NCBI RefSeq assembly: GCF_014490035.1
Contig: NZ_CP061008.1
Location: 1,860,001 to 1,924,000 of the forward strand
Source: Achromobacter xylosoxidans
GTDB taxonomy: Bacteria; Pseudomonadota; Gammaproteobacteria; Burkholderiales; Burkholderiaceae_B
Reading direction: 5' to 3'
Length of the DNA: 64,000 bases
Under the pieces are notes generated by a model. The model ran no database searches, was not told where the DNA came from, and saw only the letters and a program-made list of their open reading frames with translations. The first letter of the stretch is position 1. Every line of letters begins with the position of its first letter. Shown one piece after another: positions 1 to 64,000 of the stretch. The position numbers and the translations under genes were made by a program.

Positions 1-816
1 AAGCTCAACCGCTCGCACCTGCTGGTGGGGCGCGAGACCTTCCTGTTGCCGGTGCTGGGGCGCACCGAGCTGGACGTCCAGGCCGACGGCCCGCAATCAG
101 TGACGGTGGAGGACTCGATGTCCATGGTCCACGCCTCGGCGGGCAAGCTGAAGCCGGCATCCGCCGAGCTGCGCTCGGAACCGGCCATCGTCGCCGCCAT
201 GGCCCGGGCGACCTTGCCCCACAGCAAGGTGGACTGGCTGGGGCTGGTGCAAAACTACGATCGCATCCGCGACCTGATCGAGCGCACGATTCCGGGCTTC
301 GACGATTACAACGCGCGCATCCGCGTGCCCGGCGGCTTTCGCATGCCCTTGCCGCCGACCGAGCGCAAGTGGAACACGCCCACCGGCAAGGCCATGTTCT
401 CGGTGTTCCCCGGCGTGCGCGAGCGCTATGAGCCCTGGCCGGACGAGGTGTTGCGGCTGGTGACCATACGCAGCCACGACCAGTACAACACCACGATCTA
501 CGGCTTGGACGACCGCTACCGCGGCGTCTTCGGCCGCCGCGACGTGCTCTTCATGCATCCGGAAGACCTGGCCGCGCAGGGCTTGGAACACGGTGATCTG
601 GTGGACATAGAAACCGTGTCGCGGAACCGGACGCTGCGGCTGGCAGGCATTACCGCGATTGAATACAGCATCGCGCGAGGTTCGGTCGCGGCCTACTATC
701 CCGAGGCCAATGTCCTGGTTCCGCTGGACTATATCGACAAGGAATGCGGCACGCCTTCCTACAAGTCGATACCGGTGCGCATCCGCAAAGCCGCGCAGGG
801 GGGCGCCCAAGCGTAA
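1..816 (+). CDS. FdhF/YdeP-type molybdopterin oxidoreductase, C-terminal part
   Basis: Only the last 271 codons are in the window; the frame is open from base 1, so the gene begins upstream. The sequence carries the end of the catalytic domain and the C-terminal molybdopterin-dinucleotide-binding (aspartate-decarboxylase-like) barrel, with the typical stretch YRGVFGRRDVLFMHPEDLAA followed by GLEHGDLVDIE. This arrangement is that of the FdhF/YdeP (formate dehydrogenase H alpha-like) family, cytoplasmic Mo-bis-MGD enzymes of largely unknown substrate. The cofactor ligand and any Fe-S cysteines lie outside the window, so substrate and redox partner cannot be judged. A bestrophin-like gene follows after 6 bp and may be co-transcribed. 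Family placement is fairly sure; the exact reaction is unknown. Confidence 0.8.
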   Translation, partial: KLNRSHLLVGRETFLLPVLGRTELDVQADGPQSVTVEDSMSMVHASAGKLKPASAELRSEPAIVAAMARATLPHSKVDWLGLVQNYDRIRDLIERTIPGFDDYNARIRVPGGFRMPLPPTERKWNTPTGKAMFSVFPGVRERYEPWPDEVLRLVTIRSHDQYNTTIYGLDDRYRGVFGRRDVLFMHPEDLAAQGLEHGDLVDIETVSRNRTLRLAGITAIEYSIARGSVAAYYPEANVLVPLDYIDKECGTPSYKSIPVRIRKAAQGGAQA

Positions 817-822
817 GCCGTC

Positions 823-1743
823 ATGATCGTCCGCCCCGCCTCGCGCTCTCCCTGGCTGCTGCTGTTCACGCTGAAGGGATCCATTGTCTCCATCATCTGG
901 AAGCGTGTCGTCGCCATGATGCTGCTGGCCACCGCCGTGGTGCTGGCGGAGCACCGGCTGCCCTTGAGCGGGGTCGGGCTGGGCGCCGTGCCCTTGACGC
1001 TGGTCGGGCTGACCCTGGCCATCTTCCTGGGGTTCCGCAACAGCGTGGCCTACGAGCGCTGGTGGGAGGCGCGCAAGCTCTGGGGCGAGTTGCTCATCGT
1101 CATCCGCAACCTGACGCGGCAGACGCTGAGTTTTCCCGACGGCCTGCCCGCCGCGCGCCAGCGTGAATTGGCGCATGGCCTCATCGCCTATGCCCATGCC
1201 TTGCGGCACATGCTGAGGCAGAGCGATCCCAAGGAAGACCTGCAGCGCTGGTTGCCCGCCGCTACTGCGGCCCGCATCATGCATGCGGCGAATCCGCCCA
1301 GCGTGCTTCTGGGCGACTTGAGCCAGGCCTATGCCCAGTTGCGGCGAGAAGGGCGGCTGGACAGCATCCTGCTCGCGGACATCGATGGCCAGATCACACG
1401 GCTGTCATACATAGGCGGCGGCTGCGAGCGGATACGCAGCACGCCGATTCCCTTTGCCTACATCCTGCTGCTGCACCGGACCGTCTACATCTATTGCCTG
1501 CTGCTGCCGTTCTGCCTGGTCGGCAGCATAGGCTGGGTGACGCCCTTCATGGTGGGCGTGCTGTCCTACACGTTCTTCGGGCTGGACGCCCTGGGCGAAC
1601 AGATCGAGGAACCCTTCGACCGCCTGCCCAACAACCTGCCCCTGGATGCCCTGTGCCGCGGCATCGAGATCAACGTCGGGGAGTTGCTGGGCGACAAGAA
1701 TCTGCTGCCGCCGTTGTCGCCGCAGGATGGCGTGCTGTTCTAG
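823..1743 (+). CDS. bestrophin-like (UPF0187) membrane channel protein
   Basis: A 306-residue integral inner-membrane protein. The N-terminal half has two hydrophobic segments (about residues 18-45 and 55-70) followed by the family hallmark FRNSVAYERWWEARKLWG, and a later hydrophobic pair near residues 210-250 ends in a GLDALGEQIEEPF signature. These are the conserved features of bacterial bestrophin homologues (YneE family), which form pentameric ion channels, selective for cations in the characterised bacterial member. Length matches the family. The ATG lies 6 bp after the upstream molybdoenzyme stop, with only a weak Shine-Dalgarno sequence, so translation may be coupled. Physiological role is unknown. 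Confidence 0.85.
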   Translation: MIVRPASRSPWLLLFTLKGSIVSIIWKRVVAMMLLATAVVLAEHRLPLSGVGLGAVPLTLVGLTLAIFLGFRNSVAYERWWEARKLWGELLIVIRNLTRQTLSFPDGLPAARQRELAHGLIAYAHALRHMLRQSDPKEDLQRWLPAATAARIMHAANPPSVLLGDLSQAYAQLRREGRLDSILLADIDGQITRLSYIGGGCERIRSTPIPFAYILLLHRTVYIYCLLLPFCLVGSIGWVTPFMVGVLSYTFFGLDALGEQIEEPFDRLPNNLPLDALCRGIEINVGELLGDKNLLPPLSPQDGVLF

Positions 1744-2051
1744 CTGTCATCTTTTCCGATCTGGTACGGGGTGCGGCGCTAGCCGCGCAACAGCTGAACA
1801 GGCATGAAAAGAATCCGTCGTGGCCAACTGACAGTCCCCTTGCCCAAGGCCCTCCGTGGATGCCACGCCGCGGTCAACGGTGCTTGCGCGCGACTAGCGA
1901 TAATTGCAGCTGCGAGGCTGGCGTGGTTTCCCGTATCCCTATAATTTCCCGCGGGCAACCGCGCCGCCTGGCGGCGTATCAGCAGCTCCAACAGTCATGC
2001 ATTCGTTCAGCACCGAAAGCACTTTCGACAGTCCCTTTGCCGCGAAAAAAA
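1744..2051. other. 308-bp intergenic region before the zinc-ribbon nuclease gene
   Basis: No convincing gene. It contains a perfect TATAAT hexamer at 1940-1945 that could be the -10 of a promoter for the downstream nuclease gene, though I see no good -35 at 17-bp spacing. A small inverted repeat GCGGC-GCTA-GCCGC lies near 1772-1785, close behind the bestrophin stop, without a T-run. Base composition becomes less GC-rich here and stays so until about 4700. Confidence 0.4.
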
Positions 2052-4685
2052 ATGCCGGAAAGTATCGAGCGCACGAGATGTACATCGAAAAAGCCGCGCC
2101 TGCTTCGTTCAGGCCCCGCCAACTGGGATGCTTGGCGAGACGCTAGAAACCGGGTCCTCGCCGCACTCGATGGCAAGCCAGGCAGATCCGGACGACTTCG
2201 CTTGCATGACCGTGAACCTGCGGAACGCGGATCGAAGCGCAGGTTGTCGGTAGAGTGCTTGGATTGCGGAGCGGGCCAGGACGGTAGCTGGATTACTTAT
2301 TACGACAACGTGCGCCTGTCGCCGCAAGGCTGCCCAGTCTGCAAAAGCGTCGGCCGTCTGATCGACCAATTCAAATCGGCGTTCTCCGACCACACGCTGA
2401 CGTTGTGCACGCCTGAAAGCGGTTCTCCCAACCCCGCTGGATTGAGGTTCAACGTGCGGCCCTTGATATGGGCCTTGCCTGAAGATTTCGAATGGACCAT
2501 GCCCTCAATCGGTATCGCGGCCGTCAGGAGCGCGCTGCGGCGACATCGTCTGCCGAATGAGGCGGTGCAGGGTCGTTATCAGGACTTCGTGGAACTGCAG
2601 TCAGAATTCACGCGTGCCTTCCCTTTGGGGACACTTCGGTTCGCCCATCGTCAACATCCAGAGAACACGTCGCCAGGTCCATTCTTCAGCATGAAGTCCG
2701 GGCCGCGGCTACTGCGTGCACCTCTTGAGGATAGCTGCATGTCGCGTGCAGCAGTACGCAAGGCAGTGCTTCAAGAGGACAAGGATTCGATACTCCGCGC
2801 CCACCTCCTCGAACGAGCAAAGCAGCACATGGCAACAGAGGTCTCGTTCGAATGGAGTCCAGGAAAAGGTGGCGGATTTTTGATTTTCTACCGTAGCCGC
2901 ACGGGTTTCTATCATCTCGACACGCGATGGCGCGCCGAGGAGAAGGCATGGGGGCAATCTGGGTTTCGGCGCGGCGAGTCACTCGCTCTCATCGTCATTT
3001 CCCACTTGTTCCCCGCCCATGACTGGCGGCGCACCTCTCGCCCGGCTTTCCTCCTGAGAGATAACGGGCATCGACTTGAACTTGACGCCTACAGCCCCAG
3101 TCAGCAGCTGGCTCTCGAATATCACGGCATGCACCACTACAAGCCGCGCTCTCAGAGCGCCGAGGACCTGGCAGCCCACGTCGCGCAGGTTCAGCGGGAC
3201 GCCGAGAAGCGGACGCGGTGCGTAGAGGCAGGCGTAACGCTGATCGAGATGAAAGATAGACCGTTGGCTCCAGCAGCCTTCCTTTCCTGTATCCAGGAGC
3301 TCGTCGGCCAGGCAGGACTCGTGCCCACGGTTCCCAATCCAAGCCTGGAGCTGATCACTAGCCGTTGGAATGAGATTTGCGCGAATCCTCTCGAAGAATT
3401 TCAGCAGGCGTTGCTAAGGAATCTTGGCCATCACAAGCTGGTTTCGCACGAAATTGCAAAGGTGAACAAGGATTGCATGGTCGTATATCAATGCGGCCAT
3501 TGCAACGAACTGAACACTGCTCAGGCGAAGGGCCTGGTTGCGGGAAGGGTGCGCAAGTACTGTCCCCTATGCAAGGACGCGGTCACTTCCCAACAACGCC
3601 GGGCTGAGGCGCTCAGCGCGTGGGTTGCTCAAGGCCTGCCCCCTTCGGTGATTGACCGGATGGAGTTCGATGATTCAAACCGCTACCTGTATCGCTGCGA
3701 GGCCGATCACTTGACCATCCTGCATAGTTGCACGTCCGCCCTGCGGCATGTCAGCGCCGGCGTCTTCAATTGCCCGGCATGCATCAGTGCCCGTTCTGGC
3801 GTCGCAGTCAACCATGCGACGTTGTTTCCTGAGTATGTCAAGGATTTTTCCGACGCGCTCGCGGGGTTCAAGTTTGCCGTGCTCGGTTCACCCAGGTACG
3901 AAGCGGGCCAGCTCACAGCTCAAGTGCGCTGTCCCGCTGGCCACGAGCGATTGATTGACCGTTCCTTGTTGCACCGGATACGCAAGAACACGAGCTTGAC
4001 GGATATGAGCGTAGTACCCTCGGCTTGCCCGGACTGCGCATATCCCGGCGTCGATGTCACCGAAGCGCTCAAGCTCATGGGAACCCTGCACCATCGTCTG
4101 TACGTACTGGAGGGCATGTACCCGGAGATCTCCTACCTCGCAGGCTTCGACGCAACGGGCTGGAACAGGGAAACATTCTCTTGTGGACGAAACGGTCCTG
4201 ATGGAACGCCCCACTCGCCCTTCTCTATCTCTTTTCGCAATCTCCTCAGGTACGCGAAAAAACTGGGCGATCGGCACCTCTGCCTGTCTTGCAAACTGGA
4301 GGCTGGTACAACCAACCATCGCGGGAAAACCTTGGCAGATACGGTTTCGCGGATGGAAATCCTGCGCGCGACGGTATTGGCGATCACTCCGCCACACCTG
4401 AAGCCGGCCGCCATGAAGCCGCCAACCGCAACACTCGTCACCGAAGGCTTTGGAGGGCGTGGCGAATTCTCGACCACGAAGGCGCGCATTCGCTTTACTT
4501 GCGGCATACCCGGCCATGCGCCGATGGAAGCGTCCTACAGCAACTATTTTCATCGGTCCGAGTCGCGAAGCTACGGGTTCTGCCCCGTGTGTGTCCGCAA
4601 TGCCGGACTGACTCAAGCGCCGATGCCGGAGCCAGTCCGCACCGCGGCCGGCAAGCTGAGAGCCATCACTTTGCGGATCGACTGA
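2052..4685 (+). CDS. multi-zinc-ribbon protein with PD-(D/E)XK (Vsr-like) nuclease core
   Basis: An 877-residue protein if read from the ATG at 2052; the frame is open further upstream but that part overlaps the bestrophin gene. Six pairs of CxxC or Cx-rich knuckles are spaced along it: C69/C72 with C94/C97, about 481/484 with 504/507, about 549 with 575/578, about 626 with 659/662, about 711 with 744/747, and about 816 with 844/847. Between the first and second lies a nuclease-like core: LELDAYSPSQQLALEYHG with D345 and E356, H358 and, after a helix rich in basic residues, VTLIEMKDR (E399). This order fits the Vsr/PD-(D/E)XK fold and resembles proteins with treble-clef 'probable zinc-ribbon' repeats (DUF4379-like). 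A DNA-cleaving or DNA-binding role, perhaps in defence, is inference. Codon use and lower GC hint at transfer. No clear Shine-Dalgarno sequence was found, so the start could lie a little downstream. Confidence 0.75.
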   Translation: MPESIERTRCTSKKPRLLRSGPANWDAWRDARNRVLAALDGKPGRSGRLRLHDREPAERGSKRRLSVECLDCGAGQDGSWITYYDNVRLSPQGCPVCKSVGRLIDQFKSAFSDHTLTLCTPESGSPNPAGLRFNVRPLIWALPEDFEWTMPSIGIAAVRSALRRHRLPNEAVQGRYQDFVELQSEFTRAFPLGTLRFAHRQHPENTSPGPFFSMKSGPRLLRAPLEDSCMSRAAVRKAVLQEDKDSILRAHLLERAKQHMATEVSFEWSPGKGGGFLIFYRSRTGFYHLDTRWRAEEKAWGQSGFRRGESLALIVISHLFPAHDWRRTSRPAFLLRDNGHRLELDAYSPSQQLALEYHGMHHYKPRSQSAEDLAAHVAQVQRDAEKRTRCVEAGVTLIEMKDRPLAPAAFLSCIQELVGQAGLVPTVPNPSLELITSRWNEICANPLEEFQQALLRNLGHHKLVSHEIAKVNKDCMVVYQCGHCNELNTAQAKGLVAGRVRKYCPLCKDAVTSQQRRAEALSAWVAQGLPPSVIDRMEFDDSNRYLYRCEADHLTILHSCTSALRHVSAGVFNCPACISARSGVAVNHATLFPEYVKDFSDALAGFKFAVLGSPRYEAGQLTAQVRCPAGHERLIDRSLLHRIRKNTSLTDMSVVPSACPDCAYPGVDVTEALKLMGTLHHRLYVLEGMYPEISYLAGFDATGWNRETFSCGRNGPDGTPHSPFSISFRNLLRYAKKLGDRHLCLSCKLEAGTTNHRGKTLADTVSRMEILRATVLAITPPHLKPAAMKPPTATLVTEGFGGRGEFSTTKARIRFTCGIPGHAPMEASYSNYFHRSESRSYGFCPVCVRNAGLTQAPMPEPVRTAAGKLRAITLRID

Positions 4686-4804
4686 AGATGGACGTTCGCG
4701 AACGACCGCCGGAACCCCATGGATAGGTGAAATAACCTATTAAGAAATCCAGGTAGCATGCCGTACCGAAAGTAGGTCGCGTCTACTCAAAAAAAGGATT
4801 CTTC

Positions 4805-7576
4805 ATGGTCGCCAGGAGTTGCCTACGCCCAGGATGGCTGAAATCGGCTGCCCTCGTTTTCTACGCGGCAAACGTCGCCAATCCCGCCAATGCCCAATCG
4901 GTTTCCGTCACTGGCCAGGTCCTGCCGGGTTCCGTCCAGACGCCGCATTGGACGGTGGGGGGCGATCTGACGGTCGGAGATACCCTTGCCGGGGAGTTGG
5001 TCATCGATGCGGGCGGTTCGGTAAACAACGACTGGGCCTACATTGGAAGTTTCAATGGCGCTCCAGGCGCCGTGACGGTGAAGGGCCGTGACGGCACTGG
5101 CACGGCGTCCACCTGGACCAGCGCCGGCCCGGCGCTGATCGGGGGCGAGTCGGGCAGCAGCGGCACGCTAAGCATCCTGGACGGCGGCGTGGCGAATAGC
5201 GATTCGGCCAGAATCGGCGTCGACAATGGCAGCGTCGGGAACGTTCTTGTTTCCGGGGTGGGGTCGACCTGGAATCTCAACACCGTCGGCGCGTTCGAGA
5301 TCGGCACGGGCGGCAAGGGCACGCTGCGGATCGACAACGGCGTCGTGCACAGCGGCCAGGCGATCATCGGCTGGGTCGCCGGCGCCGAGGGGAGCGTCAC
5401 GGTATCAGGCCCGAAGGCGGTCTGGGATCCGCTGAACAACATATACGTGGGTTTTGAAGGAACCGGCGAATTGCACGTCCTGGATGGCGCCAGCGTGAGC
5501 ACGGTCGGATCGACCGGGCCTGGCGCCGCGGCAGCGGTTTACATCGGGAAGAGCGTGGGCAGCGTCGGCACGGTGACCGTATCGAGCGCGACGGCCGATA
5601 TCTCGACGCTCACCGCGAGCGACCGCATCGAAATCGGTTCGGAAGGCACGGGCACGCTGACCATAACCAAGGGCGGGGTTGCGGTCGCCGTCCGCGACAC
5701 GTGGCTTGCCCCTGCCGGCACTTCCACCGGCACGCTGAACCTGACCGGCGATGCCAGCGGCCGCGGCGTGCTGGAGACCGGCTCGGTCATCAAGGGCGCG
5801 GGCAACGGCACCTTCAACCTGGACGGCGGCATCCTGCGGGCCAATCGTGACGAGAACAATTTCCTGAATGGCTTCGTCACGCAGGCCGTGGGCAGCGGCG
5901 GCGCCTGGTTCGACACGAACGGCCACGACGTGGGCGTGTCCACCGCGTTCTCGGGAACGTCGCGCTTGAACAAACAGGGCGCGGGCACGCTGACCTTGTC
6001 AGGCAACAGCGCGGCGTTCACGGGAACCACCGATATCCAGGCAGGAACGCTGCAGGTGGATGGCATCCTCGGCGGGCCGGTGAATGTGCTTGCGGCGGCA
6101 CGGCTGAGCGGCACGGGACGCGTCGGCGCGACGGTCAACCAGGGCGCCATCGCACCGGGGCCGCGCAGCGGCTTCGGCACCCTCACGATCGCCGGCAACT
6201 ATGCGGCGCAGGGCGGCAGCCTGGAGATCCGCACGCAGCTTGGCGCCGATGACTCGCCGACGGACAAGCTGGTGATCACGGGCGACAGCGCTGGCACGAC
6301 ACCGGTCACGGTGAAGAACATGGGAGGCGCCGGCGCGCAGACCCAACGGGGCATACAGGTCGTGCAGGTCCATGGCCTGTCGGCGGGAAGATTCGATTTG
6401 GCCAATGGCGACTACGTCATCGGGGGGCGTCCGGCCTTGGTGGCTGGCGCCTATGGCTATGTGCTGCAACAGGACTCGGCCGATGGCGGCTGGTACTTGC
6501 GATCCTCCTTGACCAATCCCGGCACCACTCCAACCGACCCAGGCACGACTCCAACCGATCCAGGCACGACTCCGACCGATCCCGGCACACCCTCGCCCGG
6601 CGGCGGTACGCCGGGCGCCGAACCGCCCTTGCTCTATCAACCCGGCGTGCCTGTCTATGAAGCCTATGCCAATACGCTGCTGCACCTGAGCCAGCTGCCT
6701 ACCCTGCGCCAGCGAGTCGGCAATCGCCTCTATGATCCGGCGGACGCCGGCCGCAACGGCGTATGGAGCCGCGTGGAGGGCTCGACGGCCCGGCTCGACC
6801 CTGCGTCGTCCACCACGGGCGTGAGCCAGAAAGTCGATAGCTGGAAGGCGCAATTCGGCGTTGACCGCATCCTGGCGGGCCAGGAAGAGGGCTCCCGTCT
6901 GGTGGGCGGCCTGGCCTTTCACTATGGCAAGGCCGACACGCGTCTGTCGTCGGTGTATGGCGACGGCACCATCGACACCACTGCCTATGGCCTGACGCCG
7001 ACTTTGACCTGGTACGGCAAGAATGGCGTCTATATCGATGCCCAGGCCCAGGCGACCTGGTTCGACAGCGACCTGAACTCACGGTTGGCCGGCAAGTTGA
7101 AGGGCGGCCAGAAGGCCCAGAGCTATGGGCTGGGTATCGAAGCGGGCAAGGCATTCGGGTTGACCGAGGGGTTGGCCCTGATCCCGCAGGCGCAGCTGAC
7201 ATACGTATCGACCCGCTTCGACAGCTTCAACGACAAATTCGGCGCGCGCGTCGCCAGCGACAAGGGCGACAGCCTGCTGGGCCGTTTGGGTATCGCGCTG
7301 GACTACAAAAGCAATTGGCAAACGGCCGGCGTGAAGCGGGAATCGAGCGTCTATGGCGTCGTCAATGTGAAACATGAATTCCTGGACGGAACGCGTGTAC
7401 GCGTGGCTGACACGCAGATCGCCAGTCGCATGGCTCGAACCTGGGGCAGCGTGGGGGCGGGCGTGAATTACGGCTGGGGCGAGCGCTATGCGATCTACGG
7501 TCAGGTCGACGCGGACACGGATTTTTCCGGCAGCCATATCGTCACCGCGACCGCGGGTTTCAGGATGTCTTTCTAG
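4805..7576 (+). CDS. autotransporter with pertactin-like passenger (type Va secretion)
   Basis: 923 residues. A signal peptide (positive residues 4-13, hydrophobic core, ANAQ cleavage near residue 30) exports it to the periplasm. Residues about 31-560 form a Gly/Thr/Val-rich passenger of repeated beta-strand units, including a PATR-type passenger repeat (LNKQGAGTLTLSGN, TGTTDIQAGTLQVDG) and a later SGTGRVGATVNQGAIAPG segment. A proline-rich linker of seven-residue TDPGTTP-type repeats (near residues 570-600) separates it from the C-terminal 12-strand beta-barrel, which ends in the expected terminal phenylalanine (GFRMSF). The barrel inserts in the outer membrane through BAM and the passenger is displayed or released. 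An AAGGA Shine-Dalgarno stands 7 bp before the ATG. No protease triad or RGD is visible; an adhesin-like role is likely but unproven. Confidence 0.93.
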   Translation: MVARSCLRPGWLKSAALVFYAANVANPANAQSVSVTGQVLPGSVQTPHWTVGGDLTVGDTLAGELVIDAGGSVNNDWAYIGSFNGAPGAVTVKGRDGTGTASTWTSAGPALIGGESGSSGTLSILDGGVANSDSARIGVDNGSVGNVLVSGVGSTWNLNTVGAFEIGTGGKGTLRIDNGVVHSGQAIIGWVAGAEGSVTVSGPKAVWDPLNNIYVGFEGTGELHVLDGASVSTVGSTGPGAAAAVYIGKSVGSVGTVTVSSATADISTLTASDRIEIGSEGTGTLTITKGGVAVAVRDTWLAPAGTSTGTLNLTGDASGRGVLETGSVIKGAGNGTFNLDGGILRANRDENNFLNGFVTQAVGSGGAWFDTNGHDVGVSTAFSGTSRLNKQGAGTLTLSGNSAAFTGTTDIQAGTLQVDGILGGPVNVLAAARLSGTGRVGATVNQGAIAPGPRSGFGTLTIAGNYAAQGGSLEIRTQLGADDSPTDKLVITGDSAGTTPVTVKNMGGAGAQTQRGIQVVQVHGLSAGRFDLANGDYVIGGRPALVAGAYGYVLQQDSADGGWYLRSSLTNPGTTPTDPGTTPTDPGTTPTDPGTPSPGGGTPGAEPPLLYQPGVPVYEAYANTLLHLSQLPTLRQRVGNRLYDPADAGRNGVWSRVEGSTARLDPASSTTGVSQKVDSWKAQFGVDRILAGQEEGSRLVGGLAFHYGKADTRLSSVYGDGTIDTTAYGLTPTLTWYGKNGVYIDAQAQATWFDSDLNSRLAGKLKGGQKAQSYGLGIEAGKAFGLTEGLALIPQAQLTYVSTRFDSFNDKFGARVASDKGDSLLGRLGIALDYKSNWQTAGVKRESSVYGVVNVKHEFLDGTRVRVADTQIASRMARTWGSVGAGVNYGWGERYAIYGQVDADTDFSGSHIVTATAGFRMSF
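6513..6592 (+). repeat. in-frame 21-bp tandem repeat in the autotransporter linker
   Basis: Nearly four copies of a 21-bp unit encode the seven-residue repeat (N/D)PGTTPT between passenger and barrel. Because the unit is a multiple of three, gain or loss of copies would change the linker length without a frameshift, as seen in the proline-rich repeats of Bordetella pertactins. Confidence 0.85.
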
Positions 7577-7640
7577 GGGGATGATGGCGGCCGGCAGACT
7601 CCCCTTCTGCCGACGCCAGGGCCGTCACGCGGATACTCAG

Positions 7641-8054
7641 TCAACAGCAATCGCAAAGCAAGACATCGTTGACCACGTTGCGCGGCCGCGACCCCATGCG
7701 GCCGAATCCGAATGCCGCCATCACGTCGTGACATATCTCCATCGCTTCTCGCTCGTCTTCGGCGCCGGCGACCCGCGGCCAGGTCACCAGCACGCGCTTG
7801 GCTTTCATCTGTTCCACGAATTGCGGCGGCACTGCATCGCTGCCCACCACGGTCACGGACTGAATCCGAGCCGGCAGCCCCACTTGCAGGGATGCCAGGC
7901 TTGCCCCGCCGACGATCAGCGCGGCCGTGTCGGGGGGGAGCTCGTCGGCAGGGTTGCAGTACTCGACGGAAAAGAAATCGTCCAGCCGCTGGTGGGCGGT
8001 GTGTGCCAGCGGCAGCAGGCTGACGCAGCGATGACGCTGCAATGAAAGTCGCAT
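7641..8054 (-). CDS. half-length D-2-hydroxyacid dehydrogenase-like protein
   Basis: 137 residues, read from an ATG at 8054 that overlaps the stop of the GMC oxidoreductase (ATGA), so it is the last cistron of the operon. The segment FFSVEYCNP...TAALIVGG...ARIQSVTVVGSDAVPPQF resembles the N-terminal catalytic (flavodoxin-like) subdomain of D-isomer-specific 2-hydroxyacid dehydrogenases, but the Rossmann NAD-binding domain with GxGxxG and the catalytic R/E/H are absent. It ends in a cysteine-rich tail (LLCDCC). It may be a remnant of a full dehydrogenase or a free-standing domain. The resemblance is weak and is judged by eye only. Confidence 0.5.
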   Translation of the reverse strand: MRLSLQRHRCVSLLPLAHTAHQRLDDFFSVEYCNPADELPPDTAALIVGGASLASLQVGLPARIQSVTVVGSDAVPPQFVEQMKAKRVLVTWPRVAGAEDEREAMEICHDVMAAFGFGRMGSRPRNVVNDVLLCDCC

Positions 8055-9667
8055 CAACGCGCCTCCTCCAGTATCCAGTCCGAGGCGCGCTCCGCCAGCA
8101 TGAGCACGGGCGCGTTGATGTTGCCCGAGGTCAGGTCCGGCATGACCGAGGCATCGACGATGCGCAGGCCTGGAATGCCGATGCAGCGCATACGGCTGTC
8201 GACGACTGCCATTGGGTCGTTTTCGCCTCCCATCCTGCAAGTGCCGCCGGGATGGTGAACCGTGATGGCAGTCTTTCGGACGAATGCGTCGATCGCTGCG
8301 TCATCGATTACGCCGCCGCCCGGCGCAAGCTCGGTGGCGACGTAATCACCAAGCGCAGGCTGGTCCAGCAAGGTCCGCGCGATACGCACCGACTCGCGTA
8401 CCCTGATCCGGTCTGCGTCGTTCGCCAGAAAGTTCTGGTTGATCCGGGGCGGTGCCAACGGGTCCGCGCTGGCGACGGTGATCTTGCCGCGGCTATGGGG
8501 GTGCAGCAGCACCGTTCGGACGGCAAACCCGTCGGTGAAAGGCTTGCGCACCGGATTGAGCCAGGGATGAGCGTTGAAAGGCGCCGCTGTCAGGAGAAAT
8601 TGCAGGTCCGGCGTATCCGCGCCGTCTGGCTGCACAAATCCCACTATGCCGCCTGGAACGTCGCCGGCAAAGCCCTCGCCGCCGAGATAGGCGCGCGCCA
8701 TGGAGACGCCGATGCGGTCCAGGCGCATGCCGTGCACGAACGGGCCCGGCTCTCGGCGGCGCGCGGTGACGATGACGGAGATATGGTCCTGCAGGTTTTC
8801 ACCCACTCCGGCGCGCTCCAGCCTGACGCCTATACCGGCACCGCGCAATGTCTGAGCGGGGCCGATCCCCGAGTGCATCAGGATCGCGGGCGTGTTGATG
8901 GCCCCTGCGGCAAGAATCACCTCATGGCGAGCCCTGACGGCCGTGGTGCGGCCCTGTCTGGCAAAGCGCAAGCCGACCGCGCGGCTGCCGTCGAAGTCCA
9001 CGCCAAGGACATGCGCCAGCGTGACCACGGTCAGGTTGGGGCGGCGCAATGCGGGGCGCAAATAGGCCGTGGCGGCACTGCATCGGCGTCCGCGCCGGAT
9101 CGACATCTGCAGGCGCGAGAAGCCGCCTGCCGGCGAGGCGTTGTAATCGTCGAGCCAGGGGTGCCCGGCCTGGCGGGCGGCCGTGGAGAAGGCGTCGAGC
9201 AACGGATCCTGGTAGCGGCAGCGCTGCACCCGCAGGGGGCCGTCAGCGCCGCGGTCACCGGTCTGTCCGTCCTCCCAGTCCTCCAGGCGGCGGAAATAGG
9301 GCAGGACTTCCTCGAAACTCCACTCGGGCAGATCGTAATGCCGCGCCCAGCGTGCGTAATCCTTGGGATGGCCGCGCACGAACGCCATCGCATTGGTCGA
9401 TGAACTTCCGCCTACAACCTTGCCGCGCGCGCATTCGATGGCGCGGCCATCGGCATGCGGGGCAGGCTCGGCGTCGTAGCCCCAGTCATGCAAACGTTGC
9501 TGCAGGATCTTGCCCCATCCCAGGGGAATGTGGATGAGCGGGTCTCGGTCCCAGGGGCCCGCTTCGATGACCAGCACCGAGACTGCCGGGTCCTTGCTCA
9601 AACGATTGGCCAGCACGCAGCCAGCGGAGCCTGCGCCGACGATGATGTAGTCGTATTCCGCCTTCAT
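8054..9667 (-). CDS. GMC-family FAD oxidoreductase (choline/alcohol dehydrogenase-like)
   Basis: 537 residues from the ATG at 9667, which overlaps the aldehyde dehydrogenase stop by ATGA. The N-terminus [20 protein letters not shown] is the ADP-binding GxGxxG fold for [21 protein letters not shown] is GMC signature 1 and [20 protein letters not shown] signature 2. The C-terminal part has the catalytic histidine region [11 protein letters not shown] and the closing [19 protein letters not shown]. Family members oxidise primary or secondary alcohols to aldehydes or ketones. With an aldehyde dehydrogenase directly upstream it probably performs the first of two oxidations, alcohol to aldehyde to acid, on the substrate brought in by the linked ABC importer. 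The substrate is unknown. Confidence 0.9.
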
Positions 9668-11160
9668 GTCGGGCTCACTGGCCTGAAGTTGATGTGGACA
9701 TTCTTTTCCCGGGTAAACGAGATCATCTCGCCGATGCACTCATCGCGGCCGATGCCTGATTGCTTGACCCCGCCATACGGCGCGCCAAGAAAGTGCTTGC
9801 CGACTTCATTGATCCAGACGAATCCCGCATCGATTTCACGGGCGAGCCGGTGGGCGCGCGCCAGGTCCGCCGTCCAGATTGCGGCGGTCAGACCAACGTC
9901 CAGGCTGTGCACTGCCGAAAGCATCTCTTGCTCGTCATCCCACGGAATGAGCGCCAGTACGGGGCCGAAGAATTCCTCGGTGGCCAATGGCGAGGCGACG
10001 GCCACGTCCGCAAAGACGGTCGGTTCCAGATAGAAGCCGCCTGCGGGGACGCCGTTCCGGGGGATGCCTCCGCCCGCGATCAGGCGGGCGCCTTGCGCCA
10101 CGGCAGCGTCGATCGCCTGCTTGACGCGGTCGCGGTGCTCGCGGCTGATCATCGCGCCCATGGTCGTGGCGGGATCGGTCGGGTCTCCCGGCACGAACGC
10201 GGCGCAAGCCAGCGCCACCTTGGCGCAGACTTCCTCATAGATGGACCGGTGCACGAAGGCCCGGCTGGTGGACCCGCAGGACTGTCCGCACCACGTAAAG
10301 TTCATGCCGTCGACGATCGCGCGCGCCGCCAGCGCGGGGTCGACATCCGGGCAGGCGATAAACGGGTTCTTGCCACCCAGTTCCAGCGCCACGGGTTTGA
10401 GCCGCGTCGCCGCGGCTTGCATCACCCTGCGCCCGGTGGGAATGCTGCCCACCAGGCCGATCATGTCGACGTCCGGACTGGCGGCCAGTGTGGCCCCGGC
10501 GTCGGCGCCGCCGGGGATCAGCGAAAATACGCCTGGAGGCAAGAGGTCGCCTATCAGCTCCGCGCAACGCAGGGCAGACAGAGGCGCCTGCACCGGCGGT
10601 TTGATGATCACGGCATTTCCCGCCGCCAGCGGGGCGGCCAGCTTGCCCATGGCGAACAGCAGCGGATGGTTGTACGCAACGATGCGCGCCACGACGCCGA
10701 CGGGCTCCCGCTCGGTGTAATCCAGCGCGTCGTGTCCCATCGGGATGGTGTCGCCCTTGAGTTCCGTCACGAGGCCAGCGAAGAAATCCAGCAGCGCCGC
10801 GGCGACCATGACGTCGGACCCCATCTCCGATACCGGATTGCCGCAGTCCAGCGCGTCCAGGAGCGCCAGCTCCCTTGCGTTGTCCCGCAAGCGCTGAGCC
10901 ATTTTGCGCAAGGTGGCGGCCCGGGCCAGCGGGGCCGTGCGGCGCCATGCGCGGGCTCCGGCGCGCGCCGCCCGGGCCGCTCGCGCCACGTCTTCGGCGC
11001 CCGCATCGGCCACGGCCATCAGCCGTTCGCCGGTTCCTGGCGCCGTGATGTCGGTCCAGCGTTCGTTGACGGGAGCGTGCCAGCCGCCGTCATAGTAGAC
11101 GCCGTTGTTGGCGGGCAGCTGGACATCGCCCGAGGCGGTCTTATGAGTTTTTCCTGCCAT
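9664..11160 (-). CDS. NAD(P)+-dependent aldehyde dehydrogenase
   Basis: 498 residues, the usual ALDH superfamily length. The catalytic cysteine is C295 in GQSCGS, the general base E260 in LELGGKNP, and the transition-state asparagine N164 in VAYNHP; the C-terminal motif [18 protein letters not shown] is also present. It would convert an aldehyde to its acid. It sits 9 bp after the ABC substrate-binding gene and its stop overlaps the GMC oxidoreductase start, so the two enzymes are probably made in step and act consecutively. Related groups include betaine-aldehyde and vanillin-type dehydrogenases; the sequence alone does not fix the substrate. Confidence 0.92.
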
Positions 11161-11169
11161 GATCTCGCC

Positions 11170-12183
11170 TCACTGCTTCAGAGCTTGCGCTTTTTCGAGG
11201 AAGCGCGTGTCGAAGCCCTGGGTTTCGTCGAAGGAAGGCGACAGCGCACCTTGTTCCTTGAAGAGCGTCGCGGATGAGCGCCACAGGGCTGGATCGATCC
11301 AGCCGATGCCATGCGTCCGGGTGTGCTCGCTGAAGAACGTGAAGTCCAGATCTGCGCGCAACTGCGCCACCAGCATTTCCTTCTTGCCCTTGTACTCGGG
11401 GTTGTTCTTGATCAGCGTGTCGGCGGCCGCTTCCGGGTTCTGGATCACGTCGGCGAAGGCCTTGGCATAGGCCGTCACGAACCTCTGGACGAGATCCGGG
11501 CGCTGAGCAATGTTCTTGTCCGACGTGAATACGCCCGAGCCATAGCTCTGGATGCCCAGGTCCTCGCCGTGCAGGATGGACAGGGAACCCGGCCCTCCCG
11601 CCTTGTGCTCGAGCTCGGGAACCTCGGCGTCGATGTAGCCCGGCACCACGTTTACCCGGTTCAGCAGCAACAGGTTTTCGTAAGGCGGCGATACGGTCGA
11701 CTGCTTGATGTCCGCCAGCGCCAGGCCGTTCTTGGCCAGTGCGGCCTTCAGGAAGATGTAGGTCGAACCGCTGGGATGCACGCCAATGTTGGCGTCCTTC
11801 AGCTGCCTGGCGTTCTGCAGATCGAAGTTCTTCTTCAGCGAAATGATCGCCAGCGGCGTTTTCTGGTTTACCGCCAGCAGCGCCGAATTGGCCACTCCTT
11901 GCGATCGTCCCACCATCAGGGTCGGCAGATCGGAAAAGCCGAAGTCGGCGTTCCCGTTGGCCACCAGCCGCAAAGCGTCGGTGGAGCCCGTTCCCTTGCG
12001 GATCGCCGTCACATCGATGCCTTGGTCCGCGAAGTAGCCTTTCTCCTTGGCGACGAAGAAGGGCGCGTGATTGCCGCGCACGACCCAGTCCAGTTGCACG
12101 GTGACTGCGTCCTTGGCGTGGACGGCGCCGCTGAACAGTGCCAGCACTCCGAAGAGCGCGCTGAATCTCCAACTCGATCTCAT
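11170..12183 (-). CDS. ABC importer substrate-binding protein (NMT1/THI5, SsuA-like)
   Basis: 337 residues. The start at 12183 gives a clean signal peptide (RSSWRFSALFGVLALFSGAVHA, cleavage after A) and has a GGGGA Shine-Dalgarno. The mature part begins VTVQLDWVVRGNHAPFFVAKE, the typical start of NMT1/SsuA-like periplasmic binding proteins that serve sulfonate, taurine, aromatic or pyrimidine-precursor importers. It lies directly downstream of its permease and ATPase, so the three form one importer. The ligand is not evident, but the operon of aromatic- and alcohol-oxidising enzymes suggests an organic acid or alcohol rather than thiamine precursor. Confidence 0.9.
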   Translation of the reverse strand: MRSSWRFSALFGVLALFSGAVHAKDAVTVQLDWVVRGNHAPFFVAKEKGYFADQGIDVTAIRKGTGSTDALRLVANGNADFGFSDLPTLMVGRSQGVANSALLAVNQKTPLAIISLKKNFDLQNARQLKDANIGVHPSGSTYIFLKAALAKNGLALADIKQSTVSPPYENLLLLNRVNVVPGYIDAEVPELEHKAGGPGSLSILHGEDLGIQSYGSGVFTSDKNIAQRPDLVQRFVTAYAKAFADVIQNPEAAADTLIKNNPEYKGKKEMLVAQLRADLDFTFFSEHTRTHGIGWIDPALWRSSATLFKEQGALSPSFDETQGFDTRFLEKAQALKQ

Positions 12184-12206
12184 GTTTTTCCCCTTGTTGA
12201 TTCGAC

Positions 12207-13031
12207 TTAGTGAGTGGCCCAACCCAGAAATCTGTGCTCGATCAATTCGATGACGTAGTAGAAAAAGACGCCGAGCACCGAAATCTGGACCAGGGCGGCA
12301 AATACCAACGCTGTTTCCATCTGGCTGGATGCGAACTGGATCATGTAGCCCAGCCCGGCCGAAGCGCCCACGAATTCGCCCACGATCGCTCCAATGACGC
12401 TCAGCGTGATGGCCACCTTCATTCCCGCCATCAGGGCGGGAAGCGAAGCTGGGATCTTCACCTGGCGCAGTATCTGGTTCGGCGTCGCGCCGATGGACCT
12501 GAGCAGCGCGACCAGGTTGGCATCGGCCGACCGCAGGCCGACCAGCATGTTGAGCGTGACCGGGAAGAAGGCCATGATCACGATCAGGGCGATCTTCGGA
12601 AGCAGGTCGTACCCGAACCAGAGAATCAGCAGCGGCGCCAGGGCGATCTTCGGCACGTTCTGGAACAGCACGATCAGCGGGTAGCTTGCGCGGCCAAACC
12701 AGGCGTAGCGGTCGACCAGCAGCGCAATCGCGATGCCCACCAGGCACGAGTACAGGAAGCCGTACAGGATCTCCGCGCCCGTGACGAGCGAGGCCTGGAA
12801 GAGCTCCGCCTGCCGTTCCACCAGGACGGCCGCGATGTCCGTCGGCGCGGGCACGACGAACGCGGGCACCTGCAGGATGCGGACACAGGCCTCCCAGGCC
12901 GCCAGGACGATCAGCACGAGCACGATGCTGGGCATGGCCGCGCCGAGCGCTTGGCGGATCTTTCCCGGCAACCGGGGAACGGCTGGGACTTGCGGCTGTG
13001 TTTTGGCTTTCATGGTGCTACCCGCCGTCAT
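12207..13031 (-). CDS. ABC importer permease (SsuC/TauC-like)
   Basis: 274 residues with about six hydrophobic segments (first at 33-55, last at 245-265) and the EAA-loop typical of BPD_transp_1 permeases (LRSIGATPNQILRQVKIPASLPALMAGMK region, near residues 170-200), which docks to the ATPase. The ATG at 13031 overlaps the ATPase stop (ATGA), which couples their translation. It is the inner-membrane subunit of the importer formed with the neighbouring ATPase and binding protein. Confidence 0.92.
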   Translation of the reverse strand: MTAGSTMKAKTQPQVPAVPRLPGKIRQALGAAMPSIVLVLIVLAAWEACVRILQVPAFVVPAPTDIAAVLVERQAELFQASLVTGAEILYGFLYSCLVGIAIALLVDRYAWFGRASYPLIVLFQNVPKIALAPLLILWFGYDLLPKIALIVIMAFFPVTLNMLVGLRSADANLVALLRSIGATPNQILRQVKIPASLPALMAGMKVAITLSVIGAIVGEFVGASAGLGYMIQFASSQMETALVFAALVQISVLGVFFYYVIELIEHRFLGWATH

Positions 13032-13843
13032 GATGCGCTCCCCTGGGCGTGGCCCGTTTTGAGCAGCTGGCGAAGCTGATAGGACTTCTCATGGAATTCG
13101 GGCTTGGCGAACGTGGCCTCGCTGCGCGGGCCCGGCAGCGCGACCGGCAGACAGTCGACGATGCGAGCGGGATTGGTGGCCATGACATAGACCCGATCCG
13201 AGAGGTAAACGGCTTCGTCGATGGAATGGGTGACGAAGACGATGGTCTTGCCGGTGCGCTGCCAGATTTCCAGCAGGAAGTCGCTCATGGTTTCGCGGGT
13301 GATGGCGTCCAGTGCGCCGAACGGCTCGTCCATCATCAGTACCTCGGGATCCAGGGCCAAGGCCCGCGCGATGGAAACCCGCTGGCGCATGCCGCCGGAC
13401 AGCTGCTTGGGATAGCGGTCGGCCGCATACTCCAGCCCGACGAGTCGCAGCATTTCGCGCCCGCGCTGGAGAATTTCCTGCCTGGGTCGGGCATGCACCA
13501 GGTGCATCAGCGAGCAGACGTTCTCCAGCGCCGTGCGCCAGGGCATGAGCGCGGCTTCCTGGAAGACCATGCCCACGCGGCGCTGGCGCACCGCTTCCGT
13601 GGGCGCGACGCCGGCCACGCGGACGTCGCCGCCGGTGGGCGGCACCAATCCGGCAAAGACCTTCAACAGGGTGCTCTTGCCGCAGCCGGATGGGCCGATG
13701 ATGGAAGTGAAGGATCCCTTCGCGATGTCGACGTCAATGTCGTTGAGCACCCGCACACGTCCGGCGCGGGTGTCGAAGTCGACAGTCAGTCCGCGCGCGC
13801 GGATCTGAGAGCCGTCTGGCGGTTTGTGCATGCCGGTCTCCAT
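13028..13843 (-). CDS. ABC importer ATPase (SsuB/TauB-like)
   Basis: 271 residues from the ATG at 13843, chosen because a GAGGT Shine-Dalgarno precedes it; an internal ATG at 13831 is possible. Walker A is GPSGCGKST (residues 50-58), the signature LSGGMRQRVSIARAL, Walker B VLMMDEPFGALD and the switch histidine in VFVTHSIDEAV. These mark the nitrate/sulfonate/taurine-type ATPases. It energises the permease and binding protein encoded immediately downstream. Its start lies 8 bp after the GST stop. Confidence 0.93.
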   Translation of the reverse strand: METGMHKPPDGSQIRARGLTVDFDTRAGRVRVLNDIDVDIAKGSFTSIIGPSGCGKSTLLKVFAGLVPPTGGDVRVAGVAPTEAVRQRRVGMVFQEAALMPWRTALENVCSLMHLVHARPRQEILQRGREMLRLVGLEYAADRYPKQLSGGMRQRVSIARALALDPEVLMMDEPFGALDAITRETMSDFLLEIWQRTGKTIVFVTHSIDEAVYLSDRVYVMATNPARIVDCLPVALPGPRSEATFAKPEFHEKSYQLRQLLKTGHAQGSAS

Positions 13844-13851
13844 GGCCGACC

Positions 13852-14454
13852 TCAACCGGCCGCGACGGCCGTGGCAAAGGCCGGCCTGTCCTCGACCCGT
13901 TTCATCCATGCCTTCAGGTTGGGCAATTCGGGTTTGGCGTGCGGGAACTTCAGGCAGCGCCGGACCAGCGGGGCCAGGCAGATATCGGCCAAGGAGATCG
14001 CGTCGCCCGCCACCCAGGTCTTGCCCGCCAGGTGACCATCGAGCAGGGTTAGTTCCGCGCTCAACAGTTTCGCCGCGGCCTCGGTCAGCTCTTCGGGAGG
14101 CAGCTTGGCTTCCTTGAAACCCGCCAGGTACGCGACGTTCAGCGATGCCAAAGTCCAGTCCATCCAGCGCTCGACCTGGCTGCGGGCTGCCGGGTCGGCG
14201 GGGTACAGGGTTTCGCCCTCGTGCGTGTTGGCGATGTAGCGCAGGATCGTGTGCGATTCCCAGATGTGGAGGTCACCGTCGCGCAGCGTTGGCACTTTCT
14301 GCGTGGGGTTGATGGCCTTGTATTCCCCAGTGAGCGTCGTGCCTTCGAATGTCTTGCCGTAGTCTTTGCGCACGTAGGGAACCTTCAGCTCCTCGAGCAG
14401 GAACAGTACTTTCTGAACATTGCCGGACGTGGCGCGGCCGAGAACTTCCAACAT
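13852..14454 (-). CDS. glutathione S-transferase family protein
   Basis: 200 residues. The N-terminal thioredoxin-fold half reads MLEVLGRATSGNVQKVLFLL with the glutathione-binding region INPTQKVPTLRDGD and WESHTILRYIA (the cis-proline and E-S pair contacting glutathione). The C-terminal helical half contains the N-capping motif GDAISLADICLAPLV. In aromatic pathways such enzymes act as maleylpyruvate or maleylacetoacetate isomerases, and the cupin at the head of the operon is gentisate-dioxygenase-like, so an isomerase role on a ring-cleavage product is a reasonable inference. A detoxifying transferase remains possible. Confidence 0.88.
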   Translation of the reverse strand: MLEVLGRATSGNVQKVLFLLEELKVPYVRKDYGKTFEGTTLTGEYKAINPTQKVPTLRDGDLHIWESHTILRYIANTHEGETLYPADPAARSQVERWMDWTLASLNVAYLAGFKEAKLPPEELTEAAAKLLSAELTLLDGHLAGKTWVAGDAISLADICLAPLVRRCLKFPHAKPELPNLKAWMKRVEDRPAFATAVAAG

Positions 14455-14493
14455 GATGCAACTCCCTTGAGTGTGTTTGTTGTCCGATTGCGG

Positions 14494-14871
14494 TCAAAGC
14501 GGCTTGTAGGCCATGCATTCGATCTCTATCTTGGTGTCGATGACGGCGCGCGCTTCCACCGTGGTGCGCGCCAGCATGCCGTCTGGGAAGTACTCCTTGA
14601 AGACGCCGTTGTAGCGGCCGAAGTCGCGCGCATCCTCCAGGTAGGTCGTGACCTTGACGACGTCCGCCAGGTCGCAGCCGGCGCTCTGCAAGGCGCGGCG
14701 CATTGCTTCGATCGTGCTGCGAGTCAGCTGTTCGATGGTCCCTTCCTGCATGACTCCGTTCTCATCCTTGGCGACCTGGCCGGACACGAAGACGAAGTCA
14801 CCCGCACGCACGGCTGGATGGAAGGGGAGGTTGGGATTCTTCTTGCCGAAGGCTTGCTGTAGATATGTCAT
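14494..14871 (-). CDS. ridA: RidA/YjgF/UK114-family enamine/imine deaminase
   Basis: 125 residues, normal for the family. The chain includes VRAGDFVFVSGQVAKDENG, the DVVKVTTYLED strand and LARTTVEARAVIDTKIEIECMAY, where the arginine and glutamate correspond to the active-site pair of RidA trimers. RidA-type proteins hydrolyse reactive enamines or imines; subfamilies inside catabolic operons act on specific pathway intermediates such as aminoacrylate analogues. Here the ATG follows the upstream stop by one base, so it is part of the operon and probably pathway-specific rather than the housekeeping RidA. Confidence 0.88.
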   Translation of the reverse strand: MTYLQQAFGKKNPNLPFHPAVRAGDFVFVSGQVAKDENGVMQEGTIEQLTRSTIEAMRRALQSAGCDLADVVKVTTYLEDARDFGRYNGVFKEYFPDGMLARTTVEARAVIDTKIEIECMAYKPL

Positions 14872-14872
14872 G

Positions 14873-16009
14873 TCAGTTTCCGTAGACGGAGCTTTCGATG
14901 ATGTCCAGCCCGCGCTGCCTGTCCAGCAGATAGAGCAGGCCGCGCGAGTCGGTCGTAACGTCGTTCGACGAGACCCGCTCGAACCCGGCGGGCGTGTCAG
15001 GCTCGTAATAGCCGACCTCCCTGGGCCTGAAGGGATCGCTGATGTCGACCAGCCGCAAGCCGCGCGCGAACCACGCAAAGGGCAGGACGCTGCCCGTGAA
15101 GCGTTCGGCGGGCTGGTGACAGCCCGACATGGGTTCTTTGGGTGTGCCGTCCGGATCGACGCCATCGACCTGGAACGTCGAGACCGGAATGGGCTGGCGT
15201 TCGTCGGTGATGTCGAACAGCCAGGTGAAGGCTGGTGGAGACGGGCGCAGCTTGGCGACGTCTTCATCGGCGACGACCAGGATCTGCCGGCCTTTCAACA
15301 GCATGGGAATCGGCAGGGCCGTGTGCGTCGGATGAGGATGCGCCGGGCCGGTGTTGAATTGCGATACCAGCTTGGGGCGCGACAAGTCCTCGATATCCAG
15401 GATGAACATGCCGTGGTGCCAATAGGACACGTACAGCCGGTTCCCCATGCGCAGCGGGTGGTGGCAGCGGGGCGGAACATAGTTGTCCCACGGATAGTCC
15501 TCGCCGGCCTGCATGTTCTGGCCAGGGATCCACCAGCTTCCCACTTCTTCGGGACGCGATGGTTCCTGCAGGTCCAGTATCTTCACGATATTGCCGACGA
15601 AGCCGGGAGCCGTGGGCGAAATGTACGCATAGCGGCCATCGAAGTCGTAGCGATGCACGCCTCCGCCCTCCGTTCCCGTCTTCCAGTGCTTGATGAGGCG
15701 GGGGCGGTCCGGACGGCTGACGTCGTAGATGCCCAGTCCGCCGCCAAAATCGTCCGCGCCGGCGCGGAACTTTTCATAGTTGACGATCATCAGGCCGTCC
15801 TTGGCCCGGACCTTGTGCGAATGCCATCCCATCGGCACCTCGAGCGAGGCCAGCAGCCGGGGCCGCCGCGGATCCGCCACGTCATAGATGGAGGTGCCAT
15901 AGGGTGGCCGCATATGGGACACGAACATCGTGTTCCCTTCCACCCAGACCTGCCCGCCGCCCTCGCAGTCCACATGGGCCACCAACGAGGTATTCCAAGC
16001 TTTAGCCAA
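14873..16009 (-). CDS. LVIVD-repeat beta-propeller protein
   Basis: 378 residues starting at a TTG codon (16009) that has a strong GGAGG Shine-Dalgarno 6 bp before it. At least six repeats of the pattern x-x-Y-DV-x-x-P-x-x-P appear (SIYDVADPRRPRLLA, GIYDVSRPDRPRLIK, ILDLQEPSRPEEVG, ILDIEDLSRPKLVS, LVDISDPFRPREVG), the LVIVD repeat that builds beta-propellers. No signal peptide is visible. Function of cytoplasmic LVIVD proteins is unknown; several His and Asp residues (HSHK, PPRCHHPL, GCHQP) lie at repeat edges as if lining a central metal or substrate site, which suggests an enzyme such as a hydratase or lactonase. This last point is speculation. Confidence 0.8.
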   Translation of the reverse strand: MAKAWNTSLVAHVDCEGGGQVWVEGNTMFVSHMRPPYGTSIYDVADPRRPRLLASLEVPMGWHSHKVRAKDGLMIVNYEKFRAGADDFGGGLGIYDVSRPDRPRLIKHWKTGTEGGGVHRYDFDGRYAYISPTAPGFVGNIVKILDLQEPSRPEEVGSWWIPGQNMQAGEDYPWDNYVPPRCHHPLRMGNRLYVSYWHHGMFILDIEDLSRPKLVSQFNTGPAHPHPTHTALPIPMLLKGRQILVVADEDVAKLRPSPPAFTWLFDITDERQPIPVSTFQVDGVDPDGTPKEPMSGCHQPAERFTGSVLPFAWFARGLRLVDISDPFRPREVGYYEPDTPAGFERVSSNDVTTDSRGLLYLLDRQRGLDIIESSVYGN

Positions 16010-16020
16010 GACGGGCCTCC

Positions 16021-17148
16021 TCAGACCAACTCAATGAGGTCGCCCTGCGCGGTGCGGCCCCACTGATGGAAAAGCCCCATTGCGCGCAGCGCCGGCTCGT
16101 CGCTGGCGATGAAGAGGATCAATGGTTCGGTGTGGTCGTTGCGGTACTGGACCCAGGTGTCGCTGGGCACGGCCACGGTATCGAAGGGCTCGAGCGGGAA
16201 GCTCTCGTCGCCGATCGTCATCGCGCCTTGTCCGGAAAACGGAGCCACCAGGAGATTGGCCGTCTGCTTCAGCGGCAGGGTCTGCTCTCCGGGGCGGACC
16301 ATTTGCATGAAGAAGGTCATCGTCCGGTACACCGGGCCGCCCCGCAACGGATGCGTGTATTCAATGAGCAAGCCTTCGTGCGGCGATTCGTCCCAGTCCC
16401 GGAAGCGGTAGAGCAGCTCGCGCATGGCGTCGTAGCGATATACGAACATGGGCGATGAGTCGCCGCCGCCGCGCCGATGGTCGATAAAGCGGGGCGTCAG
16501 GCCTCCCACGCCATAGACCGTGCGCGAATACTCGGTCTGGAAGCGGGCGCTCTGCTTGCGCACGACTGCGCCGTTTTCCTGGTAGTCGTGCTTGAAGCTC
16601 AGCGCGTTGAGGTTTTCGACCAGCGGGTAGTCAAGCACCGATAGGTTGATGGCGGACTCGTTGCCGAGATTGCCATGGTTGTGCCAGGTGTCGCGCGGCG
16701 TGAGCACCATGTCGCCCGGCAGGAAAGTGATGTCTTCACCCTCTACGCCAGTAAAGTTCTGCTGGCCCGTCAGCCCAAAGCGGATGGCGCTCGCGGTGTG
16801 CGAGTGCGGAGGCATGATCTCGTTGGGATCGTTCTGACGGTACGCGGTGTAGAGGGTCGATACCGTTGCGCGGCGCGGGGCCAGGCCCGGATTGACCAGG
16901 ATCAGCGAGCGCCGGTCGGTGTTTTCGGTCGAGATCAGCCGCGCCGATTCGGCTAGCAGGGGCTGGATGTCCTCTTTGTACGACCAGCGGAAGGGCACGG
17001 CCTTGGGGCCGCTGACGAGCTGTTTGATGTCATCGTGCGCCTCGTTCTCGCGCGCCCAGAACGGAAACATGGATCTCCGCTCGATCTGCTCATACATGGC
17101 CGACAAATCCGCTTCGCGAGTGCTGCTGGCGGGATGGGTTCCGTGCAT
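16021..17148 (-). CDS. gentisate 1,2-dioxygenase-like bicupin
   Basis: 375 residues, the usual length of gentisate/1-hydroxy-2-naphthoate dioxygenases. It has two cupin barrels. The N-terminal one contains the iron ligands in MPPHSHTASAIRFGLTG (H115, H117) and DTWHNHGN (H156); the C-terminal barrel (residues 260-350) has lost the HxH pair and is probably structural. Such Fe(II) enzymes cleave gentisate, salicylate or related hydroxylated rings with O2. It is the first gene of a ten-gene operon and is preceded by AAGGGGAAC. Whether gentisate itself is the substrate is uncertain, because no fumarylpyruvate hydrolase is present here. Confidence 0.85.
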   Translation of the reverse strand: MHGTHPASSTREADLSAMYEQIERRSMFPFWARENEAHDDIKQLVSGPKAVPFRWSYKEDIQPLLAESARLISTENTDRRSLILVNPGLAPRRATVSTLYTAYRQNDPNEIMPPHSHTASAIRFGLTGQQNFTGVEGEDITFLPGDMVLTPRDTWHNHGNLGNESAINLSVLDYPLVENLNALSFKHDYQENGAVVRKQSARFQTEYSRTVYGVGGLTPRFIDHRRGGGDSSPMFVYRYDAMRELLYRFRDWDESPHEGLLIEYTHPLRGGPVYRTMTFFMQMVRPGEQTLPLKQTANLLVAPFSGQGAMTIGDESFPLEPFDTVAVPSDTWVQYRNDHTEPLILFIASDEPALRAMGLFHQWGRTAQGDLIELV

Positions 17149-17417
17149 ACATGTTCCCCTTGAAAGTTATTGATTAACCACATGGCGGAACAAATCTAAT
17201 AACAACCAATGGTTGTGTAAACGGTATTTGTGGTTCGATATGGAAAACCCCTAAGGTCTCCGCTTGTCGTGCTTTTTATTTATAAAAAGACGATATAAAA
17301 CAATTGGTTATGCGGAAAAATTCGATTTATCAAAATTATCAACCGGTTGTTTATTTTTATTGCGATTCAACCGTTTTCGAATCTAAGATGGTTGCGAAAA
17401 CATGACGCGAGGGAACA
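17149..17417. promoter_or_regulatory. AT-rich divergent promoter region with palindromic operators
   Basis: This 269-bp region between the cupin operon and the GntR-type regulator is strikingly AT-rich for the window. It holds CAACCAATGGTTG at 17203-17215, the perfect palindrome CAACCGGTTG at 17340-17349, a related CAATTGGTTA at 17301-17310 and a half-site CAACCG at 17368-17373. The shared AACC/GGTT arms suggest one dimeric regulator, most simply the neighbouring FCD-family protein, binding several times. The first site lies about 54 bp upstream of the cupin start and the second about 70 bp upstream of the regulator start. Confidence 0.6.
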
Positions 17418-18113
17418 ATGGCACGCACCCGCCAACCCGAGGTTTCCAATGACATACGCAGGTTGATCACGCAGATTCGAGCGCTGTTGGGCAAGGGGGA
17501 GGAACTGCCTTCCGAGCGGGTTCTCGCCGGGCAACTGGACGTCAATCGTCATCGTTTGCGCCTTGCCCTGGACAAGATGCGCGAGGCGTCCGAACTGCCG
17601 CGGCCGGCCATTCGTCGCAACGATCCGCCCATCCTCAAAGGCGATGTCGTGGTCCAGGAGACGAATGCGCTTGAAGTGATCGAACTGCGCATGGTGCTGG
17701 AGCCGGCGATCGCGCGATTGGCCGCAATCCGGGCCTCGCCGGTACAGATCGCCAAAATCCTGGAAGCCGCCACAACGCCGTCAGGGGTTGCGCGCTCGAC
17801 CGGGGATATCGCGTTCCACAAATTGCTGGCGGACAGCTCCGGGAACCAACTGGCGGCAAGCCTTTATGCGTTCTTGCGCCACGTCGGCGCGGACCAGCGC
17901 CTGCATATTCCCGCCACGACGCAAACCACGCGGGAGCGCATACAGATGCGTGACCAGGAACACCGCGCAATCGCGGAAGCCATTGCGAGTCGATCGCCGG
18001 ATGCGGCCGAGCAGAGCATGCGTGTCCATCTGTGGCGTGTGCAGCGCGAGATCGCGGATCGTTTGAATCCGGTCGGAACGGGTGTGCAGACCCAGCTGGC
18101 GCCGCGCTCCTAG
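17418..18113 (+). CDS. GntR-family (FCD subgroup) transcriptional regulator
   Basis: 231 residues. The N-terminal winged helix (about 10-70) has ELPSERVLAGQLDVNRHRLRLALDKM; the C-terminal FCD ligand-binding helices start at NALEVIELRMVLEPAIARLAA, with the DIAFHKLLADSSGN motif and HRAIAEAIASRSPDAAEQSMRVHL containing the histidines and Asp that hold a metal and bind an organic-acid ligand. It is divergent from the cupin-to-GMC operon and is its likely repressor, released by a pathway acid. Its stop overlaps the convergent LysR gene by four bases (CTAG). Confidence 0.88.
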   Translation: MARTRQPEVSNDIRRLITQIRALLGKGEELPSERVLAGQLDVNRHRLRLALDKMREASELPRPAIRRNDPPILKGDVVVQETNALEVIELRMVLEPAIARLAAIRASPVQIAKILEAATTPSGVARSTGDIAFHKLLADSSGNQLAASLYAFLRHVGADQRLHIPATTQTTRERIQMRDQEHRAIAEAIASRSPDAAEQSMRVHLWRVQREIADRLNPVGTGVQTQLAPRS

Positions 18114-19003
18114 CTCGGATCCGTCCGCCGCAAAGTGTCCAGGAAGCGCAGCGCCGCCGCCGACAGGGACCGTTGGTTCTTGAGCAATATGCCGATGTTG
18201 CGCGACGCGGTGGGCGAGTGCAGCGCCACGCTGCACAGCCGCGAGGTGTCCATCAGGCGCAGGGCCAGCTGCGGCACCGCCGCTATGCCCACGCCGGCCG
18301 CCACCATTGCGCCCACGACAGAAATATTGTCGGACACGTAGTTCATTTCCGGCAGCCGGCCGGAGGCGGCCAGAATCTGGTCGGTGACTTGGCGGATGCT
18401 GCTGGCGGGGCCGCTCGCCACATAAGGCCTGTCGGCGAAAACGCTCCAATCCACGCGCTTGCGTTGCGCCAGCGGGTCGTCTATCGGGCAGATCAGCACG
18501 AAGTTCTCTTTCAGTAGTTGCGTGAATTGCACGCTGGCCGGCTGGTCGGGAACCTCGATGGAGATGCCGATGTCGGCATTGCCTTCCGATACGGCTTGCG
18601 TGATCTGGCGCGCGGAAACCGCGTGGATGTTCAGGCGCACCTGAGGGTGCGACTTCTGGAAGGCGCGCGTCGCCGCGGGCAGCAGGGCGGAGGCGACGGA
18701 GGGGAGCGCCCAGATGTTGATGCTGCCCCGGCGGCCCGCGATGAATTCGGACAGATCGCTAAGCGAATCGCGGAACTCCGACAGCATCCGCATCGCAATC
18801 GGTACCAGTTCCGCACCGGCGGAGGTCAGCGCCACGCCATGCTTGTCGCGGTCGAACAGCTTGGCGCCGAGCTTCTGTTCCGCCGCCTGCACGCGCCGGC
18901 TGAGCGCCGGCTGGGAAATAGGCACGCGTTCGGCGGCCATGCGGAAGTTGAGCGTTTCCGCCACCAACAGCACCGCCTCCAGTTCGGAAATGGTCAGGGT
19001 CAT
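18110..19003 (-). CDS. LysR-type transcriptional regulator
   Basis: 297 residues. Residues 1-60 are the LysR winged helix (LETLNF-type start ISELEAVLLVAETLNFRMAA, then PISQPALSRRVQAAEQKLG and LFDRDKHGVALTSAG); residues 90-295 form the periplasmic-binding-protein-like effector domain. It is transcribed away from the AtuA-like operon beginning at 19114 with a 110-bp shared promoter, so it is probably that operon's regulator. The effector is unknown. Confidence 0.9.
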   Translation of the reverse strand: MTLTISELEAVLLVAETLNFRMAAERVPISQPALSRRVQAAEQKLGAKLFDRDKHGVALTSAGAELVPIAMRMLSEFRDSLSDLSEFIAGRRGSINIWALPSVASALLPAATRAFQKSHPQVRLNIHAVSARQITQAVSEGNADIGISIEVPDQPASVQFTQLLKENFVLICPIDDPLAQRKRVDWSVFADRPYVASGPASSIRQVTDQILAASGRLPEMNYVSDNISVVGAMVAAGVGIAAVPQLALRLMDTSRLCSVALHSPTASRNIGILLKNQRSLSAAALRFLDTLRRTDPS

Positions 19004-19113
19004 GGCCGGCGTGATGCGTTTGAGTTATTACGAAGATATAAATATATCAATTTTCAGATCAGACTGGCCGCAGCATACTAAGCCGCAAAGTAGCAATACG
19101 GATGGAGACAGAC
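19004..19113. promoter_or_regulatory. divergent LysR/AtuA-operon promoter with GATATA dyad
   Basis: An AT-rich patch contains the dyad GATATA-AA-TATATC at 19035-19048, of the size and symmetry of a LysR T-N11-A site, midway between the divergent starts at 19003 and 19114. This fits a recognition site for the LysR protein; no experimental support is available. Confidence 0.5.
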
Positions 19114-20472
19114 ATGAATGAACCGCGCAAGCGGCTGCGCATCGGCGTAGGGGCCGGCATGGCGGACGACCGCATCGGTCCGGCCATGCCGCTGCTGGAA
19201 GACTGCGATATCGACTACCTGGTGTGCGAATGCCTGGCCGAACGGACCATCGCGCGCGAAACGCTGTCGCGCAAGCATGACGGCGCTCACGGCTACAACC
19301 CGATGCTGGAGGAGCGCATGCGCGCCTTCCTGCCGGCGTGCCGGGAGAAAGGCGTACGGCTGGTGTCCAATATGGGCGCGGCCAACCCGGCCGGCGCCGC
19401 GCAGGCCGCGCTGGACATCGGTCAGGCCTTGGGATGGCAGGATCTCAAGTGTGCCGCCGTAGTCGGCGACGACGTGGCCGACCGCGTGCGCCTGCATCCC
19501 GAACTGCGCCTGCTGGATCGCGATCTGCCGCTGGAGGCGATCCTGCCGCAACTGGCGTCGGCGAATGCCTACCTGGGCGCCGACGTGGTCCGCGATGCGC
19601 TCGCCACCGGCGCGCACGTGGTGTTGACGGGCCGGGTCGCAGATCCCTCGCTGTTTCTGGGCGTGGCCTTGCATCATCACGGCTGGAGCTACCAGGACCT
19701 GCCCAAGCTGGCGGCGGGCACCATCATGGGCCATCTGCTGGAGTGCTCGGCGCAGATCACCGGCGGCTACTTCGCCGACCCAGGCAAGAAAGACGTTCCC
19801 CGCCTGGCCGAACTGGCTTATCCCTATGCCGATCTTTACGGTGACGGCGAGTTGTACATAGGCAAGCCGGCTGGCTCGGGCGGCCGCCTCGACCGCATGA
19901 CCTGCACCGAGCAGGCGCTGTACGAAATCCATGATCCCGCGGCCTACGTGACGCCAGACTGCGTACTGAGCCTGGAAGGCCTGCATTTTGAGGAGCAGCA
20001 CGCGGACCGGGTGGCCGTGCGCGGCATACGCGCCGCGCCGCGGACCGATCGCTACAAGGTCGTGGTCGGCTACTTCGATGGGTGGATAGGCACCGGCGAG
20101 GTGGCCTATGCGGGCGTGAACGCGATTGCGCGGGCGCGGTTGGCGGCCGACACGGTGAAAGAGCGGTTCCGGCTTGACGGCGGCGCGGCCAGCGAGATCC
20201 AGGTAGACCTGATCGGCATCAGCAGCCTGCATGGCGATCATCCGGAGGCCGTCGCCGGCCACCCCTACGAAGTCCGGTTGCGCGTGTCGGCGCGCTGTCC
20301 AGACAAAAAGAGCGCCCACCTGTTGGGGGACCACGTGCGGCAGCTGAACATGCAAGGGCCTTATGGCGCGGGCGGTCCCGTCAACCTGGGCGCCAAGGAA
20401 GTCATAGCCGTGGATGCCCTGTTGATTCCGCGCGACTGGGTCACGCCCGAAGTCATTACGGTGGGAGCTTGA
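19114..20472 (+). CDS. AtuA-like (DUF1446) acyclic terpene utilisation protein
   Basis: 452 residues from the ATG at 19114, chosen because GGAG lies 6 bp before it; an ATG 12 bp earlier lacks this. The sequence IGVGAGMADDRIGPAMPLLE at the N-terminus, followed by LVSNMGAANPAGAAQAAL, VVLTGRVADPSLFLGVALHHHGW and the ITGGYFADPGKKDVP segment, is diagnostic for the AtuA/DUF1446 family, first named from citronellol/geraniol utilisation in Pseudomonas. Its biochemical reaction is not settled. The small AtuA-C-like protein that in many species is fused to it is here a separate, immediately following gene. Confidence 0.88.
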   Translation: MNEPRKRLRIGVGAGMADDRIGPAMPLLEDCDIDYLVCECLAERTIARETLSRKHDGAHGYNPMLEERMRAFLPACREKGVRLVSNMGAANPAGAAQAALDIGQALGWQDLKCAAVVGDDVADRVRLHPELRLLDRDLPLEAILPQLASANAYLGADVVRDALATGAHVVLTGRVADPSLFLGVALHHHGWSYQDLPKLAAGTIMGHLLECSAQITGGYFADPGKKDVPRLAELAYPYADLYGDGELYIGKPAGSGGRLDRMTCTEQALYEIHDPAAYVTPDCVLSLEGLHFEEQHADRVAVRGIRAAPRTDRYKVVVGYFDGWIGTGEVAYAGVNAIARARLAADTVKERFRLDGGAASEIQVDLIGISSLHGDHPEAVAGHPYEVRLRVSARCPDKKSAHLLGDHVRQLNMQGPYGAGGPVNLGAKEVIAVDALLIPRDWVTPEVITVGA

Positions 20473-20474
20473 GC

Positions 20475-20801
20475 ATGGGCATTCTGGTTCATGACCTGGC
20501 GCATGCGCGCGCCGGCGACAAGGGCAATACCTCGAGCATCGCCGTCATTGCCTACGACGAGGACGCCTGGCGCCTGCTGCGCCAGGCGCTCACTGCCGAA
20601 CGCGTAGAGCAGGCCTTTGCCCATTTGGGAGCAGGGAAGGTGAGGCGCTATGAGGTCGAAAGCCTGAGGGCGCTGAACTTCGTCATTCCGAACGTACTGT
20701 CGGGCGGCGTCACGCGCTCGCTGCGCCTGGATCCCCATGGCAAGTCGCTTAGTTCGTTGATGCTGGGGATCGAACTTCCGGCCTGCCCACCGCAATCCTG
20801 A
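20475..20801 (+). CDS. AtuA C-terminal-type small protein
   Basis: 108 residues read from the ATG at 20475 with GGGAG before it; the start is 2 bp past the AtuA stop, so the two are coupled. LVHDLAHARAGDKGNTSSIAVIAYDEDAW is the signature of the ferredoxin-fold domain found as the C-terminal part of AtuA or as a separate partner gene. ALNFVIPNVLSGGVTRSLRLDPHGKSLSSLML closes the domain. It probably forms a complex with the upstream protein. Function of the pair is unknown. Confidence 0.85.
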   Translation: MGILVHDLAHARAGDKGNTSSIAVIAYDEDAWRLLRQALTAERVEQAFAHLGAGKVRRYEVESLRALNFVIPNVLSGGVTRSLRLDPHGKSLSSLMLGIELPACPPQS

Positions 20802-20812
20802 AAGGAACCGCA

Positions 20813-21730
20813 ATGTACCCTCCCGCTGAACCCATGGGCACCGAGGTCTACGCCCGGCTGCCCGAATCCCTGCACCTGACCGATCAGGCCTCGACCTGGC
20901 TCGCCGCGCGCCACGTGAAGATGCACTCTTTTCTGGAGGGGCCTTCTTTCGATCGCTCGGGCAATCTCTGGTGCGTCGATCTGGCGCATGGGCGCATCCT
21001 GCGCGTGGATCCGGCGGGCAATTTCGAGGTCGTCGTCACCTACGAAGGCGAACCCAATGGTCTGAAGATCCATCGCGACGGCCGCATCTTCGTCGCTGAC
21101 CATCTGCATGGCCTGATGCTTCTGGATCCCGAGACCCGCAGCATCCGGCCCTACCTGCAGCATGTGCGGCGGGAAGGCTTGAAGGGCCTGAACGATCTGT
21201 TCTTCGCCTCCAACGGCGACCTGTACTTCACCGATCAAGGTGAAAGCGCCTTGGAAAACCCCACCGGCCGCGTGTTCCGCCTGCGCGCCGACGGCAAGAC
21301 GGTGGACCTCATCATGGATGGTCTGGCGGGCCCCAACGGTCTGGTCATGAACAAGGCCGAGAACGTGCTCTACGTGGCCATCACGCACGACAACGCCATC
21401 TACGCGCTGCGGCTGGAACCGGACGGCCAGATGAAGAAAGCCAGCCGTTTCATCCAGCTATCGGGCAGCACGGCCGGGCCGGACGGCATGGCCCTGGATG
21501 AGGCCGGCAACCTGGCCATCGTCCACGCACAGGCGGGCACCGTGTGGCTGTTCAGCCCGCTGGGCGAACCCCTTTACCGCATCCGTTCCTGCGCGGGCCT
21601 GCGCACCACCAACGTTGCTTTCGGCGGCGAGGACGGGCGTTCCCTGTTCATCACCGAAGCGGAGCAGGGCGTCATTCTGCGCGCCCGGCTGCCGCATCCC
21701 GGCAAGCGGATGTACTCGCACAGAGACTGA
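20813..21730 (+). CDS. SMP-30/gluconolactonase-family lactonase
   Basis: 305 residues with AAGGAA before the ATG. The six-bladed propeller shows the metal ligands in LEGPSFDRSGNLWCVD (glutamate), GLNDLFFASNGDLYFTD (asparagine) and AGPDGMALDEAGN (aspartate). Such Ca2+/Zn2+ enzymes open sugar or other lactones; no signal peptide is visible, so it acts in the cytosol. In this operon, with AtuA-like proteins and an SDR, it may open a lactone formed during degradation of a terpenoid or sugar-derived substrate (inference). Confidence 0.88.
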   Translation: MYPPAEPMGTEVYARLPESLHLTDQASTWLAARHVKMHSFLEGPSFDRSGNLWCVDLAHGRILRVDPAGNFEVVVTYEGEPNGLKIHRDGRIFVADHLHGLMLLDPETRSIRPYLQHVRREGLKGLNDLFFASNGDLYFTDQGESALENPTGRVFRLRADGKTVDLIMDGLAGPNGLVMNKAENVLYVAITHDNAIYALRLEPDGQMKKASRFIQLSGSTAGPDGMALDEAGNLAIVHAQAGTVWLFSPLGEPLYRIRSCAGLRTTNVAFGGEDGRSLFITEAEQGVILRARLPHPGKRMYSHRD

Positions 21731-21787
21731 GCCGCGCGCCACGAATTCGATCCACATAAAAGACCACCATCCATGGGAGACAACATC

Positions 21788-22759
21788 ATGATTCCTTTCC
21801 GATTGATCGCCGGCCTGGCCCTGAGCCTGGCCGCCGTCACGGGCGCGCAGGCCGCCGATGCCTACCCCGCGCGCCCCATACGCCTGATCGCCACCTTCGG
21901 CCCCGGCAGTTCCATCGACATCATCGCGCGCCTGGTGGCCAAACCCCTGGCCGAGCAGCTGGGCCAGCCGGTGATCGTCGAGAACAAGCCGGGCGCCGGC
22001 GGCGACCTGGCCACCGACATCGTCGCCAAGTCCGGCAAGGACGGCTACACCATCGGCTTCGCTTCCGCGGGGCCGATCACGGTCAATCCCAATGCCCGCA
22101 GCAAAATGCCCTATGACCCGCTCAAGGATCTGGCGCCGGTAGCCCTGGTGGCCACGGGACCGAACGTCATCCTGGTCAACCCGTCGATTCCGGTGACGAA
22201 CCTGCAGGAGCTGATTGCCTACATCAAGGCCAATCCGAACAAGGTCAACTACGCCTCGGCTGGCGTCGGGACCAGCGGTCATATCGCCGGCGAGCTGTTC
22301 CAGCACCTGTCCAAGACCGAAATCCTGCACGTGCCATACAAGGGCAACAGCGATGCGATCACCGACACCCTGGGCGGGCGCACCCAGATGGTCATCAGCG
22401 GCGTGCCGCCCATCCTGTCGTTCGTGAAGTCCGGCCAGTTGCGCGCCCTGGCCGTGGCCGATGCCAAGCGTTCGCCCTTGCTGCCGGACGTCCCCACTGT
22501 CGCCGAAGCCGGACTGCCAGGCGCGGAAAGCGTCGCCTGGTACGGCATCGTCGCGCCCGCCGGCACGCCGCAAGCGATCCTGGACCGTCTCCACGATGAG
22601 ATCGTCAAGGCCGTGAACAACCCGGAAACGCAGGAGAAATTCGCCGGCCTGGGTATCGTTCCTTCAGCGGACAGCCGGGCGGACTTCGGCAAGCGCATGG
22701 CGGACGAGTACGTCCGTTTCAAGGAATTGTTCAAGCAGATCAACCTGGTCATGGATTGA
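21788..22759 (+). CDS. Bug-type (TctC) tripartite tricarboxylate binding protein
   Basis: 323 residues from the ATG at 21788 with GGGAGA before it; an ATG 15 bp upstream would only lengthen the leader. A signal peptide ends at GAQA-AD, and the mature protein starts YPARPIRLIATFGPGSSIDIIARL, followed by VIVENKPGAGGDLATDIVAK, both Bug-family signatures. The protein binds small organic acids in the periplasm. No TctA/TctB membrane subunits are in the window, as is usual for the very numerous orphan Bug receptors of Bordetella-like bacteria. Confidence 0.92.
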   Translation: MIPFRLIAGLALSLAAVTGAQAADAYPARPIRLIATFGPGSSIDIIARLVAKPLAEQLGQPVIVENKPGAGGDLATDIVAKSGKDGYTIGFASAGPITVNPNARSKMPYDPLKDLAPVALVATGPNVILVNPSIPVTNLQELIAYIKANPNKVNYASAGVGTSGHIAGELFQHLSKTEILHVPYKGNSDAITDTLGGRTQMVISGVPPILSFVKSGQLRALAVADAKRSPLLPDVPTVAEAGLPGAESVAWYGIVAPAGTPQAILDRLHDEIVKAVNNPETQEKFAGLGIVPSADSRADFGKRMADEYVRFKELFKQINLVMD

Positions 22760-22766
22760 CGGAATC

Positions 22767-23864
22767 ATGTCACGCACCGTTATCGTTACTGGCGCCAGCG
22801 GGCTGGTCGGCTCCGCTGCCGTCGATTCATTCCTGAACGCGGGCTGGGACGTCGTCGCGGTTTCCCGCCGGCGTCCGGAGATCATCAGCCAACGGCCGTA
22901 CACCCATCTGCCGGTCGATCTGCAGGACGCGCAGGCGTGCCGTCGCGCCTTTGGGGACATGCCAGAAGCCACGCACGTGTTCTATGCGGCCGTCTATGAG
23001 AAGCCTGGCCTCATCGCCGGCTGGCGGGACCCGGAGCAGATGGCCACCAACCTGAGCATGATCAGGAACGTCATCGAGCCGCTGGCCGCCAGCGGCACGC
23101 TGCGGCATGTCAGCGTGCTGCAGGGCACCAAGGCCTATGGCGTGCACCTGCATCCCATCCGCACGCCGGCGCGTGAACGCCAGCCTCGCGACGATCATCC
23201 GAACTCATACTGGTTCCAGGAAGACTACATCCGGGAAAAGGCCGCACAGAGCGGCTTTGGCTGGACGATCTTCCGGCCCACCATCGTGCTGGGCCCCAAT
23301 GTGGGCGTGGCGATGAATACCGTGCCGGTCATCGGCGTCTACGCGGCGGTGTGCCGCGCCGAAGGAAAGCCGTTCTGCTATCCCGGCCACATTTCCTATC
23401 CGCGTGAAGCCGTGGATGCGCGTCTGATCGGCGATGCGGGCGTCTGGGCGGCGGAGCATCCGACGTCCTGGAACGAGCACTACAACCTTACCAACGGCGA
23501 AGTGTTCAGCTGGCACGACCTGTGGCCGTCCCTGGCGGAGTTCCTGGGCGTCGAAGCCGGCCCGGACCAGCCTGTCCGCCTGGCCGAATACCTGCCCAGC
23601 CGGGCAACCCTGTGGGACGAGATCGTCAAGCAGCATGGCTTGCGGCCCCTGAGCATGGCGCAGATCCTTGGCGAATCCCATTACTCGGCCGACGCCCGTT
23701 TCGGCTATGGCCTGAAGACCCCGCCCGCGCCCGCATTTGTCAGTACGGTCAAGATCAAACAGGCGGGCTTCACGCAGACCTATGACACCGAGGCATGCGT
23801 GAAGCACTGGCTGGGGGTGCTGATGGAGCGCAAGATCATTCCATCCTCCCTGGCGGGAGCGTAG
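22767..23864 (+). CDS. PRISE-type short-chain dehydrogenase/reductase
   Basis: 365 residues, an extended/atypical SDR. The NADP-binding motif is GASGLVGSAA (residues 9-18) with VSRRRPE after strand 2. It has the TKAYG motif with K122, and NSYWFQEDYI with Y148, matching the displaced catalytic Lys and Tyr of the progesterone-5-beta-reductase/iridoid-synthase (PRISE) family, which reduces enones and opens to iridoids in plants. Bacterial members reduce activated C=C bonds. It ends the AtuA-like operon, 7 bp after the Bug gene. Together they suggest degradation of an enone-containing terpenoid; the substrate is not shown. Confidence 0.82.
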   Translation: MSRTVIVTGASGLVGSAAVDSFLNAGWDVVAVSRRRPEIISQRPYTHLPVDLQDAQACRRAFGDMPEATHVFYAAVYEKPGLIAGWRDPEQMATNLSMIRNVIEPLAASGTLRHVSVLQGTKAYGVHLHPIRTPARERQPRDDHPNSYWFQEDYIREKAAQSGFGWTIFRPTIVLGPNVGVAMNTVPVIGVYAAVCRAEGKPFCYPGHISYPREAVDARLIGDAGVWAAEHPTSWNEHYNLTNGEVFSWHDLWPSLAEFLGVEAGPDQPVRLAEYLPSRATLWDEIVKQHGLRPLSMAQILGESHYSADARFGYGLKTPPAPAFVSTVKIKQAGFTQTYDTEACVKHWLGVLMERKIIPSSLAGA

Positions 23865-23886
23865 CGAAAAGGGCGGGTTGCGCGGG

Positions 23887-23906
23887 GGAGGGCGCGCGCG
23901 CCCTCC
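23887..23906. terminator. GC-rich 20-bp palindrome between convergent genes
   Basis: The perfect palindrome GGAGGGCGCGCGCGCCCTCC stands 22 bp after the SDR stop and 80 bp before the nrdJ stop of the opposite strand. It could act as a bidirectional terminator, although only TGTT rather than a T-run follows. Confidence 0.5.
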
Positions 23907-23986
23907 TGTTGCATGCGCCGATCAATACCGCCAGCGCACGGTTCGAGCTTGACCGAGACCGTGGCCTACGGAGCCATGTGACTGCG

Positions 23987-25783
23987 CTAGCCGCAGGTAT
24001 CGGGACTACGCGTTGGACATTCAGATGCTGATACGTTGACCGAGGAGGTCATTACCTCGGCCAAATGCGCATCTGGCCGGAACACTGTCAGGCCTTTCAA
24101 CCCCATTCTCCAAGCCAGCATGAACAATTCTTGCGCGTCCTCCGTACGATAATTGCCGGGTACTGGGACGGTCTTTGAGATGGCGGCATCTACGAATGGT
24201 TGCATGCCCGCCAACATGAACAGGTGGTCTGCCGGCGCGATATCCGCGCTTTTTCGGAAGTACTCGGGAATCGGCGAGCCGGGAGGCTGGGAGTGTTTCC
24301 AAAGCCGCCATGCATGGTTCTCCACGACCATTTCCGCTGTGTTGTCGTCTCGCAATTGAAGGCGCCGCCGATATGCCCAGTCGAAGGCGGGTTCGATGCC
24401 GCTGGAGCAGCCATCCGCGAAGGCAAGGCTGACGCTGCCGGCAGGTGCGAATGAAACCAGGTGGCTGTTGCGCAAGCCATGCGCGGCAATCGCTTGCCGG
24501 ACCGCCACAGGGAGTGCGCTGCCGATCGCGTCCGCGGCCAGGTAATCGTTGGGGCGATACAGGGGGAATGGTCCTCGCTGCGCGGCCAGCGCGGCAGATG
24601 CCGCGTAGGCATGGTCACGAATACAGCGTGCGACGGCTCTCGCTGCCGATCGTCCGGGTTCGCTGTCGTAACGCAGTTTCATCATGGCGAGCATATCCGC
24701 CAGGCCGGTCACTCCTATCCCAATCCGACGCTTGGAATGCGCTTGCGCCGCCTGAGCGGGAAGCGGCCATTCGGTCAAATCAATCACATTGTCCAGCATG
24801 CGTACCTGTGTCCGAACCATCTGACCCAATCGTTTCAGGTCGACCGTCGGCTGCCCGCCCAGGCCGAACGGATGCCTGACCAGGCGGGTGAGATTGATCG
24901 GACCCAGCACGCAGCCGCCATAGTCCGGCAGAGGCTGTTCACCACAGGGGTTGGTGGCCCGTAGGGTTTCGACTGCACGCAGATTGTTGGCGCGGTTGAT
25001 GGTGTCGATGTACAGGATGCCGGGCTCCGAACTGTGCACGGCCTGACCGGCGATGGCGCGCCAGAGCGTGCGGGCGGGTACCTGGCCATACCGCCATAGC
25101 CCGCAGGCCAGCTTGGCTGCACCCAAGGAAATGCTGCGCGCATCGGGTAGCGCAGGGTGCAGCAAGGACCATGCCTCGTCTTGCTGGACGGCGGTCATGA
25201 ACGCATCGGTCACCGCGACTGAAATATTGAATGTCGACCATCGTGTGCGGCCATGCTTGGCGCGCACGAATTCGAGAATATCGGGGTGATTGCAGGCCAG
25301 CACCGCCATTTGCGCGCCCCGCCTGCTGCCTTGAAACGTCAGGCCAGCGCAGGCCGCGTCGTACCTGTCGATCGCGGCGCAGACGCCGGGCATGGAGTCC
25401 CGGGCCTTTGGATCGGCCGATGCTGGCGGCAACGCCGAAAAGTCATAGCCGACTCCGCCGCCCATGGCGAGTGTCTTGCAGGCCTCATCCAGACCCGCCT
25501 CGAAGGACAGGCCGGGTGCGCCGACGCCGACCGGTTGCACAAAACAGTTGACCATGGTCGCGTGGATGTCCCGGCCGGCGTTGGCCATGATGCGGCCGGC
25601 GCCGATCGCGCCCAGCGTCATGTTCCGCAGAAAGACTTGCGCGATGGCGGCGCGTTGCTCCGCAGGCTCGGCCTTGGACAATGCGCGAGCCACCCGCCGG
25701 TAGATCTGCCGCGCCGAGACCTCGTTCGGCCCGGCATAACGGTCGGCCATCACTCGCGCACAGATTTCCTGCGGCAAGCGCAC
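23987..25783 (-). CDS. nrdJ: class II (adenosylcobalamin-dependent) ribonucleotide reductase
   Basis: 598 residues from a GTG at 25783, 15 bp after the UspA stop, so the two share an operon. The finger loop ATNPCGEQPLP contains the thiyl-radical cysteine C280 and E282; C80 in VNCFVQP and C291 in GGCVLGPINL are the reducing cysteine pair. IGIGVTGLADMLAMM and FAPAGSVSLAF complete the ten-stranded barrel. It has no ATP-cone and no Tyr-radical or glycyl-radical features, so it is the oxygen-independent B12 type, which makes dNTPs when class Ia enzyme is starved of O2. A short tail with two Cys (SECPTRSPDTCG) may be the shuttle. It is shorter than most NrdJ proteins. Its operon carries an FNR-like box. 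Confidence 0.9.
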   Translation of the reverse strand: MRLPQEICARVMADRYAGPNEVSARQIYRRVARALSKAEPAEQRAAIAQVFLRNMTLGAIGAGRIMANAGRDIHATMVNCFVQPVGVGAPGLSFEAGLDEACKTLAMGGGVGYDFSALPPASADPKARDSMPGVCAAIDRYDAACAGLTFQGSRRGAQMAVLACNHPDILEFVRAKHGRTRWSTFNISVAVTDAFMTAVQQDEAWSLLHPALPDARSISLGAAKLACGLWRYGQVPARTLWRAIAGQAVHSSEPGILYIDTINRANNLRAVETLRATNPCGEQPLPDYGGCVLGPINLTRLVRHPFGLGGQPTVDLKRLGQMVRTQVRMLDNVIDLTEWPLPAQAAQAHSKRRIGIGVTGLADMLAMMKLRYDSEPGRSAARAVARCIRDHAYAASAALAAQRGPFPLYRPNDYLAADAIGSALPVAVRQAIAAHGLRNSHLVSFAPAGSVSLAFADGCSSGIEPAFDWAYRRRLQLRDDNTAEMVVENHAWRLWKHSQPPGSPIPEYFRKSADIAPADHLFMLAGMQPFVDAAISKTVPVPGNYRTEDAQELFMLAWRMGLKGLTVFRPDAHLAEVMTSSVNVSASECPTRSPDTCG

Positions 25784-25798
25784 AGGAGCCCCTGGGAC

Positions 25799-26257
25799 CT
25801 ACGCGCCGCCTTCGGGGGCGCGCACCAGCAGCACAGGTACGGCGGCGCCGCGCATGATGCCCTCGGCGCTGCTTCCCAGCACCAGGCGGCTCGGTCCCCG
25901 GCGTCCATGCGTGCCGATGACGATCAAGTCCGCCTTCCACGCCAAGGCTTCGTCCAGCACCCTTTGCTTAACGGTCCTGTCGAGGTTTTCATATAGCACC
26001 GTGTCTGCTTCCACCTCCGCTGCCTTGGCTTTCTCCAGCGCCGCTTCGAGCACCTTTGCGCCGTTCTTTCGGACCAGGTCCAACAGCTCGCCCGCGCGAT
26101 AGCTGTACGCGTCGGCGGTAAAGGCGAACGAGAGTTCATCGATGACATGAATCAAGCGTAGGCTGGCGCCCGTGGCGCGCGCGATTCGTATGGCTTCCTT
26201 CAGGCCCAGCTCGGACGTCGGACTGCCGTCTATGGGCACAAGAATTTTCTGATACAT
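25799..26257 (-). CDS. universal stress protein (UspA family), copy 1
   Basis: 152 residues from the ATG at 26257 with GGAG upstream. The single Usp domain starts MYQKILVPIDGSPTSELGL and ends with the ATP-binding loop GTHGRRGPSRLVLGSSAEGIMRGAAVPVLLVR (G-2x-G-9x-G-S/T pattern), so it is an ATP-binding type. It is very like the UspA at 38126-38584; the two are clear paralogues sharing whole blocks such as RLIHVIDELSFA and WKADLIVIGTHGRRG. It heads the operon with nrdJ and lies 61 bp downstream of the perfect box TTGACCGTTGTCAA. Confidence 0.92.
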   Translation of the reverse strand: MYQKILVPIDGSPTSELGLKEAIRIARATGASLRLIHVIDELSFAFTADAYSYRAGELLDLVRKNGAKVLEAALEKAKAAEVEADTVLYENLDRTVKQRVLDEALAWKADLIVIGTHGRRGPSRLVLGSSAEGIMRGAAVPVLLVRAPEGGA

Positions 26258-26318
26258 GCTGGAGCTCCGCGTAGTGGGGGAACGGATACTCAGTATCGGA
26301 GGGTGCGCGTCCGGAATA

Positions 26319-26332
26319 TTGACCGTTGTCAA
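26319..26332. promoter_or_regulatory. FNR-like box 1 (uspA-nrdJ)
   Basis: TTGACCGTTGTCAA, a perfect TTGAC-N4-GTCAA dyad, 61 bp before the UspA start. Confidence 0.75.
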
Positions 26333-26399
26333 GAATGGCGCGAGGCGAGGCGTCTTGACCCGGGACGGGCAGCCGCCGCGGTTTTGCCCCCATATTTGC

Positions 26400-26413
26400 A
26401 TGACAAAAATCAA
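26400..26413. promoter_or_regulatory. FNR-like box 2 (BON protein)
   Basis: ATGACAAAAATCAA, one mismatch to TTGAC/TTGAT half-sites, 137 bp before the BON-domain gene and divergent from box 1. Confidence 0.6.
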
Positions 26414-26550
26414 CGAGAGCCCGCGGGCATGGATCAATATGTCCGGGAGGCCCAGGCCAAGAATGGGGAATCATCATATGGCCGCAACCGGGCTCGGCGA
26501 TTCCGAATTGGGCTGGACTTGGTTCAACCGCGAGCATTCAGGAGAGCATC

Positions 26551-27198
26551 ATGATCGATGCGGAACTGCGGGACAGGGTGCAGAGGGCGCTGGAATTCGA
26601 GCCCAGCGTCAATAATCTGCACATAGGCGTGGTGGCGGAGAACGGCGTAGTGACGTTGACGGGGCATGTCAGCACTTTCGCGCAGAAACTGGCCGCCGAG
26701 GAAACGGTTCAACGCGTCAAGGGAGTCCGCGGAATCGCTCAGGAGATCGAGGTGCGGATGGCTGCGGACAAGCAGCTTGCGGACGACCAGATCGCCTCGC
26801 GGGCGCTCAGCATCATTGCCTGGGATTCGACGATTCCCGATGGCAAGGTCCAGGTGTCCGTGCACAAGGGCTGGGTGACGTTGAATGGCTCCGTCGAGTG
26901 GTTCTATCAACGCGAAGCGGCGGCGCACGCGGTCCACAAGCTTTCAGGCGTGACTGGCATATCGAACCTGATCGAAGTGACGCCCTCCGTGCACGCGGGC
27001 GACGTCAAGCGGAAGATCGAGGAAGCGCTGCTGAACAGTGCGCTGGTCGAGGCCAACCGCGTGGAAGTCAGCGTGCATGACCATAAGGTCGTACTGAGCG
27101 GCCGGGTCAATAGCTGGGTCGAACGTGGCGGCGCGGAGCGGGCGGCCTGGGCGGTGCCCGGTGTGGTCGAAGTGCAGGACAAGCTGGCGGTCGGCTAG
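26551..27198 (+). CDS. triple BON-domain protein
   Basis: 215 residues with AGGAG before the ATG. Three BON domains follow one another (about 3-70, 78-145 and 148-214), each ending in the pattern G-x-V-T-L-x-G-x-V (NGVVTLTGHVSTF, KGWVTLNGSVEWF, DHKVVLSGRVNSW) and V-x-G-V-x-x-I-x-x-x-I-E-V. No signal peptide is visible, unlike OsmY-type periplasmic BON proteins, so it may be cytosolic. BON domains are thought to bind phospholipid membranes. Its neighbours and FNR-like box suggest a role in envelope protection under oxygen limitation (inference). Confidence 0.88.
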   Translation: MIDAELRDRVQRALEFEPSVNNLHIGVVAENGVVTLTGHVSTFAQKLAAEETVQRVKGVRGIAQEIEVRMAADKQLADDQIASRALSIIAWDSTIPDGKVQVSVHKGWVTLNGSVEWFYQREAAAHAVHKLSGVTGISNLIEVTPSVHAGDVKRKIEEALLNSALVEANRVEVSVHDHKVVLSGRVNSWVERGGAERAAWAVPGVVEVQDKLAVG

Positions 27199-27229
27199 GC
27201 CGACGCCGCGGCCGACCAGGGCGCCCGCC

Positions 27230-28213
27230 ATGAAAAGCATGGTGCAACGGGCTGCGGGCGAGCCTCTGACCCTGGAGCACGGCGCCACGCCCGAGCCGGG
27301 CGGCGGCGAGGTGAGGCTGAGGGTCGAGGCGTGCGCCGTCTGCCGCACCGATCTGCACGTGGTGGATGGCGAGCTGCCGGGCCTGCGCTATCCGGTCACG
27401 CCCGGGCACGAGGTGATAGGCGTCATAGAGCAGGCAGGCGCAGGCGTCGACCCGGGCGTGGTGGGGCGGCGCGTAGGCGCGGCGTGGCTGGGGAAGACTT
27501 GCGGCCAATGCGGCTATTGCCTGTCGGGGCGAGAAAACCTTTGCGATTTCGCGGAATTCACCGGCTATACGCGGGCTGGCGGCTTTGCCTCGCACCTGAT
27601 CGCAGACGCACGATACATATTTCCGGTGCCTCGGGACCGGAGTGCGGCCTCAATGGCACCTTGGATGTGCGCGGGGCTGATCGGCTGGCGAGCGTTGCGG
27701 GCAGCGGGGCCAGCGCAGAGGCTTGGCATCTATGGATTCGGGTCCGCGGGCCAGATAGTGGCGAAAGTCTGCGCCTGGCAGCGCCGGCACGTCTACGCCT
27801 TTACGCGGGCAGGGGATTTTCCTGCCCAACAGCAGGCCAGCGCGCTCGGCGCCGTATGGGCGGGAGACAGCATGAGTGACCCGCCGGAGCAACTGGATGC
27901 CGCCATCATCTTCGCGCCAGTGGGGGATCTCGTCCCTGCGGCGCTGAAAGCGGTACGCAAGGGAGGTTGCGTAGTGTGCGGCGGCATTCATATGTCGGAT
28001 ATTCCGTCCTTTCCGTACCGACTGCTATGGGAGGAGCGCCAGCTTGTATCCGTGGCCAACCTGACCCGTGCCGATGGGCGGGAGTTCATGGATGTTGCCA
28101 TCGCCTCCGACGTGCAGTGCGACGTGCGCATATATCCTCTTGAAGAGGCGAACGCGGCGTTGGACGATGTCCGCATGGGTCGTATCCAAGCAACGGCAGT
28201 CTTGATTCCTTGA
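27230..28213 (+). CDS. zinc-dependent alcohol dehydrogenase (MDR family)
   Basis: 327 residues. The catalytic zinc ligands lie in ACAVCRTDLH (Cys) and TPGHEVIGVIE (His, Glu), the structural zinc in CGQCGYCLSGRENLC (four cysteines), and the NAD(P) motif in GIYGFGSAGQIV. It resembles the AdhP/'zinc-binding alcohol dehydrogenase family protein' group, which lacks a few residues compared with typical ADH (340-350). It follows the BON gene by 31 bp and probably shares its FNR-like promoter, consistent with an aldehyde-reducing, NADH-recycling role when respiration is limited. Confidence 0.9.
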   Translation: MKSMVQRAAGEPLTLEHGATPEPGGGEVRLRVEACAVCRTDLHVVDGELPGLRYPVTPGHEVIGVIEQAGAGVDPGVVGRRVGAAWLGKTCGQCGYCLSGRENLCDFAEFTGYTRAGGFASHLIADARYIFPVPRDRSAASMAPWMCAGLIGWRALRAAGPAQRLGIYGFGSAGQIVAKVCAWQRRHVYAFTRAGDFPAQQQASALGAVWAGDSMSDPPEQLDAAIIFAPVGDLVPAALKAVRKGGCVVCGGIHMSDIPSFPYRLLWEERQLVSVANLTRADGREFMDVAIASDVQCDVRIYPLEEANAALDDVRMGRIQATAVLIP

Positions 28214-28329
28214 AAGGCCTCGACGCCCGTCACGCTGGGCGAGCTGCCGCCTGTTCAGCGGCGTGCCGATCCGCCCCGCTCCGTACCCTGCGCGGTCCGG
28301 CCGGTCGCCGCCGCGTCGGCATCGAGTTT

Positions 28330-28343
28330 GTGATTTTGGTCAA
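28330..28343. promoter_or_regulatory. FNR-like box 3 (51-residue protein, SYLF protein)
   Basis: GTGATTTTGGTCAA, one mismatch to the consensus, 145 bp before the small gene at 28489 in an otherwise empty 275-bp intergenic stretch. Confidence 0.5.
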
Positions 28344-28488
28344 CAAGAACGCCGGTGGAAGGCTCAAGATGGGATACATGCCCGCGGCCTGCCGGCGGGG
28401 GATGCCTAGCGGCGATGTCCGCAGTTTTCATCTACGCCTTTATCAATGTGCCGCCCAGTCGGCGCGCCCCGATGTCCAGGAGACCAAC

Positions 28489-28644
28489 ATGCAACAGCCT
28501 GCCAAAACCCCGCCCGCCAAACAGGAAAAGGCGCGTTCGGATGCCAAGGAAAACGCCGAGCAACAGCGGCAGAAGGCCGAAACGGCCGAGTTGTTGGGGC
28601 GGCACAAGAATACCGGCCAGAAGGACCACAAGGGCGCACGCTGA
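28489..28644 (+). CDS. small highly charged protein, 51 residues
   Basis: Starts at an ATG with AGGAG 7 bp upstream, the best ribosome site in this interval. The product is almost entirely polar (Lys, Gln, Glu and Ala rich: MQQPAKTPPAKQEKARSDAK then ENAEQQRQKAETAELLGRHK) with a helical, coiled-coil-like middle and no hydrophobic segment. I do not recognise a family. It lies between an FNR-like box and the SYLF gene. Confidence 0.6.
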   Translation: MQQPAKTPPAKQEKARSDAKENAEQQRQKAETAELLGRHKNTGQKDHKGAR

Positions 28645-28712
28645 AACGCCGGCGGGCGTCGTGATGAACCGCGCAGCCGCGAGCCGGAATGCGCCGCAAC
28701 CCTGGAGGACTC

Positions 28713-29327
28713 ATGAAGACCCGCGTCCTTGCCATATGGCTTCAACTCCTCCTGGCCATCGTGCCTGTTGAAATCGCCTTTGGACAGCCGGCGGATTCGC
28801 TCTCGTCGGTGTCTCCCGCCGTACTCAAGCGGGTGGACCAGGAGGCGGAGGCGGCGCTATCGCGTCTCTATCTTCAATCGCGCAAAGCGCAGGCGCTGGT
28901 CGCGCGTTCCTTTGGCGTGCTGGTCGTGCCTGCGCTGCATGCGGATGGCGGCATCCTGGGCATGGCCTATGGCCGGGGCGTGCTGATCGACGCGGTGGGA
29001 GGGCGCAGCTATTACAACGCCATGGCCAGCCCCCCGGGTTCGGTGCTTGGGCTGGACGGAAAGGCGCTGATCCTGTTTTTCTCCAACTACGAGGCGTTGC
29101 GGGCGTTCCAGGCTGCCCCCGGATGGGTGGAGGGCGCGAGCGGAACCATCCAGGTCCTGGACGAGACCGCCATGGCGGGACGCAATCTGGTCATCGAGCC
29201 GATTGCGGGTTTTATCCTGTCGGACGTCGGGCTGGTGCGGGGGCTCGCGCTGAAAGGCATTCTTTTCATCAAGGTGCCTGTCTTCATGTGCGCGCAGGAG
29301 AACGGGGCTTGCGACGCCGCGCCCTGA
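28713..29327 (+). CDS. secreted SYLF-domain (Ysc84-like) lipid-binding protein
   Basis: 204 residues from the ATG at 28713 with GGAGG 5 bp before it. The first 25 residues are a signal peptide (VLAIWLQLLLAIVPVEIAFG-Q). The rest is the SYLF/Ysc84 domain: LYLQSRKAQALVARSFGVLVVP, a glycine-rich GGILGMAYGRGVLID, then GKALILFFSNYEALRAFQ. Bacterial members are periplasmic or outer-membrane associated lipid binders of unclear function. No lipobox is seen. Downstream 37 bp separate it from the convergent phaC stop. Confidence 0.82.
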   Translation: MKTRVLAIWLQLLLAIVPVEIAFGQPADSLSSVSPAVLKRVDQEAEAALSRLYLQSRKAQALVARSFGVLVVPALHADGGILGMAYGRGVLIDAVGGRSYYNAMASPPGSVLGLDGKALILFFSNYEALRAFQAAPGWVEGASGTIQVLDETAMAGRNLVIEPIAGFILSDVGLVRGLALKGILFIKVPVFMCAQENGACDAAP

Positions 29328-29364
29328 AGATCTTGATCGTGCGCCGCCGCGGCAACCCTGCTGG

Positions 29365-31110
29365 TCAATTCTGAAGCACGAAGCGCCCCGGGGCAGGCGT
29401 CAAGGAGGCGCCGATGGCCCCGGGCTCGCCCAGGGGCCGCAGGCCCGGCTGCGCGGGACCGGAGTGGGCATCGAGCCAGGCATGCCAATCGGGCCACCAA
29501 GATCCGGGGCGCAGGGTGCTGGCGGCCGCCCATTCGCCCGGACCGACGCGCAGCCTGTCCATTTCGCCTTCCCTTACGCGGTGCCAGCGCCCGGGATGCC
29601 CGGGCTCGCTGACGACGCCTGCGTTATGTCCGCCGCTGGCGAGAACGAAGCGGATGTCGGCGTCGGTCTGGTAGTGGATCTTGTAGATGGACTGCCACGG
29701 CGCGATCCGGTCGTTTTCGGTGCCCAGGGCGTAGATGGGCACGCGGATGTTGCGCAGGGCGATGATGCGGCCGTCGACCTGGTAGCGGCCCTCCGCCAGC
29801 TCGTTGTTCAGGAAGAGCTTGCGCAGATACTCGGCATGCATGCGGTAAGGCATGCGGGTGGAGTCCGCGTTCCATGCCATCAGGTCATTGGGCGCCGTAT
29901 GCTCGCCCAGCAGATACCTGCGCACGGCGCGCGCGGCCGTATCGCTGACGGGCCGCAGCGCCTGGAACGCGGCGGACATCTGGCCGGCTGAAAGGTAGCC
30001 CTGCGCCCACATCAGGCTTTCCAGCAAGTACACCTCGCTGGCATCGATGTACAGTCCCAGTCCGCCCGGTTCGGTGAAGTCGGTTTGCGCCGCCAGAAGC
30101 GTGAGCGTGGCCAGGCGGTCGTCCTTTTTTCCCGCCATCGCGGCGGCGGCGATGCACAGCAGGGTACCGCCCAGGCAGTAGCCCACGGCGTGCACGCGGC
30201 GGCCTGGCACGATGCGGCAAACGGCGTCCAGCGCAGCCATGAAGCCCATGTGGAGGTAATCGTCCAGGGACAGGTTCCGGTCCCGTGAATCCACATTGCG
30301 CCAGGAGATGCAGAACACCGTGTAACCCTGCGCGACCAGATGCCGGATCAGGGAGTTTCCCGGCGACAGGTCCAGCACGTAGTACTTCATGATCCACGCA
30401 GGGGTGATGAGTATCGGCTCGGGGTGCGCCGTGGCGGTCGACGGCTCGTACTGGATCAATTCGATGAGATGATTCCTGAAGACGACCGCGCCGGGCGTGA
30501 CCGCCACGTCCTTGCCTACCTGAAAGCGCTCCGTCCCTTCCTCGGGGGCGTGGCTCAGCCTGCGCTGCAGATCGGCAAGAAAGTTCATCTGGCCGGCAAT
30601 CAGGTTGCGGCCGCCTTCGGCCAGGGATCGTTCCAGCACGACGGGATTGGACCACGCGAAATTGGCTGGCGAGAACATATCGCACCACTGGGCCGCGCAA
30701 AACGACACCAGATCCGCGTGGTGGGCGGCGACGCCGGGTACATCCCTGGTGGCGTCCATCCACCATAGCCGCGCCGATTGGAATGCGTGCAACCACAGGC
30801 TGAAGGGTTCGCGCTGCCAGGCCGGCGGCGCTTGCGCGCTGTCGGCCGCGGGCGTGGAAGCGCTTCGGTTCACGCCGGTCCAGGGCAGGGCGGCGTGCCG
30901 GCACAGCGCCGCGGCTTCAGTGCCGCATTTCAACCCCAGTTCGAGCTGCTTGCCGGGCGCGGTGCAAAGGTGCATCCACCAATCGGCGAGCGCGAGCGCG
31001 AACGCGGCCGGCGAGCCTCCGCCCGTAGCCTGCGCGATCAGCGCTTCTTTCCAATGGTTCAGCGCCTGGAACGGACCTTCTTCAGTTTGCCAATTCCTGA
31101 CGCTACGCAT
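29365..31110 (-). CDS. phaC: poly(3-hydroxyalkanoate) synthase
   Basis: 581 residues, class I length. The lipase-like box GYCLGG holds the catalytic C312; the catalytic Asp is in GTENDRIAPWQS and the His in ASGGHNAGVV. The substrate region includes the conserved TPAWIMKYYVLDLSPGNSLI and VFCISWRNVDS. It polymerises hydroxyacyl-CoA into PHA granules, storing carbon and reducing equivalents. The ATG overlaps the phasin stop by 8 bp, and the pair sits behind an FNR-like box, so granule formation seems to be part of the response to low oxygen. phaA and phaB are not in this window. Confidence 0.95.
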   Translation of the reverse strand: MRSVRNWQTEEGPFQALNHWKEALIAQATGGGSPAAFALALADWWMHLCTAPGKQLELGLKCGTEAAALCRHAALPWTGVNRSASTPAADSAQAPPAWQREPFSLWLHAFQSARLWWMDATRDVPGVAAHHADLVSFCAAQWCDMFSPANFAWSNPVVLERSLAEGGRNLIAGQMNFLADLQRRLSHAPEEGTERFQVGKDVAVTPGAVVFRNHLIELIQYEPSTATAHPEPILITPAWIMKYYVLDLSPGNSLIRHLVAQGYTVFCISWRNVDSRDRNLSLDDYLHMGFMAALDAVCRIVPGRRVHAVGYCLGGTLLCIAAAAMAGKKDDRLATLTLLAAQTDFTEPGGLGLYIDASEVYLLESLMWAQGYLSAGQMSAAFQALRPVSDTAARAVRRYLLGEHTAPNDLMAWNADSTRMPYRMHAEYLRKLFLNNELAEGRYQVDGRIIALRNIRVPIYALGTENDRIAPWQSIYKIHYQTDADIRFVLASGGHNAGVVSEPGHPGRWHRVREGEMDRLRVGPGEWAAASTLRPGSWWPDWHAWLDAHSGPAQPGLRPLGEPGAIGASLTPAPGRFVLQN

Positions 31111-31516
31111 TCTTGCCGCCGGCGGAACTCATCGCGTTGCCGTTGGCGAGAAACTGGCCGACGTCGAACGCGACCTCCGAGACCCGCTCCTGCCACGGAT
31201 TCTTGCTGTCCCTCAAGGTGGCGGACGCAGAGGCGGATGCCGCGCGGGCGATCTTCTCGATCTCGCGCAGGTAGTCCAGTTCACGCCCCAGCAGATCGGC
31301 GGCCAGCTTCTGCTGATAGGAGCAAATTGCGGCTACCGTGGACATGGATTCCATTTCGGCGTGCGCCTGCTGCGCGAAGGCGAGCATTTCCTTGTCGGTC
31401 TTCAGCTGCAGGGCGCGTAGCTGCCGGGCGCTGTCGAAATAGTTCTCGGCCATGGCCAGCGCAGTATTCAGGCCATACTTGTACAGTGCCACATAGGGCT
31501 CGTAATCCGGTTGCAT
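31103..31516 (-). CDS. phasin-like granule-associated protein
   Basis: 137 residues, all helical and amphipathic without signal peptide. It has the shape and length of phasins (ALYKYGLNTALAMAENYFDS, LRALQLKTDKEMLAFAQQAH) and is translationally coupled to phaC by an 8-bp overlap. Phasins coat PHA granules and control their size. Direct motif evidence is modest; context is strong. Confidence 0.75.
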   Translation of the reverse strand: MQPDYEPYVALYKYGLNTALAMAENYFDSARQLRALQLKTDKEMLAFAQQAHAEMESMSTVAAICSYQQKLAADLLGRELDYLREIEKIARAASASASATLRDSKNPWQERVSEVAFDVGQFLANGNAMSSAGGKNA

Positions 31517-31606
31517 GACGAGTTCCTCCGCGAGGGTAGAGGGAGCGCCGCAACGGCGTCCGCCGGGCGCGACCTGTTCAGAATAGGATCTCCTGCCCGG
31601 ACCGGC

Positions 31607-31620
31607 TTGACGAAACTCAA
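31607..31620. promoter_or_regulatory. FNR-like box 4 (phasin-phaC)
   Basis: TTGACGAAACTCAA, one mismatch in the right half-site, 90 bp before the phasin start. Confidence 0.55.
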
Positions 31621-31662
31621 TTCGCGGCCAACTTTACGGGGTTGCGGCGCGTCCGCCTGCGC

Positions 31663-32397
31663 TCATCCGCAACTGATCTTGCGGAGCGCTTCGATGTTGC
31701 GGATTTCCAGTTGCCTTCTGCGCACGCTGACCAGGGCTGCATCCTGCATGCGCGCGAAGACCCGGCACACCGTTTCCACCTTCATGCCCAGATGATTGGC
31801 GATGTCCTGGCGTGTCATCTTCAGAATGAACTCGCGGGGCGAGTACCCGTTTGCCACCATTCTCTCGGATATGCCTATCAGGAAGTGCGCGACGCGTTCC
31901 TCGGTGGTCATGCACCCCAGGGCCATGAGCAGCTCGCGGCCTTCATTGATGTCATGGGAGATCAGCCGGTTGAACTGCTGGGCGGCGATGAAGTCCTGCC
32001 GGCAGTTTCCCATCAGTTCGCAGAAGGGCAGGATGCAGACGAGGGAATCCTCCAGGGCGATCGCATCGCTGGTGTGCGTACCGGTCTCGATCGCGTCCAG
32101 TCCCAGCACGGCGCCAGCGACGGGAAAGGCGGTGATCTGTTCCAGGCCGGACGGATTGGTGGCCCGGATTTTCACCGACCCGGAGCGCAGCCGGTACAGA
32201 TTCTGCAAAGGGTCGCCTGCGCGATAGATGGCCTCGCCCTGATGGACCAGCCGGCGGGCGTGGGGCGTGGCCGCAGGCGCCAGGCCTGCGTCTGTGCCGG
32301 CGTGGCAGATACGGGCGAGAGGGCAGACTTCGCAATCGCCCATCACCTCGGCGCGTAATGGCAATCGGGTTGCGGAAAACGGCGAGAGGGTATCCAT
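31663..32397 (-). CDS. FNR-type oxygen-sensing Crp-family regulator
   Basis: 244 residues. The cysteines C22, C25 and C31 (CEVCPLARIC) plus C121 (LEDSLVCILP) match the spacing of the [4Fe-4S] ligands C20, C23, C29 and C122 of E. coli FNR, so it should be an O2-labile sensor. Residues 45-150 form the cyclic-nucleotide-binding-like fold and a long dimer helix; residues 170-235 the winged helix. The recognition helix reads KVETVCRVFARMQ, keeping the glutamate (E208) and arginine (R212) that read the G of TTGAT, but the serine of E. coli FNR (S212) is a cysteine (C211). It lies inside the island whose promoters carry FNR-like boxes and is their best candidate regulator. SD GAGG precedes the ATG. 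Confidence 0.92.
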   Translation of the reverse strand: MDTLSPFSATRLPLRAEVMGDCEVCPLARICHAGTDAGLAPAATPHARRLVHQGEAIYRAGDPLQNLYRLRSGSVKIRATNPSGLEQITAFPVAGAVLGLDAIETGTHTSDAIALEDSLVCILPFCELMGNCRQDFIAAQQFNRLISHDINEGRELLMALGCMTTEERVAHFLIGISERMVANGYSPREFILKMTRQDIANHLGMKVETVCRVFARMQDAALVSVRRRQLEIRNIEALRKISCG

Positions 32398-32545
32398 GAT
32401 GGCGCCTCACTGAGTCGGACTGCCGGAAATCCGCGTGGGGCAGGCGGGCGCATGCCCCGCGGATGTACGGACCCAGTATGCGTGGCCGTGGCGCTTCGCG
32501 CTATCGGCGCATCCCGCCAGATTGGCGTGGTGTTTACCTACGGCT

Positions 32546-32561
32546 GTAGGAATATTCCTAC
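32546..32561. promoter_or_regulatory. 16-bp perfect palindrome upstream of the FNR-type gene
   Basis: GTAGGAATATTCCTAC is a perfect dyad, with a further CCTAC at 32537-32541 making a CCTAC-N4-GTAGG-N6-CCTAC series. It lies 148 bp before the FNR-type start and 30 bp beyond the response regulator's stop. The size and symmetry suit a NarL/LuxR-type response regulator; the one encoded next door is the obvious candidate, which would put the FNR-type protein under the two-component system. Confidence 0.5.
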
Positions 32562-32591
32562 CTGGGTTGACTGCCGCGCCCCAGCGGGGGT

Positions 32592-33245
32592 TCAGGCGTC
32601 CGGGCTGTCCTTGTCGTCGATCAACCGGTGCCGGATTGCATAGCGCACCAGGTCGGCCTGGTTGCGCAGCTGCATCTTGACCAGGATGCGGCATTTATAG
32701 GTGCTGATGGTCTTGACGCTCAGGAACAGCAGCCGGGCGATGTCCGAGTTGTTCAGGCCCGAGGCCAGATGCCGGAATACCGACAGTTCACGGTCGGACA
32801 GCAACAGGTGGGGCAGGGCGCCTGTATCGCCGTGCCGTTCGAAAGCGATGCTCTCGGCCAGGGACTGGCTCAGGTACCGGCCTCCGCCCGCGACCTTGCG
32901 CACCGCTTCCACCAGCTCCTCGGCGGCGCTGTCCTTGGTCAGATATCCTGCTGCTCCCGCCTTGATCGCGCGCACGGCGTACTGCTGTTCCCCATGCATG
33001 GTCAGCACCAGTATCGGGATTTTCGGGTACTCATGCCGGATCTGGCGGATCAGGTCCACGCCGTCACGGCCGGGCATGGACATGTCCAGCACCAGCAGGT
33101 CCCACGGGCGCTGGGCCATCAGCTTCAAGGCTTCTGATCCGTTGCCGGCCTCGCCTTCCACCGAGATGTCGCCGGCATGTTCCAGCAGGCGTCTTAGTCC
33201 CGCGCGCAGCAGCGTGTGGTCATCGGCCAGAATGACGGTGATCAC
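32592..33245 (-). CDS. NarL/LuxR-type response regulator
   Basis: 217 residues from a GTG at 33245 that overlaps the kinase stop (GTGA) and has GGGAGG 5 bp upstream. Receiver domain 1-120 starts VITVILADDHTLLRAGLRRL, with acidic D8/D9, phosphorylated D54 (LLVLDMSMPG) and switch residues in VLTMHGE and AAGYLTKDS. A LuxR helix-turn-helix (about 150-205: LSDRELSVFRHLASGLNNSD then LSVKTISTYKCRIL) binds DNA. It is the same class as NarL, DosR/DevR and FixJ. It pairs with the PAS histidine kinase encoded before it. Confidence 0.93.
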   Translation of the reverse strand: MITVILADDHTLLRAGLRRLLEHAGDISVEGEAGNGSEALKLMAQRPWDLLVLDMSMPGRDGVDLIRQIRHEYPKIPILVLTMHGEQQYAVRAIKAGAAGYLTKDSAAEELVEAVRKVAGGGRYLSQSLAESIAFERHGDTGALPHLLLSDRELSVFRHLASGLNNSDIARLLFLSVKTISTYKCRILVKMQLRNQADLVRYAIRHRLIDDKDSPDA

Positions 33246-34330
33246 GCGGCCTCCCACCTGGATTCCGGGGGTTGCGCGGGCATCTGCGCATGCAGGCGGA
33301 AGCCCCCTTTTTTCCGCGTGTGTATCGTGACCTCGCCGTTGAGCAGCCGGACCCGTTCGCGTATGCCTTGCAGGCCCAGCGACAAGGGCAGTTTCTTGGC
33401 CAGGCTTTCCGGGGCGGCGCCCACGCCGTTGTCCTGGACGGTCAGCTCGCACGTCGATTCCGTGCAGCGCAGCCGCAGTTGCACCTTGGTGGCCTGGGCA
33501 TGCTTGGCGATATTGGTCAGCGCCTCCTGGACCACGCGAAACAGCGTGGTGGCTACAGGCTTGCCGGGCTCGGCCGGCCCGATGTCGATTTGCGCTTCCA
33601 CGTCGATACCGTATCGGGAAACGAAATTCGCCACCAGCCATTCGACCGCGGCGGCAAGCCCCAGATCGTCCAGCATGACCGGGCGCAGGTCGGAAGCGAT
33701 GCGCCGCAACGAAGCGAAGGTTTTCTTGATCAGGCGCCGCATGGCGCGCACGCGGGCGCGCATGTCGTTGTCGTCGGGTGCGAAGCCGGCTTCCAGCTGG
33801 GACAGTTCCATGGTCAGCGCGGTCAGGGTCTGCCCCAGATCGTCGTGCAACTCCCGGGCAATGTGCTTTTTCTCCTGCTCGCGCACATGCAGCAAGGCGT
33901 TCGAAAGACGAGTCAGTTCGTCGCGGGACGCGCGCAGCGCCTGATCGACGCGCTGCCGCTCGGTGATGTCCCGTAGGAAGATGGAGAGAAATACGCCTGC
34001 CTCCGTCCTGGTTTGGGAAATGGAGGCTTCCATGGGGAATTCTTCGCCGTTGGACCGCAGGCCCCATAACGGTCCGCCCAGACCCATCTGGCGTTCGGAA
34101 ATTCCAGTGAGCTTGAATCGGTCGACGTGCCGGGCATGGGCGGTGCGAAACCGCACGGGAATCAGGGTGTCGAGGTTCGCCCCTATGGTGTCGTCCGCAA
34201 GGCAAAGGAAGACGCGCTCGGCGGCCGGGTTGAACATCACGATGCGCTGGCGCTCGTCTATCGTGATAATCGGCTCGGTGGCGGATTGGATGATGTCGAG
34301 CAGTGGCGGCGCGCTGAACGTGTGCTTCAT
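33242..34330 (-). CDS. soluble PAS histidine kinase (HisKA_3 type)
   Basis: 362 residues, no membrane segment, hence cytoplasmic. Residues 8-125 form a PAS domain (IIQSATEPIITIDERQRIVMFNPAA), ending with the PAC segment FLSIFLRDITERQR. A coiled linker leads to HisKA_3 with the phospho-accepting H162 in KKHIARELHDDLGQ, followed by HATPase_c with QEALTNIAKHA, DNGVG and LGLQGIRERVRLL. This is the NarX/DevS class that pairs with NarL-type regulators. The PAS domain lacks the FixL-type haem His that I can identify, so ligand or redox signal is unknown. The same operon encodes its regulator, with translation coupled. Confidence 0.92.
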   Translation of the reverse strand: MKHTFSAPPLLDIIQSATEPIITIDERQRIVMFNPAAERVFLCLADDTIGANLDTLIPVRFRTAHARHVDRFKLTGISERQMGLGGPLWGLRSNGEEFPMEASISQTRTEAGVFLSIFLRDITERQRVDQALRASRDELTRLSNALLHVREQEKKHIARELHDDLGQTLTALTMELSQLEAGFAPDDNDMRARVRAMRRLIKKTFASLRRIASDLRPVMLDDLGLAAAVEWLVANFVSRYGIDVEAQIDIGPAEPGKPVATTLFRVVQEALTNIAKHAQATKVQLRLRCTESTCELTVQDNGVGAAPESLAKKLPLSLGLQGIRERVRLLNGEVTIHTRKKGGFRLHAQMPAQPPESRWEAA

Positions 34331-34455
34331 TGCGGGAACGTGCGAGGAGCCAGCCCTGAGGCGGATAGAAAATTATTGCAGCACACATTCCCGCGCCGCG
34401 CTACTGGTGAGAGCGAGGTAATACGAACGCACTAGCCCTTGTAAAAGGGGAGCGA
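34331..34455. other. intergenic region upstream of the sensor kinase
   Basis: 125 bp between the kinase start and the flavodoxin stop. I see no FNR-like box here; a short inverted repeat CCCTTG-TAAAA-GGGG type (34435-34450) might end flavodoxin transcription weakly. Confidence 0.3.
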
Positions 34456-34974
34456 TCAATCGACGGCGGGCAATACCGGGTCGTCCCATGCCGCCGGCGC
34501 CGCCGCCCGGATTTGCTCCCGGAAGCGGCAAAGGGACGCGTCGCACTCTTCGGCCAGCACGTCGTATTGTTTCAGGAGCAGGATCGAGCGCGGCTTGGAC
34601 CCGACCAGAGTGGCGATGTCATCCACGGCGCGAAAGCCGCCGAATCCGGACATGACGCAGATGACGGAGTAGGCCTTGATCAAGCGTCCCTGCATTTTCA
34701 GGAAGGCCCGCATGGGCGCCGCCAGCGACCGCAGCCAGACCGGCGCAATGAGGATGACGTGGTCGAAGCTATCCAGGGCCGGGCCTTCATAGCGCACGTC
34801 CGGGCAGCGTTTGAGCAGGCTGTCGACGATGCAGCGCCAGTCGCCGCTCAGGCCGAATCTGGGGACGGCATCGCGGATCTCATAGGCCGGCCAACCGCTC
34901 AGGGAGGCCAGGCGCTCGGCCGTCGCGCGGGCGGTGCCGGTGCGCGAATAAAAGAAGATTCCGATGCGCTCCAT
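34456..34974 (-). CDS. flavodoxin-domain protein (putative NAD(P)H:quinone/protoporphyrinogen oxidoreductase type)
   Basis: 172 residues with GGGAGG before the ATG. It starts IGIFFYSRTGTARATAERLA, where SRTGTARATA is the FMN phosphate loop, and continues with a flavodoxin-like DHVILIAPVWLRSLAAPMRAFL. Later strands are less typical. It is electron-transfer or quinone-reduction protein like; the last region (KQYDVLAEECDASLCRFREQI) is unusual. It follows the CBS gene by 19 bp and probably shares its FNR-like promoter. Confidence 0.82.
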   Translation of the reverse strand: MERIGIFFYSRTGTARATAERLASLSGWPAYEIRDAVPRFGLSGDWRCIVDSLLKRCPDVRYEGPALDSFDHVILIAPVWLRSLAAPMRAFLKMQGRLIKAYSVICVMSGFGGFRAVDDIATLVGSKPRSILLLKQYDVLAEECDASLCRFREQIRAAAPAAWDDPVLPAVD

Positions 34975-34993
34975 GATGCCTCCCTTCGGGTGC

Positions 34994-35449
34994 TCAGCCT
35001 TCCTGGTCCAGCAGCGCGCGCAGGATGTCCCTGCGGCTGACCACGCCGACCAGCTTGCCGCTGCGGGTAACCGGGACGCGTTTGATGCCGCGCTTGAGGA
35101 TCAGGTCGGCGATCTGGGCCAGTTCCGTGTCTTCTTCCACCGTGATGACCGGGCTGCTCATGACAGAGGCGGCCGTCTGCTCGCCCAGTTGCAGGCTGTG
35201 CAGGAACTCCAGGTTCAAGGCCTCGCCTTCGGCGAGCAGGGCCAGCCAGTGGTCCACCTTTTTCTGATGCGTGCTGTCCTGGCGCCTGACCAGGTCGCCT
35301 TCGCTGACCAGCCCGATCAATTTTCCATCGTCGCCCAGCACCATCACCGCGCTGATGTTCTTGTCCAGCATCGCGCGCATGATCTGGGAAACCGGCGTTC
35401 TCGCCGTGACGCAATAGGGGTCTGGGGTCATAAGATTCCGCGCGCGCAT
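34994..35449 (-). CDS. CBS-pair protein
   Basis: 151 residues from the ATG at 35449, preceded by GGAGAG. Two CBS motifs: MRARNLMTPDPYCVTARTPV...MVLGDDGKLIGLVSEGDLVR, and ASVMSSPVITVEEDTELAQI...VTRSGKLVGVVSRRDILRAL. CBS pairs bind AMP, ATP or SAM and sense energy charge. It is comparable to the stand-alone CBS protein Hrp1 of the mycobacterial DosR regulon. It is the first gene of a small operon with the flavodoxin, behind box 5. Confidence 0.9.
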   Translation of the reverse strand: MRARNLMTPDPYCVTARTPVSQIMRAMLDKNISAVMVLGDDGKLIGLVSEGDLVRRQDSTHQKKVDHWLALLAEGEALNLEFLHSLQLGEQTAASVMSSPVITVEEDTELAQIADLILKRGIKRVPVTRSGKLVGVVSRRDILRALLDQEG

Positions 35450-35529
35450 GTTGCTCTCCAGGACGTCAAAGGCGCAACTCGTAGGTCGAGTCCGACGTTT
35501 CCATATTGAGCCTGCCGAGCCGGCGCTCC

Positions 35530-35543
35530 TTGACATTGATCAA
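35530..35543. promoter_or_regulatory. FNR-like box 5 (CBS-flavodoxin)
   Basis: TTGACATTGATCAA, both half-sites matching TTGAC or TTGAT, 80 bp before the CBS gene start. Confidence 0.7.
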
Positions 35544-35563
35544 GCATGCGCTGCGTCGCGGCG

Positions 35564-38110
35564 CTATTCCCGGCGCGCGAACCGCGCAAGAAAGAACCGG
35601 CGCTTGATCTCATGGACGGCGGCCAGGTAGCAGACGACCAGGGGGGCGAGCATGAGGTAGAAGAGCGGCGGAGGGGATACGAAGGAAAAGAAGCCGGCCA
35701 GCGGCCCCAGTGGCAGCCACAGCGCCGCGGCCACGACCAGGAAGCAGGCTGCCGCCAGCGCGCCCTGCGGCCGGCTGCGCAGCGGGTTGTGCCGGGTCCG
35801 GATGACAAAGATGACCAGCACCTGCGTGCAAAGCGATTCCACGAACCAGCAGGTCTGGAACTCGGCTTCCGTGGCCTTGAGCACATGCAGCAGCAGATAG
35901 AAGGTGATGAAGTCGAAAGCGGAACTTACCGGCCCGATGACGAACATGAACTGGCGGATCAGGCCGATATCCAGGCGGCGCGGGGAGGAGATGTCCTCCG
36001 CGTCCACGTTGTCCAGGGGAATGGGCAATTCCGACAGGTCGTACAGCATATTGTTCAGCAGGATCTGCACCGGAAGCATGGGAAGAAAGGGCAGGAACAG
36101 CGCCGCGCCGGCCATGCTGAACATATTTCCGAAGTTTGAGCTGGTACCCATCATGATGTACTTGAACACGTTCATGTAGGTGCGGCGGCCCTCCATGACG
36201 CCGTCATGCACCACTCCCAGGCTGCGCCTGAGCAGGATGACGCGGGCCGCTTCCCGCGCCACGTCCGTCGCCGACTCCACGGATATCCCGACGTCCGCGG
36301 CGTGCAGGGCCGGGGCGTCATTGATTCCATCGCCCATGTAGCCGACCGTGTGGCCGAGCTGCTTGCAGGCCAGCACCACGCGCTCCTTCTGCGCCGGCGT
36401 CATGCGGCAGAAGAGCGTGGTCTTCTCTACCAGGCCGCGCAGGGTCGCCGTGTCCATGGCGGCAAGTTCCGTCCCGGTCAGGACGCCCTCGACGGGCAGC
36501 TGCAGTTGCGCGCAGACATGGCGGGTCACGAGTTCGCTGTCGCCCGAAATGACCTTGACCTGCACGCCGCGCGCGCGCAGCGCCTTCAGCGCGGACGCGG
36601 CGCCGCGTTTCGGCGGATCCGCGAACGCGGCGTAGCCGTGCAGCACCATGTCCGAGGCATCGTCGTTGTCCACCGAGGTCCCGGCGGCCGGCATCGCTTT
36701 TGACGCGATCGCGAGCACGCGGAATCCATTGCTTTCCATGTCGTGCAGGGTCTGTCCGGCCGTTTGCCGGACGGCCTCGGTCAAGGGCGCGGGCGCGGCG
36801 TCGCCGCCGGGCGCATAGGCCGAGCAAAGGCGCAGCACGTCCTGCGGAGCGCCCTTGACGATCAGACGGACGCCGGGCGGCCCTTGCACCAGCGTTCCCG
36901 CCCAGCGCCGGTCAAAGTCGAACGGCAGCTGGGCCAGCAGGGTCCAAGCGTCCAGGGGCGCGCCGCTGGCGGACAGCACCGCCTCGTCCAGGGCGTTCTT
37001 GGCGCCCGCCAGGTAACGGCTGTTCACCTGCAACAGGGCAGCCGCGCTTGCGCTGGGCCTGCCCTCCACATCCACGGTCCGGTCCAGGCGTATCCGCGCT
37101 TCGGTGAGCGTCCCGGTCTTGTCCGTGCAGAACACATCCATGGTGCCCAGGTTCTGGATGACCGGAAGCTGCTTGACGATGACGTGCTTGCGAGCCAGTC
37201 TGATCGCCCCTCTGGCCAGGGTCACCGACACCACCATGGGCAGCAGTTCCGGCGTCAATCCCACGGCCAGGGCGATGGCGAAAAGAAAGGACTCCAGCCA
37301 TGGCCGATGGAACAGAGCGTTGATCAGCAGGACGAACAGGACCAGGAACACCGTCAGGCGCAGGATCAGGTAGCCGAAGCGCTGTATGTCCAGGTCGAAC
37401 GTCGTCGGCTTTGCGCGCCTGGAGATGTCGGCGCCGATCCTGCCCAGTTCGCTTTGCGCGCCGGTGAGCACCGCGATGGCTGTCGCGCTGCCGCTGTGGA
37501 TGGCCGTGCCGGCCAGGACAGCGCGCGGCGCATCGATAGCCTGATCCGTCCCGATATCGGTGGCGGCGGCGCTTTTCTCCACGGGGAAGGACTCGCCGGT
37601 CAGCAAGGCCTGATTGACCTGCAGATGGCGGCTGGAAACCAGCCAGGCATCCGCTGCGATGATGTCCCCGGCCTCGAGCGCGAGCAGATCGCCCGGAACC
37701 ACCGCCGTGGCGGGAATGCGAATGCTGCGGCCGTCCCGCAGCACGGTGGCCTTTTGCGCGACGGATTGCTGGAGCTTCAACTCGGCCTGGGCGCTGCGCC
37801 TTTCCTGGTAGGCGTCGAGCGTGACGCTCACCAGCACGATGCCCGCGATTATCAGGGCGTTGCCGAGTTCTCCCAGGGACGCCGAGACGGCGCCGGCGAT
37901 CAGGAGGATGAGAACCAGCGGGCTTGCGAATCGGCGCAGAAGAAATACGGCGCCCTCCCGCAGGCGGGCAAGCCGCGGCTTGGGCGGCGCCAATGCCTGC
38001 CGGCGGGATGCCTCCTGGGAGTCGAGGCCTAGGCTGGTGCAGCCCAGGCGCGCGTAGAGCGCCTGCTCGTCCTCGTTCCACCAGGGATAGACGTCAGGCC
38101 GTTCATCCAT
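35564..38110 (-). CDS. mgtA: P-type Mg2+-transporting ATPase (MgtA-like, P3B)
   Basis: 848 residues with GGAGG before the ATG. Phosphorylated D330 in CTDKTGTLTE, TGES dephosphorylation motif at 171-174, the TM4 motif TPELLPM (286-292) typical of MgtA/MgtB, and the hinge GDGINDAPAL. About ten membrane segments, four of them C-terminal. It imports Mg2+ across the inner membrane. It lies 15 bp downstream of the second UspA gene and shares its FNR-like promoter; in the mycobacterial DosR set the corresponding ATPase is CtpF (a different subgroup). Confidence 0.92.
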   Translation of the reverse strand: MDERPDVYPWWNEDEQALYARLGCTSLGLDSQEASRRQALAPPKPRLARLREGAVFLLRRFASPLVLILLIAGAVSASLGELGNALIIAGIVLVSVTLDAYQERRSAQAELKLQQSVAQKATVLRDGRSIRIPATAVVPGDLLALEAGDIIAADAWLVSSRHLQVNQALLTGESFPVEKSAAATDIGTDQAIDAPRAVLAGTAIHSGSATAIAVLTGAQSELGRIGADISRRAKPTTFDLDIQRFGYLILRLTVFLVLFVLLINALFHRPWLESFLFAIALAVGLTPELLPMVVSVTLARGAIRLARKHVIVKQLPVIQNLGTMDVFCTDKTGTLTEARIRLDRTVDVEGRPSASAAALLQVNSRYLAGAKNALDEAVLSASGAPLDAWTLLAQLPFDFDRRWAGTLVQGPPGVRLIVKGAPQDVLRLCSAYAPGGDAAPAPLTEAVRQTAGQTLHDMESNGFRVLAIASKAMPAAGTSVDNDDASDMVLHGYAAFADPPKRGAASALKALRARGVQVKVISGDSELVTRHVCAQLQLPVEGVLTGTELAAMDTATLRGLVEKTTLFCRMTPAQKERVVLACKQLGHTVGYMGDGINDAPALHAADVGISVESATDVAREAARVILLRRSLGVVHDGVMEGRRTYMNVFKYIMMGTSSNFGNMFSMAGAALFLPFLPMLPVQILLNNMLYDLSELPIPLDNVDAEDISSPRRLDIGLIRQFMFVIGPVSSAFDFITFYLLLHVLKATEAEFQTCWFVESLCTQVLVIFVIRTRHNPLRSRPQGALAAACFLVVAAALWLPLGPLAGFFSFVSPPPLFYLMLAPLVVCYLAAVHEIKRRFFLARFARRE

Positions 38111-38125
38111 CGGACCTCCGCGCGG

Positions 38126-38584
38126 TCACGCGGTGCCGGCGGGGGCTCGCACCAGCAGGACGGGCACGGGGGCTCCCCGCAGGATTCCTTCCGCGCTGCT
38201 GCCCAGAACCATGCGGCGCACGCCCCGGCGGCCGTGCGTGCCGATGACGATCAGATCGGCCTTCCAGCTTTCCGCCTCCGCGATCACGCGCTGCTGCACG
38301 GTCTTGTCCAGGTTTTCATAGAGCACGCCTTCCACGATGATGCCTTGCTCCCGGACCGCAGCCATGCCTTTTTCAAGGATCTCGGCGCCGCTTTTCCGGA
38401 GCAGATCCAGCAACTCGCCGGCATAGTAGCCATAGGAGTCCACAGCCAGGGCGAACGACAGCTCATCGATTACATGAATCAGGCGCAGGCTGCCATGAGT
38501 GAGCTGGGCCAGGCGTATCGCTTCGTTCAGACCCAGGTCCGAGGTGGCGCTGCCATCGATGGGTACCAATATGCGTTGATACAT
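38126..38584 (-). CDS. universal stress protein (UspA family), copy 2
   Basis: 152 residues from the ATG at 38584. It begins MYQRILVPIDGSATSDLGL and carries the ATP loop GTHGRRGVRRMVLGSSAEGILRG. It is the close paralogue of the UspA at 25799-26257 and probably arose by duplication inside this island. It is followed at 15 bp by mgtA and preceded at 55 bp by box 6. Confidence 0.93.
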   Translation of the reverse strand: MYQRILVPIDGSATSDLGLNEAIRLAQLTHGSLRLIHVIDELSFALAVDSYGYYAGELLDLLRKSGAEILEKGMAAVREQGIIVEGVLYENLDKTVQQRVIAEAESWKADLIVIGTHGRRGVRRMVLGSSAEGILRGAPVPVLLVRAPAGTA

Positions 38585-38639
38585 GACTGTCTCCGGAAGA
38601 GGGGATGCGCAAAGTATCGGCCTTTGGAAGCGGCGGATC

Positions 38640-38653
38640 TTGACCGGAGTCAA
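38640..38653. promoter_or_regulatory. FNR-like box 6 (uspA-mgtA)
   Basis: TTGACCGGAGTCAA, a perfect TTGAC-N4-GTCAA dyad 55 bp before the UspA start. It ends 1 bp from the stop of the upstream L,D-transpeptidase gene. Confidence 0.75.
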
Positions 38654-38654
38654 G

Positions 38655-39475
38655 TCACTTTGCGACAGCGCGCCCAGGGGCGGACCAGTCCGGCCGGTCC
38701 TCGCGTTTGGTGTCCACGATGATCAGGTAGCGCCCGGCGCCAGGGACCGGGGTTCTGTCGCGCAGCAGTACCCAGGGACGAGAGATCAGGTCCGCCGCAA
38801 GCTCATAGTCGGCGTCCAGCAGGCCATAGCTGTCCAGCAGGCGGTTGAGGGTGGCCGGTATGCGGATGCAGCCTTTGGACTGCGGCGTTCCCAGCTTGGG
38901 TTCGAGCAGGACCGGGTCCGTCGCGTGCATTTGCAGGCGCATCGTGCTGGCGCCGCTATTGCCCCATCCCCGGTTTGCCTGCTGCCAGCCGAAATCGTAG
39001 ATCCGCATGCCTTTCGCGCCGTAGCCCAGTATCCCGTTCGCGTTCTTCGTGCCCAGGGCGCGGAAGTCGGGGTTCGCCAAGGAGTGCGCGAACACGCCGG
39101 TGGGCGTCTCGAAATGGTCGAACTGGCCGACTTTTCCGGTCGAGACGGAGGAGGCGCCCACATAGACGGGCGGACCGGCGGCGGGCAGCCAATAGAGCAG
39201 CACGGCCTGGACCCTGGCGTTCCTGTCGACCAGCAGGACATACTGCGAGCCAAGCAGACCGACGCCGGCATCGGCCAGGGCCTGCAGCGCCAGGCCGCCA
39301 TAGCGCGCCTGGTCGCTGGCGGACACCTGGAGCGCGGGCATGACTTCCAGGCGAAAGGCGCGGGCCACGTCCTCGGGCGTGGGCTGGGCCGACACCTGGG
39401 ATGCCGCGGCCGCGCACAGGAGCGTGGCCGCGGCGGTGCGTACCGCGCGGGCGGCAAGTCCGGATGCGCCGGGAA

Positions 39476-39503
<28 letters not shown>
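38655..39503 (-). CDS. L,D-transpeptidase (YkuD domain), secreted
   Basis: 282 residues from the ATG at 39503, preferred because AAGGACGC precedes it; the next ATG (39479) overlaps the ATPase stop by ATGA. A signal peptide (RTAAATLLCAAAASQVSAQ) directs it to the periplasm. The YkuD catalytic stretch is GTPQSKGCIRIPATLNRL, with the nucleophile Cys in SKGC and upstream His in MRLQMHATDP. Such enzymes form 3-3 cross-links or attach lipoproteins to peptidoglycan, making walls resistant in stationary phase. A Lys replaces the usual His of SHGC. It terminates the UspA - P-type ATPase operon. Confidence 0.85.
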
Positions 39504-41941
<2,438 letters not shown>

Positions 41942-41952
41942 GGCTCATTGGC

Positions 41953-42378
41953 CTAATTGACCAGCACCACCGGGATGTGAACCGTGTGCAGCACCTTCAA
42001 GGTGGTCGAACCCAGCAACAGGCTGCCGGCCGCGCCCAGTCCGCGCGAACCCATGACGATATGGTCGCATCCCTGCTCGGTGGCATAGGCCTTGATGGAC
42101 TCGGCGACGTTGCCGATCCGTGTCGCCCTTTGATAGAGGATTCCTGACCGGTCCAGCAGGACCTCCGACTCCGCCAGGGCCATCTTCGATTCGTCGTCGT
42201 AGTACTCCTGGATCGCCTCCGGCTCAAAAAAGGCCAATACCGCTCCCGAAACAATGGGCATTTGCACGTTCAGCAGGTGTATGGAGCAAGGGCCGTGTTC
42301 GCGCACATGGTCGACCATATAGCGCACGGCGCGCAGGGAGTTGCCCGATCCATCCACGGGAATAAGTACGTTTTTCAC
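41953..42378 (-). CDS. universal stress protein (UspA family), divergent member
   Basis: 141 residues from a GTG at 42378 with GGAGG 4 bp before it. The Usp fold is seen in VKNVLIPVDGSGNSLRAVRY and the ATP loop GSRGLGAAGSLLLGSTTLKVLH. It is not close to the two paralogues above. It heads an operon with the P2-like ATPase and L,D-transpeptidase, 80 bp after box 7. Confidence 0.9.
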   Translation of the reverse strand: MKNVLIPVDGSGNSLRAVRYMVDHVREHGPCSIHLLNVQMPIVSGAVLAFFEPEAIQEYYDDESKMALAESEVLLDRSGILYQRATRIGNVAESIKAYATEQGCDHIVMGSRGLGAAGSLLLGSTTLKVLHTVHIPVVLVN

Positions 42379-42458
42379 GGCGCCTCCGATAGAAGTTGAT
42401 GCCCGGGCCGCATGGCCCCGCATTTATTGCCATCATCGCGCGCATCCCGCAGTTGAAA

Positions 42459-42472
42459 TTGACGCCGGTCAA
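42459..42472. promoter_or_regulatory. FNR-like box 7 (uspA - P-type ATPase - L,D-transpeptidase)
   Basis: TTGACGCCGGTCAA, a perfect TTGAC-N4-GTCAA dyad 80 bp before the GTG start. Confidence 0.75.
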
Positions 42473-42544
42473 GTTGTCGCCCGATTGCTTCAACGCAGCC
42501 GGCGAGGCTTGCGCATGGGCGGAACTCTTGTCCCCGTTTTCTGG

Positions 42545-42558
42545 ATGACAAAGGTCAA
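42545..42558. promoter_or_regulatory. FNR-like box 8 (hsp20 - double-Usp)
   Basis: ATGACAAAGGTCAA, one mismatch, 81 bp before the Hsp20 start on the other side of the divergent promoter from box 7. Confidence 0.65.
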
Positions 42559-42639
42559 CTTGGGCGCCGCACGCTGGAGCAACATGGAAAGGCGGGTGTA
42601 CCTGAGCCCGCCTCTCATCATCATGGAAAGGAGATAACC

Positions 42640-43065
42640 ATGTCGCGATTGACGCAATACAGCCCATTCATGAGTGAACCGTTGTCGGACGTATTCCAGG
42701 CGTTCCTGCGGCCGATTCGACAGAACCTGGATGAACAGACTCCACGGATGGATATCGACGTCACCGAGGCGGGCGACAAGTATGTCCTGAAGGCGGAGGT
42801 TCCCGGGATAGACAAGAAGGACATTTCGGTGGAGATCGATGGAAACACCGTGATGATCTCGGCCAACAAGGAAAAGAGCAGCGAAACGAAAGAGGCGGGG
42901 AACGTCGTCCGCCAGGAGCGCTTCTGGGGGCGGATCCAACGCTCGGTATCGCTGGCCAGCCCGATAGACCAGGCGGCGGCCAAGGCGGTCTGCGAGAACG
43001 GCGTGCTGATCCTGACCCTGCCCAAGGCGGCTGGAAGCCGGAACAAGACGCTGCAGATCGAATGA
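42640..43065 (+). CDS. small heat-shock protein (Hsp20/alpha-crystallin)
   Basis: 141 residues with AAGGAG before the ATG. The alpha-crystallin domain spans about 35-130 (MDIDVTEAGDKYVLKAEVPG ... VSLASPIDQAAAKAVCENGVL), with the closing LTLPK. Its C-terminal I-x-I tail is reduced to LQIE. It is an ATP-independent holdase. In Mycobacterium the orthologue type (Acr) is the dominant DosR product, and here too it lies in the island behind an FNR-like box. Confidence 0.93.
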   Translation: MSRLTQYSPFMSEPLSDVFQAFLRPIRQNLDEQTPRMDIDVTEAGDKYVLKAEVPGIDKKDISVEIDGNTVMISANKEKSSETKEAGNVVRQERFWGRIQRSVSLASPIDQAAAKAVCENGVLILTLPKAAGSRNKTLQIE

Positions 43066-43111
43066 AGCGCATTTCGCCCGGCAAGTCCTTTCGCTTTCCG
43101 TAGAGGTAATC

Positions 43112-43945
43112 ATGTATCGCCGAATTGCCGTTCATCTAGACCATGGATTCGATTGTTCTCGCCGGGTCGAATTCTCCCTGCAACTCGCCCGCGCCAATGA
43201 CGCTCATCTGACCGGGATATTTGCCAGCTACATCTCGCCCGGCTATTTCTACGATGAGGCAGGCCTGTGGGTCCGTTCCATGGACATGGCCAAGCAGATA
43301 AACGAGAAAGGGCGCACGGCTGTCGAGCTGACGTTCAGTCAGGCCGCACGCGAGAGCGGCGTGGCGGCTTCATGGCGGCAGGGCGAGGACGCGCCTGCGG
43401 AATGTGTCGTCACCCATGCCCGCTGTTCCGATGTCCTGGTCATCAGTCAGGAGAATCGAAACGACGTGGACGCGGCTGTCGGCAATTACTTCGTGGAGCA
43501 GGTCTTGATGTCCGCGGGGCGGCCCGTCATCGTGTTGCCCTCGGCCGGCAAGTTCAATGGGGCGGGCGCCCGGGTGCTGTATTGCTGGAACCGTAGCCGG
43601 GAGGCCGCTCGTGCGATCGCCGACGCGGCTCCGCTTCTGCGCAATGCGAACGCCCTGGCCGTTCTGACGACGGACGACCTGGATGCCAGCGGGGGCGCGC
43701 AAGTGCCGTTCGAAGACCTGGCGGCGTACTGCGCCTGCCATGGCTTTCCTTTGCCGGAACACCAATCCCGCAGCACGAACGAGATAGACGTGGGTGACGT
43801 CATCCTGAGCACAGCCGCCGATTTCAACGCGGATCTGATCGTCATGGGCGCGTATGGACACAGCCGCATGCGCCAATGGGTGATGGGTGGCGCCACGCGT
43901 TCGCTGCTCGCCGCCATGACGGTTCCGGTCCTGTTCTCCCACTGA
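43112..43945 (+). CDS. tandem-type universal stress protein
   Basis: 277 residues, two Usp halves. The N-terminal one begins MYRRIAVHLDHGFDCSRRVE and is degenerate at its ATP loop, whereas the C-terminal one (about 155-277) ends with GAYGHSRMRQWVMGGATRSL, resembling an ATP-binding loop. It follows hsp20 by 46 bp and is likely co-transcribed with it from box 8. Confidence 0.87.
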   Translation: MYRRIAVHLDHGFDCSRRVEFSLQLARANDAHLTGIFASYISPGYFYDEAGLWVRSMDMAKQINEKGRTAVELTFSQAARESGVAASWRQGEDAPAECVVTHARCSDVLVISQENRNDVDAAVGNYFVEQVLMSAGRPVIVLPSAGKFNGAGARVLYCWNRSREAARAIADAAPLLRNANALAVLTTDDLDASGGAQVPFEDLAAYCACHGFPLPEHQSRSTNEIDVGDVILSTAADFNADLIVMGAYGHSRMRQWVMGGATRSLLAAMTVPVLFSH

Positions 43946-43952
43946 GGCTTGC

Positions 43953-43974
43953 GGGGAACGCATATGCGCTCCCC
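43953..43974. terminator. 22-bp hairpin between convergent genes
   Basis: GGGGA-A-CGCATATGCG-C-TCCCC, one internal mismatch, lies 8 bp after the tandem-Usp stop and 31 bp before the stop of the convergent small gene. No T-run is attached, so terminator function is tentative. Confidence 0.4.
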
Positions 43975-44004
43975 GGCAGCGGCCAGGAAGCGAGCGGCGC
44001 CGGG

Positions 44005-44250
44005 CTAGATTCCGTTCTCCTGGAGATCGCGGCGCCGGCGCGTTCTGACGATCGTTCCGTCGGGAAGCTGGTAGGTTCCGGATCCGATCTGGTCGACCAA
44101 TTGCCCGTCGGGCAGGCAGCAGTAAAAGAACGTGTTCGCAGGCGCTTCCTGCGGCCGCAGCTGACTGCGTCGTTCGATTCTGTAGGTGGTTCCGTCCGCG
44201 GCAACGGCGATGACGGCGATGGCGTTTCGGGAGCGGGGTGGCGTGATCAC
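44005..44250 (-). CDS. small hypothetical protein, 81 residues
   Basis: Read from a GTG at 44250 preceded by AAGGAGA at 5-bp spacing, a strong start. The product has a region AVIAVAADGTTYRIERRSQL then FFYCCLPDGQLVDQIGSGTY with repeated DG turn motifs (DGTTY, DGQLV, DGTIV), which suggests a small beta-sheet domain. It does not belong to a family I recognise. Box 9 lies 174 bp upstream on its side and 119 bp on the side of the alcohol dehydrogenase, so either could use it. Confidence 0.6.
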   Translation of the reverse strand: MITPPRSRNAIAVIAVAADGTTYRIERRSQLRPQEAPANTFFYCCLPDGQLVDQIGSGTYQLPDGTIVRTRRRRDLQENGI

Positions 44251-44557
44251 GGGTTCTCCTTGGAACGAGTGGGGCTTCCTGGCAGAGGCGATGATGGGAA
44301 GGCCAGGATCGCGTTGCCGTGAGTGCTGCAGGCCGCCAATGACGGGGCGGGGATATGAGTGCCGCCCTGCTGGGGCCATGGCCAGTGGCACAGCGTCAAG
44401 ATACATGCCCCATGCGCGGAAAAATTGACCTCGGTCAAGTTTCCCCCGGTTCCGTCTTTTAAGCTGAAAGCACGTCTCGCGGTCCGATGGCGACAGGGGC
44501 GTACCCTCGCGCGCGCCGAAAATTGAACCATCCCCGTTTCAGAGCAGGAGATAAGCC
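44251..44557. other. 307-bp divergent intergenic region with FNR-like box
   Basis: No further gene seen. It includes box 9 at 44425-44438 and the start signals for the small gene (minus) and the alcohol dehydrogenase (plus). Confidence 0.5.
44425..44438. promoter_or_regulatory. FNR-like box 9 (zinc alcohol dehydrogenase)
   Basis: TTGACCTCGGTCAA, a perfect TTGAC-N4-GTCAA dyad 119 bp before the alcohol dehydrogenase start. Confidence 0.75.
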
Positions 44558-45658
44558 ATGACCTCCATGATGAAAGCAGTCGTGTTTGCCGGGAAGGATC
44601 ACATCGAAATACGGGAAAAGCGCATTCCGGACGTCGGCCCGAACGACGCGCTGCTGAAGATCACGACCACGACCATTTGCGGCACCGATATCCATATCGT
44701 CAAGGGCGAGTATCCCGTAAAGCCTGGCCTGACCATCGGCCACGAACCGGTAGGCGTCATCGAGAAACTGGGAAGCGCCGTGACGGGCTACGCCGAGGGC
44801 CAGCGCGTGATCGCCGGCGCAATCTGTCCGAACTTCAATTCATACGCCGCCCAGGACGGCGCCCCTTCCCAGGACGGCAGCTATCTGGTGGCCAGCGGCA
44901 TGTGCGGATGCCACGGATACCGCGCCACCGCGGGATGGCGGTTCGGCAACATGATCGATGGCGCCCAGGCCGAGTACCTGCTGGTTCCCGACGCGCAGGC
45001 CAACCTGGCGCCGGTGCCGGACAGCTTGAGCGACGAGCAGGTGCTGATGTGCCCGGACATCATGTCCACCGGATTCAAAGGCGCCGAGAACGCCAACATC
45101 CGCATAGGCGACACGGTGGCCGTGTTCGCGCAAGGCCCGATAGGACTTTGCGCGGCCGCAGGCGCCCGGCTGCTGGGGGCGACCACTGTCATCGGCGTGG
45201 ACGGCAATGCGCAGCGCCTGGAAATATCGCGCTCGTGGGGCGCGGACATCGTCCTGAACTTCCATGACTGCGACGTCGTGGAGGAAATCTTGCGGCTGAC
45301 GGGCGGAAAAGGGGTGGATTCCGCCATTGAAGCGTTGGGACAGCAGAGCACCTTTGAATCCGCCTTGCGCGTATTGAAGCCGGGAGGAACGCTGTCCAGC
45401 CTGGGCGTTTATTCCAGCGACCTGAAGATTCCGGTGTCCGCGTTCGCGGCTGGACTGGGCGACCACAGGATCAACACCGCGCTCTGCCCCGGCGGAAAGG
45501 AGCGTATGCGCCGCCTCATGAGCGTTCTGGAATCAGGCCGCCTGGACCTCGCAAAAATGGTCACGCACCGCTATACCCTCGACCAGATTGCGGACGCCTA
45601 CGATCTCTTCGCAAACCAGCGCGATAACGTGTTGAAGGTCGCCATCCAGCCTTCTTGA
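44558..45658 (+). CDS. zinc-dependent alcohol dehydrogenase, secondary-alcohol type
   Basis: 366 residues with AGGAG before the ATG. Catalytic zinc ligands are C41 in ICGTDIH and the GHE of TIGHEPVGVIE; the four-cysteine structural-zinc loop is replaced by a CGCHG patch, as in the NADP-dependent secondary alcohol dehydrogenases of the Clostridium beijerinckii group. The dinucleotide motif is FAQGPIGLCAAAGARL. It would reduce aldehydes or ketones, e.g. for redox balance. It is a single-gene unit, followed by a phosphoribosyltransferase after 88 bp. Confidence 0.9.
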   Translation: MTSMMKAVVFAGKDHIEIREKRIPDVGPNDALLKITTTTICGTDIHIVKGEYPVKPGLTIGHEPVGVIEKLGSAVTGYAEGQRVIAGAICPNFNSYAAQDGAPSQDGSYLVASGMCGCHGYRATAGWRFGNMIDGAQAEYLLVPDAQANLAPVPDSLSDEQVLMCPDIMSTGFKGAENANIRIGDTVAVFAQGPIGLCAAAGARLLGATTVIGVDGNAQRLEISRSWGADIVLNFHDCDVVEEILRLTGGKGVDSAIEALGQQSTFESALRVLKPGGTLSSLGVYSSDLKIPVSAFAAGLGDHRINTALCPGGKERMRRLMSVLESGRLDLAKMVTHRYTLDQIADAYDLFANQRDNVLKVAIQPS

Positions 45659-45746
45659 ATGCTCTTCGTTCCCGGCCCGGGTACGGACGCCGCGGGATAA
45701 CGGCATGCCGGCCCGGAATGCAGCAGTCTGCGGCGTAGGTGCTCTG

Positions 45747-46436
45747 ATGAATATTTCCTTCAAGAACCGGCGGGAGGCCGGGGTGTTGCTGGCGCGCCTG
45801 CTGATGCGGTACGCAGGCCGTCCAGACGTGATCGTGCTGGCGTTGCCACGGGGCGGCGTGCCGGTGGGGTTCCAGGTCGCCGCGGCGCTGGACGCGCCGC
45901 TTGATGTCGTGATGGTGCGCAAGATCGGAATGCCCGGGTATCCCGAGTATGCGATCGGCGCGATAAGCGGCGATCAGACTCTGTTTCAATCCGAGGCTAT
46001 CGAGGCTTACGGCATCTCGCCGGGCGCGATAGAGCCTATCGTTCTGCGCGAGCGCAAGGAAATCGAGCGCCGTGAAGCCTTGTATCGCGCGGGGAGGCCG
46101 CCGCCGCAGTTGCAGGGCAAGATCGCCATACTGGTCGATGACGGCCTTGCGACCGGCTCGACCATGCGCGTGGCCCTGCGGTCCATACGCAAGGCGGGAC
46201 CGGCAAGAATCGTGGTCGCGGTGCCGGTCGCCGCTGCCGAGACCCGGCAGCAGCTTGCGGACGAGGCGGATGAAATGATCTGCATCGGCACGCCGGTTCC
46301 GTTCTATGGCGTGGGGCAATGGTACGAGGACTTCGAGCAGACCGAGGATGACGAGGTCATACGTCTGCTGCGGGAAGCGGAGCGTAGCCACCCGCTTTCC
46401 GCATGGACCGCGGCTTCTGCGCCGCATCGCGGCTGA
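45747..46436 (+). CDS. phosphoribosyltransferase-domain protein
   Basis: 229 residues. PRPP motif IAILVDDGLATGSTMRVAL (about 130-148), with upstream VIVLALPRGGVPVGFQVAAAL and VRKIGMPGYPEYAIGAI that belong to the 'phosphoribosyltransferase/dienelactone hydrolase-like' family of unknown substrate. These genes often neighbour UspA and Hsp20 genes. An in-frame codon 42 bp upstream is possible, but the ATG at 45747 has AGGTG before it. Confidence 0.87.
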   Translation: MNISFKNRREAGVLLARLLMRYAGRPDVIVLALPRGGVPVGFQVAAALDAPLDVVMVRKIGMPGYPEYAIGAISGDQTLFQSEAIEAYGISPGAIEPIVLRERKEIERREALYRAGRPPPQLQGKIAILVDDGLATGSTMRVALRSIRKAGPARIVVAVPVAAAETRQQLADEADEMICIGTPVPFYGVGQWYEDFEQTEDDEVIRLLREAERSHPLSAWTAASAPHRG

Positions 46437-46547
46437 TGCCCGTTCGGGCCCAAGGCAGACAGACCATGGAAACGACAAGCAATGCTTGCTCGAGAAGATC
46501 GGCGACGCACATGCCACGGCGTGTCGCCGACAGGTTCGGCCAGTATG

Positions 46548-46561
46548 TTGACGATTGTCAA
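46548..46561. promoter_or_regulatory. FNR-like box 10 (Met-rich periplasmic protein)
   Basis: TTGACGATTGTCAA, a perfect TTGAC-N4-GTCAA dyad 88 bp before the ATG. Confidence 0.75.
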
Positions 46562-46649
46562 TGTTCATCATACAGACCGATATACGCTGGCTCTGATCAT
46601 CCTTTCAGCGCCGAAGCCGTTGGGGATACCAACCACATGGAGACCGATC

Positions 46650-47162
46650 ATGAAGATGCGCGAGCTGGCCTTATACGCATTGTTTGCCTCATTGCTTCCC
46701 GCCTTGGCGGGCGCCGCGGCCCCCAAGGAGCAACCCGCTGCTGCGCCGCAGGCTGCGCAACCCACCGAGAACATCGAACAATTTGACAAGAAGGCGGCCG
46801 AAGCCAGGGAAAATCTGGAGAAGATGCAGCAGCAAATGAACCAGATCCAAAAGACCAGCGACCCGGCCGAGCGTCAGAAGCTGCTTCGAGAGCATCAGGC
46901 GTTGATGCAGCAGACCATGGGCATGATGGGTCAGATGTGGAACGGCGGCGCGATGGGGTGTTGCGCGGCGGATGGCGGCGGGCGCCACCATCAGGGAGGT
47001 CCAATGATGGGATGGGGCGCCATGCGGGGGAATTACTCGAATCAGAGTCCCGAACAGATCAGGGAGCGCCAGTACATGAGGGACCAGTACATGGGTATGC
47101 AGCAGCGGATGATGGAACAGATGATGCAGCAGCAACTCAACGGCGGCGCCCCGAACCGGTGA
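46650..47162 (+). CDS. secreted Met/Gln-rich protein
   Basis: 170 residues with GGAGA before the ATG. A signal peptide ends at LAGA-AA. The mature part has a coiled-coil helix (about 42-75, EARENLEKMQQQMNQIQ) followed by a methionine- and glutamine-rich region (TMGMMGQMWNGG, CCAADGGGRHHQGG and YMRDQYMGMQQRMMEQMMQQ). The many Met, two Cys and His suggest binding of a soft metal such as copper in the periplasm. No family is recognised. The only upstream element is box 10. Confidence 0.75.
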   Translation: MKMRELALYALFASLLPALAGAAAPKEQPAAAPQAAQPTENIEQFDKKAAEARENLEKMQQQMNQIQKTSDPAERQKLLREHQALMQQTMGMMGQMWNGGAMGCCAADGGGRHHQGGPMMGWGAMRGNYSNQSPEQIRERQYMRDQYMGMQQRMMEQMMQQQLNGGAPNR

Positions 47163-47171
47163 ACATGGATC

Positions 47172-47198
47172 GCCGCCGGCAGCATGGCTGCCGGCGGC
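47172..47198. terminator. 12-bp stem hairpin between convergent genes
   Basis: GCCGCCGGCAGC / GCTGCCGGCGGC with a three-base ATG loop, 9 bp after the Met-rich gene stop and followed by CTTTC. It probably ends transcription from both sides. Confidence 0.65.
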
Positions 47199-47216
47199 CT
47201 TTCATAAGGAAGCCAA

Positions 47217-47633
47217 CTACTTTCCGTTGAACTGCGGTCCCAGCGCAATCCGCTCCTCGCACCCTTGCTCATGACACTCTTGCACGTATTGCGCGATCGT
47301 CCGGATGATCATCATCAGATCCTTCAGATTGGCTTGCGCGGTAGACAGCCCGATGTTGAGATTCTGATACTCGCGCGGATTCAAGAAATCGGCTTCACAC
47401 CCTGCCGTCAGAGCATCGGCCGCGTCGGCGATCGCCTGGAAATCTTCAAAGCTCGACAGCTCGCCATCGCTGTAATCCGCCAGGAGGTAGCGAAATTCAC
47501 TGACGACCAGTCCGCCGATGACCAGGCGTCTGCCGCGGTCCAGTCCCATCCTGTGCTGCCGGCGCCATTCTCCCATATGGCGATTGACCTTCGCTTCCGA
47601 GATTTTCACAACTGCTTGGGAGATGCATTCCAT
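47217..47633 (-). CDS. hypothetical protein, 138 residues
   Basis: Starts at the ATG at 47633 with AGGAAG about 8 bp upstream. The central part (GGLVVSEFRYLLADYSDGEL then SSFEDFQAIADAADALTAGC) is helical; the product is acidic and contains several cysteines (CEAD, CHEQGCEER). I do not recognise a family. It could be the last member of the island on the convergent strand; no FNR-like box was found upstream. Confidence 0.6.
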   Translation of the reverse strand: MECISQAVVKISEAKVNRHMGEWRRQHRMGLDRGRRLVIGGLVVSEFRYLLADYSDGELSSFEDFQAIADAADALTAGCEADFLNPREYQNLNIGLSTAQANLKDLMMIIRTIAQYVQECHEQGCEERIALGPQFNGK

Positions 47634-48021
47634 TCCTGTGCTTCCTGAATCATTTGATGAAGCCCCTGCGTCATTCGCGCATGCGTGATGGGGATGCCGC
47701 AAAGGCCGGCTTCTGTGGGTGAACTGGCGTGTTTTGCCGGCGCGCACGCAGGCGTGCGGGCCATGGCGGCTGGCCTAAGTGCATACCCTTGGGCATGCAA
47801 GCCCTACTTGGCTAGGCGATATACTGGAGCCGCGATTGCTGCGGCATCTGTCGGATGCGGACGCAATTCGCGCGTGACGGCGAAAGCGGCCTGAAAAATC
47901 ATGGTCGTTTTCGAGAAGGATGAATCGAAGAGGGACACGTGCTTTCCTTTGTCGGTCCATCCGAATGTAGGACACCCATGCCCTAGCAAGAAGGTGCAAG
48001 AGTTTTTTAAATTAGTGGGAC
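47634..48021. other. 388-bp intergenic region before the MocR gene
   Basis: No convincing gene; the open frames in it have no good ribosome site. It includes the promoter of the MocR gene, with the AT stretch TTTTTTAAATTAG just before the start. The sequence GTAGGACACCCATGCCCTA (47965-47983) might be part of an operator, but is not a clean repeat. Confidence 0.35.
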
Positions 48022-49461
48022 ATGGCTATGGTGGCTCAATACCTGACGCCCAGCCGAGGGAAAGGCGACTCGGTTTATTTACAGCTGTATCGGCGTTATC
48101 GCGAGGCGATCGCCAGCGGCAAGCTCAAGCCGGGAGATCGTGTCCCGTCGGTGCGCAGCCTGGCCAGTGAATTGAACCTGGCGCGAGGCACTGTCGAATC
48201 TGCATATGGAATGTTGACCAGCGAAGGCTACTTCGTTGCGCGCGGTGCGGCAGGCACTATCGTGTCTCCCAGGCTGAGGAATTTGCGGGATCCGGGCAAG
48301 GCGAAAGTCGTGGCAAACCCTGAGCGCGAGTCCTTGCGTTCGCCGCACGCGTCGCTCGGCGTGGCCTTGCCATTTCAACTAGGTCTTCCCGCATTGGATG
48401 CTTTTCCGCGCAAGGTGTGGGCGCGGTTGGCGGGGCGCAACGTGCGTACCTTGGAGACGGCGGCGATGACCGCCCCCGATCCGGCTGGGTACATGCCTTT
48501 GCGGGATGCCATTGCCACTTATCTGGGTATCTCGCGCGGCATCACCTGTTCGCCTCAGCAGGTATTCGTGACTACGGGGTACCGCGGGGCGCTGGAACTG
48601 GTGTGCCGCACGTTGTTGCGCGCAGGGGACCAGGGCTGGTTTGAGGATCCGGGTTACATCAACGCTCGTTGGTGCCTGGAGTGCGCCGGCATGCGTCTGA
48701 CACCGGTTCCGGTCGACGAAGAAGGTCTGGATGTCGGCGCAGGCGAGCGGCGAGCGCCGCTGGCGCGTTTCGCGGTGGTCACGCCCACCCATCAAAGTCC
48801 GACCAGCGTAGCGCTGTCGCTGCCGCGGCGGCTGGAACTGTTGGATTGGGCCAGGCGCAACCGGGCGTGGATCATTGAAGACGACTACGACAGCGAATTC
48901 CGCTACCACGGCCGGCCGTTGCCAGCATTGAAATGCCTCGATCGCGACGAGCGGGTACTCTACAGCGGCACGTTCAGCAAGGTCCTGTTTCCAGGCTTGC
49001 GCCTCGCGTATCTTGTCGTGCCGGCCTCCCAGGTCGGCAAGTTTCAGGACATGGCATACAACCTGTCGGGTTCGGGCTCCATCTTGCGTCAAGCCATGGT
49101 CGCGGACTTCATCGAGCAAGGCCATTTTGCCCGGCATCTGCGCAAGATGCGCACCTTATACGGCAAAAGGCACGGTTATTTGGTCGATGCGCTGGTCCAG
49201 ACATACGGCGACCGCGTGCAGGTACAGCCGCAAGTGGGCGGCATGCACGTTCTCGCTCGTCTCAAACACCCGCAAGACGACAAGGCGCTGGCCGCCGCCG
49301 CGCATGCTCAGGGGTTTCCTGTTCACGCATTGAGCAACTGGCGGATGCGCAAGGGAAAAGACAGTGGCCTGTTGATGGGGTTTGCCAATTTCGCCACGCC
49401 CGAAGAGGCGTTGGCATCGGTGCGGCGGCTGAAGGCCGCGCTGCAGGATCTGGATGATTGA
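48022..49461 (+). CDS. MocR-type regulator (GntR HTH fused to aminotransferase I)
   Basis: 479 residues. Residues 15-85 are the GntR winged helix (KLKPGDRVPSVRSLASELNL), residues 110-475 a PLP-dependent fold-type-I domain with DNA-sized linker between. The PLP lysine is in YSGTFSKVLFPGLRLAYLV, Asp in IEDDYDSEFRYHG and the phosphate-binding GYRGAL. MocR proteins sense amino compounds or PLP itself (PdxR, GabR). The next gene, a quinone-oxidoreductase-like enzyme, begins about 85 bp later and is the probable co-transcribed target only if the regulator is not divergent; the actual target is unclear. Confidence 0.9.
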   Translation: MAMVAQYLTPSRGKGDSVYLQLYRRYREAIASGKLKPGDRVPSVRSLASELNLARGTVESAYGMLTSEGYFVARGAAGTIVSPRLRNLRDPGKAKVVANPERESLRSPHASLGVALPFQLGLPALDAFPRKVWARLAGRNVRTLETAAMTAPDPAGYMPLRDAIATYLGISRGITCSPQQVFVTTGYRGALELVCRTLLRAGDQGWFEDPGYINARWCLECAGMRLTPVPVDEEGLDVGAGERRAPLARFAVVTPTHQSPTSVALSLPRRLELLDWARRNRAWIIEDDYDSEFRYHGRPLPALKCLDRDERVLYSGTFSKVLFPGLRLAYLVVPASQVGKFQDMAYNLSGSGSILRQAMVADFIEQGHFARHLRKMRTLYGKRHGYLVDALVQTYGDRVQVQPQVGGMHVLARLKHPQDDKALAAAAHAQGFPVHALSNWRMRKGKDSGLLMGFANFATPEEALASVRRLKAALQDLDD

Positions 49462-49544
49462 TCTGCGGCTGGCGAGCATGTCCCATTGATTTCGCCAGTT
49501 CTTGCACCTTTCTTCCCTCCGGCGAATGGTCCATGATCGCAAGC

Positions 49545-50540
49545 ATGTCTTCTATTCGTAGCACAATGCGCGCCGCATGGATCGATCAACGTGGCCCTGC
49601 GGAGCAAATTCGCATTGAGCCGATCCGTGTGCCAGAACCTGGTCCCACGGACGTACTCGTACAAGTGAAGTACGCGGCGGTAAACCCGATCGACACATTC
49701 GTGAGATCTGGCCAATACATGACGCCGCTGCCGTTCCCGTTCGTGGTCGGCAGGGATCTGGTGGGAACCGTCGCGGCGGTGGGCTCCAGCGCAAGTACCT
49801 TCAAGATTGGCGACGCCGTCTGGTCCAACAGCCTGGGGCATGCCGGCCGGCAAGGCTGTACATCCGAGTATGCGGTAGTGGCGGCCGACCGTCTCTACCC
49901 TCTGCCGGACGACGTGAAGCCTGAAGTTGCCGTCGGGTCGTTCCACCCCGCGGCCTCAGCCTATTTGGCGATCATCAAGCATGGGCAGGCCCAGGCAGGC
50001 GAGACCGTCTACATCGCGGGCGGCGCTGGCCATGTGGGAAGCGCAGCGATCGTCACCGCCGCGCGTGCCGGCGCGCGAGTCATCACCTCTGCGGCGGCGG
50101 CCGATCAGGCCTATTGCCGCAGGCTGGGCGCGGACGTGGTGCTCGACTATAGCGATGAGCATCTCGTGGACGAAATCCGTGCCGCGGCGCCTGAGGGCAT
50201 CCATGTCCATCTCGACACATCGGGCCGCCATGACCTCCACAAGGCGGTTGGCCTGATCGCCCATGGTGGACGAGTGGTCCTGATGGCCGGGTTGAAGGCT
50301 CGTCCGGAACTCCCGGTCGGGGCGCTGTACACCCGTGATGCGCGCCTGGTCGGATTTGCGATCAGCAACGCCAGTAGCGCAGACCTGCAAATGGCGGCCA
50401 ACCATGTCAATCAACTGCTGACAGAAGGCACGCTGAAACCGCGCAACCTGGAAATACTGCAACTGTCCGAAGTTGCAGAGGCGCATCGCCGCCTCGAGAG
50501 CGGGGCGGAAAGAGGGGTGCGCCTGATCATGAAACCGTAG
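49545..50540 (+). CDS. NADPH:quinone reductase-like MDR oxidoreductase
   Basis: 331 residues from the ATG at 49545; ATGs at 49533 and 49566 are equally possible, none with a strong Shine-Dalgarno. It has the MDR fold: RAAWIDQRGPAEQIRIEPIRV, then VGRDLVGTVAAVGSSA, no catalytic zinc cysteines, the NADPH motif YIAGGAGHVGSAAIVTAARAG and SFHPAASAYLAI. It resembles zeta-crystallin/quinone oxidoreductases. It may protect against reactive quinones or carbonyls. It follows the MocR gene by 83 bp on the same strand. Confidence 0.88.
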   Translation: MSSIRSTMRAAWIDQRGPAEQIRIEPIRVPEPGPTDVLVQVKYAAVNPIDTFVRSGQYMTPLPFPFVVGRDLVGTVAAVGSSASTFKIGDAVWSNSLGHAGRQGCTSEYAVVAADRLYPLPDDVKPEVAVGSFHPAASAYLAIIKHGQAQAGETVYIAGGAGHVGSAAIVTAARAGARVITSAAAADQAYCRRLGADVVLDYSDEHLVDEIRAAAPEGIHVHLDTSGRHDLHKAVGLIAHGGRVVLMAGLKARPELPVGALYTRDARLVGFAISNASSADLQMAANHVNQLLTEGTLKPRNLEILQLSEVAEAHRRLESGAERGVRLIMKP

Positions 50541-50809
50541 CCCTGCCCATGTCCGACGGGGATTGGGTGGGCAAGGCGATGACATGCGGCGCCGTTCGTC
50601 TCATTTCCTGACGAGAGTAATCCTCGCCAGCCTCTTTCCGTCGTTGCTCGCCTGAATCGCCTGCACGCCTCTGGCGTTCCGCATTGAGGGGGCAGCGGTA
50701 GGCCGTCGCCTTTGGAGCAGGCGAAATCAGTGGAATATATGGAGTGGATTTTTGCAGGGCGGAATGTTTGGCGGAATCGGAATCAGGCTTTTGTTTGGCG
50801 TCACGGTCC
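50541..50809. other. short intergenic region with a weak antisense frame
   Basis: No convincing plus-strand gene. On the minus strand a 94-codon frame (50527-50811) begins at an ATG that overlaps the plus ATG at 50810 by two bases and encodes a hydrophilic Arg/Gln-rich product. It has no visible ribosome site and I regard it as doubtful. Confidence 0.3.
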
Positions 50810-51022
50810 ATGCGTAGCCGCGGATTTTCGCTGAGTGAAGCATGGCGAGCGATACGAACCCAGTGGCGCTTGTTCTTGTTGGTTTCATCGATCGCGCTCA
50901 TCGCGGTGACGTGCCTGCTGTTGTATGTGCACGGCTCCGAGCTGACGGAAAGCGTCGCGCTCATAGTCGGCGGCACGGTAATGGGAATGCTCGGCATTGC
51001 CTACATGGTCTATAGGCGCTGA
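50810..51022 (+). CDS. small two-helix membrane protein, 70 residues (tentative)
   Basis: Read from the ATG at 50810. Two strong hydrophobic segments (LFLLVSSIALIAVTCLLLYV and SVALIVGGTVMGMLGIAYMV) are separated by a short polar loop HGSELTE, with an Arg-rich N-terminus (RSRGFSLSEAWRAIRTQWR) and R-R at the end. No family recognised and no clear Shine-Dalgarno; the antisense frame is the alternative. Confidence 0.45.
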   Translation: MRSRGFSLSEAWRAIRTQWRLFLLVSSIALIAVTCLLLYVHGSELTESVALIVGGTVMGMLGIAYMVYRR

Positions 51023-51187
51023 CTGCTCCCTGCGGCCCCGCAATCCTTCGCTTCGCCGGACCGCGTTCCGTATAGCGGTCCTTCACGAGCGGTGCAGCTC
51101 GACGATCTGGACGAGAACATCTGACATCGCGATCCCGCTGCATCGAGCGCCGCGATCAGGATGTCCCCAATAGCAACGAGGTCCCTG

Positions 51188-51361
51188 TTACGTTGCGTTC
51201 ATCTCCTTCTCCTTTTCCTTCTTCTCCTTTTTTTCTCCATCGTAATGGGACTTGATGGCGAGAAACATGCCTGTTCCCAACACGAGGAGCTTGAACGTAC
51301 CGAAGATTACAGGGACCCAAAAATTCATCATTTCCTCAAAACGCTGCTTCAGCAGCTTCAT
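51188..51361 (-). CDS. 57-residue single-span membrane protein
   Basis: Translation from the ATG at 51361 gives MKLLKQRFEEMMNFWVPVIF, then a hydrophobic stretch (GTFKLLVLGTGMFLAI), a short SHYDGE turn and a remarkable Lys/Glu run (KKEKKEKEKE) ending MNAT. Amphipathic N-terminus, one membrane span and charged cytosolic tail are typical of real small membrane proteins rather than chance ORFs. The ribosome site is poor (CACGAG), so confidence is moderate. No family recognised. Confidence 0.5.
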   Translation of the reverse strand: MKLLKQRFEEMMNFWVPVIFGTFKLLVLGTGMFLAIKSHYDGEKKEKKEKEKEMNAT

Positions 51362-51913
51362 TTACTACTCGTGGGCCGGGCAAAGACAAACGAGCGATAG
51401 CCGCGAGGGCCACGAAGCGCATCAGCCCGATTCCGACGAGTGTGAGATCGGGCTGCCGGATTTCACCTTGCGCTGTGGGGTTGGGGAACACGGACTCTCC
51501 GCGTCCCGGCAAGCTCAGCGCGGCGGGCGCCATGTTCCCGATGCACGGCCGGATTCTACCGCCAGGCCTCATGCAAATCGTTGAACTGTTCGATTTGTAC
51601 TGCGATTCTGGCTTGCGCAAGCTGCAAACAGGTCTTGGGTGCGACCTCTTGTCGCAGGCTAAGGCTCTCGGTGTTGTCAAATCTCCACGCCGATACGTGA
51701 ACTTCAACGAAAAGGGAGAACCCCGTTTCCGCAGCTCAGGGTTTGAGTGGCAGGAATAACGTTCGCCTTTTTGACGGCGCCGTCCGATCCATGCGGCATG
51801 TCGGCCGGCGACTTGCTAGCCCTAGACTATGGCCGTTCTCGGCCATGATCGGTCATCAATAGAATTCAACCAAGCGGCCGCTTCAGGCTGATAACAGTCA
51901 TCAGCACTCACCC
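51362..51913. other. 552-bp mostly gene-free region beside an IS30 remnant
   Basis: A plus-strand frame at 51532-51759 encodes MFPMHGRILPPGLMQIVELF and a further 55 residues ending RFRSSGFEWQE that look protein-like, but it has no family or ribosome site I can recognise. A minus frame over the same stretch (51336-51707) is also open. At most one is real. The region sits between the small membrane ORF and transposase debris and is probably remnant DNA. Confidence 0.35.
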
Positions 51914-52238
51914 CGTAGAGCTATTGGTCGCCAGTTAGGCCGCTCAGCATCGACGATCTCGAGAGAGGTCGGCCGCAATGGTGGACCAGGGAAGTACCGA
52001 GCGTACGATGCTGAAAAGCAGTTCCTCAAGCGTGGTCTGCGACCGAAGCCTTACCTGCTGTCCCGTGAACCGCAGCTGCGCAGTACCGTGATACGCCTGT
52101 TGGAGGCTGACTGGTCACCAGAACAAATTTCAGGATGGCTGAAGCGTCATTCTCCTGACGGAAAGATCATGTGTGTTTCGCGCGAAGCAGTCTATCGATC
52201 GCTGTTTGTTCAAGCCCGCGGCGTACTACGTGAAGAAC
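51914..52238 (+). pseudogene. IS30-family transposase remnant
   Basis: An open stretch of about 108 codons matches the N-terminal to middle part of IS30-type transposases: RAIGRQLGRSASTISREVGR (helix-turn-helix), then RPKPYLLSREPQLRSTVIRL and LLEADWSPEQISGWLKRHSP, VSREAVYRSLFVQARGVLRE. The first residues of the transposase and the whole DDE catalytic domain are absent, with homology stopping at about 52238. No terminal inverted repeats are evident. It marks past insertion at this junction. Confidence 0.8.
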
Positions 52239-52478
52239 TAGATTCCGCCGACCCCCGCCAAGCGCTGGCGAGCCGGGGTGTGCCGGCTTGACCCCAGGTG
52301 GCTACCCAAAGCCGCTATCGGGCATCCTCGGGGGAGGGGCGCCGGCCTTGGGAAGGTGCCGCGCTGGGCGCCCTGGACATGGGGATATAGCCCGGCCGAG
52401 CAGATGACTTCGCATAGTTCGCGCATGGCGTCGAAGTGGAAGGCGTGGTGCCGCCCGCCAGCCCGGGGGGGCGCGGCA
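52239..52478. other. junction region with a possible minus-strand gene remnant
   Basis: No intact gene. On the minus strand, a short stretch (about 52325-52460) reads HHAFHFDAMRELCEVICSAG and then LYPHVQGAQRGTF, faintly like the C-terminal part of FMN-dependent glutamate-synthase-like proteins (FHRNTVxALAxxxAAAGL). This is a weak likeness in the 3' end of the BisC-like operon and is listed only for completeness. Confidence 0.25.
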
Positions 52479-54815
52479 TCAGCGCGCGGACGCTGCCGTG
52501 GGAGGGGGCTCGAAGGCCCGGATCGGCGGCAACGGCCCGTCATGGAGCTCGATCTGCACCGTCGTCAATTGGCCGCTGCAACCTTGCGCCAGCGACGAGG
52601 TGCCGGCGTCGCGCGTCAGGATGTTGGGATTGCCGTGGCCGCATAGCGTCACCTCGCCGCGCTCGTCCCGCACCGGGTCGTACCAGGCGCCGGTGGGCAG
52701 TTGCGCCACGCCGGGCATGATGCGGTCGCTGAGCGTGGCGCTGGCCAGGCAGGCGCCGCGGTCGTTGAACAGCCGCACGATGTCGCCTTCGCCGATGCCG
52801 CGGGCCGCGGCGTCGCGGGGATGCAGCGTGCACACTTCTCGCCCCTGACGCTTTTGCGACGCGCTGTGAGCGCCGAAATCCAGCTGGCTGTGCAGGCGGG
52901 TGGCGGGCTGGTTGGCGACCAGGAACAGCGGATGCGCCGGCGTCGGCGCGTCCTGTGGCGTCAGCCAGGCAGGATGGCCGGGGCAATCGGGGTAGCCGAA
53001 GCCGGCCACGGTCGGCGAGCTGATCTGGACTTTGCCGCTGGGCGTGGGCAGCGGCTTGCCGGCGGGATCGTCGCGGAACGCGCGCAGGATGCCGCCGTCG
53101 TCGTCCTGCTGCGGCAGGGTCAACTCGCCGCGCGTCCAGAACTGGTCGAAGTCCGGCGCCTCCAGGCCTTTTTCCTCGAGGGCCGCGCGGGTTCTTTCAT
53201 ACAGGTGGCGCAGCCATTCGCCGCTGCTGCGGCCTTCGGTGAAGGCCTCGCGCGTGCCCAGCCGTTCGGCCAGGTCGGCGAAGATGTCGTAGTCGTCGCG
53301 CGCCAGGCCGTTGGGGGCGGCGATGCGGTGCATGGCCACCAGCAGCGGATCGGTGGGCGCGCCGCCGATGTCCTCGCGTTCCAGCGTCATCGTGCAGGGC
53401 AGCACGATGTCGGCGTGACGCGCGGTGGCGGTCCAGCCGATCTCGTGGACCACGAAGGTGTCGAGCGTGGCGAAGGCGCGCGACAGGCGCTTGAGGTCCT
53501 GGTGATGGTGGAACGGGTTGCCGCCCGCCCAATAGGCCAGGCGGATGTGCGGGTAGTCCATGCGCTTGCCGTTGTAGTCGAACGGCTTGCCAGGTTGCAG
53601 CAGCATGTCGGCGATGCGCGCCACGGGGATGAACGCCTTGACGCCGTTCACGCCCTGCGGCAACGACGCCACCGGCACCGCGTTGCTGCGCTTGCCGTAG
53701 TGCGCCAGCGTGCCGAGCGCGTAGGCGTAGCCGCCGCCCGGCAATCCCAGCTGCCCCAGCGCCGCGGCCAGCACCGCGCCCATCCAGACCGGCTGTTCGC
53801 CATGTTCGGCGCGTTGCAGCGAATGCGCCACGGTCACCAGCACGCGCTTGCCCGGCAGCAACCGCGCGATCCGCGCGATGTCCGCGGCCGGCACGCCGCA
53901 GATCGGCGCGGCCCAGGCCGGATCCTTGGCCTGGCCGTCCGCGCGGCCCATCAGGTAGTCCTCGAAGCCATCCCAGCCTTCGCAGAAGTCGCGCAGGAAT
54001 GGCTGGTCATGCCAGCCATTGGCCACCAGCTCATGCACCAGCGCCAGCATCAGCGCCACGTCGGTGCCGGGTACGGCGCGCACCCACTGCGCCGCCGCGT
54101 CCGCCGGCAGGTCGGAGGCCAGCGGACTGATGTTCAGGAAGCGGCAGCCGCGTCGCGCGGCCTGGCGCATCGAGTCGCGCTCGATGTGCCGGCTGATGCC
54201 GCCGCTGGCCACGCGCGAGTTCTTCAGCGCCATGCCGCCGAAGGCCAGCACCACGTCGGTGTGCGCCACGATCTGTTCCCAGGTGACGTTGCGGCGAGCC
54301 ACGTCGTCCATGCTGCCCAGGATGTGCGGCAGGATCACGGCCGAGGCGCCCGCGCTGTAGCTGTTGACCGAGCGCACGTAGCCGCCCAGCGCCGTGTTCA
54401 GAAAGCGGTGCACCTGGCTCTGCGCGTGATGGAAGCGGCCGGCGCTGGACCAGCCATACGAACCGCCGAACACCGCTTGCGGGCCGTGCTGGTCGCGCAC
54501 CCGGCGCAGTTCGGCGGCCAGCAGGTCCAGCGCGTCGTCCCAGCCGAGCGGCACGTAATCGTCGCTTCCCCGGCGCGCGTCCGGACCCGGCCCGCGTTCC
54601 AGCCAGCCGCGCCGCACCATCGGCGTGGTGACGCGCGCCGGATGGTCGAGCGCGTTGGTGAAGTTCTGGATCAGCGGGTTGGGGTCGGGATCGCCCGGAT
54701 GCGGCCGGACGTCGAGCGCGCCGTCTTTCCAGGCGGCCGAGAACACGCCCCAGTGCGCGCTATGGGACAGGCGGCCGCTGTCGGGACGGGGAGGGTGGGA
54801 AGAGGCGTCGATCAT
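52479..54815 (-). CDS. BisC/TorA-type molybdopterin oxidoreductase, cytoplasmic
   Basis: 778 residues from the ATG at 54815. It shows the DMSO-reductase-family features: SAHWGVFSAAWKDG at the N-terminus, GGSYGWSSAGRFHHAQSQVH, and VNSYSAGASAVILPHILG with the Mo-coordinating serine S154. No Tat signal, no N-terminal Fe-S cysteines, so it is of the soluble biotin sulfoxide/TMAO reductase (BisC) type. It reduces S- or N-oxides or could oxidise a related substrate. It is the last gene of the minus-strand operon headed by the FAD-linked dehydrogenase and follows the rhodanese by 7 bp, which might supply sulfur for cofactor maturation. Confidence 0.9.
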   Translation of the reverse strand: MIDASSHPPRPDSGRLSHSAHWGVFSAAWKDGALDVRPHPGDPDPNPLIQNFTNALDHPARVTTPMVRRGWLERGPGPDARRGSDDYVPLGWDDALDLLAAELRRVRDQHGPQAVFGGSYGWSSAGRFHHAQSQVHRFLNTALGGYVRSVNSYSAGASAVILPHILGSMDDVARRNVTWEQIVAHTDVVLAFGGMALKNSRVASGGISRHIERDSMRQAARRGCRFLNISPLASDLPADAAAQWVRAVPGTDVALMLALVHELVANGWHDQPFLRDFCEGWDGFEDYLMGRADGQAKDPAWAAPICGVPAADIARIARLLPGKRVLVTVAHSLQRAEHGEQPVWMGAVLAAALGQLGLPGGGYAYALGTLAHYGKRSNAVPVASLPQGVNGVKAFIPVARIADMLLQPGKPFDYNGKRMDYPHIRLAYWAGGNPFHHHQDLKRLSRAFATLDTFVVHEIGWTATARHADIVLPCTMTLEREDIGGAPTDPLLVAMHRIAAPNGLARDDYDIFADLAERLGTREAFTEGRSSGEWLRHLYERTRAALEEKGLEAPDFDQFWTRGELTLPQQDDDGGILRAFRDDPAGKPLPTPSGKVQISSPTVAGFGYPDCPGHPAWLTPQDAPTPAHPLFLVANQPATRLHSQLDFGAHSASQKRQGREVCTLHPRDAAARGIGEGDIVRLFNDRGACLASATLSDRIMPGVAQLPTGAWYDPVRDERGEVTLCGHGNPNILTRDAGTSSLAQGCSGQLTTVQIELHDGPLPPIRAFEPPPTAASAR

Positions 54816-54822
54816 GGGCGGA

Positions 54823-55686
54823 TCAGGGGTTGGCGCCCGTGGCGACGGGCGCGTCGGGTTGCGCGCTCCATTCGCTCCACGAGCCGGGGTAGAGGGCCGC
54901 GCCGGACAGGCCCGCGATTTCCATGGCCAATAGATTGTGGCACGCGGTGACGCCGGAACCGCATTGGCACACCACAGCGTCCGGCGCCAGGCCATCGAGC
55001 TGCGCCAGGAAGGCCTGGCGTAGCGCGGCGGGGGGCAGGAAGCGCCCGTCGGCGCCGAGGTTGTCGCGAAAGAACCGGTTGCGGGCGCCGGGGATGTGTC
55101 CGCCCACCGCGTCCAGGGTCTCGTTCTCGCCCCGGTAGCGGTCGGGGGCGCGCGCGTCCAGCACCCGGCGCGCGTCGGCGGCCAGCGCCTGGCGCAGCTG
55201 GAGGTAGTCCAGCGTGGCTTGGCGGCCCTCGCCGACGACCAGGGCTCCCGCCGGGCGCGGCGCCGGCGCATCGGTCGTGAACGGCTGGCCCGCGGCCTTC
55301 CAGGCGCCTGCGCCGCCATCGAGCACCGCCACGGCCTCGTGGCCGATCCAGCGCAGCAGCCACCACAGGCGCGCCGCGTACATGCCGCCGGCATTGTCGT
55401 AGGCGACCACCTGGGTGTCCGCGTTCACGCCCAGCGCCGCCAGGGCCCGCGCCAGCGCGGCGCGGTCGGGCAGCGGGTGGCGGCCGTTGCGGCCGGTCTT
55501 GGGGCCGCTGAGGGTGTCTTCCAGATGCACGTGGAACGCGCCCGGCAGGTGGCCGGCATCGTAGTGGCGGCGGCCCGCCTGCGGATCCGTCAGCTCGAAG
55601 CCGCAGTCCAGCACCACGATGTCGCGGTGTTGCGGGTCTTGCAGGGCGCGGGCCAGTTCGTCCGCGCTGATCAGGGTGGTGTACAT
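54823..55686 (-). CDS. rhodanese-type sulfurtransferase (SseA-like)
   Basis: 287 residues with two rhodanese domains. The inactive N-terminal domain has the CDGGAGAWKAAGQPF-type region; the C-terminal domain carries the catalytic cysteine in VVCQCGSGVTACHNLLAM and the second signature YPGSWSEWSA. Length and order match 3-mercaptopyruvate or thiosulfate sulfurtransferases. It lies between an AhpD-like gene (13 bp upstream) and the BisC-like gene. A role in assembling sulfurated cofactor or in detoxification is possible; pathway context does not decide. Confidence 0.92.
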   Translation of the reverse strand: MYTTLISADELARALQDPQHRDIVVLDCGFELTDPQAGRRHYDAGHLPGAFHVHLEDTLSGPKTGRNGRHPLPDRAALARALAALGVNADTQVVAYDNAGGMYAARLWWLLRWIGHEAVAVLDGGAGAWKAAGQPFTTDAPAPRPAGALVVGEGRQATLDYLQLRQALAADARRVLDARAPDRYRGENETLDAVGGHIPGARNRFFRDNLGADGRFLPPAALRQAFLAQLDGLAPDAVVCQCGSGVTACHNLLAMEIAGLSGAALYPGSWSEWSAQPDAPVATGANP

Positions 55687-55699
55687 GCGTGGCTCCCGC

Positions 55700-56041
55700 T
55701 CAACCCTGACCCGCCGTCAGCGCGTCCATCGCACGCAACGAATACACATAGGCGGCGCCCGCGTTCAGGGCGATGGCGGTGCTCAAGGCCTCGCTCAGCT
55801 CCAGTTCCGTCACGCCGGCCTTGCGGGCGGCGTCGGCGTGCGCGGCGATGCAGCCGTCGCAGCGCGTGGTGACGGCCACCGCCAGCGCGATCAGCTCGCG
55901 CGTCTTGGCGTCCAGCGTGCCGGTGGCGCCCTGCGCCTGGTTCAGAGCGCGGAACGCGGTCAGCAGCTGCGGGTTGTGCTTGCCCAGGGCCTCGCCGGCC
56001 TTGCGGTTGTTGGCGAGGGTGTCGGTCCAGTTCTGCAACAT
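55700..56041 (-). CDS. carboxymuconolactone decarboxylase/AhpD-like protein
   Basis: 113 residues, one domain. The CxxC...H pattern appears in TRCDGCIAAHADAARKAGV (the AhpD redox pair with a histidine), within LDAKTRELIALAVAV and a hydrophobic SEALSTAIALNAGAAYVYSL. Members are either thiol peroxidase partners or decarboxylases in protocatechuate pathways; the CxxC argues for the redox type. It is part of the operon between the Bug gene and the rhodanese. Confidence 0.88.
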   Translation of the reverse strand: MLQNWTDTLANNRKAGEALGKHNPQLLTAFRALNQAQGATGTLDAKTRELIALAVAVTTRCDGCIAAHADAARKAGVTELELSEALSTAIALNAGAAYVYSLRAMDALTAGQG

Positions 56042-56078
56042 GGTGGGGTCTCCTGAAAATCGGTTCGGTCGGATTGGG

Positions 56079-57083
56079 TCATTGGCCGATCTGCTTGAGC
56101 AGGTCGGGGGTGGCGGCTTTGCGGTAGTTGGCGATGTCGTCGAGGATGTACTGCTTGAACTGGTCCATCGGCAGGTCGCGCTCCATCGCGGCGTCCTTGC
56201 GGATCGTGTTCTGCACCGTGGGGTCCGCCAGCGCGCGCGACAGGTGCTCGGACAGCACCTTGAGCACCGCGGGCGGCGTACCGGCCGGCGCCGCCAGGCC
56301 GTACCACTGCGTCATGGTCATGTCGATGCCGAGCTCCTTGAAGGTCGGCACGTCGGGCAGGATCGGGCTGCGCTGGCGGCCGGTCAGGGCCAGCACGCGC
56401 AACTGGCCCTGCTGCACCTGCGGCACCAGCGGCGATGCGGTGGCGAAGAACATGTCGATCTGCCCGCCCAGCATGTCGGTGATGGCGGGGCCGGAGCCCT
56501 TGTACGGCACGTGCAGGAGCTTCAGGTGGCCCAGTTCCTTGATGGTCTCCATGCCGATGTGGGCGGCGCCGCCGGTGCCGGTGGAGGCAAAGGTCAGTTC
56601 CTTCTGCTTGGCGGCGTCGATCACTTCGCGCGCCGTCTTGAAATGCGACGGCGTGGCCACGAACAGGCCGTGCGGCGCCTCCAGGATCAGGCCGATCAGG
56701 GCAAAGTCGTCCGGCACCTTGTACGGCAGGCTCTGCGGCTTGAGCGCCGGCGAGACCGCCAGGTTGCCGCTCATGGCCAGCAGGATGGTGTAGCCATCGG
56801 GCGCGGCCTTGGCAACCAGGCCGGCGGCGATGTTGCCGCCCGCGCCCGGCCGGTTTTCGACGATCACGGTCTGCCCCAGGGTCTTGCCCATGGCGGTGGC
56901 GATCAGGCGGCCATAGAGGTCGCCGCCGCCGCCCGGCGGAAAGCCGACCACCAGGGTGATGGGACGCTCGGGAAATGCCGCCTGCGCCTGGCCGCAGGCC
57001 AGTGCCGCCAGCCCCAGCGCCGCGACGAGGGCGGCGCGCCGGCCCAGCCGGCGCATGGCGCCGCTTGCGAAGGAAATGCCCAT
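56079..57083 (-). CDS. Bug-type (TctC) tripartite tricarboxylate binding protein
   Basis: 334 residues from the ATG at 57083 with AGGAG upstream. Signal peptide AALVAALGLAALACGQAQA, then FPERPITLVVGFPPGGGGDLY and VIVENRPGAGGNIAAG, the Bug signatures. Periplasmic receptor for an organic acid; it sits right behind the lyase gene, so it probably captures the substrate or product of the pathway. Confidence 0.93.
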   Translation of the reverse strand: MGISFASGAMRRLGRRAALVAALGLAALACGQAQAAFPERPITLVVGFPPGGGGDLYGRLIATAMGKTLGQTVIVENRPGAGGNIAAGLVAKAAPDGYTILLAMSGNLAVSPALKPQSLPYKVPDDFALIGLILEAPHGLFVATPSHFKTAREVIDAAKQKELTFASTGTGGAAHIGMETIKELGHLKLLHVPYKGSGPAITDMLGGQIDMFFATASPLVPQVQQGQLRVLALTGRQRSPILPDVPTFKELGIDMTMTQWYGLAAPAGTPPAVLKVLSEHLSRALADPTVQNTIRKDAAMERDLPMDQFKQYILDDIANYRKAATPDLLKQIGQ

Positions 57084-57122
57084 GGTGTTTGTCTCCTGTG
57101 TATTTTTTATCAAGGGGAACCG

Positions 57123-58487
57123 TCAGGCTTGCAGCCAGCCGGCTTGATGTCGCTGCACCACCCTGTCCACCGAGGCGGCACACTGTCCCAGGTAACCCGC
57201 GGGATCGGTCAGGCGCAGGATTTCTTCCTCGCCCAGCAGGTTGGCCAGATCCTTGTGCTGGCGCAGCGCCTGGGCGAAATCGAGCTTGTGCGTGATGCCG
57301 TGCATCGAGGCTTCGTAGATCCATTCGTGCGCGGTCTGTTTGCCGACGCGCTCGGACAGGTCCAGCATCACGTGTTCGGACAGCAGGTAGCCGCGCATGC
57401 GGTCCAGGTTCAGCGCCATGGCGTCGGCGTCCACGCGCAGTCCGGCCAGCAGGTTCTTGGCCTGGAACAGCATGGCGCCGGCGATCAGGCAGCATTCGGG
57501 GAGCGCCTTCCATTCGATCTTCCAGGCAATGCCGTCGCGCTCGCCTTCCTGCACCATGCCTTCGAGCATCAGCGTCGCATTGGCGCGCAGCGGCCGGCAC
57601 AGGCCGGCGAGGTTCTCGGCCGAGGTCGGGTTGCGCTTGTGGGGCATGGTCGACGAGCCCAGCTTGCCTTCCGAGAAGGCTTCCTCGACTTCGGCGAATT
57701 CGTTGCGTTGCAGGTTGAACAGTTCATTGCCGATCTTCGACAGCGTCGCGCCGATCATGGCCAGCACCAGCGCGTATTCGGTGAAGCGGTCGCGCGCCGG
57801 CGCCCAGCTGATCGGCGCGGTCTCCAACCCCAGCTTGGCCAGCGTGCGGCGCTCGACCTCGGCGGCCTGTTCGCCCAGCGAGGCCTGGCTGCCGACCGCG
57901 CCGACCACCATGCCCACTAGCACTCGCGCCTCGCATTCCTTCAGGCGCTCGTGATGGCGCGACAGTTCGTCCAGCCACACCGCGCACTTGTGCCCGAAGG
58001 TGATGGGCAGCGCCTGCACGCCATGGGTGCGGCCTGCCATGGGCGTGTCGCGATGGCTTTGCGCCAGGCGCGCCAGCTCGCGGCCGATGGCGGCGAGGTC
58101 GCGCATGAAGACGGCATGGGCCTGCTTGAGCTGCAGCGCCACGCCGGTGTCGACCACGTCCTGGGTGGTGGCGCCGTAATGCAGCCACTCACCATGGTCG
58201 GGGCCGCAGCCCGCCTGCAATTGCTTGAGCGCCGGCACCAGCGAGTGCTTGATGCGGCGGATCTCGGCCGACATCGCGGCGATGTCGATATTGGCCACCG
58301 TCGCCTGGGCGCGGATCCGCGCGGCGGCGGCGGCCGGGATGATGCCCAGCTCGGCCTGGGCCTCGGCCAGCGCGGCCTCGAAATCCAGCCATTGCTGGAC
58401 GCGGTTCTCTTCCGAGAAGATGGCGCGCAGTTCATCGGTGCTCCACAGGTGCTGGAGCGATTGCATGTCGAAGACGGAAACGGGCAT
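57123..58487 (-). CDS. aspartase/fumarase-superfamily lyase (adenylosuccinate-lyase-like)
   Basis: 454 residues. The superfamily signature GSSTMPHKRNP (about residue 275) contains the flexible-loop catalytic serine; HYGATTQDVVDTG and MAGRTHGVQALPITFGHK are the two other conserved regions. This group includes adenylosuccinate lyase, 3-carboxymuconate cycloisomerase and C-N lyases acting on iminodisuccinate or EDDS. Since it lies in a catabolic operon with a Bug receptor, D-2-hydroxyacid dehydrogenase and a nearby PrpD-family protein, purine synthesis is unlikely; a lyase that releases fumarate from an aspartate adduct is my preferred inference. Confidence 0.88.
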   Translation of the reverse strand: MPVSVFDMQSLQHLWSTDELRAIFSEENRVQQWLDFEAALAEAQAELGIIPAAAAARIRAQATVANIDIAAMSAEIRRIKHSLVPALKQLQAGCGPDHGEWLHYGATTQDVVDTGVALQLKQAHAVFMRDLAAIGRELARLAQSHRDTPMAGRTHGVQALPITFGHKCAVWLDELSRHHERLKECEARVLVGMVVGAVGSQASLGEQAAEVERRTLAKLGLETAPISWAPARDRFTEYALVLAMIGATLSKIGNELFNLQRNEFAEVEEAFSEGKLGSSTMPHKRNPTSAENLAGLCRPLRANATLMLEGMVQEGERDGIAWKIEWKALPECCLIAGAMLFQAKNLLAGLRVDADAMALNLDRMRGYLLSEHVMLDLSERVGKQTAHEWIYEASMHGITHKLDFAQALRQHKDLANLLGEEEILRLTDPAGYLGQCAASVDRVVQRHQAGWLQA

Positions 58488-58505
58488 GGTGCGGGTCCTG
58501 GAGGC

Positions 58506-59948
58506 TTAGGAGTGATGGGCCGGGCGGGGCAGCAGCCGGCCCGGATTGAACGTGCCGCGCGGGTCGAGCGCGTGCTTGATGCGTTGCATGACGTCCACCG
58601 AGACGGCGGGTTTGTATTGCAGGAAGGCGTGTTGCTTGAGGCGGCCGATGCCGTGCTCGGCCGAGATCGAGCCGTCCAGCCGCGCGGCGACGTCGTGCAC
58701 GATGTCGTGCACCGCGTCCTCTTGGGCCCGGAAGGCGGCGTCGTCCATCGCCAGCGGCTTGCTCTGGTTGTAGTGCAGGTTGCCGTCGCCGACGTGGCCG
58801 AAGCAGACGATGCGGATGCCCGGCATCAGGGCCTGCAGGCGGGCGCCGGCGGTGGCGATGAATTCGGGAATGCGCGACACCGCGACCGAGATGTCGTGCT
58901 TGATGGAGGGGCCGTCCAGCCGCTGCGCCTCCGGCACGTGCTCACGCAGCGCCCACAGTTCATGCGCCTGACGGCCGGAGGCGGCGATCACCGCATCGGT
59001 CACGCCGCCGTGTTCCATCGCGGCCTCGAGCACGCCCTCGACGGCCGGTTCCGGGTCCATCAAGGCCGACGTCTCGGACACATCGAACAGCACGGTCCAG
59101 GGCGAGGGCTGCGCCAGCGGATCGCGCATGCCGTCCAGCGGGTGCGCCAGCACCTGTTCCAGCGTCTGGCGACCGATCAGTTCGAAGGCCGTGACGCGCT
59201 CGCCGACCGCGTCGGTCAGGCGCGCCAACAGGTCCACCGCCGCCTGCGGCGTCGGCACCGCGGCCCAGGCCGTCACCACCTTGCGGGGCAGGGCGTAGAG
59301 CCGGAAGGCCGCCGCGGTGACCACGCCCAGCGTGCCCTCGCCGCCGATGAAGAGCTGCTTGAGGTCGTAGCCGGTGTTGTCCTTGCGCAGCGTGCCCAGT
59401 TGCGGCAGCACGCTGCCGTCGGCCAGCACCACTTCCAACCCCAACGTCAGTTCGCGGGTATTGCCATAGCGCAGCACCTGTTCGCCGCCGGCGTTGGTGG
59501 AGACCACGCCGCCGATGGTGGCGCTGCCTTCCGATGCCAGCGACAACGCGAACAGCCGGCCAGCCTCGGCGGCCGCCTGCTGGGCGGCCAGCACCGTGCA
59601 GCCGGCTTCCAGCGTGATGCTGTTGTCCAGCGCGTCGACCCGGCGCACCGCCGTCATGCGGTCCAGGCTCAGCACCACTTCGCGGCCGGAGGCGTCGGGG
59701 GTCGAGCCGCCCACCAGGCCGGTGTTGCCGCCTTGCGGCACCACCGCCACGCCCTGCGCCGCGCACAGCGCCACCACCCGCGAGACTTCGGCCGTATCGG
59801 CCGGGCGCGCCACGGCGCGCGCGGCGCCGGGAAAATTGCGGCGCCAGTCCGCCGTGTAGCGGGCCGTGTCGGCCGCATGGGTCAGGACGTGGGACGGCCC
59901 GACGATGGCGCCCAGCGCGGCGGCGAGTGCATCGATCTGATTCGGCAT
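58506..59948 (-). CDS. FAD-linked D-2-hydroxyacid dehydrogenase (GlcD/D2HGDH-like)
   Basis: 480 residues. The FAD-binding (VAO-type) half has VVPQGGNTGLVGGSTPDASG and ATIGGVVSTNAGGEQVLRYG; the FAD-oxidase C-terminal half ends VSVDVMQRIKHALDPRGTFN, with the metal-binding CFGHVGDGNLHYN. It oxidises D-lactate, D-2-hydroxyglutarate or D-malate-like acids. It is the first gene of the minus operon, with IclR divergent and a palindromic operator between them. Confidence 0.92.
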   Translation of the reverse strand: MPNQIDALAAALGAIVGPSHVLTHAADTARYTADWRRNFPGAARAVARPADTAEVSRVVALCAAQGVAVVPQGGNTGLVGGSTPDASGREVVLSLDRMTAVRRVDALDNSITLEAGCTVLAAQQAAAEAGRLFALSLASEGSATIGGVVSTNAGGEQVLRYGNTRELTLGLEVVLADGSVLPQLGTLRKDNTGYDLKQLFIGGEGTLGVVTAAAFRLYALPRKVVTAWAAVPTPQAAVDLLARLTDAVGERVTAFELIGRQTLEQVLAHPLDGMRDPLAQPSPWTVLFDVSETSALMDPEPAVEGVLEAAMEHGGVTDAVIAASGRQAHELWALREHVPEAQRLDGPSIKHDISVAVSRIPEFIATAGARLQALMPGIRIVCFGHVGDGNLHYNQSKPLAMDDAAFRAQEDAVHDIVHDVAARLDGSISAEHGIGRLKQHAFLQYKPAVSVDVMQRIKHALDPRGTFNPGRLLPRPAHHS

Positions 59949-60053
59949 AATGCTACGGTGCGCGGCGGCGGGCGTAAGGCTCGCGGGTCGCGCGACGCTT
60001 GTCTCCTGGGTTGAAACCCGGACGGCGGTTCCCTGGTCCGGTAGCCGTCTTTC

Positions 60054-60089
60054 GTTTCATTGATTAAAATACGTTTTATTGAACAAAAC
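60054..60089. promoter_or_regulatory. 36-bp imperfect palindrome in the IclR divergent promoter
   Basis: GTTTCATTGATTA, a ten-base spacer and TATTGAACAAAAC form a dyad with 9 of 13 matched arm positions. It has the same total length and arm/spacer layout as the perfect palindrome before the PrpD gene (62256-62291), so both are likely IclR sites. It lies between the IclR start (60110) and the dehydrogenase start (59948). Confidence 0.65.
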
Positions 60090-60109
60090 TATAGGAAGCA
60101 TCCGAAACC

Positions 60110-60838
60110 GTGTCAAGCGAGAATTCCCCTAAGCCGCCCGTCGGCGTGCTCGAACGCGGCATCTCCGTGCTGGAGTGCTTTGGCGAAGACCATCTGCGCC
60201 TTTCGCTGCGTGACCTAGCCGACCGCACCGGCCTGGACAAGGCCACGCTGCTGCGCCTGTTGGGCGTGTTCATCAAGGCGCGCATGATCTATCGCTACGA
60301 CAGCAGCACCTACGCGCTGGGACCGGCGTTGCTGCACATGGGCATGCTGTATCGCGATACCTTCGACCTGGGCTCGCGCCTGCAGCCGGCGCTGCGCAAC
60401 ATCGTCGCGCAGACCGGCGAGACCGTGGCCGTGTACGTGCGCAGTGGCGACGACCGCATCTGCCTGTACCGCGAGAACACCACCAAGGAAGTGCGCCACC
60501 ACGTCGAGGTCGGCACGCGCATCAGCCTGAAGGACGGCGGTTCGTCGGCGCACGTGCTGCGCGCCTTCACCGGCGGCGCCACGCCGCTGGCGCGCGACAT
60601 CCATGAAAAGGGCTATGCCATGACCCGCTCCGAGCGGGTCGCGGAAATGGCGTCGGTGGCCGTGCCGGTGTTCGATGCCGACGATACCTTCGTCGGCGCG
60701 CTGGTGGTGCTGGGGCTGGCGTCGCGCCACAACGAGGCGGCGCAGCGCAAGGCGGTCGAGATCGCGCGCCACGAACTGGCGCAGCAGGGCTTTCGCACCG
60801 CGCCGCCCGCGTCCTGGACGCCGCCCGCATCCGAATGA
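60110..60838 (+). CDS. IclR-family transcriptional regulator
   Basis: 242 residues from a GTG with AGGAAG before it. Residues 5-65 are the IclR winged helix (PPVGVLERGISVLECFGEDH then LSLRDLADRTGLDKATLLRL); the effector domain (80-240) has IVAQTGETVAVYVRSGDDRI and SSAHVLRAFTGG. It stands divergent from the FAD-dehydrogenase operon and convergent with the PrpD gene and should regulate both through the 36-bp palindromes. Confidence 0.9.
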   Translation: MSSENSPKPPVGVLERGISVLECFGEDHLRLSLRDLADRTGLDKATLLRLLGVFIKARMIYRYDSSTYALGPALLHMGMLYRDTFDLGSRLQPALRNIVAQTGETVAVYVRSGDDRICLYRENTTKEVRHHVEVGTRISLKDGGSSAHVLRAFTGGATPLARDIHEKGYAMTRSERVAEMASVAVPVFDADDTFVGALVVLGLASRHNEAAQRKAVEIARHELAQQGFRTAPPASWTPPASE

Positions 60839-60858
60839 GGCGCCCGGGCGGGCGCCTC
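60837..60858. terminator. 9-bp stem hairpin between IclR and PrpD genes
   Basis: GAGGCGCCC-GGGC-GGGCGCCTC overlaps the IclR stop codon region and lies 10 bp before the stop of the convergent PrpD-family gene. No T-run; probable bidirectional terminator. Confidence 0.5.
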
Positions 60859-60868
60859 GCGGCGTCGC

Positions 60869-62251
60869 CTAGCGCGGCGCCGCGCAGCCGAACAGCGCGG
60901 GCTCCGGCAGGCACGCCCGCGCGTCATTGCCCTCGTCCGTGAAGCGTTCGCACCAGGCCACGATGGCGCGGGCGGCGGCGTCATCCATGGTCGGCGCAAA
61001 GGCGCGCATGCGCGCCTGCAGCGCGGGCCAGTCGTAAGGGTCTTCGGGATCGCCGCGCCGCAACTGGCGCAACGCGCTCAGTCGGCGCCCATCCTTCAGT
61101 ATCAGGGTCACCCGGCATGGCCGCAGGCGCGGAAATTCGCGTTGGAAGGCGTCGCTGGTGCGCACCGTGATGCGGCGCGCCAGCGCCACCAGGTCGGGCG
61201 CCTGCAGATCCGTGGACTCCATGTCTTCGATGCCCAGCCCGCCAGTGAGCAGCAGCCGCGCCACCACGTAGCGCAGCGAGAAGCAGGTCTGCGCGGGCGT
61301 GGCGGGCCAGTCGACGCCGGCGATCTTCAGCGCGTGCGTGAATATCTCGATGTCGACCGATTCGATTTCGTCGGGCGTCGGCGCGTGCGCGTCCAACAGC
61401 TCGCGGGTGGCATCCAGCGGCGTGAAGAGCTGGGCGCAGCAGGGCCAGGCCTTGATGGTGGCGGTGTTCAACCGCTCGCTGGCGTCGAGGCCGCCCGCCA
61501 GCGCGTCCAGCGGACCGTCGCCCGCCAGCAGCGCGTACAGCCCGCGCGCGCCGGTGGCGAAGCGTTGCGCGCCCGGCAGGCCGGCGCGCGCGGCATAGGC
61601 CGCGGCCAGGCCGTTGCGCACCGCGAAGGCCGGATGCAGCGACTTGGCTTCGTGCGCGTTGTCGTCCACTAGTTGCCACAGCCCCGCCGCCTGGGTGGCG
61701 CCGATGCCGAGCGCGTGGTGCAGGGGCGCCGGCGCCAGCCCCAGGGCCACCCCGGCAGCGGCGGCCGCGCCCACCGCGCCCGCCGTCGCGGTGGCATGAA
61801 ACCCCGCCGCGTGGCGTGTGCCCAGGGCCTCGCCCAGGCGCAATGAAACTTCGTAGCCGGCGATGATGGCATCCGCGACCTGCCGCTGCGTCATGCCGCC
61901 ATCCGCCGCGAGCGCCAGCGCTGGCGTGACCGACACCACGCCCGGGTGCAGCATGGCGGCACGGTGGGCGTCGTCGATTTCGCGGATATGGGCGATGGCG
62001 GCATTGGCGAAGGCCGCGCCATTGGCGTTGACCACCGGGCCGCCGAAGACGGGCGCCGGTCCCGCGCCCGGCTGGCAGTCCAGCGCCACGCGCCGATAGC
62101 CGGCCGCGGCCGGCGTGCCCGCGGCGGACCAGCCCGCCGTGAACCAGTCCAGCAGCGCCTGCGCCAGCCGCGCGCGCGTGGTCGGGGAGATCTGGCGCCG
62201 TTGCAGATCGGCCAGGTGGGTCACCAGGGTGTGCTCAGCGGAGGAAGTCAT
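60869..62251 (-). CDS. MmgE/PrpD-family protein
   Basis: 460 residues from the ATG at 62251; an upstream in-frame ATG at 62281 lies inside the operator palindrome and is not used as start here. The family pattern is seen in LAQALLDWFTAGWSAAGTPA, AAFANAAIAHIREIDDAHRA, GVVSVTPALALAADGGMT, GLWQLVDDNAHEAKSLHPAF and TIKAWPCCAQLFTPLDAT. PrpD itself is a 2-methylcitrate dehydratase, but the family also includes iminodisuccinate epimerase and cis-aconitate decarboxylase. With a fumarase-superfamily C-N lyase regulated by the same IclR, epimerase activity is attractive (inference). No Shine-Dalgarno is visible. Confidence 0.88.
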   Translation of the reverse strand: MTSSAEHTLVTHLADLQRRQISPTTRARLAQALLDWFTAGWSAAGTPAAAGYRRVALDCQPGAGPAPVFGGPVVNANGAAFANAAIAHIREIDDAHRAAMLHPGVVSVTPALALAADGGMTQRQVADAIIAGYEVSLRLGEALGTRHAAGFHATATAGAVGAAAAAGVALGLAPAPLHHALGIGATQAAGLWQLVDDNAHEAKSLHPAFAVRNGLAAAYAARAGLPGAQRFATGARGLYALLAGDGPLDALAGGLDASERLNTATIKAWPCCAQLFTPLDATRELLDAHAPTPDEIESVDIEIFTHALKIAGVDWPATPAQTCFSLRYVVARLLLTGGLGIEDMESTDLQAPDLVALARRITVRTSDAFQREFPRLRPCRVTLILKDGRRLSALRQLRRGDPEDPYDWPALQARMRAFAPTMDDAAARAIVAWCERFTDEGNDARACLPEPALFGCAAPR

Positions 62252-62255
62252 TGTT

Positions 62256-62291
62256 GTTTCGTTGAATGGAATATATTTCATTCAACGAAAC
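62256..62291. promoter_or_regulatory. perfect 36-bp IclR-type palindrome before the PrpD gene
   Basis: Two identical 13-bp arms, GTTTCGTTGAATG and CATTCAACGAAAC, flank a ten-base AT-rich spacer, ending 4 bp before the PrpD start on the minus strand. Its closeness to the start points to repression. The layout matches the imperfect dyad at 60054-60089. Confidence 0.75.
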
Positions 62292-62579
62292 TAGTATGGG
62301 TTTGTCAAGTGCTGCGGGTGATCCCTCGCTGCGGTTCCAGCGTCCGCGCCTGCCAGGTCGGAGGTGCCACCCAGGCGCAGCGGGACCTATCGCCACCAAG
62401 CGTCATAGCACTCGGCCACCAGGCACGGCGCAGCGTCGCCAGCCCGTGAACGCGCTCGTCGCCGGCAACCGCGATAGCCTCGAGCCACCTCGGGCGTGAT
62501 GAGCATCGTGGCCGGCAGGTCGTGTCCGGCCGGGGGCGCGCCGATGGGCAGGAGCAAGGCCGCATCTCGCGACGCTTGT
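62292..62579. other. intergenic stretch with no clear gene
   Basis: I see only open frames without family likeness. One minus-strand stretch (about 62400-62570) reads LPIGAPPAGHDLPATMLITP and EVARGYRG, which could be the decayed end of an old gene, but has no start. Confidence 0.3.
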
Positions 62580-62861
62580 TCATGCCTTCGGAAATGCCAA
62601 CCGCTTGCGCCGTGCGACTACACCTCTTTTATTCCAAGAGAGCTGGCAGATGTATCTGGAATTCGCCTGCAGCAATTCCTCTTCCACCGCAAGGCGTAGT
62701 GACTCAGGCTTAACCAAGATGAGCGTTACGCCGACCTGTGCGCCCGCGCGCACAATATTGCGGACCTCTTCAAGTTCAGATTTCGTGCCCGAAGATACCT
62801 GGAAAAGGTGATCGCACAGGCGGCTCAAACCTGCGGAACTATGACGCGTACCGATATACAT
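62580..62861 (-). CDS. hypothetical protein or gene fragment, 93 residues
   Basis: The stretch SSGTKSELEEVRNIVRAGAQ, VGVTLILVKPESLRLAVEEE and LLQANSRYICQLSWNKRGVV looks like real protein (regular helices and strand), but I do not recognise a family and the upstream part overlaps the transposase remnant on the other strand. It could be a fragment of a regulator left by rearrangement. The start at 62861 is a guess; no ribosome site is evident. Confidence 0.35.
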   Translation of the reverse strand: MYIGTRHSSAGLSRLCDHLFQVSSGTKSELEEVRNIVRAGAQVGVTLILVKPESLRLAVEEELLQANSRYICQLSWNKRGVVARRKRLAFPKA

Positions 62862-62869
62862 GCACACCT

Positions 62870-62995
62870 GGCGCGTATCGGCGCATCGGTAGATGGGAAC
62901 ATGAGGCCGGGCTTGAGGCGGCGCAGCGCCGTCCAGACCGAATGCCAGAAGCGATGAAGGTGCGGCGGCGCACGGTGGAACATGTGTTCGGCACC
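62870..62995 (+). pseudogene. IS1182-type transposase C-terminal remnant
   Basis: A 42-codon stretch, GAYRRIGRWEHEAGLEAAQR then RPDRMPEAMKVRRRTVEHVF-GT, matches the C-terminal region of DDE transposases of the IS1182 group, where RRWEHE, MRVRR and TVEHPFGTLK are conserved. Both the upstream catalytic domain and the end are missing, with the fit broken right after FGT. It is debris at the edge of the catabolic block. Confidence 0.7.
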
Positions 62996-63043
62996 AAATC
63001 CCGCCTCGCACACAAAATCACGGACAGGCCCGGGCGCTTACCA

Positions 63044-63727
63044 TCAACCGCCATAGCATTGTGCGTAAGTAAAGTCGACCAAGCGCTTGTCTGAGGCATC
63101 CTGTGGCGTGGACGGCTCTACTTGGAAATGCCCGAACATATCGTCGTTGCAGATCCTCACGTTCTTGCGCTGCGTACCTTCCTGCAATACGCAGGAGCCG
63201 CCAAAACTGTGATTACTCCCAGCGACGCCAACCGGTAGATCAATCAGCCGGCTACAACCGATGATTCGGCCGTTTTGCTTCTGATGCGCCAACGATTGGT
63301 TGAACGATTCAACACGGGAGTTGGGATCACGAATCGACACAACATTAACGCATTCGCCACTAACGGTTTGGTTGCCCGGCAGCTTGCAGTCCGAGTACAC
63401 CTCGCCATTGGCAATACGTTTCTCATTGCGCGCCAGCATGGCGATGCGGGTTGTGTATGCTTGCTGCAGGCAGGCGCTGTCTTGACAAATGTCACGAGCG
63501 TATTTAATCCAGTTGCGCTGTTCTTTAGCCAACTCTTTCTTGCCATAGGCATCGGTTGCGGCTAGTGCTGTTTCATAGGCCCCTTGCAATTTTCCATCCA
63601 GCGCGGATGTCTCGGCATCGCTGCAGATCAACCTTTCCGTAGCGCTCACGGCCTTGTTGCAATCAAAACTTGCGGCTTGGGCGCCAGCCCATAGAGTTGC
63701 AAGGCCCAACGTAAAGAGAAGCTTCAT
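63044..63727 (-). CDS. secreted LprI-family (DUF1311) protein
   Basis: 227 residues from the ATG at 63727, with signal peptide LLFTLGLATLWAGAQA. Residues 20-110 are the lysozyme-inhibitor LprI/DUF1311 domain: SFDCNKAVSATERLICSDAE, LDGKLQGAYETALA and KEQRNWIKYARDICQDSACL, with its paired cysteines. The C-terminal half (YSDCKLPGNQTVSGECVNVV and IIGCSRLIDLPVGVAGSNHS) adds four or more cysteines, probably disulfide-bonded in the periplasm, and is not part of the family I know. LprI of Mycobacterium blocks lysozyme. It follows a gene entering from the right edge on the same strand and could be its partner, e.g. an immunity protein (speculative). Confidence 0.82.
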   Translation of the reverse strand: MKLLFTLGLATLWAGAQAASFDCNKAVSATERLICSDAETSALDGKLQGAYETALAATDAYGKKELAKEQRNWIKYARDICQDSACLQQAYTTRIAMLARNEKRIANGEVYSDCKLPGNQTVSGECVNVVSIRDPNSRVESFNQSLAHQKQNGRIIGCSRLIDLPVGVAGSNHSFGGSCVLQEGTQRKNVRICNDDMFGHFQVEPSTPQDASDKRLVDFTYAQCYGG

Positions 63728-63879
63728 CGCAGGTGCATACCGCATCTTCCGTGCGTAAGCGGGTGGGCGTGTTGAATGCGGCTGGGGCATGATCCTATCT
63801 TCTCAAGTTGTATGTCGATGATGTCTTGCGTACAGCACAACACATCTCCCTCGTGACACCTCAAATCAGCTTAACCGAG

Positions 63880-64000
63880 CTAATGCACGTCTCTGGTCTT
63901 GTAATCTTGTTGCCGGAGCATCAGAGGCATTCTTATTCCAATACCCGGCTCAGTTTTTACCAGATCTAAGCTGACGCCCGTGCCTTTACCAACTGAAGCG
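63880..64000 (-). CDS. C-terminus of an unidentified protein, cut by the window edge
   Basis: The minus frame from base 64000 runs 39 codons to a TAG at 63880-63882 and reads SVGKGTGVSLDLVKTEPGIG then IRMPLMLRQQDYKTRDVH. The composition looks like real protein, but no family can be assigned from such a short end. The LprI-like gene begins 152 bp later on the same strand. Confidence 0.45.
   Translation of the reverse strand, partial: ASVGKGTGVSLDLVKTEPGIGIRMPLMLRQQDYKTRDVH

Follow-up and report, generated by a model that had tools for sequence, protein, structure and literature searches.

The question raised by this locus is whether the stress-survival genes that fill 23 kb of an Achromobacter genome form one regulon-like unit and, if so, to which known low-oxygen system this unit belongs. 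An earlier note on this DNA had described it as a DosR-like, independently assembled hypoxia-survival module at positions 25799 to 47162 of the window, which is the whole stretch of 64,000 nucleotides analysed and to which all coordinates refer. The interval holds except at its left edge, just outside which lies the class II ribonucleotide reductase gene (23987-25783), so that the unit runs from nrdJ (23987) to 47162. The genes listed in the note are present: we confirmed the class II ribonucleotide reductase, four universal stress protein (Usp) genes, one of them tandem, Hsp20, a two-CBS-domain protein, two P-type ATPases, PhaC, two Zn-dependent alcohol dehydrogenases, a PAS-HisKA_3 kinase, a NarL/DevR-class regulator and an FNR-type regulator. 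The names L,D-transpeptidase, phasin and flavodoxin are tentative because their scores fall below the Pfam cut-offs. The block additionally contains genes for a BON protein, a SYLF-like protein, a phosphoribosyltransferase and a Met/Gln-rich, probably exported protein, as well as two small genes.

Ten intergenic FNR-type boxes with at most one mismatch head ten predicted transcription units (strands are given as + or -). The perfect box TTGACCGTTGTCAA (26319..26332, -) precedes usp1 (25799..26257, -; PF00582, E 1.6e-31) and, as second gene of that unit, nrdJ (23987..25783, -), whose 598-aa product scores 483 bits with TIGR02504 NrdJ_Z (cut-off 400) and was aligned with Thermotoga maritima NrdJ (1xjk). 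In the opposite direction, box ATGACAAAAATCAA (26400..26413, +; one mismatch) precedes the gene for a protein with three BON stretches (26551..27198, +; PF04972, E 3.8e-49) and adhA, encoding Zn-dependent alcohol dehydrogenase 1 (27230..28213, +; PF08240, E 3.7e-27). Box GTGATTTTGGTCAA (28330..28343, +; one mismatch) stands before a 51-aa open frame that was read by eye and has no assigned function (28489..28644, +), and before the gene of a SYLF-like exported protein (28713..29327, +; NF049970, 92.6 bits, below the cut-off of 200). Box TTGACGAAACTCAA (31607..31620, -; one mismatch) heads the probable phasin gene (31103..31516, -; PF09361, E 0.012, below cut-off), which overlaps phaC (29365..31110, -), encoding a class I-like PHA synthase (PF07167, E 2.8e-47; TIGR01838, 455 bits, below the cut-off of 623). 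The perfect box TTGACATTGATCAA (35530..35543, -) belongs to the regulatory operon cbs-flavodoxin-HK-RR-FNR, where HK and RR are the kinase and the response regulator.

To the right of this operon, the perfect box TTGACCGGAGTCAA (38640..38653, -) precedes usp2 (38126..38584, -; PF00582, E 7.4e-31) and, downstream of it, the gene of an MgtA-type P-type ATPase (35564..38110, -; TIGR01524, 772 bits, above 611). A further perfect box, TTGACGCCGGTCAA (42459..42472, -), heads usp3 (41953..42378, -; PF00582, E 1.8e-26), for which a GTG start is proposed within a longer ORF extending to 42423, followed by the second ATPase (39476..41941, -; PF00122, E 4.8e-36), which is type II-like with scores below the specific (equivalog) cut-offs listed (TIGR01522, 362 bits, cut-off 798). 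The stop of this gene is overlapped by the start of the probable L,D-transpeptidase gene (38655..39479, -; PF03734 (YkuD), E 0.0012, below cut-off), whose product has an SKGCIR motif. Box ATGACAAAGGTCAA (42545..42558, +), with one mismatch here and perfect at the same position in several relatives, precedes hsp20 (42640..43065, +; PF00011, E 7.3e-17) and the tandem usp4 (43112..43945, +; PF00582 in two stretches, E 6.6e-18). Upstream of hsp20, five Achromobacter loci also share a conserved element, TTCGTCCCCGTTTT. The perfect box TTGACCTCGGTCAA (44425..44438, +) precedes adh2 (44558..45658, +; PF00107, E 7.2e-28), which encodes a threonine-dehydrogenase-like Zn-dependent alcohol dehydrogenase (its top NCBIfam match, L-threonine 3-dehydrogenase, is below cut-off), and the phosphoribosyltransferase gene (45747..46436, +; PF00156, E 3.2e-16). 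This box has a -10-like element in both directions and could also serve a small gene (44005..44406, -; ORF alone, no family above cut-off), a possible eleventh unit outside the ten. The last perfect box, TTGACGATTGTCAA (46548..46561, +), stands before the gene of the Met/Gln-rich, probably exported protein (46650..47162, +; no family above cut-off).

All ten boxes are followed, at an invariant distance, by a -10-like element, an A and a T that occupy positions 23 and 27 beyond the box in the direction of the gene; the other three sites of the cluster with no or one mismatch are inside genes and have no such A/T pair. Sites of this quality number 13 in the 23.4 kb cluster and 4 in the remaining 40.6 kb of the window. 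Six of the genome's 39 perfect TTGAYNNNNRTCAA boxes lie within 20.2 kb where 0.12 would be expected (Poisson P 3e-9, an optimistic value since the stretch was cut at its own outermost boxes). The A/T pair has a 5.5% chance of occurring in either direction. In 19 Achromobacter loci it accompanies 64 of 67 boxes, in 35 related kinase loci 54 of 80 and in 20 control loci 1 of 3; the corresponding box densities per 20 kb are 3.58, 2.63 and 0.16. It should be noted that the loci are related and their boxes are not independent. Judged by these boxes and their class II promoter geometry, the idea of a coordinated module put forward in the note appears well founded.

The control loci are 15-20 kb regions of Burkholderiales around homologues of adh2, a gene rejected as an island marker and used in this way because it stands alone in other members of the order. 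They contain no usp, hsp20, BON, adhA, phaC, cbs, ATPase or nrdJ gene and only 3 FNR-type boxes in total. These loci bear directly on the view that unrelated stress genes have come to lie side by side here by chance. Usp, alcohol dehydrogenase and P-type ATPase genes are indeed common, and the accessory genes are reshuffled between species; however, the absence of all eight companion families from the controls and the co-linearity of the core in 19 of 19 Achromobacter loci make this view barely credible. Conservation of gene order, which the note had named as a check, is thus found for the regulatory core and not for the accessory genes.

Of 43 genomes of the genus, 24 lack the kinase. Related kinase-regulator loci exist elsewhere in Burkholderiales, and in most of them an FNR gene and Usp genes lie close by; 12 of the 35 have no Usp, several of these being short contigs. 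As a marker, the island FNR has a top match of 42% outside its own genome in a draw of 200 genomes of the order. The mgtA gene was rejected as a marker outside Achromobacter, its other matches (at most 56% identity) having no island around them in the loci inspected. A four-gene block left of the island is found in 8 kinase-negative genomes and in genomes G444 and G456, in which the kinase lies elsewhere relative to it (on another contig or 74 kb away); the right-hand neighbours were not detected beside the block in these genomes, and hence no clean empty site could be recognised.

At the centre of the island is a regulatory core which, as far as its domains can be interpreted, contains its own pair of likely oxygen sensors, the kinase and the FNR-type regulator. 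The core operon is co-linear in the window and in 18 further Achromobacter loci retrieved by way of the kinase: cbs, HK, RR and FNR occur in order on one strand in all 19, the flavodoxin gene in 18, and in 17 an FNR-type box lies no more than 250 bp upstream of cbs. In the window the operon begins with the two-CBS-domain gene (34994..35449, -; PF00571, E 2.6e-31), followed by the flavodoxin-like gene (34456..34974, -; PF12724, E 0.00045, below cut-off) and the gene of a soluble PAS-HisKA_3-HATPase kinase (33242..34330, -; FixL PAS 8js5, E 1.6e-13; HisKA_3, E 1.9e-15). The PAS domain is FixL-like and has His65 and Met82, with the proximal His aligned with the heme ligand of FixL; this His is kept in 54 of 54 loci and the Met in 51. 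The domain probably binds heme, although the His motif alone is no proof of it. An AlphaFold2 model of the kinase (pLDDT 80; pTM 0.42, which is low) gave, among the 50 Foldseek matches listed, LOV-kinase chimeras at the top, many DesK chains and no FixL, and hence supports a predicted PAS plus DesK-type kinase and not heme. The response regulator (32592..33239, -; PF00072, PF00196) is of the NarL/DevR class, with VraR, NarL and DevR among its best PDB matches (DevR 3c3w, E 8e-28, behind VraR and NarL).

Such an operon may be read as a cascade of the FixLJ-FixK type, with the kinase-regulator pair as master switch, like DosS-DosR, and FNR as its target. The sharing of one operon by a FixL-like PAS kinase, a NarL/DevR-class regulator and an FNR-family gene fits this reading, as do the activation of a fixK-lacZ reporter by Burkholderia FixLJ in low oxygen, described in PMC5234846, and the Castellaniella-type relatives, which keep the PAS His and miss part of the FNR Cys set. 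It is nonetheless rather unlikely: of the two kinds of motif tried, the FNR box is the one recurrent promoter motif seen and GGGAC-type palindromes are absent from the 19 Achromobacter loci, and the FixL of the Burkholderia cepacia complex is a longer protein that reaches residue 851 and has predicted membrane segments.

The FNR-type regulator is encoded by the last gene of the operon (31663..32397, -; E about 4e-40 with FNR-type regulator structures). It keeps the four Cys ligands, three N-terminal and one central, and a CRP-type HTH. All four are present in 19 of 19 Achromobacter loci and in only 20 of 30 FNR proteins outside these, so that iron-sulfur sensing is not universal. The ETxSR recognition helix is absent from the island protein, whose helix (VETVCR) reads ETVCR, as in 17 of the 18 other Achromobacter loci and L260; the other 29 aligned FNR proteins have ETVSR, and among 89 database matches the residue is C in 37, S in 47 and neither in 5. 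From these alignments, ETVCR is taken as a substitution inside the FNR family and not an exit from it.

A further possibility is a self-contained hypoxia switch travelling with its own regulon. In this joint reading, the relay of heme-PAS kinase and NarL-class regulator and the iron-sulfur FNR paralogue, in one autoregulated operon, would set two oxygen thresholds; the Ser-to-Cys paralogue would read a private box, TTGAC-N4-GTCAA, in Achromobacter, insulating the island from general FNR; and the core would be the lxa-type control unit (see below) across Burkholderiales. We regard it as tentative and on the improbable side; if true, the private box would clearly exemplify how a change in one recognition-helix residue can separate an accessory regulon from housekeeping FNR. 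Alternatively, the boxes may be read by the general FNR/Anr of the genome (C1:2554489-2555187), the island FNR being redundant or minor, which has somewhat less than an even chance. The general paralogue (L240) retains the full set of four Cys and the common ETVSR helix, and TTGAY/RTCAA boxes are spread over the whole genome, one of them lying about 450 bp before the nrdD match. Against it stands the share of half-sites with C as the inner base, which is 11 of 12 for the perfect island boxes versus 22 of 66 in the rest of the genome (Fisher P 2e-4), and 99 of 134 in the Achromobacter loci (ETVCR in 18 of 19) versus 83 of 160 in the 35 other loci, at equal GC. Whole genomes with the kinase have 6.3 TTGAC-N4-GTCAA sites versus 2.9 without it (P 8e-6), island sites included; once the boxes of the fetched loci are removed, the values are 4.5 (19 kinase-bearing genomes) versus 2.9 (24 others; P 0.055), and a reversed-pattern control also differs (2.4 versus 1.5 per genome, P 0.04), so that the counts over whole genomes lend little support to a private box, which favours the general regulator. 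The accompaniment of the helix change by C-type boxes is possibly new, as is the dual-sensor core.

Whichever paralogue binds, a fall in oxygen would lead an FNR-type activator to occupy TTGAC-N4-GTCAA-like boxes centred near -41, and the ten units would be switched on together. The outputs would be Usp proteins, Hsp20, the MgtA-type and type II-like P-type ATPases, NADH-linked dehydrogenases, PHA synthesis, oxygen-independent dNTP supply and envelope proteins, from which we infer a survival phenotype. Since the operon of the island activator itself carries an FNR-type box, a positive loop would result. The kinase, with its FixL-like, probably heme-containing PAS domain, and the NarL/DevR-class regulator would act as a second sensor, probably adapting the response to a different oxygen or redox range through targets of the regulator that we also infer. 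Two reports point the other way. The passage of PMC6471707 on three-day biofilms of A. xylosoxidans AX08 gives uspA and a tandem-type usp as down, in a comparison in which oxygen was not the variable and for genes that may or may not belong to such a locus in AX08; that of PMC6446978 on Ca. Accumulibacter describes an FNR site before phaC and no accompanying oxygen-dependent phaC change.

How, then, does the island relate to known systems? The DosR regulon comprises Usp proteins, Hsp20, a two-CBS protein, a class II ribonucleotide reductase and a P-type ATPase, and its box is a GGGAC...GTCC palindrome. The likeness to DosR claimed in the note is borne out by gene content: the island shares the parts list, a DevR-class regulator and a HisKA_3-type kinase (E 7.8e-4 with the DevS catalytic domain 3zxo). 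In contrast, the sensor of its kinase is PAS and not the GAF of DosS/DosT, and it has FNR boxes, an FNR gene inside the operon, and MgtA and PHA genes. Four GGGAC...GTCC palindrome patterns gave no match in the 19 Achromobacter loci, and the palindrome was rejected as a control site; the 35 other loci have 6 both-strand matches, that is, 3 sites (L265, L266, L287). Equivalence to CtpF is unsupported for the first ATPase, which is of the MgtA type, and the second is only type II-like. With FixL-FixJ-FixK the island shares a FixL-like PAS kinase, a LuxR-type regulator and an FNR/FixK-family gene acting together, but its kinase is a soluble 362-aa HisKA_3 protein, its FNR keeps four Cys, and a single operon holds the whole set together with the CBS and flavodoxin genes. 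The Anr/FNR regulons of Pseudomonas and Escherichia coli have the same box type, class II spacing and Usp targets (PMC6127331), whereas the island gathers many targets around a dedicated FNR paralogue.

The closest counterpart is the low-oxygen-activated (lxa) locus of Burkholderia cenocepacia, BCAM0275-BCAM0323, whose likeness to DosR is already stated in PMC6127331. According to PMC6127331, PMC3759415 and PMC9104464, citing Sass et al. 2013, it is induced in low oxygen and needed for anoxic persistence; its regulator is likely a FixK/Anr protein encoded elsewhere, BCAM0049 (PMC6127331). Shared with the island are clustered Usp (single and about 30 kDa), Hsp20, BON, a threonine-dehydrogenase-like Zn-dependent alcohol dehydrogenase and a PHB-related gene (PMC6127331); the Achromobacter locus differs in having nrdJ, PhaC/phasin, MgtA, the CBS gene and the L,D-transpeptidase. 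The comparison was made through the published gene table and Paraburkholderia plasmid loci. In these plasmid loci, HK, RR, REC and FNR genes and a flavodoxin gene are annotated together with the lxa families DUF1488, cytochrome c, nitroreductase and MBL and, in L301, ketoacyl reductase, BON and Hsp20. Identities between the island and the pPHS1_P locus of P. graminis are 52% for HK, 56% for RR, 38% for FNR, 55% for the annotated ZnADH (with adhA), 49% for Hsp20 and 40% for BON. The P. graminis DUF1488, cytochrome c, nitroreductase, MBL and PhbB have no tblastn match in the window (E 1e-5), which makes the island a variant of the lxa kind and not a plain member.

In summary, independent assembly is the part of the note that is not supported: other Burkholderiales loci also have the kinase-regulator-FNR core and several of the effector families, with counterparts among the gene families published for lxa, and on this ground we file the island as an lxa-kind variant. 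From its gene content, boxes, promoter geometry, conserved core operon and conserved ligand residues, it is probably a variant of the Burkholderiales low-oxygen survival locus of the lxa kind, with units that would be jointly activated by FNR when oxygen falls, and not the dormancy system of tuberculosis invented a second time. The exact boxes and promoters are now given as testable targets. The comparison suggests that lxa-type loci contain a regulator set of FixL-like PAS kinase, NarL-class regulator and FNR-type protein, and shows the effector genes to be exchangeable around a constant sensor core. With Achromobacter, whose members are opportunistic lung bacteria, a further genus joins the bearers of such a locus, which the cited papers describe for Burkholderia.

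The genes named in an earlier note were found between nrdJ (23987) and 47162, with some corrections to coordinates and names, in a 6.76 Mb genome of one contig. Among named organisms its closest relatives are Achromobacter: the MgtA of the window is 92% identical to an Achromobacter MAG protein and 87% identical to that of A. anxifer. The class II ribonucleotide reductase (RNR), NrdJ, is an extra enzyme, because class Ia and class III RNRs are likewise encoded in this genome. Gene orientation and spacing predict ten transcription units: usp1-nrdJ, BON-adhA, small gene-SYLF, phasin-phaC, cbs-flavodoxin-HK-RR-FNR (the core operon), usp2-mgtA, usp3-ATPase2-L,D-transpeptidase, hsp20-usp4, adh2-phosphoribosyltransferase and the gene at 46650. 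The product of this last gene (46650-47162), which stands alone behind its own FNR-type box, is short, probably exported and very rich in Met and Gln. A molybdopterin oxidoreductase is encoded at 52479-55394, about 5 kb past the right edge of the cluster.

The core was compared across 19 Achromobacter loci, comprising the window and 18 kinase-centred loci from other genomes of the genus. All 19 share the order cbs, histidine kinase (HK), response regulator (RR), FNR on a single strand; 18 also have the flavodoxin gene, and 17 have a box no more than 250 bp from cbs. The accessory genes vary and are reshuffled. In the closest relative (G408, contig C15, locus L179), mgtA is reduced to its last 210 residues, placed between cbs and usp2, the result of a recent deletion within the cluster. 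The kinase is found in 19 of the 43 genomes of the genus (E 1e-60) and, at E 1e-75 and with the window's own genome counted, in 31/268 genomes of the family (5/43 genera) and 23/399 genomes of the order (16/158 genera). In all of 35 further kinase loci, the RR gene follows the kinase; 26 of them carry an FNR homologue on the same strand no more than 3 kb away, 23 show at least one Usp match (several contigs being short), and in four (L261-L264) hsp20 precedes cbs. The gene block to the left of the cluster (20813-23864; L302-L311 elsewhere) is also present in eight kinase-negative genomes and in two whose kinase sits elsewhere; the position of the cluster therefore varies between species.

The FNR-type boxes are concentrated in the cluster. 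Genome-wide, TTGAYNNNNRTCAA has 39 sites, compared with four for the same pattern reversed, and six of them lie between 26319 and 46561, a stretch with edges set at the outermost boxes, versus 0.12 expected; for the stricter pattern TTGACNNNNGTCAA, five of the eight sites in the genome are inside the cluster. With up to one mismatch, the cluster contains 13 sites and the remaining window four. Ten of these 13 lie between genes, each followed, in the direction of a gene, by an A at base 23 and a T at base 27 past the box; the three intragenic sites lack this pair. At this spacing a -10-like hexamer falls at the position required by class II FNR promoters centred near -41. The box at 44425, next to a small gene (44005-44406) outside the ten predicted units, has a -10-like element both ways. 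The 54 kinase loci together hold 147 boxes, 144 of them outside matched genes, and the A and the T are found in 88 and 91, respectively, of 135 gene-oriented rows, in which a box between divergent genes enters twice. A TTGACGCGCATCAA box (G000 C1:3753399) is located about 450 bp ahead of the class III nrdD match, so that two oxygen-tolerant or anaerobic RNRs may share FNR-type control. In five Achromobacter loci (e.g., L180:16636 and L183:13069), a conserved TTCGTCCCCGTTTT element stands ahead of the box nearest hsp20 and might serve as an RR site.

The recognition helix of the FNR protein reads ETVCR in 18 of the 19 Achromobacter loci and in L260, and ETVSR in the other 29 proteins. The inner base of the half-site is C (TTGAC) in 11/12 half-sites of perfect island boxes versus 22/66 elsewhere in the genome (P 2e-4), and in 99/134 in the Achromobacter loci versus 83/160 in the 35 others, at nearly equal GC contents (65.2% and 65.9%). 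The preference for an inner C goes with the helix change, an association that does not imply cause; whole-genome box counts with the island sites taken out lend it weak support.

The PAS domain of the kinase, whose transmitter domain is HisKA_3, aligns best with FixL. His65, at the position of the FixL heme ligand, is kept in 54/54 loci and Met82 in 51/54, a motif that suggests heme binding but does not prove it. The four FNR cysteines are kept in all 19 Achromobacter loci and in 20 of 30 other FNR proteins, the genome's own paralogue being among these 30. In Castellaniella-type relatives (L261-L264; P0160-P0172), the core's FNR-type proteins lack part of the N-terminal Cys set and the kinase still has its histidine in the PAS domain, a pattern that would fit a move of oxygen sensing to the kinase.

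As a unit the locus is well supported, and in kind it is ordinary; its usefulness lies in the predicted promoters and regulators it yields, and in the testable hypothesis that the island FNR reads TTGAC-N4-GTCAA apart from the general FNR paralogue. No description of this locus was found in the open-access papers searched on Achromobacter and this subject. The closest known system is lxa, the low-oxygen-activated locus of Burkholderia cenocepacia, whose induction and role in anoxic persistence were reportedly established by Sass et al. in 2013. It is described as a 50-gene cluster induced by low oxygen and required for anoxic persistence (PMC6127331, PMC3759415, PMC9104464), and Table 2 of PMC6127331 includes six Usp, Hsp20, BON, Zn-ADH, PhbB, MBL, DUF1488 and cytochrome c, among others. 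Two annotated Paraburkholderia plasmid loci (L301 and L312) combine many lxa families with HK-RR-REC-FNR; of their plasmids, pPHS1_P is conjugative, and on pOLGA1 genes for arginine deiminase and for a second F0F1 ATP synthase are found close by. The window proteins are 33-56% identical to those of the first of these loci. On a B. cenocepacia replicon, HK and RR match at 56 and 55%; an FNR gene is found some 10 kb off, and few of the other locus genes occur within the 41 kb seen. Judged by the shared families and the HK-RR-FNR matches to the Paraburkholderia loci, the window holds an lxa-type locus in variant form. The earlier note had proposed a DosR-like module, independently assembled: the likeness to this mycobacterial dormancy regulon holds, and had already been drawn for lxa (PMC6127331), whereas independent assembly is not supported. 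Compared with lxa, it lacks several families and has nrdJ, PhaC/phasin, MgtA, CBS and the L,D-transpeptidase as its own additions.
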